From: a virus
DNA length: 20,806 nucleotides
Direction: 5' to 3' (one strand)
IMG/VR virus record: IMGVR_UViG_3300009141_000007
Location: 1 to 20,806 of that record
The translations under genes were made by a program, and so were the position numbers. This document shows, in pieces, positions 1 to 20,806 of the stretch (the stretch's first letter is position 1; every line of letters starts with the position of its first letter). The notes beneath the pieces were generated by a model. That model saw only the letters and a program-made list of their open reading frames with translations, ran no database searches and had not been told where the DNA came from.

Positions 1-1
1 A

Positions 2-1171
2 TTAGTAACTTATTCCTTACATACACCTTTGGGGGGTCAGTCAGAACAAGAAAGAGTACATGCTTATCGTGTGTATAGGCAGTTAGGAGATAAAGATTCC
101 GATATTGTTTTTTTCGAGGAGACAGATCAAAGTTTACTTCTAGCTTGGCAAGATGCGTTCAAAGACGCTCCGGAGGGGTATGGTCCCATCCAAAGACTAA
201 GGGTTAATGAAGAAACAAAACAGATACTGCCAACCATAGTTATAGGGGACCGTGAGTTAATTGCTAGGCATTTATATCTAAAACAAGGCGCACCTAAAAA
301 GCACACCTTAAGTCCCGTAGTAGAAAAATATCTTGGATCAGATTACAAAAACAACAAACTAGTTAGGAAAGCTTTACTTGTTAATGGTAGAGATCTTCCG
401 GAAACGATGTCTTTTTCTTTTGGTGCTACAGATTCCGTTATAACAAAACTTGATATAACTAGTAATGAATCTTATTTGACAATGCTTAGAGATGCTCAGG
501 AAAGTATATTAAGTAATCTGCGTAAAAATAAATTTGAAAAGAAGTCTAATCCTACAAGACCAGAATCTATATTAGAACTTATTAATACAGAGACTAGTGA
601 GGGGTCATCGAGATCGGTCAAGGACGTACTCAAAGGATTAGTTTCTGGTTTTGTAGCTGATGAGGAAACAAGACTCAAGAGAATATTAGTAACTTCAGAC
701 GAGATAACCTCAGACTTGCTAACTCCAGCAATACTAGATAAGTTTAAAAGATTGCATGTAAACGCTACAGTAGAAACTTTGCCATTATTTCAATATAGTG
801 GGTACAAGTTACTGGAACAAAAAGTAAAGTTTAACTTTAATGAGGTTCCTATATTTAGAAGTAAAGGAGAAAAGCTAGCCTCATCCTTTTATTCTGGCAC
901 TTATCAAATATTAGGATATAGCCATAATATTAGTTCAAAAGAACTAACATCAACGTTTACTTTAATGTCTATTCTCGATAAGGAGGATGTTGAAGCTATC
1001 TTAGAAGACGAGTCAGTATTCGGTGATGCCGACAAGGAGAGGCTATATAATATATTTAATGACTACCTTAAGACAGAGATACTTAAGAATCCGAACATCA
1101 TAACACCAGAAAATGTTTTTGGTGTTTTAGGCGAAGAGCAGAAAAACATAGTTAACCCCGGTCTTTTTTAA
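2..1171 (+). CDS. Baseplate hub protein, gp27/gpD-like (5'-truncated)
   Basis: This reading frame is open to the left edge of the window: nine codons before the TTG at 29 are free of stops, so the true start lies outside and the TTG is not a credible start. About 389 residues are visible. The best functional clue is near the C-terminus (about 887-970), where the protein reads F-Y-S-G-T-Y-Q-I-L-G-Y-S-H-N-I and then a T-S-T-F-T-L-M-S strand. This 'G-x-Y-x-V-x-x-x-x-H-x-I ... F-x-T-x-x-x-L' pattern is typical of the last beta-domain of tail hub proteins such as gp27, P2 gpD and Mu gp44. The next gene, one base away, encodes a spike protein, which is the usual hub-spike pairing. Such hubs form a trimer that joins the tail tube to the spike. 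The middle of the protein is charged and not recognisable. Family placement is inferred from this motif and the context. Confidence 0.7.
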   Translation, partial: LVTYSLHTPLGGQSEQERVHAYRVYRQLGDKDSDIVFFEETDQSLLLAWQDAFKDAPEGYGPIQRLRVNEETKQILPTIVIGDRELIARHLYLKQGAPKKHTLSPVVEKYLGSDYKNNKLVRKALLVNGRDLPETMSFSFGATDSVITKLDITSNESYLTMLRDAQESILSNLRKNKFEKKSNPTRPESILELINTETSEGSSRSVKDVLKGLVSGFVADEETRLKRILVTSDEITSDLLTPAILDKFKRLHVNATVETLPLFQYSGYKLLEQKVKFNFNEVPIFRSKGEKLASSFYSGTYQILGYSHNISSKELTSTFTLMSILDKEDVEAILEDESVFGDADKERLYNIFNDYLKTEILKNPNIITPENVFGVLGEEQKNIVNPGLF

Positions 1172-2170
1172 ATGGATATATTATTAGCAGAAGTAGTACC
1201 TTATAGTAAAGGAGGTATGCCTACTTCCTTAAATGTTAGATTTAAAGAGCTAAACCCAGAAACAGGTGAGATGCAACTACGAGGAGAGACTTTTCCAGTA
1301 ACGTACACATCACCTTATTGGACTGGGAATGAAGGAGGTATGGTATCCTTTCCTCAAGTTGGTACAGAAATTTTGATTTGTAAGGTTCGAGGGTCAGGAA
1401 CTTACTACTACCTACAGTCTGTAGTAGACAATGCCTCATTAAGTAGAACAGACAAAAACCTAAGAAGAGCTTCGGGAGTACCTATGAAAAAGACATTCAT
1501 GGGTGAGAGGGGATCAGGACTTGTGATCAATGATGAGTTTTCTAAAGACTATCAAAACATAGGAGTCCAACTTAAATCAGCTACAGGGAAGAAGGTAACA
1601 CTAAATGACTCCCCTCAGATTGATGGTGTAGCTATAACTAACGGGTTGGGTGATTACTTAAAGATGATGGCAAAGCCAATAAATAGTCTTATTGGAAAAG
1701 TCAGGTCTTTTGTTCTTAGAATGAAGTATGATATTGATATTCTTAGCGACGAAGGTAGAATTCATATTGAAAATCTTCCCAACGCAGATAACATAAACAT
1801 AGTTAACAATGGAGGAAATCCGACAATACTAGGAGTTACTACTTACGATCCCCAAAAGGGTAATATCAACCTACAGACAGAAGTTAATGATATTAACCTA
1901 TTTGCTAAAGGTCCACAAGGAAGAATATTCATTAAGTGCTTAAACAAAGCTACGGGAGTACTAAACCTTATAGATCTTGAAACCGCAGGTCTTGGTTCTA
2001 GGATAAGCATCAAGTCTGGTGGTAATTTAGACCTAGAAGCTATGGGGGACCTAAATATAAAAGCTACAGGTAACGTAAATATTCAAGGTACTCAAATACA
2101 CCTAAACTCTTTACCTATAATAAGCAAACCTGAGATAGACAACTACTTAAACTTAGGTGTGGAGATTTAA
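1172..2170 (+). CDS. Baseplate central spike protein, gp5/gpV-like, without lysozyme domain
   Basis: The 332-residue product resembles the membrane-piercing spike of contractile tails. Residues 1 to about 90 look like the N-terminal OB-fold, including a P-Q-V-G-T-E-I-L-I strand of the type found in gp5, gpV and VgrG. The C-terminal part, about residues 190-312, is a run of short beta-strands; residues 284-312 show a clear eight-residue-type repeat (G-N-L-D-L, G-D-L-N-I, G-N-V-N-I, G-T-Q-I-H-L) as in the triple-stranded beta-helix of T4 gp5C and VgrG. No lysozyme catalytic region lies between the two, unlike T4 gp5 (575 residues). The ATG follows the hub stop codon directly and has no obvious ribosome binding site, so translation probably depends on coupling. 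No PAAR tip gene follows. Confidence 0.8.
   Translation: MDILLAEVVPYSKGGMPTSLNVRFKELNPETGEMQLRGETFPVTYTSPYWTGNEGGMVSFPQVGTEILICKVRGSGTYYYLQSVVDNASLSRTDKNLRRASGVPMKKTFMGERGSGLVINDEFSKDYQNIGVQLKSATGKKVTLNDSPQIDGVAITNGLGDYLKMMAKPINSLIGKVRSFVLRMKYDIDILSDEGRIHIENLPNADNINIVNNGGNPTILGVTTYDPQKGNINLQTEVNDINLFAKGPQGRIFIKCLNKATGVLNLIDLETAGLGSRISIKSGGNLDLEAMGDLNIKATGNVNIQGTQIHLNSLPIISKPEIDNYLNLGVEI
2161..2164 (+). promoter_or_regulatory. Ribosome binding site for the hydrolase gene
   Basis: GGAG lies nine bases before the ATG at 2174 and inside the last codons of the spike gene. It supports the chosen start. Confidence 0.6.
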
Positions 2171-2173
2171 AAA

Positions 2174-5100
2174 ATGGCAAGCAGTGAAAGCATTTCTGGA
2201 GATTTAGGAAAAGCAGTTGATGGTATTGATGGTGCTAGTGATTTCCTAGACGATGCATCTAAAACTATTAGCGACCCAGTAGGAGCATTAGCAGAACAGC
2301 ACGGAATACCTCCGTGTCTGTTAAAGCTAGGTAAGCAAGTATTAAGTAAATTGTCAAGCTCCATACTAGGAGGAATCTCTGCTTCTATGATAGGTGGTTC
2401 AGAGAAGTCTCAAAACTGGTTACAAAGATTCACTGCTTGGGTAGCTAATGTGGGTGGTTTTTTTGAAACTCCAACAGAACAGGGGACCTCTTGGTTAGAG
2501 TTAGATCTTCCCGGATTCGGGGCGAGCTTGTCAGATCTAGCTGGTGCCTTTGATGCGGTAAGCGATTTAGCCGACGATGTTTCGGATGCTTTAAAGTGTA
2601 TAAAAGACTTTCATGATTCTTTAAATCCACCGAAATCTTCTCTTTCCGAGGAAAGCATAAGAGCTTCCTTTAGCCCAGCGATGAACGCTAGAGCAGATCT
2701 CCATAGAGAGTTATTAGCCGCTATTGATGATTCTCTGTCAGATATTAACGATATTTTAGAGGAGAGGAGACTAGATCCTAGCTTAGAGCCGACACTAGGG
2801 TCTGACGATCCCGGATTAGATGAGGAAGTGTTTAGGCTTGTGTATGGTCCTCCTTTGTCTCAGAGAGGTCAATACACTCTAACTAGTGATGGCTTGTACT
2901 ACGACTCACAAACAAGTGGATTAGACCCTATTAACTTAGCCATTTCTGGCACTGTAGCTCCCGGAGATGTGTGGAAGTACGACTACGATCCAAACTTAGG
3001 TGGGCGAGGAGATTCCGTTAGCCTAAGAGCGTTAGAAGTATTTAAGGACAATATCTTTGATATTAACATTATTGATGATAGTGCAGGATTACAGAAATTC
3101 TACAACGGAGACACACCTCTCCAGATCCTAATACAACAAAGAGATAAACAACTTTCAGACTTATCCGGAGTACTAGTAGAATTTCAGCAGTCTTACGGTG
3201 ATGATTCTCAGATAACTAAAAACCACAGAGAGTCTATAATTACTGCTGCATCTAAGCATAATTTTGGCATTGATAAAAGAAAAAAACAGATCGAGGTTTA
3301 TGTAAAGGTTCCTACTCTGTACGGAGAAAATCCTGTAGTATCTCCCGGTAATGTCCCAATAAACGACTTCTCTCTTTTAGAGGAGTTAAATGTTTCCGTA
3401 GATCTAGAGAAACAAAAATCTCTAACGTTCAAACAAGGCGAAGTTAATGGTATCGTATTACCGATTAATCCTACCTTTGTTGCACCTACCGAAAAGGCAC
3501 CTACAGTAAGTTATAACCACTTAAACGTCCCTAATGTAGGGGTAGAGAGTATTACTAACGAATCAACATCGTCTGCGCCAACATTGTCCTTAGTTGATGG
3601 AATCTCTACAGAAGGTCTTGTAGCTATTTACAACTTCTTGGAAACTTCTAGAACTACCCCTTCGAGTTTAGAGTTTGCTGTTACAAACTCAGCAGGATCA
3701 AACAAGTACAACAACGCTCAACTAGCTGCTGCGAATGCTAAAGATGTTTTCAGGAAGGGTTTAGGAATTCCTTACTTGCAAGGGATTGCTAAAAACAAAT
3801 CAACAGATGTTACTTCTGCATCTGGTATGGGATCATTCTATAAACTACCAGATACTAAAGAGTTCCGAGAACTTACTTACAACAAAGAAGGATTTACTGT
3901 AGAGTTCTGGGCTCACGTTCCAGACTTGACGAGTTCTTCCGCTTGGGTTGATGGGGATTTATCCTCACTTACTAAGTGTGTTTTAGCTAGTGAGAATGTT
4001 GGGTCTAAAGAGAACTTTAAACCCCTTGACAATTTTGGCAATCTTAGAGATTTAGATTACTTAGAGTTAGACAGAGGAGATCAGTTTGTACAGGGTCTTA
4101 TAATAGGGTTTACTAGGGATAGGAGAATAACTCAAGACGCTGGCTACAGTAACCTAAACGAAGATAACTCTTCTGCTAATACAAAGTTCTTTATAGCACC
4201 AACACAATCTAGAGATCTTTCGAGTGCGTCTTGGATTAATAGTAGTGATTGTTTACAAGACACGACTTACTTAGGACACTCTGTAGACCTTAACACTACC
4301 ACAAATGGAAAGTCCTTTGGTGGAGTTTCAAGTGAGTTTGTATTGTGTACTATAACCGTGGATCCTGCCGAAGACTCCATTAGATTTTACGCAGATTCTG
4401 AGCTTATATCTGAAACAACCGTAACGGAAAGTTTTGGGCTAGCTAAAAAAGAGCCTTTAAACCTACCTAGTAGGTATATGAATAACAGTTTTGAGTACTC
4501 AAAAGATACTACAGATGCTCCGAGTACTTTACACGAAGGACCAAAACTAAACAACTTTTACACACCTTGGATTGTAGGGGGAGGCTATACGGATGGTATG
4601 GCTAACCACAATAACTTTTTAGGTGGAGACAGGGGTGGTAATACTAGCCCACTAAACGGCCATATCGGCAGTATGAAGTTCTACTCAAGAGCTATATCGG
4701 GAGAAGAGATTATTAGTAATTACAACACACAGAAAAGATTTTTCAAAGATATTGATTTAGATAAATCTTTATCTGTTACTGCTAAGTTTATTGATCAGTA
4801 CTATGGACCTCCTAACGAGGAGTACACCACGGCTCATCTTTTTGATTTTTACGAAGCCAAAGACAAACTGCCCGGAGGAAACCCTACCTATATTCAGTTC
4901 TATCCCGGAGGTGGAATTGGTGGTAGTAAAGCGGACTTTGCTGACACTTCAATTAAAGACTTTATAGATAATGGTATAAACGTAGTGGCTATAAACTACA
5001 GACTACTTAATACTACTGGAGAGTTAGCGGATGCTAACACATTCCCCATTAAGTATCCTTGGATGATTGCAGGAGAAGGGTTCGGATCCTCCAACGACTC

Positions 5101-6685
5101 CAGTGCTGCAATGCTTCCCATTAACGACAATACAAAACCACTTTTAACTTTATCTGGGGGTCCTGAAACAACAAACTTCAAATCTAGTTGGCAGGATGCT
5201 GCGAGAATTATTCAACATCTTAAGTATAACCACCGAAAGTACGGTGTAGACAAAAGTAAGATTATTGTAGGAGGTTCCTCTTTCGGAGCAGTTATCGCTA
5301 ACTGGGTTACGTGGGCACCTGATTTCGCAGCAACTAAATCTCAAACGAATGATCCTGTATTATGGGAATCCACTGAGGTGTATGCTGGTGTATTTGGAGC
5401 TACTGCTTTTAGTGTAGAAAACTTTTACAGAGTAGAGAGCTTTGTAGATGCTAACGCTAAGGGTTATGGAAACTCAGGAGGAAAAACTATCTATGATATT
5501 TCTGGCTCAGTTTATGTGCCTAAAGGAACTGTCGGAGAATCTTATGAAGTAGCATCTCCTACCTCTGGAACAGACTACGAGCCCGGATTTAAGAGTGCTC
5601 AGCTTGAAGATCTTGAAGACAAAACCAAATATGCACTAGGAACACTCCTTCAAAATAGAGACATTAGGGTTGGTGTAGCTACTACGTATAATACTTACGA
5701 TGATGTAGAAAACTTCTCGGATTGGAGTTCTATTCCGGGACTTAAAGCCAACCACGAACAACTTAACATGGATTGGAGAGCTAGGGTTTATTGGAGTGGG
5801 GATAGGCACTCAGTCTCAGCAGGGGACTTTGGAGATCCAACTTTTGGTTTGGATCATCTAAAGTTTGGTAAGCCAGAAAATGAAAATATCCCTGCTCTAT
5901 ATCGAGCAGGTACTATGAGTACGTCTGCTGCTAACTTAGAAGCTATATCTGATTGGAAGGTAGTATTAAGTGAAGATGCTCTAACAACATTCAGTTCTAC
6001 CTTTGGTGTAGACATATTAACGTTCTTACCAGATACTTCTAGTTTGAATGACTACTATAACGCTAGCGCTACTACAGTAGTCAACGGTATCCCGCTTTCA
6101 GCTTACCAAACTATCGTCTCAAACACACCTCAAGTAAGCGCAGTCCTTGATTTTAGTGGTTTTAATTTTGGTCCTCCGAATGCAGGAAGAGAAAATGAGT
6201 GGGACGTTAGTAATATAAATATTAATCATGGTGGGTCTGGTAAAGTTATTAACCCTTTTGCAAACATTGACCTTAGTGGACCCAGTGGAAAAATACAGGA
6301 CTCTTCCGCTGTTGGTCTTGGTGGGTATTGGAATGATAGGTGGGTTACTAGAGATGTTCACGATGCTGCGTTTAGTATACAAGCAGCGGAAAAGCTAAAG
6401 ACTGCTTACTCATCAGAAACCCACCAATTACATACATCATGTATTCATACTAACCCTGAAGTGTACATAAGACCCGGATACTTATCTGATTTAGAGTCTG
6501 CTCTTTTATCTGTACCTCCTACAAATAGCTTAGGAGAACCTAACACGGAAACCTTTCAGATCTTGAGTGAGAGAGAGAATGTGAATTGGGTGATTGAAGT
6601 TTTAGCTAGAGACATAGATTATTTTGCTGATAAAGTTGGAACCTTAGCTGTCCTACCAGACGGACCAGACAAAATAGTAACATAG
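2174..6685 (+). CDS. Large tail-associated protein with LamG-like and alpha/beta-hydrolase (carbohydrate-esterase type) regions
   Basis: This 1503-residue protein starts at an ATG with a GGAG site. Residues 1 to about 230 are Asp/Ser-rich with amphipathic helices and are probably an attachment region. Residues about 481-855 look like a concanavalin/LamG sandwich: G-L-V-A-I-Y-N-F at 481-488, G-F-T-V-E-F-W at 573-579, and a closing G-H-I-G-S-M-K-F-Y-S-R-A-I-S block from 829. Residues about 895-1480 look like an alpha/beta-hydrolase: oxyanion-type Y-P-G-G-G at 910-914, a V-V-A-I-N-Y-R strand, and the nucleophile elbow G-S-S-F-G at 1034-1038 (Ser1036). The elbow is preceded by a Y-G-V-D-K-S-K-I-I-V-G strand and followed by D-P-V-L-W-E-S-T, as in sugar-esterase/carboxylesterase relatives. 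Asp1394 or Asp1397 and one of His1417, 1420 or 1425 are candidate triad partners. A long insertion (about 1070-1390) separates the elbow from them. It sits between spike and wedge genes, so it is probably a virion enzyme acting on surface glycans. Substrate and activity are inference. Confidence 0.7.
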   Translation: MASSESISGDLGKAVDGIDGASDFLDDASKTISDPVGALAEQHGIPPCLLKLGKQVLSKLSSSILGGISASMIGGSEKSQNWLQRFTAWVANVGGFFETPTEQGTSWLELDLPGFGASLSDLAGAFDAVSDLADDVSDALKCIKDFHDSLNPPKSSLSEESIRASFSPAMNARADLHRELLAAIDDSLSDINDILEERRLDPSLEPTLGSDDPGLDEEVFRLVYGPPLSQRGQYTLTSDGLYYDSQTSGLDPINLAISGTVAPGDVWKYDYDPNLGGRGDSVSLRALEVFKDNIFDINIIDDSAGLQKFYNGDTPLQILIQQRDKQLSDLSGVLVEFQQSYGDDSQITKNHRESIITAASKHNFGIDKRKKQIEVYVKVPTLYGENPVVSPGNVPINDFSLLEELNVSVDLEKQKSLTFKQGEVNGIVLPINPTFVAPTEKAPTVSYNHLNVPNVGVESITNESTSSAPTLSLVDGISTEGLVAIYNFLETSRTTPSSLEFAVTNSAGSNKYNNAQLAAANAKDVFRKGLGIPYLQGIAKNKSTDVTSASGMGSFYKLPDTKEFRELTYNKEGFTVEFWAHVPDLTSSSAWVDGDLSSLTKCVLASENVGSKENFKPLDNFGNLRDLDYLELDRGDQFVQGLIIGFTRDRRITQDAGYSNLNEDNSSANTKFFIAPTQSRDLSSASWINSSDCLQDTTYLGHSVDLNTTTNGKSFGGVSSEFVLCTITVDPAEDSIRFYADSELISETTVTESFGLAKKEPLNLPSRYMNNSFEYSKDTTDAPSTLHEGPKLNNFYTPWIVGGGYTDGMANHNNFLGGDRGGNTSPLNGHIGSMKFYSRAISGEEIISNYNTQKRFFKDIDLDKSLSVTAKFIDQYYGPPNEEYTTAHLFDFYEAKDKLPGGNPTYIQFYPGGGIGGSKADFADTSIKDFIDNGINVVAINYRLLNTTGELADANTFPIKYPWMIAGEGFGSSNDSSAAMLPINDNTKPLLTLSGGPETTNFKSSWQDAARIIQHLKYNHRKYGVDKSKIIVGGSSFGAVIANWVTWAPDFAATKSQTNDPVLWESTEVYAGVFGATAFSVENFYRVESFVDANAKGYGNSGGKTIYDISGSVYVPKGTVGESYEVASPTSGTDYEPGFKSAQLEDLEDKTKYALGTLLQNRDIRVGVATTYNTYDDVENFSDWSSIPGLKANHEQLNMDWRARVYWSGDRHSVSAGDFGDPTFGLDHLKFGKPENENIPALYRAGTMSTSAANLEAISDWKVVLSEDALTTFSSTFGVDILTFLPDTSSLNDYYNASATTVVNGIPLSAYQTIVSNTPQVSAVLDFSGFNFGPPNAGRENEWDVSNININHGGSGKVINPFANIDLSGPSGKIQDSSAVGLGGYWNDRWVTRDVHDAAFSIQAAEKLKTAYSSETHQLHTSCIHTNPEVYIRPGYLSDLESALLSVPPTNSLGEPNTETFQILSERENVNWVIEVLARDIDYFADKVGTLAVLPDGPDKIVT

Positions 6686-6698
6686 CACTATATAAGAT

Positions 6699-6703
6699 AG
6701 GAG
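6699..6703 (+). promoter_or_regulatory. Ribosome binding site for the gp25-like gene
   Basis: AGGAG lies seven bases before the ATG at 6711. It is the clearest Shine-Dalgarno site in the window, in a 25-base gap that is also the longest intergenic stretch here. The gap holds no hairpin terminator. Confidence 0.7.
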
Positions 6704-6710
6704 TTTAACT

Positions 6711-7178
6711 ATGGCAACAAATCAAACAGTAACGGTTTATGGAGGACAACCAACACAACCGAATAAAGCACAAGCAACATCCAAAAAGGATAGATTTGTT
6801 GGACTTAACTTCCCTTTAGGATCAAGAAAAGAGGTAGGAGGGTATTTCTCTAGAACTACCGATGTAACCTCGGTAAGAGCAGCAATAAAACAACTTACGC
6901 AGACAGAAAGAGGGGAGAGGGTAATGCTTCCAGATTTCGGAGTTAGCTTAAGGAGGTTCTTATTTCAGCCTTTAGACGAGAATACATTTGATGGTATTAA
7001 GAGAGAAGTATCTACTTCTTTTAAAAAGTATATAATTGGAGCAACTTTACTAAAACTCTCTGTCTTCCCACTGAATATAACTGGTCCTAGTGGAGGAAAC
7101 TCCTTAAAATTAATATTACTCTTTAGTTTAGATAAAGAGGATTCAATCATATCAGAAGTAGAGGTTAAATTAATTTAA
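6711..7178 (+). CDS. Baseplate wedge protein, gp25-like (GPW/gp25 family)
   Basis: The 155-residue product carries the signature of the small wedge protein family that includes T4 gp25, P2 gpW and type VI secretion TssE. After a polar N-terminal tail it has an S-V-R-A-A-I-K-Q-L segment, then T-E-R-G-E-R-V-M-L-P-D-F-G at 65-77 and L-R-R-F-L-F at 80-85. This equals the family's 'T-x-x-G-E-R-x-x-x-P-x-F-G ... L-x-x-x-L-F' core. The rest is an alternating helix and strand pattern ending in S-E-V-E-V-K-L-I. In characterised phages this protein helps join the wedge to the hub and to the first sheath ring. It is followed, with a TAATG overlap, by the gp6-like gene, the standard partner. The N-terminal 40 residues, rich in Gln, Thr and Lys, are longer than in the minimal family members. 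Confidence 0.9.
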   Translation: MATNQTVTVYGGQPTQPNKAQATSKKDRFVGLNFPLGSRKEVGGYFSRTTDVTSVRAAIKQLTQTERGERVMLPDFGVSLRRFLFQPLDENTFDGIKREVSTSFKKYIIGATLLKLSVFPLNITGPSGGNSLKLILLFSLDKEDSIISEVEVKLI

Positions 7179-8764
7179 TGAAATTTACAACAAATATTAG
7201 CTCAGACTTTCTAAAGTTAGCTAAAATGCCAGAGAAGAGTAAACCTTCTCTTATTAACTTTGCCGCAACAGATTTTGATACGTTGAAGGCTGAATTAATC
7301 TCCTACGTTAAAGCAGTTTATCCTACTGACTACAATTACTTTGCAGAGTCAGATTTAGGTATGATGCTTTTAGAGCTTGTAGCGTATATGGGGTCAGTAA
7401 ACTCTATGAAGGTTGACATGTTAGCTAACGAAAGCTTTTTAGAAACTGCCGTACAGAGAGAAAGTGTAAAAAAGCTATTAGACTTAGTTGGAGTTAACCT
7501 CAAAGGACCTTTATCTTCAGCCGCTGACATAGAAGTTACGTTTGATAATGCTTCCACTGAGTATACTATTACCCCAGAGAACAGAGTTTTTACTACCACT
7601 TCTCCTGAGGATGGAGGACAAGTTACTTTTACTTTGTATAAAGTAGTAGATGGTAAAGTTGATACTGCTAATAGTAACGGAAATATAAACTTGTACGATA
7701 TAGAAGCAGACCCTTCTGTAGATGCCTTAAACCCTGTAGGCTTTAGCAATTTAGCAGTACAGGAAGGATCCTTAGTTTCTGAGTCTGGCACATTTGCTTC
7801 TACAGAAGGAGTAAAGACAATCTCTCTAGCTAATACACCTGTGGTTGAAGGAAGTATTCAAGTTTTTATAACCTCAGATAACGCATCTATTGATGGGGCA
7901 TTTACAGAAGTTCCTAGTATCTTCCAAGCCTCTGGAATATCAGACAAGGTATTTGAGGTTGTTAGTGATAGTGATTTTAGATCAACCGTTGTTTTTGGCG
8001 AAGGCACTGTTTCAGTATCTCCGGGAGTATCTGATACTTACTTTGTAACATATAGAGTAGGGGGAGGAGTTAGAGGTAATGTTATATCTAATGCTATTAC
8101 AGGATCCTTAAATACAGTTGAAGGTCCTACTGGGCAAATCACCAACCCGACACCAGCAACAGGGGGAGCTAACGCAGAAACAATAGAACACGCTAAAAGG
8201 TGGGGTCCTCTAACCTTCGCTAGACAAGACAGGGTAGTAACTATAGAAGATTACGTATCTTTTTCTAATAACTTTGTAAGCGATTTTGGAACAGTAGGAA
8301 AAGCCACAGCAACTACTAGAAAAGCATACTCTTCAGGAAACGTGATTGATTTATATATCCTTGAAAAGGCATCTGACAATCAGCTACAAAAAGCCACTCC
8401 AAACTTTAAGATCAATCTTCTTGAGAGTCTAGACACTAAGAAGATGATTACAGATGAGGTAGTAGTTTCTGATGGATTAATTAGAACCTTAGATTTGGTT
8501 GTAACTATTCGATTGGATAAGAAGCTAGAGCCTAACGAGTCTGTAATAATGTCTAAAGTAAGGGACAAGATTTTAGCTTTCTTAAGTATTGATAATCGAG
8601 ATATGGGTGACAACCTAAACCTAGCAGACCTAAACAGATCTATTTTCGAGGTAGAAGAGATTAGATTCTCTAACATTGATAACCTCTCAGAAGATGTTGA
8701 TGTTGAATTTAACGAGATTATACAACTAAACAACCTCACTATTAGAGCGGATTACTTAGAGTAA
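7178..8764 (+). CDS. Baseplate wedge protein, gp6/gpJ-like (Baseplate_J family)
   Basis: The 528-residue product fits the gp6/gpJ/TssF wedge family. The N-terminus has D-F-D-T-L-K (32-37), then G-M-M-L-L-E-L-V-A-Y (61-70), and an N-E-S-F-L-E-T-A-V-Q-R-E-S-V block (84-97) leading to L-V-G-V. This is the classic helical start of the family. Around residues 337-359 it has H-A-K-R-W-G-P and the A-R-Q-D-R-V-V-T-I-E-D-Y motif found at the central domain of gpJ-type proteins. The C-terminal part is beta-rich. In known baseplates two copies of this protein pair with one gp7/gpI to form the iris-like core bundle. Its start codon overlaps the stop of the gp25-like gene; a possible GAGG at 7161-7164 is rather far from the start, so coupled translation is likely. 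Confidence 0.88.
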   Translation: MKFTTNISSDFLKLAKMPEKSKPSLINFAATDFDTLKAELISYVKAVYPTDYNYFAESDLGMMLLELVAYMGSVNSMKVDMLANESFLETAVQRESVKKLLDLVGVNLKGPLSSAADIEVTFDNASTEYTITPENRVFTTTSPEDGGQVTFTLYKVVDGKVDTANSNGNINLYDIEADPSVDALNPVGFSNLAVQEGSLVSESGTFASTEGVKTISLANTPVVEGSIQVFITSDNASIDGAFTEVPSIFQASGISDKVFEVVSDSDFRSTVVFGEGTVSVSPGVSDTYFVTYRVGGGVRGNVISNAITGSLNTVEGPTGQITNPTPATGGANAETIEHAKRWGPLTFARQDRVVTIEDYVSFSNNFVSDFGTVGKATATTRKAYSSGNVIDLYILEKASDNQLQKATPNFKINLLESLDTKKMITDEVVVSDGLIRTLDLVVTIRLDKKLEPNESVIMSKVRDKILAFLSIDNRDMGDNLNLADLNRSIFEVEEIRFSNIDNLSEDVDVEFNEIIQLNNLTIRADYLE

Positions 8765-8780
8765 CACATCCATATAAAAA

Positions 8781-11700
8781 ATGAGTAAGTATCCTCAGAA
8801 CAAGAGAAAATATACTAAACGCAACTATGTTGAAGCGGTAGAGATAATCACGCCTAATACCTACTTAGACGAAGATTTAAGTATTAATGGTAAAGAGTTA
8901 AACCCTACATCTGAAATAATAAACTCCCACCTAAGTATAGCAAACTCCATCAGTACATACTTAGATATTTCCGGAGTAGCAGGTACGTCTACTAGTTCTA
9001 TCTCAACGTTAGAAGGGATATCTAAGTATTTTGTAAAGCAGAATAACCTTACAAAAGTAACTACTAACTCTTTTAACACTAACATCTTAAACCCTCTAGG
9101 GTACTCCTTACAAAGCTATGAAACAAGTTCAGATTTTAGTACGTTTCTTTCAGGAACTATTCTCCCTCTTGTGCAGAATGAACCTGAATCCCTAGAGAGT
9201 AATATTTCAACGCTCAGTGCTTACACAGATAACTCTGATGCTAGCTCAGTACATAACTATCTAATAGAAAACCTTGGTTGGTTTTATTTCCTGAATACTT
9301 CAGCAGACGGTAGCCTCGCTTACAACCCATCGTCTTTCTTATTAGATAGTTTTAACACTCTCTACAAAGGTCAATCTCTTGATCTTGTAGATGGAATAAA
9401 GGGTTTAACTAATTACATTTGGAGGAATTTAGAAACGTGTTCTACTTTTGTAGATATACCTTCAAACTTTGTTGCTGGCACAACACCGTACACTAGTGGA
9501 ACACAGCAGTTAGATAAACTTGAAACTATGCTGGACATAGTTTATTCACCTCTCCAGATGAACGAGTCAGATTTCGCTGTTAAAGAGGCGTTTGATGACT
9601 TTATTAGCGCCGATATGGTCTTAGACGATTATGTCTCTAAAGGACCACACAGGAAGATAAACACGGCATTAGGCTATGCTTTTGCGGACATTGCTGGGGA
9701 GTCTGAGAGTCTTGGGTTGTTGTATGATATTCAGAGTGCTCCGACAAACTTACTCCCTTATATAGCTAAACTTATTGGGTGGGAGTTGTTAGGTCCTGAG
9801 AGTGACAAGTGGAGACATCAACTAATGTCAGCAGTTGATATCTACAAAAGTAAAGGTACAAAGTCTGCCCTTCAGAAGGCAGTCAACATGGTTTTATCTA
9901 ACTCTGATTTGGATGTATCTAGTGGGATAACAGAACTTTGGGAATCATACGTGCCTCAACTAATTTGGTACGCTCTAGCAACAGAATCTAGCTACTTTAG
10001 GAGTCTTTCTGATTGGTCGCCCGATATTGCTAACAAGGCAGGTATTGCTACCTACAATGACTATAGCTTAGAAACTAATATTAAGATTGTTGTTGATTAT
10101 ATTATTCTGGATATGTACAAAGCATACCCAGAAATGTTCTCATTTTCAGACGAAGTATTCCCTGTAAGTAGGTTCTACAAGCTAGACTCTTTTGGTAATC
10201 AGAAGGAGTTCTACGCAGTTGGACACGACCCAAAAGCTAAGACTTTCTTATACATTCCTGAAGACTCTGAGGAGTTTGACCTCTCAAGAAAGGATGCTAT
10301 TACAGCAGGTAAGAAATCAGCTTGGGAAGCTGCAAAGGCTTTAGGTCCTCTCGGATACGGAATATACATGACAGGTTCTAAGTATTCTGCGGAAGAGGAT
10401 TACTTACTACATAAAGGTGATCCATTCTTTGTATTCAACTTTAGAGGTCATGAAAACTTCCCTATTCCTCCTTTTGAAGAGGTTAAGTACTATGAAGAGT
10501 GGAGACTCAGTACTCAACTACTATCTTACCTAGAAAGCAGACTAAAGTGTTTTGGTGTGTCTGATACTTTTGCTTCTCAACTAAAATCCTATATTGAGTC
10601 TGCATCCTTGACTTGTAATACTAACCTACAATCACTTAATACTATATTACTACTATTTGATAAGCCTCAGAATGCCCCAAACTTTGATAGAGTAATATCT
10701 AATAGTACAACCTATCAAAAAAATCTTCTAGATTTGTGGTGTGGTAAATCCTCTCATATCTTTTTAGATTTTGGGGCAGAAGACTTTGATTTTACATCTA
10801 CTAATATTGATAGTGGAGGTAAGTTTGGTTTGCGTAATATTTCTAATGTAGTTAAAAAGTTTTCCCCTGCTCACGCAATACCTAAGATAAACTTAAACTC
10901 CAGTGCGACTGACTATCTTAACTCTTCTAGTATACCTTTTGATTATATTGGTTTAGACAGCGATGACAATGCTGGAGGGTACTCCTCTGAAACTATGTTA
11001 CTAAACGGAGAAGTTTCTGGAGCTAATGTCAGGGCTATAACTGGAGGAAACACATTTAAGCGTTACAGTGAAGGGTCTAACAAGAGTAACCTTGATGAGA
11101 TGGGAACCCTAGACAGCACAAACTTTATATCTCCTACTGCTACTAACGATATAGGTGATGTTTTACTTGGTGATTTAGGTAGAAAATCTTTCAGAAGAAG
11201 GAACAATAGATTTACTTTGCCAAAGGAAGGGTATTACGATAGGACAGGATTTAACGGTCCTGTTTCTTGGGATCCAAGCGCATTAGAAAACTCTACTCTA
11301 TCTTCACAAGGAGAATTAACCTTAGGGTATATTCCTTCTTCTCTATCGTTCGAACCTGTTGTTGACGGACAAGCTTCGGGTATATGGCATAAGTGCGAAA
11401 ACTTGGACTCTACTTCTACCTTTTACGGGGTTGACACTAGCAACACATTCCCCTACAGAGGATTAAACCCTCTAGGGTCAAACGCATTCACAGTATCTGC
11501 TCACGATTGGTATGTAGATAGAGGACAAACCCCCGGAATTTATGGGGTTATGCATAAAGTGTTAGAAGAAAAGGCCAAACACGATGCAGAGAAGAGTATT
11601 TCTAGTGCTGGACAATTAGTATGGAATTACCTAAATAAGTATAACTATCTTGATGCTGATCCTACAGACATTAGCGGTCTTGGTTGGGCACACAGTGATA

Positions 11701-14036
11701 TTACTACTGGAGTAACAGACAATCTTAGAGCTATTGATGGTACTGAAACAGCAGACCTTCTCCAAACCTTAGCTGGAACCGACGTTGACGGTGTACCTTA
11801 TTACTACACAAAACTCCAAACTAATATCTATAAAGACGATCCAGAAGATTACTTCACGTTTAGAACCTACATAAACGTTGGAGACGGAACCGCTCCCGAA
11901 GACAGACCAGTAGTATTTGATTTTAGTATTACATATAAACTGATTCCGGGGTCTTTCTACGCACTTGGCGTATCCGAGTTTACTTTGAATTATACTGTAT
12001 CTGCTAATCCGTTTACTGGGGAGAAAACAACGATAGCATATGGTCCACATACCTCTAACTTATTTGGTGATGTAGGGTTTACCAAAGTAGCAGATTATAA
12101 ATACCCTGACGATAATTGGCATAGGCTTCAACTTAGTATAGACCCTTTCGATTCTACCTACTTGCAAAGTAACCCCGGATTATTAGATACTGTATTATAC
12201 ACTACACTAACAATAAAGATTAGGTCTGACAATAATGAATCTGATCCTGTATCTCAAGACAGAAACTTCCATATCTGGGGAACCCAGCTTTGGAGAAAGA
12301 GTGAAGAGAAAGAGTATTTAATATATGAAAATCCTTACTTATCAAATAGTTACTGGTATGATCCCGTAACTAGTTTGGCTAACAAATCTATAAGTGAAGG
12401 TTTAGTAGGTAATACCTTTGATTCTTATAGAAACTTCGCCTTCGGTACGGATCTACACAAAGTATTTAAGGAGTACACATCTTTTTTTAATACACACGGA
12501 CTAGGTAAGAATGCTGTAGACGCAGAAGGATTTAACATATTGGCTCATACTTTTGGAAAAGGTTTGTACAATATTGGTTTCCAACTAGACGGATCTGCTG
12601 CTACTACAAGTGAAGGTACTTATAGAACAACTGATTTAAGTAGTGCTGTACCTATCTCTTATGGTGATGGTTCTGGGGTATTCTCTGTTTGTGCCGTAGA
12701 GGAGTATGGAGCAGGATACGCATCAGGAACTTACATTGCTAGTTCGGCTGGAGATACAGTAATTCCTCTAACAGGAACCTTCACAGAAGGTGATGATTAC
12801 AACGCTGAGTTTAGAAACGCTCATATTTTAAGCGGAGTAGAGTTTGTAGATACTTCAGGTGCTTCTCCTAGTAACGCTTTCTACCTTTACGACATACCTC
12901 CTACTCAGAGCATAGATGCTAAGAATCAATATTACCAAGACAATCCTTTAGTAAAATGTAAATCTGTTGGTGGTTTCCCTAGGATTAGATTTGACCTAAA
13001 CTCTTACGGAGGAAATAAACTAGTGCCTAACCACCAGTTTAACTTCTCTGTAAAAGCTTTAGTTGGCACTGATAACTCTCCTGAGTTGGGGGTTGGAGTT
13101 ATGGGTGTTTGGATTCACACTAAATCAAAGGGAGGTAAGGTCTGGTCTTGGGCACCTAAAACTCCTTTCGAGACTTACGTACCTACCTATGTACCTGCCT
13201 ACTTAGGTCCGGGAGATACTGTAGCAGATACTGTAGCAGGAACAGAAGAAGTTAAACCTAAGCTACCTAACCAACTTCCGGGTGGGTCATGGGTACTTTC
13301 TGAGGAGAGTGATTTAAGTAAGGATTTTGTAGTAAACACACTATCCTTTAAACATCAGTTCCATAAAGATCTTGTTGATTCTGACACTGTAGATGAGAAT
13401 ACTTGTTTGGGAAATATAGACAGTACTGAAGAGGTTACTGTTGATAAAAACGCTACTATAAAGAACTTCAATAAGTCTCACTTCTCTACTGCTAGTTTTG
13501 AGTTCGATACTAGGAATGAGACAGACTATAATAATTCAGAGTACCTTAAAGTTATCCCAGTTCCAGAGGACTTCTACAGTCTGTCTGAGCTAGTTCATGA
13601 TGTAAATACGGAGTACGTAATAGAAATATTCTTTATGAATAACTCAAACCCTTCTAAGTTTTTACTTATTGATGATGTAACCTTTACTGACACTACATTG
13701 AACTCAATGGCTTCTATCCCAACTGGATACAATGCTTATGAGTCTAGTAACCCCATGATCCGAGAAGCAAACCAAAAGAGATATAAGTTATCTCCTGAAG
13801 AACTAAGAGAAGTATTGAAGTATTTCTCTGGACTTGCTGGCTTTGGATCTGGTGTATACGCTACAGAAGTAGCCTCTAGGGTTGCATCTCAAACATCTGG
13901 TACTATGGATGTTAGTGGAGGAAGTAGACTTTCTTACAGAGATGCCCCTATTACTAAAAACCTATCCGATGCTAGATCAGACGGAGAAGTAGACGATAAT
14001 ACTTTAGCAATTTTAGAGATTGAGGTAGAAAACTAA
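8781..14036 (+). CDS. Giant baseplate wedge protein, gp7/gpI-like, with extra beta-sandwich modules
   Basis: This 1751-residue protein follows the gp6-like gene, where P2 gpI or T4 gp7 would be. Residues about 235-400 carry the tail-protein-I signature: L-L-P-Y-I-A-K-L-I-G-W (324-334), W344, then D-I-Y-K-S-K-G-T-K-S-A-L (353-364, with KGT at 358-360). The rest is far larger than P2 gpI (under 200 residues) or T4 gp7 (about 1030). Residues 801-895 form a distinctive block with a basic R-K-S-F-R-R-R-N-N-R start, an R-T-G-F-N-G-P turn and an F-P-Y-R-G-L end. Residues about 1019-1175 resemble a carbohydrate-binding sandwich (D-N-W-H-R-L-Q-L, H-I-W-G-T-Q-L-W). A second beta-rich region lies at about 1390-1670. 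The linker has tandem repeats. No strong ribosome binding site precedes the ATG. The wedge assignment rests on the gpI motif and gene order; binding roles for the other modules are inference. Confidence 0.72.
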   Translation: MSKYPQNKRKYTKRNYVEAVEIITPNTYLDEDLSINGKELNPTSEIINSHLSIANSISTYLDISGVAGTSTSSISTLEGISKYFVKQNNLTKVTTNSFNTNILNPLGYSLQSYETSSDFSTFLSGTILPLVQNEPESLESNISTLSAYTDNSDASSVHNYLIENLGWFYFLNTSADGSLAYNPSSFLLDSFNTLYKGQSLDLVDGIKGLTNYIWRNLETCSTFVDIPSNFVAGTTPYTSGTQQLDKLETMLDIVYSPLQMNESDFAVKEAFDDFISADMVLDDYVSKGPHRKINTALGYAFADIAGESESLGLLYDIQSAPTNLLPYIAKLIGWELLGPESDKWRHQLMSAVDIYKSKGTKSALQKAVNMVLSNSDLDVSSGITELWESYVPQLIWYALATESSYFRSLSDWSPDIANKAGIATYNDYSLETNIKIVVDYIILDMYKAYPEMFSFSDEVFPVSRFYKLDSFGNQKEFYAVGHDPKAKTFLYIPEDSEEFDLSRKDAITAGKKSAWEAAKALGPLGYGIYMTGSKYSAEEDYLLHKGDPFFVFNFRGHENFPIPPFEEVKYYEEWRLSTQLLSYLESRLKCFGVSDTFASQLKSYIESASLTCNTNLQSLNTILLLFDKPQNAPNFDRVISNSTTYQKNLLDLWCGKSSHIFLDFGAEDFDFTSTNIDSGGKFGLRNISNVVKKFSPAHAIPKINLNSSATDYLNSSSIPFDYIGLDSDDNAGGYSSETMLLNGEVSGANVRAITGGNTFKRYSEGSNKSNLDEMGTLDSTNFISPTATNDIGDVLLGDLGRKSFRRRNNRFTLPKEGYYDRTGFNGPVSWDPSALENSTLSSQGELTLGYIPSSLSFEPVVDGQASGIWHKCENLDSTSTFYGVDTSNTFPYRGLNPLGSNAFTVSAHDWYVDRGQTPGIYGVMHKVLEEKAKHDAEKSISSAGQLVWNYLNKYNYLDADPTDISGLGWAHSDITTGVTDNLRAIDGTETADLLQTLAGTDVDGVPYYYTKLQTNIYKDDPEDYFTFRTYINVGDGTAPEDRPVVFDFSITYKLIPGSFYALGVSEFTLNYTVSANPFTGEKTTIAYGPHTSNLFGDVGFTKVADYKYPDDNWHRLQLSIDPFDSTYLQSNPGLLDTVLYTTLTIKIRSDNNESDPVSQDRNFHIWGTQLWRKSEEKEYLIYENPYLSNSYWYDPVTSLANKSISEGLVGNTFDSYRNFAFGTDLHKVFKEYTSFFNTHGLGKNAVDAEGFNILAHTFGKGLYNIGFQLDGSAATTSEGTYRTTDLSSAVPISYGDGSGVFSVCAVEEYGAGYASGTYIASSAGDTVIPLTGTFTEGDDYNAEFRNAHILSGVEFVDTSGASPSNAFYLYDIPPTQSIDAKNQYYQDNPLVKCKSVGGFPRIRFDLNSYGGNKLVPNHQFNFSVKALVGTDNSPELGVGVMGVWIHTKSKGGKVWSWAPKTPFETYVPTYVPAYLGPGDTVADTVAGTEEVKPKLPNQLPGGSWVLSEESDLSKDFVVNTLSFKHQFHKDLVDSDTVDENTCLGNIDSTEEVTVDKNATIKNFNKSHFSTASFEFDTRNETDYNNSEYLKVIPVPEDFYSLSELVHDVNTEYVIEIFFMNNSNPSKFLLIDDVTFTDTTLNSMASIPTGYNAYESSNPMIREANQKRYKLSPEELREVLKYFSGLAGFGSGVYATEVASRVASQTSGTMDVSGGSRLSYRDAPITKNLSDARSDGEVDDNTLAILEIEVEN
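13176..13199 (+). repeat. Two imperfect 12-bp tandem units encoding YVPT-YVPA
   Basis: Two consecutive 12-bp units inside the giant wedge gene encode Y-V-P-T and Y-V-P-A (residues 1466-1473), followed by another Tyr. They differ by a few bases. This is probably an extended proline-containing linker between beta-domains. Confidence 0.8.
13215..13238 (+). repeat. Two perfect 12-bp tandem units encoding DTVA-DTVA
   Basis: The 12-base unit GATACTGTAGCA occurs twice in a row and encodes D-T-V-A twice (residues 1479-1486). It lies 15 bases after the YVP repeat. Because the copies are identical, it looks like a recent slippage or duplication in the same linker. Confidence 0.9.
14022..14026 (+). promoter_or_regulatory. 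Ribosome binding site for the first adaptor-like gene
   Basis: GAGGT lies nine bases before the ATG at 14036, within the end of the giant wedge gene. It supports a start that overlaps the previous stop codon. Confidence 0.55.
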
Positions 14037-15178
14037 TGAGAGGTGTAGTAGAAATATACAAGCAAGGTGAGCTTGTCATAAAAGAAGACAATCTTATTGT
14101 AGATGGGGCTTCTGAATTACTTGCTGACATTATGACGATATCTCCTACCTTAGCTACTATTGAGTCTGCTTCAGGTATTTTAGATACGTCTAACTATACT
14201 ATACAAGCTATTTCGTTTGGAAAGGCCGGAAAAGCCTTCTCTAGAAATGCTCATTACTATACTGATGTAAAAGATACGTTCATTAACTCTTTATCCGAGT
14301 TATGTGTAGTAACCTCAGCAGTACCTGTACCTTATGCTGATGGATCTGCCGACACAAGTGCATACCTTCCAGATGTAGCCCTTCCTAAGTACCCAGAACC
14401 TACAGATATACTACTAACTCCAGACGCTAGTGTATCTGGCATACACGATAAAGTACCTGCTTACTCTGTGTTGGCAGGACAGAATCTTAACTTACTTCCT
14501 ACAACTACTAACAGTACAGACCTAGGGCCAGCGACTAATAGTTTCGCTGTTTCTTACTTAATGTCCCCCTCTCTAGGTGCATCTTCTAACGCTATAGGCT
14601 CAGTACTTGGATGTTACCCTGACAGTAGTGCTAATGGTGGGACTAACTTCTATATGTTTAGCTCTGTAGACGGGTCTGCTAATACTGAACAAGATAACCT
14701 AATTTTCTCAGGTACATTAAGTGGAGGATTCAACTCTGCTGGCAATATGGATGAGTTGGGGTTTTGTCGGATGATTATGAGTAGTGTTCCTGATGCAACC
14801 TACGACCTATCAAGTAGTTACAGTGGACTTACTATAAGTGCAGGTACGGACTTCTCTAGTACAGGAGAAGTGTTGTACGAAGTTATGATTGCTTCTGGGG
14901 ACGCTAGATGTGCTAATCTGTACGGAGGTATATCTACAATGGGTCTTTGGTCTATTAATACTAAAACTTGTATTAGTAGTGGTAATAGTCCACCTTTTAC
15001 GTTTACTCCCCTAAATATAACAAAGAGAGCGTATAAGCTATTCTCTAAAAAAGTATTCAATACTGACATAACGGCAACTTTCCCAGAAGGTGGAACTAGT
15101 GATGAGGCATCTTTAGGCATTCCTACCGTACTAACAGACAGCGATATTAAAATAACTTGGAGACTTAAGTTCTTATAA
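14036..15178 (+). CDS. Tail fibre/adaptor-like protein A (paralogue of the next gene)
   Basis: The 380-residue product is not a named family I can assign with certainty. It opens with G-V-V-E-I-Y-K-Q-G-E-L-V-I-K-E-D-N-L-I-V-D-G-A-S-x-L-L-A. This 'strand, turn, strand, N-x-I-V-x-G, helix' start is seen in several phage tail and fibre-attachment proteins. It is followed by A-I-S-F-G-K-A-G, and the protein ends with D-S-D-I-K-I-T-W-R-L-K-F-L. The next gene has the same start and end patterns in a product half the size, so the two are probably duplicates that have diverged. The middle, about residues 80-330, is Ser/Thr/Gly-rich and looks like an inserted beta-domain. Its ATG overlaps the previous stop (TAATG). 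Lying between wedge and fibre genes, it may connect fibres to the baseplate; that role is inference. Confidence 0.5.
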   Translation: MRGVVEIYKQGELVIKEDNLIVDGASELLADIMTISPTLATIESASGILDTSNYTIQAISFGKAGKAFSRNAHYYTDVKDTFINSLSELCVVTSAVPVPYADGSADTSAYLPDVALPKYPEPTDILLTPDASVSGIHDKVPAYSVLAGQNLNLLPTTTNSTDLGPATNSFAVSYLMSPSLGASSNAIGSVLGCYPDSSANGGTNFYMFSSVDGSANTEQDNLIFSGTLSGGFNSAGNMDELGFCRMIMSSVPDATYDLSSSYSGLTISAGTDFSSTGEVLYEVMIASGDARCANLYGGISTMGLWSINTKTCISSGNSPPFTFTPLNITKRAYKLFSKKVFNTDITATFPEGGTSDEASLGIPTVLTDSDIKITWRLKFL

Positions 15179-15762
15179 TGAAAAATTTTACAGAAGAGAT
15201 TGGTATAACAGGACACCTTATTATTTCCAAGCGAGATAAGGCTACTGGAGATGAGGAGGTTGTCTTCGATGACCATAACATAATCGTGTCTGGAATGGGA
15301 GTAGGTCTTAGTTACTTATTTACAGGATCTGGTTCAAACTCTATTGTTGATTACCAAATAGATAGATTTCAGCTAGGAACTTCTGGGTCAGAGACTCTAG
15401 AGACTAGTTCTACCTTTGAACTATCTTCTGGACTAACCCTAAATGACTACGGATCAGAAGCTAACTCATATATAAAAGAAGGTGAGCAATTAGTTAATGG
15501 TTCTATAACAACATCAGCCTTTTCTTTAATTCCTGCTAGCAAGGTAACTAGAATTGATGACACCTCTGTAAGGTACACTCTAGTTGTAGATGAGGAAATG
15601 GCTAACGTATCAGACGAATTAAACGAGGTTGGGTTGTTTATGAAGAACCCAACAGGACAAGTATCGGGAGAAAGAAGTATTCTTGTAGCCTATAGAAGCT
15701 TTTCCGACATATTGAAGACAACAGACTTCTCTCTTATTTTCAGATGGACAATCAATTTTTAG
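15178..15762 (+). CDS. Tail fibre/adaptor-like protein B (shorter paralogue)
   Basis: The 194-residue product starts at an ATG overlapping the previous stop (TAATG), with a GGAG at 15159-15162 that is somewhat distant. The N-terminus has G-H-L-I-I-S-K, then E-V-V-F-D-D-H-N-I-I-V-S-G-M-G-x-G-L-S-Y-L-F, matching the opening of the preceding protein. R-F-Q-L-G-T-S-G corresponds to that protein's A-I-S-F-G-K-A-G. The C-terminus D-F-S-L-I-F-R-W-T-I-N-F matches its D-I-K-I-T-W-R-L-K-F-L. Between these the protein is a compact beta-rich domain, with an N-E-V-G-L-F-M strand. It lacks the large central insertion of its neighbour and may represent the basic fold. Its probable role is baseplate-peripheral, linking or decorating the fibres encoded next. 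No enzyme motif is visible. Confidence 0.5.
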   Translation: MKNFTEEIGITGHLIISKRDKATGDEEVVFDDHNIIVSGMGVGLSYLFTGSGSNSIVDYQIDRFQLGTSGSETLETSSTFELSSGLTLNDYGSEANSYIKEGEQLVNGSITTSAFSLIPASKVTRIDDTSVRYTLVVDEEMANVSDELNEVGLFMKNPTGQVSGERSILVAYRSFSDILKTTDFSLIFRWTINF

Positions 15763-15765
15763 ACT

Positions 15766-18700
15766 ATGAGTTTTTCAGCAACAGACATATACACCACTAG
15801 CGGCTCAGCTAGTCTTTACAATAACTGGACTTCGGAAGTAACGAAGTTTGACACAAGCTCATTCTATAACTGGGAACAAGACAACCTTCCTGTCTACGAT
15901 CTAGAGGAAAGGACTCATCTTCTATGGGAGAAGGCAGGATTCCCAACGTCTGCTCTTCCCGGAATGGCTCTAGCAGTATCGGGAGATGCTACACCAGCAG
16001 ACTTACTATCTAATACAAATCTCTTTGTAGATGTTAGCTCATGTATAGCCGCTTTACCTGAAGTTCTTAGATATCCTGTAGTTATCGAGGTAGCCAATTA
16101 TGGTGACCTAGGTAAGATGGAGTTGCACAATATTAAGATGGCTGAGGCTGGATCCTTGGAGATTATCAATAGAGGTTTTGCTAAGAAGTATTCATCCGTC
16201 ACTCAAGACACGGGAACAATAAGGTATAATAGAACTACTGAGTCTCATAGTGAAATTACTCAAGTCTCATCTTTAGACTTAAGTTCCTCATGGAGTGATT
16301 CCTCGGCCCTTTCTTTGGGTGCTTCGGTCTTATCTAGCACATCTCCTATGGACACCAGATTTGGTGTTGATATGTATTCTTTTTCTAAGTACCCACCATC
16401 TTACAGGATAGGAACTATAACTGCTAGTCTAAAAAATTCCTCATACTTATCCCCCACTTTCTTATTAACGGAAAGCTTTAGTACAACACCGTATGAAACA
16501 TTAGGAACTGACCTAACAGTTACTTCTCTCGATATTTCTGCTACGGATCCTTATACCCTACTCCCGTATGATACAACCCGAGGACAGGAACTAGGAGGAC
16601 TGATCGATAGCACTTCTTGGCAAGGTATTCACTACCTTAACTATCTTAGCACTATTAGTGTTAAGAACTGTGACGGACCAATCTATATCAGAGGGTTCAA
16701 CGTAGACGGAGAGCATACAGACGCTGGCTTAGGATCAGACGTAGGTGTACTTATTCAAAACTCTGATGTGTTCCTAGAGGACACCTCGGTAAGTAGATGT
16801 AATAAGCACGGCATCAAGGCAGATAATTCTAACGTTGTTTTATCTAGAGCTAATAATGTTTATAGGATTTACGAGAGAGACTCTTCCACTACTAGAGTTG
16901 CTGGCGTTGGTGAAGGTATAACTGCCAATAATAGTACTATTACTCTACAAGGAGGAAACAACGTACAAGCTATTGGTGACGATGATGGACTAGTAGTAAC
17001 CAGATGTACTACTGGAATAAAGTTAAACAACTCCACACTTATTCAGGACTTAGTTAGAACTACCTTCGCTGATGAAACTACAGGTGGATCATTAGTGGTA
17101 GAGAGAAACACCTTAGCTGGTATCGTAGCCCACAGTTCTACCTTGAATACTAAAGGATTACTTGATGTTTATCATAACGAAGAAGGTATTGAACTACACA
17201 ACTCAGACTTAACCTACGACCAACTATGTGTTGAGGGTAACTTAGGAGTCGGTCTAAAGGCTGTTGGATCTACAGTATCTTGGGATGGAGCAAAAAGCTT
17301 TACTCTTACTGGACAAACCACTAGAAACCAAGTAGACTTTAAAAAGAATGGACAAGATCTTTTTATTGATAGAGTAAGCTCCTTCGGATTCAAAAGATCA
17401 GACTCTATGAATGATACTTTTGGACATATGAGTTTCCTTTCAAGTCATGGTCAGATTGAGCTTGATTCCCATATCGCTGCGACACCCTCGATTTCTGTAC
17501 AAGGAAACTCAGAAGCGGAGTTCTTACACGCTAACCTCTATCCTAGAGGATTAGATGATGTTCACACTATAGCGGACTCTACCACATACGGTCTTGCTGC
17601 AAGAGCATCTAACAATTCTGAGATTGATTTCTATGGGACTGGTTCTGGCTGCACACTAGTTGCTGGAGTTCCGTCCTACACCAGACAAAACAAAGTCGCA
17701 GGACTTCACGCAACAAATGGTTCTAAGATTGGACTCCACGGTCCTACAGTTATTGCACAGTTTGGTGTAGATGTTTTAGCAGAGAACAACTCTATTGTAG
17801 AAATTTGCCCTGCGTACAAGAAAGGGTCTGGCATTTATGATTCTAGTGGCTTTGATCTTAACGATACTAAAAACCATACATCTGTAGAGCTTCACTCAAC
17901 TAGGTCATGTGTTGTAGTAGATAAAAACTCTACGTTTGTAGCCAAAGACTTAGGAGACTATGCTAACTTCTGGGGAGAAGATGCTATCGCTGATTCTGGT
18001 TATAGGTCAGACGATATGGGAACTAGTGCGTTTACATCTCACGGATCCTTACAGTTTTTCCCTAACCCTCAAGATGAAGTCTTATGTACTTCATCATCTG
18101 GAAGTTTTACTCCTTCTGAGGATGCATTAGGTGATACAGTAGTAACGAAAGCTAAGTTTACTGCTTTAGGAAAACAAAACCAGTATTTAGATTCAACTTC
18201 GGAATACGTAGAGAGTACTGACTACGGCAATATAAGTGCAATGTCATTAGGCGGAATGTGTGTTAGAGCACTAGGCGATAGTCTAGTAGAAGTAGATAAC
18301 GTTCACTTTCCTATCGGCACTGCGGACAATGCTCTAAATAAAGCTTGGTTCGATGCTAGTGGAGATACCTGCCATCGTCTAATGATTTGGAATATTGCAG
18401 ATCAATCTAAACTAAGGGCTTCTAACTTATCTGTAAGCGGTTCCTATCCCGGAGATGCTGGATATTACGGACCTAGTGCCATCTATCTAGACTCTAATGG
18501 AAATACAGCCTCTGGTGCGCCAGCAAGTACTCCAAACACTGGAAAATTAAGTATTTTGGACTCTTACGGAGCAGGATCTTCTGTATTCGTATTAGAGCCC
18601 GGAACTTCGTACAACACTCCATTCAACAACTATTACCCTCATAGCGTGTCGGACGAAGCTATTTATCCAGACATTTCCGAAGGGGGATTAGTTGTTAGTT

Positions 18701-19236
18701 CAGCAGCTACTTACCTGTACGGAGCTTCTGGGGTTGGTATACAGGCTAACAGAGGAATTTTTAGACTTTACTTTTCAGTATCCCCTGAGGCTAAGTATTT
18801 AACAGCCATAAACCAAAACGAAGAAGTAGGAATACCTCATCAACTATTCGCACAAGGTTATAACTTCTCAGGAACACTATCTTCTCTAGTCTTAGACGGT
18901 GCATCAGATTCCTTAGCTGTCAGTGCTTTATCTCAGAAACTTCTTAAATTAAATGATTCTGACGGAGACGGAATCTCAGACACCTTAGGAACCTCAGGAT
19001 TCTACTACTGTTCTGAATTTGTTGAAGAGAACCCGACACAATGTATGTTGGATGAATCAGCTTCTGATTCTTTTGCAAATGCTAAAAACTGTGCCCTTGG
19101 TGGTTCAGGAAGACCTAAAAAGGTAACAATCTATAGATCAAGACTAGATACAAATAGAGCAAGTGATGCGTATCCGGGCGACAACATCATTGGAATTAAA
19201 TCATCTAACGTATTCAATCTTGAGAGGGACAACTAA
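15766..19236 (+). CDS. Beta-helix tail fibre/tailspike protein
   Basis: The 1156-residue product has an N-terminal segment with F-Y-N-W-E-Q-D-N-L-P-V-Y-D-L-E-E (33-48) that recurs in the next gene and is probably the baseplate-docking part. Residues about 300-730 look like a right-handed parallel beta-helix (pectate-lyase-like fold). Short strands alternate with turns, and an N-S-x-hydrophobic motif appears about twelve times (for example at 332, 354, 389, 422, 617, 675 and 721). Residues 1064-1072, D-S-D-G-D-G-I-S-D, form a probable calcium-binding loop. The C-terminal 80 residues contain several Cys. The start lies three bases after the previous stop, with no clear ribosome binding site. 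This architecture suits receptor binding, with or without polysaccharide lyase or hydrolase activity. I cannot point to catalytic residues, so depolymerase activity remains open. Confidence 0.72.
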   Translation: MSFSATDIYTTSGSASLYNNWTSEVTKFDTSSFYNWEQDNLPVYDLEERTHLLWEKAGFPTSALPGMALAVSGDATPADLLSNTNLFVDVSSCIAALPEVLRYPVVIEVANYGDLGKMELHNIKMAEAGSLEIINRGFAKKYSSVTQDTGTIRYNRTTESHSEITQVSSLDLSSSWSDSSALSLGASVLSSTSPMDTRFGVDMYSFSKYPPSYRIGTITASLKNSSYLSPTFLLTESFSTTPYETLGTDLTVTSLDISATDPYTLLPYDTTRGQELGGLIDSTSWQGIHYLNYLSTISVKNCDGPIYIRGFNVDGEHTDAGLGSDVGVLIQNSDVFLEDTSVSRCNKHGIKADNSNVVLSRANNVYRIYERDSSTTRVAGVGEGITANNSTITLQGGNNVQAIGDDDGLVVTRCTTGIKLNNSTLIQDLVRTTFADETTGGSLVVERNTLAGIVAHSSTLNTKGLLDVYHNEEGIELHNSDLTYDQLCVEGNLGVGLKAVGSTVSWDGAKSFTLTGQTTRNQVDFKKNGQDLFIDRVSSFGFKRSDSMNDTFGHMSFLSSHGQIELDSHIAATPSISVQGNSEAEFLHANLYPRGLDDVHTIADSTTYGLAARASNNSEIDFYGTGSGCTLVAGVPSYTRQNKVAGLHATNGSKIGLHGPTVIAQFGVDVLAENNSIVEICPAYKKGSGIYDSSGFDLNDTKNHTSVELHSTRSCVVVDKNSTFVAKDLGDYANFWGEDAIADSGYRSDDMGTSAFTSHGSLQFFPNPQDEVLCTSSSGSFTPSEDALGDTVVTKAKFTALGKQNQYLDSTSEYVESTDYGNISAMSLGGMCVRALGDSLVEVDNVHFPIGTADNALNKAWFDASGDTCHRLMIWNIADQSKLRASNLSVSGSYPGDAGYYGPSAIYLDSNGNTASGAPASTPNTGKLSILDSYGAGSSVFVLEPGTSYNTPFNNYYPHSVSDEAIYPDISEGGLVVSSAATYLYGASGVGIQANRGIFRLYFSVSPEAKYLTAINQNEEVGIPHQLFAQGYNFSGTLSSLVLDGASDSLAVSALSQKLLKLNDSDGDGISDTLGTSGFYYCSEFVEENPTQCMLDESASDSFANAKNCALGGSGRPKKVTIYRSRLDTNRASDAYPGDNIIGIKSSNVFNLERDN
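16756..17940 (+). repeat. Degenerate N-S-x-hydrophobic protein repeat of the beta-helix
   Basis: About twelve copies of a short motif, usually N-N-S or H/Q/K-N-S followed by any residue and then I, V, L or F, run from residue 331 to 725 of the fibre protein. Spacing is mostly 22-23 or 33-36 residues, with one 80-residue gap between the copies near 501 and 581. This is consistent with stacked beta-helix coils and an asparagine ladder. The DNA copies are not identical, so the repeat is ancient and structural rather than recent. Confidence 0.65.
19224..19228 (+). promoter_or_regulatory. Ribosome binding site for the last fibre gene
   Basis: GAGGG lies seven bases before the ATG at 19236, within the end of the beta-helix gene. 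It supports the overlapping start. Confidence 0.6.
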
Positions 19237-20806
19237 TGGCCGAAAATAATTTTAACGAAAGTTCATACAAATTCACAGATCCGATCCGCAAATTTAAAGC
19301 AAACGATCCTTACTATTGGGAAGTAGATAACATTCCCCTATCTCAGCTAGAAGAAAACATTAAATGGCTTAAAGACCAACTCAACCAAAAAGAGCCTGAG
19401 GATGATCAGACATTTTCTGTTAATAGATCGGACATAAACGAACTTAAGCCTTACTCTACAGGAGAAGATAGGTTTGTTAAAGTTAAACCCGGAAGATACA
19501 CGGCTAGAATCAACGATGCATCTACTAAAACCCAACTACAAGTACTAACTCAAGTACTAGGTAAGGCTTTAGCAGAAACAGATGCTTGGTCTGCAAGCAC
19601 CTTGATATCAAACTCAGAACTATTATCCGCTTTGGAGAAGTTCAAATCTACTCCTGAGAGTACAGAAGCTTTAGGGATGACGGGACTTGAGGAGAGATCT
19701 TTTACTTGGTCTGTAAGGACTGTTGACACCGTAGGAAATCAGGCGGGATCTCAAACTAGCCCACAAGAATATACAGGGTTTTCGGGAGCAGGAAAAGCAG
19801 GTCCTTTTCTATCTTCACAGGCTATGTTATGGGCTAAGTCTACTAATGATTCTACCTCAAACTACATCATTAAGACTTATGATCCTTTAGATGCTACTGT
19901 TGGATTCTCTAAACTTCCTTTAGCAGAGAACCACTTCATTAAGTACTGGAGAGGTATTGCCAGAACTGCTATTGTAGATGTTCCAGAAGAGTTGGAGATT
20001 CAGGTTCCTGAGTTTGATCTTGATGACTTCAACTACGTAGACGAGGCAGGTACTACTCAAAGTGTTCCTAACGTAAAAAGTAGAATTGACCTAGTATATC
20101 TCTACAGTAAGCCTGTAGACGCTAACCGTTCAAATATTTTTAAAGGGGGTACAGTAGAATCTATTACTAAACCTCAATTAGGCATTGTTCGTGGAGCAGG
20201 AATTGGAGCCTCGTTTAAAGAAGGTAATATAGAGCAAGAATACTTACCAGTGCTTTCGTATGATTCTGAAGGAAACCCTAAAATACTATCTAATCCTTCC
20301 GACTCTAAATCCGCAACAGGAGGATTTATATCCGCACAAGGTAATGATATTGAGAAAGATATGAGAGGATCATTCCCGTCTCCAGACGATCTTATGAACC
20401 TAGCTCCATTACTTTCTGAAGAGTTGCAATCTTCCGATATTGAACTAGTAGGACAAAGTATCCTGCCTCTAGCCTATGTTTTTGTTACATCTACAGATTT
20501 GGTAGTCAATACTGGAGATGTTATTGATATTAGACCGTTTTTCAGAACTACTGAACTAGCATACAACGAGAGGTCTGGTTTGGCTGCTGCAATGCCTCAG
20601 ATATCTCTTGCTAACCCTGTTGTAGGTAAAGCGCAGCTAGATGATGCGGTCACGAAAACGCACAAAGAATTAATAAACTTGTTTGGTAAAGACAAGACAA
20701 ACAAAATTCAAACTGCTGCTATTGGGTACGTGTTTGGTGGGGGATACTTCGGACCTGAAGGTGTACTTATTAGTGAGGTGGCTGGAACAGATCACGGCCC
20801 TCTTGG
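19236..20806 (+). CDS. Second fibre/structural protein, 3'-truncated
   Basis: The frame opens at an ATG that overlaps the previous stop (TAATG) and stays open to the window edge, giving at least 523 residues. The N-terminus has Y-Y-W-E-V-D-N-I-P-L-S-Q-L-E-E (26-40), the same motif as at residues 34-48 of the beta-helix protein, followed by a short Lys/Gln-rich helix. Later regions include S-R-I-D-L-V-Y-L-Y-S-K-P-V-D and, from residue 430, I-D-I-R-P-F-F-R-T-T-E-L-A-Y-N-E-R-S-G. Both blocks look conserved rather than low-complexity, but I do not recognise the family. There is no signal peptide or membrane segment. The shared N-terminus and the position suggest a baseplate-attached fibre or fibre-base protein. 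The C-terminal domains, which would decide its function, lie beyond the window. Confidence 0.55.
   Translation, partial: MAENNFNESSYKFTDPIRKFKANDPYYWEVDNIPLSQLEENIKWLKDQLNQKEPEDDQTFSVNRSDINELKPYSTGEDRFVKVKPGRYTARINDASTKTQLQVLTQVLGKALAETDAWSASTLISNSELLSALEKFKSTPESTEALGMTGLEERSFTWSVRTVDTVGNQAGSQTSPQEYTGFSGAGKAGPFLSSQAMLWAKSTNDSTSNYIIKTYDPLDATVGFSKLPLAENHFIKYWRGIARTAIVDVPEELEIQVPEFDLDDFNYVDEAGTTQSVPNVKSRIDLVYLYSKPVDANRSNIFKGGTVESITKPQLGIVRGAGIGASFKEGNIEQEYLPVLSYDSEGNPKILSNPSDSKSATGGFISAQGNDIEKDMRGSFPSPDDLMNLAPLLSEELQSSDIELVGQSILPLAYVFVTSTDLVVNTGDVIDIRPFFRTTELAYNERSGLAAAMPQISLANPVVGKAQLDDAVTKTHKELINLFGKDKTNKIQTAAIGYVFGGGYFGPEGVLISEVAGTDHGPL

Follow-up and report, generated by a model that had tools for sequence, protein, structure and literature searches.

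Complete absence of the Type II word CCWGG from a phage tail-gene fragment, and erased restriction-site panels in its large uncultured relatives

Why should a stretch of phage DNA long enough to hold some twenty copies of a five-letter word hold none at all, and what does the loss say about the hosts in which its ancestors replicated? The window, by which we mean the whole stretch of DNA analysed here, is an entire public record of 20,806 bp (IMGVR_UViG_3300009141_000007) and a fragment of a phage genome; it is nearly all coding, on the + strand, and covers the tail/baseplate region of a contractile-tailed phage. Three of its genes are needed below:

6711..7178, + strand: gp25-like baseplate wedge gene (PF04965, 7.8e-8; phrog_261, 6.9e-11)
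7178..8764, + strand: gp6-like baseplate wedge gene (phrog_219, 1.1e-35), used as a query for relatives
8781..14036, + strand: gene for a 1751-aa tail protein with a Tail_P2_I domain, the query that yielded the nearest relatives, L110 and L111

Also among the tail genes, at 2174–6685, is a 1503-aa protein combining a BD-FAE (alpha/beta-hydrolase) domain with a laminin-G-like segment. Megablast found no DNA similar to the window among the phage-collection records, and a terminase search of GTDB genomes returned no host for the phage.

CCWGG and Pro-Gly codons in the window

String search finds no CCWGG in the window (CCTGG 0, CCAGG 0), against expectations of 18.5 from base composition, 20.5 from a maximal-order Markov model and 27.6 from a second-order one; synonymous-codon shuffles (n = 1000), which hold the proteins and the codon usage and composition constant, give 23.1 ± 3.0 with a minimum of 14. 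An earlier note, made by eye, had reported the word as missing where about 20 copies were due and had proposed the comparison with codon-shuffled and Markov models; on each of these points it was right. The word is likewise missing from two further, independent contigs of this phage (L002 and L007; 99.7–99.9% identity over 6.0 and 7.5 kb), so that an accident of assembly is not the cause.

The sister word CCSGG behaves in the opposite way: it occurs 21 times (CCCGG 15, CCGGG 6), against 8.9 ± 2.9 and a maximum of 18 in the same shuffles. The sites, all in codon phase 0 and located by string search and codon phase, are as follows:

1157..1161, +, CCCGG, Pro-Gly
2510..2514, +, CCCGG, Pro-Gly
2810..2814, +, CCCGG, Pro-Gly
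2960..2964, +, CCCGG, Pro-Gly
3344..3348, +, CCCGG, Pro-Gly
4871..4875, +, CCCGG, Pro-Gly
4904..4908, +, CCCGG, Pro-Gly
5582..5586, +, CCCGG, Pro-Gly
5735..5739, +, CCGGG, Pro-Gly
6473..6477, +, CCCGG, Pro-Gly
8021..8025, +, CCGGG, Pro-Gly; the sole such site of the gp6-like gene, aligned with CCTGGA in L110 and L111
11532..11536, +, CCCGG, Pro-Gly
11946..11950, +, CCGGG, Pro-Gly
12174..12178, +, CCCGG, Pro-Gly
13209..13213, +, CCGGG, Pro-Gly
13278..13282, +, CCGGG, Pro-Gly
15958..15962, +, CCCGG, Pro-Gly
18448..18452, +, CCCGG, Pro-Gly
18598..18602, +, CCCGG, Pro-Gly
19174..19178, +, CCGGG, Pro-Gly
19488..19492, +, CCCGG, Pro-Gly

Since Pro-Gly always spells CCNGG, the dipeptide is forced into CCC or CCG once CCWGG is forbidden: tabulating the proline codons that precede GGN gives 15 CCC, 6 CCG and no CCT or CCA, whereas CCC and CCG together make up merely 15% of proline codons elsewhere in the window. 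That all 21 CCSGG sites encode Pro-Gly, that proline is otherwise mostly CCT or CCA, and that the avoided word is CCWGG specifically and not CCNGG, codon choice making good the difference, had all been put forward in the earlier note; the counts bear this out. Avoidance extends to the NCC-TGG/AGG phase too, because none of the 65 TGG and 49 AGG codons of the window has an NCC codon ahead of it (0/114).

Rusinov et al. 2018 (PMC6286503) describe orthodox Type II sites as completely or almost completely eliminated (observed/expected <0.1) from dsDNA phages, in about one-tenth of viral genomes. By the same measure, with an expectation above 15, CCWGG is eliminated from the window (0 against 18.5–27.6), and the word, listed in Biopython/REBASE, is the site of a known orthodox Type II enzyme. 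Further words stand at zero, each weak evidence by itself in 20.8 kb: CGCG (0 of 7 expected), CAGCTC (0 of 8.5), GAGACC (0 of 7.6) and CTGCAG (0 of 4.8). We take CGCG, CAGCTC and GAGACC as hints of an erased panel like those of the large relatives described below, which 20.8 kb cannot prove. Some words are under-used and yet present, with AATT at 68 against 152 in the codon shuffle, CATG at 18 against 33 and GTSAC at 7 against 19.

Routes of site loss

Two causes had been offered for the missing word in the earlier note, restriction and methylation-driven C-to-T mutation. Under the second, a Dcm-like methylase would place 5-methylcytosine at CCWGG and deamination would turn the site into CTWGG or CCWAG; CCWGG is the classic Dcm site, and C-to-T loss would be directional. 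The enrichment of product words that the note had proposed as a check is absent, however, both in the window (76 against 71.1 ± 6.5, z 0.8) and in a 234-kb relative, G001 (320 against 308.4 ± 14.7, z 0.8). Deamination would, moreover, make proline CCW into leucine CTW and not into CCC or CCG, whereas Pro-Gly here is retained through third-base changes from T/A to C/G; and TTTAAA and ATTAAT, which contain no cytosine, are erased in relatives of the phage. We thus reject Dcm/Vsr deamination, an extremely improbable cause, on the flat product words and the swapped Pro-Gly codons, and of the two causes only restriction, with word specificity and the loss of Type II words across relatives in its favour, stands.

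The swap can be followed against L110 and L111, which at 65–75% protein identity are the nearest relatives and carry CCWGG. In all 12 comparisons of conserved Pro-Gly pairs made by codon alignment, CCT or CCA in these relatives is replaced by CCC or CCG in the window; some of the comparisons are one window position counted in both L110 and L111. The sites were therefore removed by synonymous change, as selection against CCWGG predicts. L111 is the mirror image of the window; it has no CCGG (0 of 12 expected) and spells every Pro-Gly proline CCT or CCA.

A reading of the pattern as selection against a Type II restriction site is well supported, and attack on the ancestors of the phage by a Type II enzyme cutting CCWGG, with erasure of whole panels of sites as a strategy of the group, is very probably the best explanation overall. 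On this reading the ancestors would have been attacked repeatedly, each surviving mutation that removed a site would have been favoured until no CCWGG remained, and removal would have been synonymous wherever the protein sequence allowed. We infer that cleavage by enzymes of the hosts was the selective agent, and such hosts would presumably carry enzymes of the EcoRII/BstNI type.

The earlier note had also suggested looking for a CCWGG methyltransferase in the phage. Among 49 related records no C5 methyltransferase (PF00145) scores above the cut-off, with control genomes scoring positive; N6/N4 methylases are found in just four of 32 related records, all four of which have CCWGG at the examined locus. 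A phage methyltransferase as protector is rejected on these results. Erasing a whole panel of Type II sites might replace protection by methylation, or add to it.

Other routes would give the same loss of CCWGG. In one, the phage encodes a CCWGG nuclease directed at host DNA and, having no sites, spares itself; large T4-like phages do degrade host DNA, and absent sites would serve as a mark of self and non-self without methylation. We regard this as very improbable, since the panels of G024 or G015 (see below) would demand dozens of nucleases, and the EcoRII-C nuclease domain (PF09019) is found in none of 32 related records, in a search whose control genomes gave no match either and are thus uninformative. 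In another, Dcm-type methylation of CCWGG is what is avoided, because Type IV or Type IIM enzymes of the next host cut methylated DNA. The same word would be expected to go, but this explains less simply the loss of many other, unrelated words, and avoidance is merely weak for modification-dependent enzymes (Rusinov et al. 2018, PMC6286503); we give it a slim chance at best.

Erased words across related phages

To place the window among its relatives, we turn to loci collected with its proteins and with the portal of G001, a 234,631-bp record that holds a gp6 relative (28% identical) and whose portal is 57% identical to that of a 595-kb uncultured phage; the G001 portal as query collected 78 loci. 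After deduplication, the gp6, tail-protein and portal searches together left 63 loci, in which all 4- and 5-mers and centre-degenerate 5-mers were surveyed, a zero being scored where the expectation was at least 8. In ten loci (L086–L089, L091–L095 and L101) the portal match stretches over ~3.7 kb instead of 2.5 kb, which points to an intron or intein within the gene.

Of 59 related contigs in which CCWGG could be tested, 25 have no copy at all; the remainder have 0.21–1.49 of the expected number, and no ratio falls between 0 and 0.21. Exact zeros are also seen for CGCG (28/43), GCGC (7/55), ACGT (6/61) and CASTG (2/57), with single cases of GGCC and CCGG; the recurrent ones, CGCG, CCWGG, GCGC, ACGT, CASTG and longer words containing them or GGCC, are all Type II sites. 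A portal tree with 51 rows requires nine or more changes of CCWGG state, an all-or-none turnover between relatives. That the CCWGG-free state simply descends from one shared ancestor is rejected on this count and on the presence of CCWGG in the nearest relatives of the window. Erased panels differ from lineage to lineage and turn over. In a 50-kb portion of the 595-kb uncultured huge phage (L016; LR756511.1:540000-589999), CCGG is absent where ~70 are expected, as are RGATCY, TGATCA, ATCGAT and other words.

In the larger records whole panels are missing. G001 has no CCWGG (~327 expected), no CGCG (148 expected) and none of 22 of its 62 testable hexamer palindromes; absences elsewhere amount to 30/64 in G020, 22/57 in G034, 33/53 in G008, 36/57 in G015 and 45/64 in G024, so that six large records (76–240 kb) lack 22–45 hexamer palindromes each, with fewer in smaller or other records (7/50 in G025, for example). 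In the 220 kb read of G024, ~45 distinct specificities of the Biopython REBASE list are at zero, among them degenerate sites (GDGCHC, RGATCY, YACGTR, CYCGRG) and non-palindromic Type IIS sites (CAGCTC, GAGACC, GAAGAGC). CAGCTC (AceIII) is absent from G020, G024, G015, G008, G025, L110 and the window, and GAGACC (BsaI) from several, a sign that erasure may extend to Type IIS sites. For comparison, 0–1 catalogued sites are erased in 50-kb stretches of T4, Flavobacterium phage immuto, phage G and phiKZ, and 7 in P-SSM2.

Searching bacterial genomes with gp6 brought up a further relative: a contig of 130.6 kb from the single-cell genome of Prochlorococcus sp. AG-409-P03, on which all ten window genes have matches, in conserved order, together with a Gp23 major capsid gene and a T4-type portal. 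It contains no ACGT (177 expected) and no CCGG (105 expected), and 28 of 62 hexamer palindromes with an expectation of at least 3 are at zero; in 80 kb of host contigs from the same assembly no testable site is missing (0/59).

Could causes other than restriction, such as compositional or codon bias, instability of palindromes or an assembly artefact, produce these patterns? The avoided words are mostly palindromic, as instability would have it. Palindromes with no enzyme are nevertheless retained: for the seven testable hexamer palindromes that have no entry in the Biopython REBASE list, 0 of 62 genome-word pairs are erased, against 221 of 469 for those with an enzyme, and among words with at least four A/T the figures are 0/55 and 53/219. 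The nominal p-values of this contrast are optimistic because the genomes are related, but its direction is clear: enzymes, not palindromicity, decide which words vanish. The codon shuffle of the window, with composition and protein kept, still calls for its 23.1 ± 3.0 copies of CCWGG, the bacterial contigs of the AG-409-P03 assembly are without erasure, and independent assemblies agree. We hold the probability of a non-restriction cause to be vanishingly small.

Precedents, the Pro-Gly limit and possible hosts

Avoidance of restriction sites in phages is already known, and the window, taken by itself, adds one more case of it. Phages T7 and T3 with respect to EcoRII, and staphylococcal phage K, which lacks GATC, carry few target sites for an enzyme of the host, or none; these cases concern single or few words in smaller genomes, against dozens in the large relatives here. 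The eliminations catalogued in PMC6286503, from dsDNA phages, are likewise losses of Type II sites, as for CCWGG in the window, but the related large phages, which are uncultured, lose 20–45 hexamer palindromes at once over 76–240 kb, with all-or-none turnover between relatives and with the Pro-Gly constraint. Like the nucleus shell and base modification of jumbo phages (PMC13282480), this would be a means for large genomes to evade DNA-targeting defence; unlike them, the protection would lie in the genomic text, C5 methyltransferases not being found. A text search of that 2026 review finds no mention of site erasure, and the scale in the related large phages is apparently undescribed.

The earlier note dealt with a single word in a single contig; the phenomenon involves dozens of words, affects many large phages and switches from one relative to the next. 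We lean, on balance, towards the broader proposition that, across a wide group of uncultured large and jumbo phages, heritable erasure of dozens of Type II words throughout the genome is a main strategy against restriction, with panels gained and lost over short evolutionary distances and each genome a ledger of the enzymes of its hosts. The finding points to some of the largest phages escaping the most common DNA defence of bacteria through a rewriting of the entire genome against dozens of enzymes at once; the erased panels could also aid host identification and enzyme discovery for uncultured phages.

The strategy has a limit that can be tested. As every CCN-GGN is either CCWGG or a CCSGG containing CCGG, no phage can drop both CCWGG and CCGG without losing Pro-Gly, and none of the records examined has lost both; if erasure is indeed the strategy, hosts with enzymes for both words could be escaped fully only by protein change. 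The window shows no shortage of Pro-Gly (21 against 22.9 expected). It stands at 0.52–0.81 of expectation in CCWGG-free large records and at 0.94–1.19 in relatives bearing both CCWGG and CCGG, values suggestive of a protein-level cost, although the reversed dipeptide Gly-Pro also varies among these records.

Long replication in hosts with a CCWGG system, as the earlier note had proposed, is plausible, but the AG-409-P03 phage cautions against reading hosts too directly from panels. In that cell a gene of the RE_SinI family adjoins a C5 methyltransferase (L201:852-2673), and the site of the system is presumably that of SinI, GGWCC. Host DNA under-uses this word (34 of 86 expected) and the phage contig does not (115 of 129), so that panels need not match the cell in which a phage is found: either the phage replicates poorly in that Prochlorococcus, or it escapes by being methylated, or it lost its sites in other hosts. 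Bloom-forming cyanobacteria, which reportedly have an unusual wealth of restriction systems (PMC8262939), are a candidate source of such restriction pressure. The AG-409-P03 phage contig itself (L189–L195, G049:C3) is deposited as host sequence.
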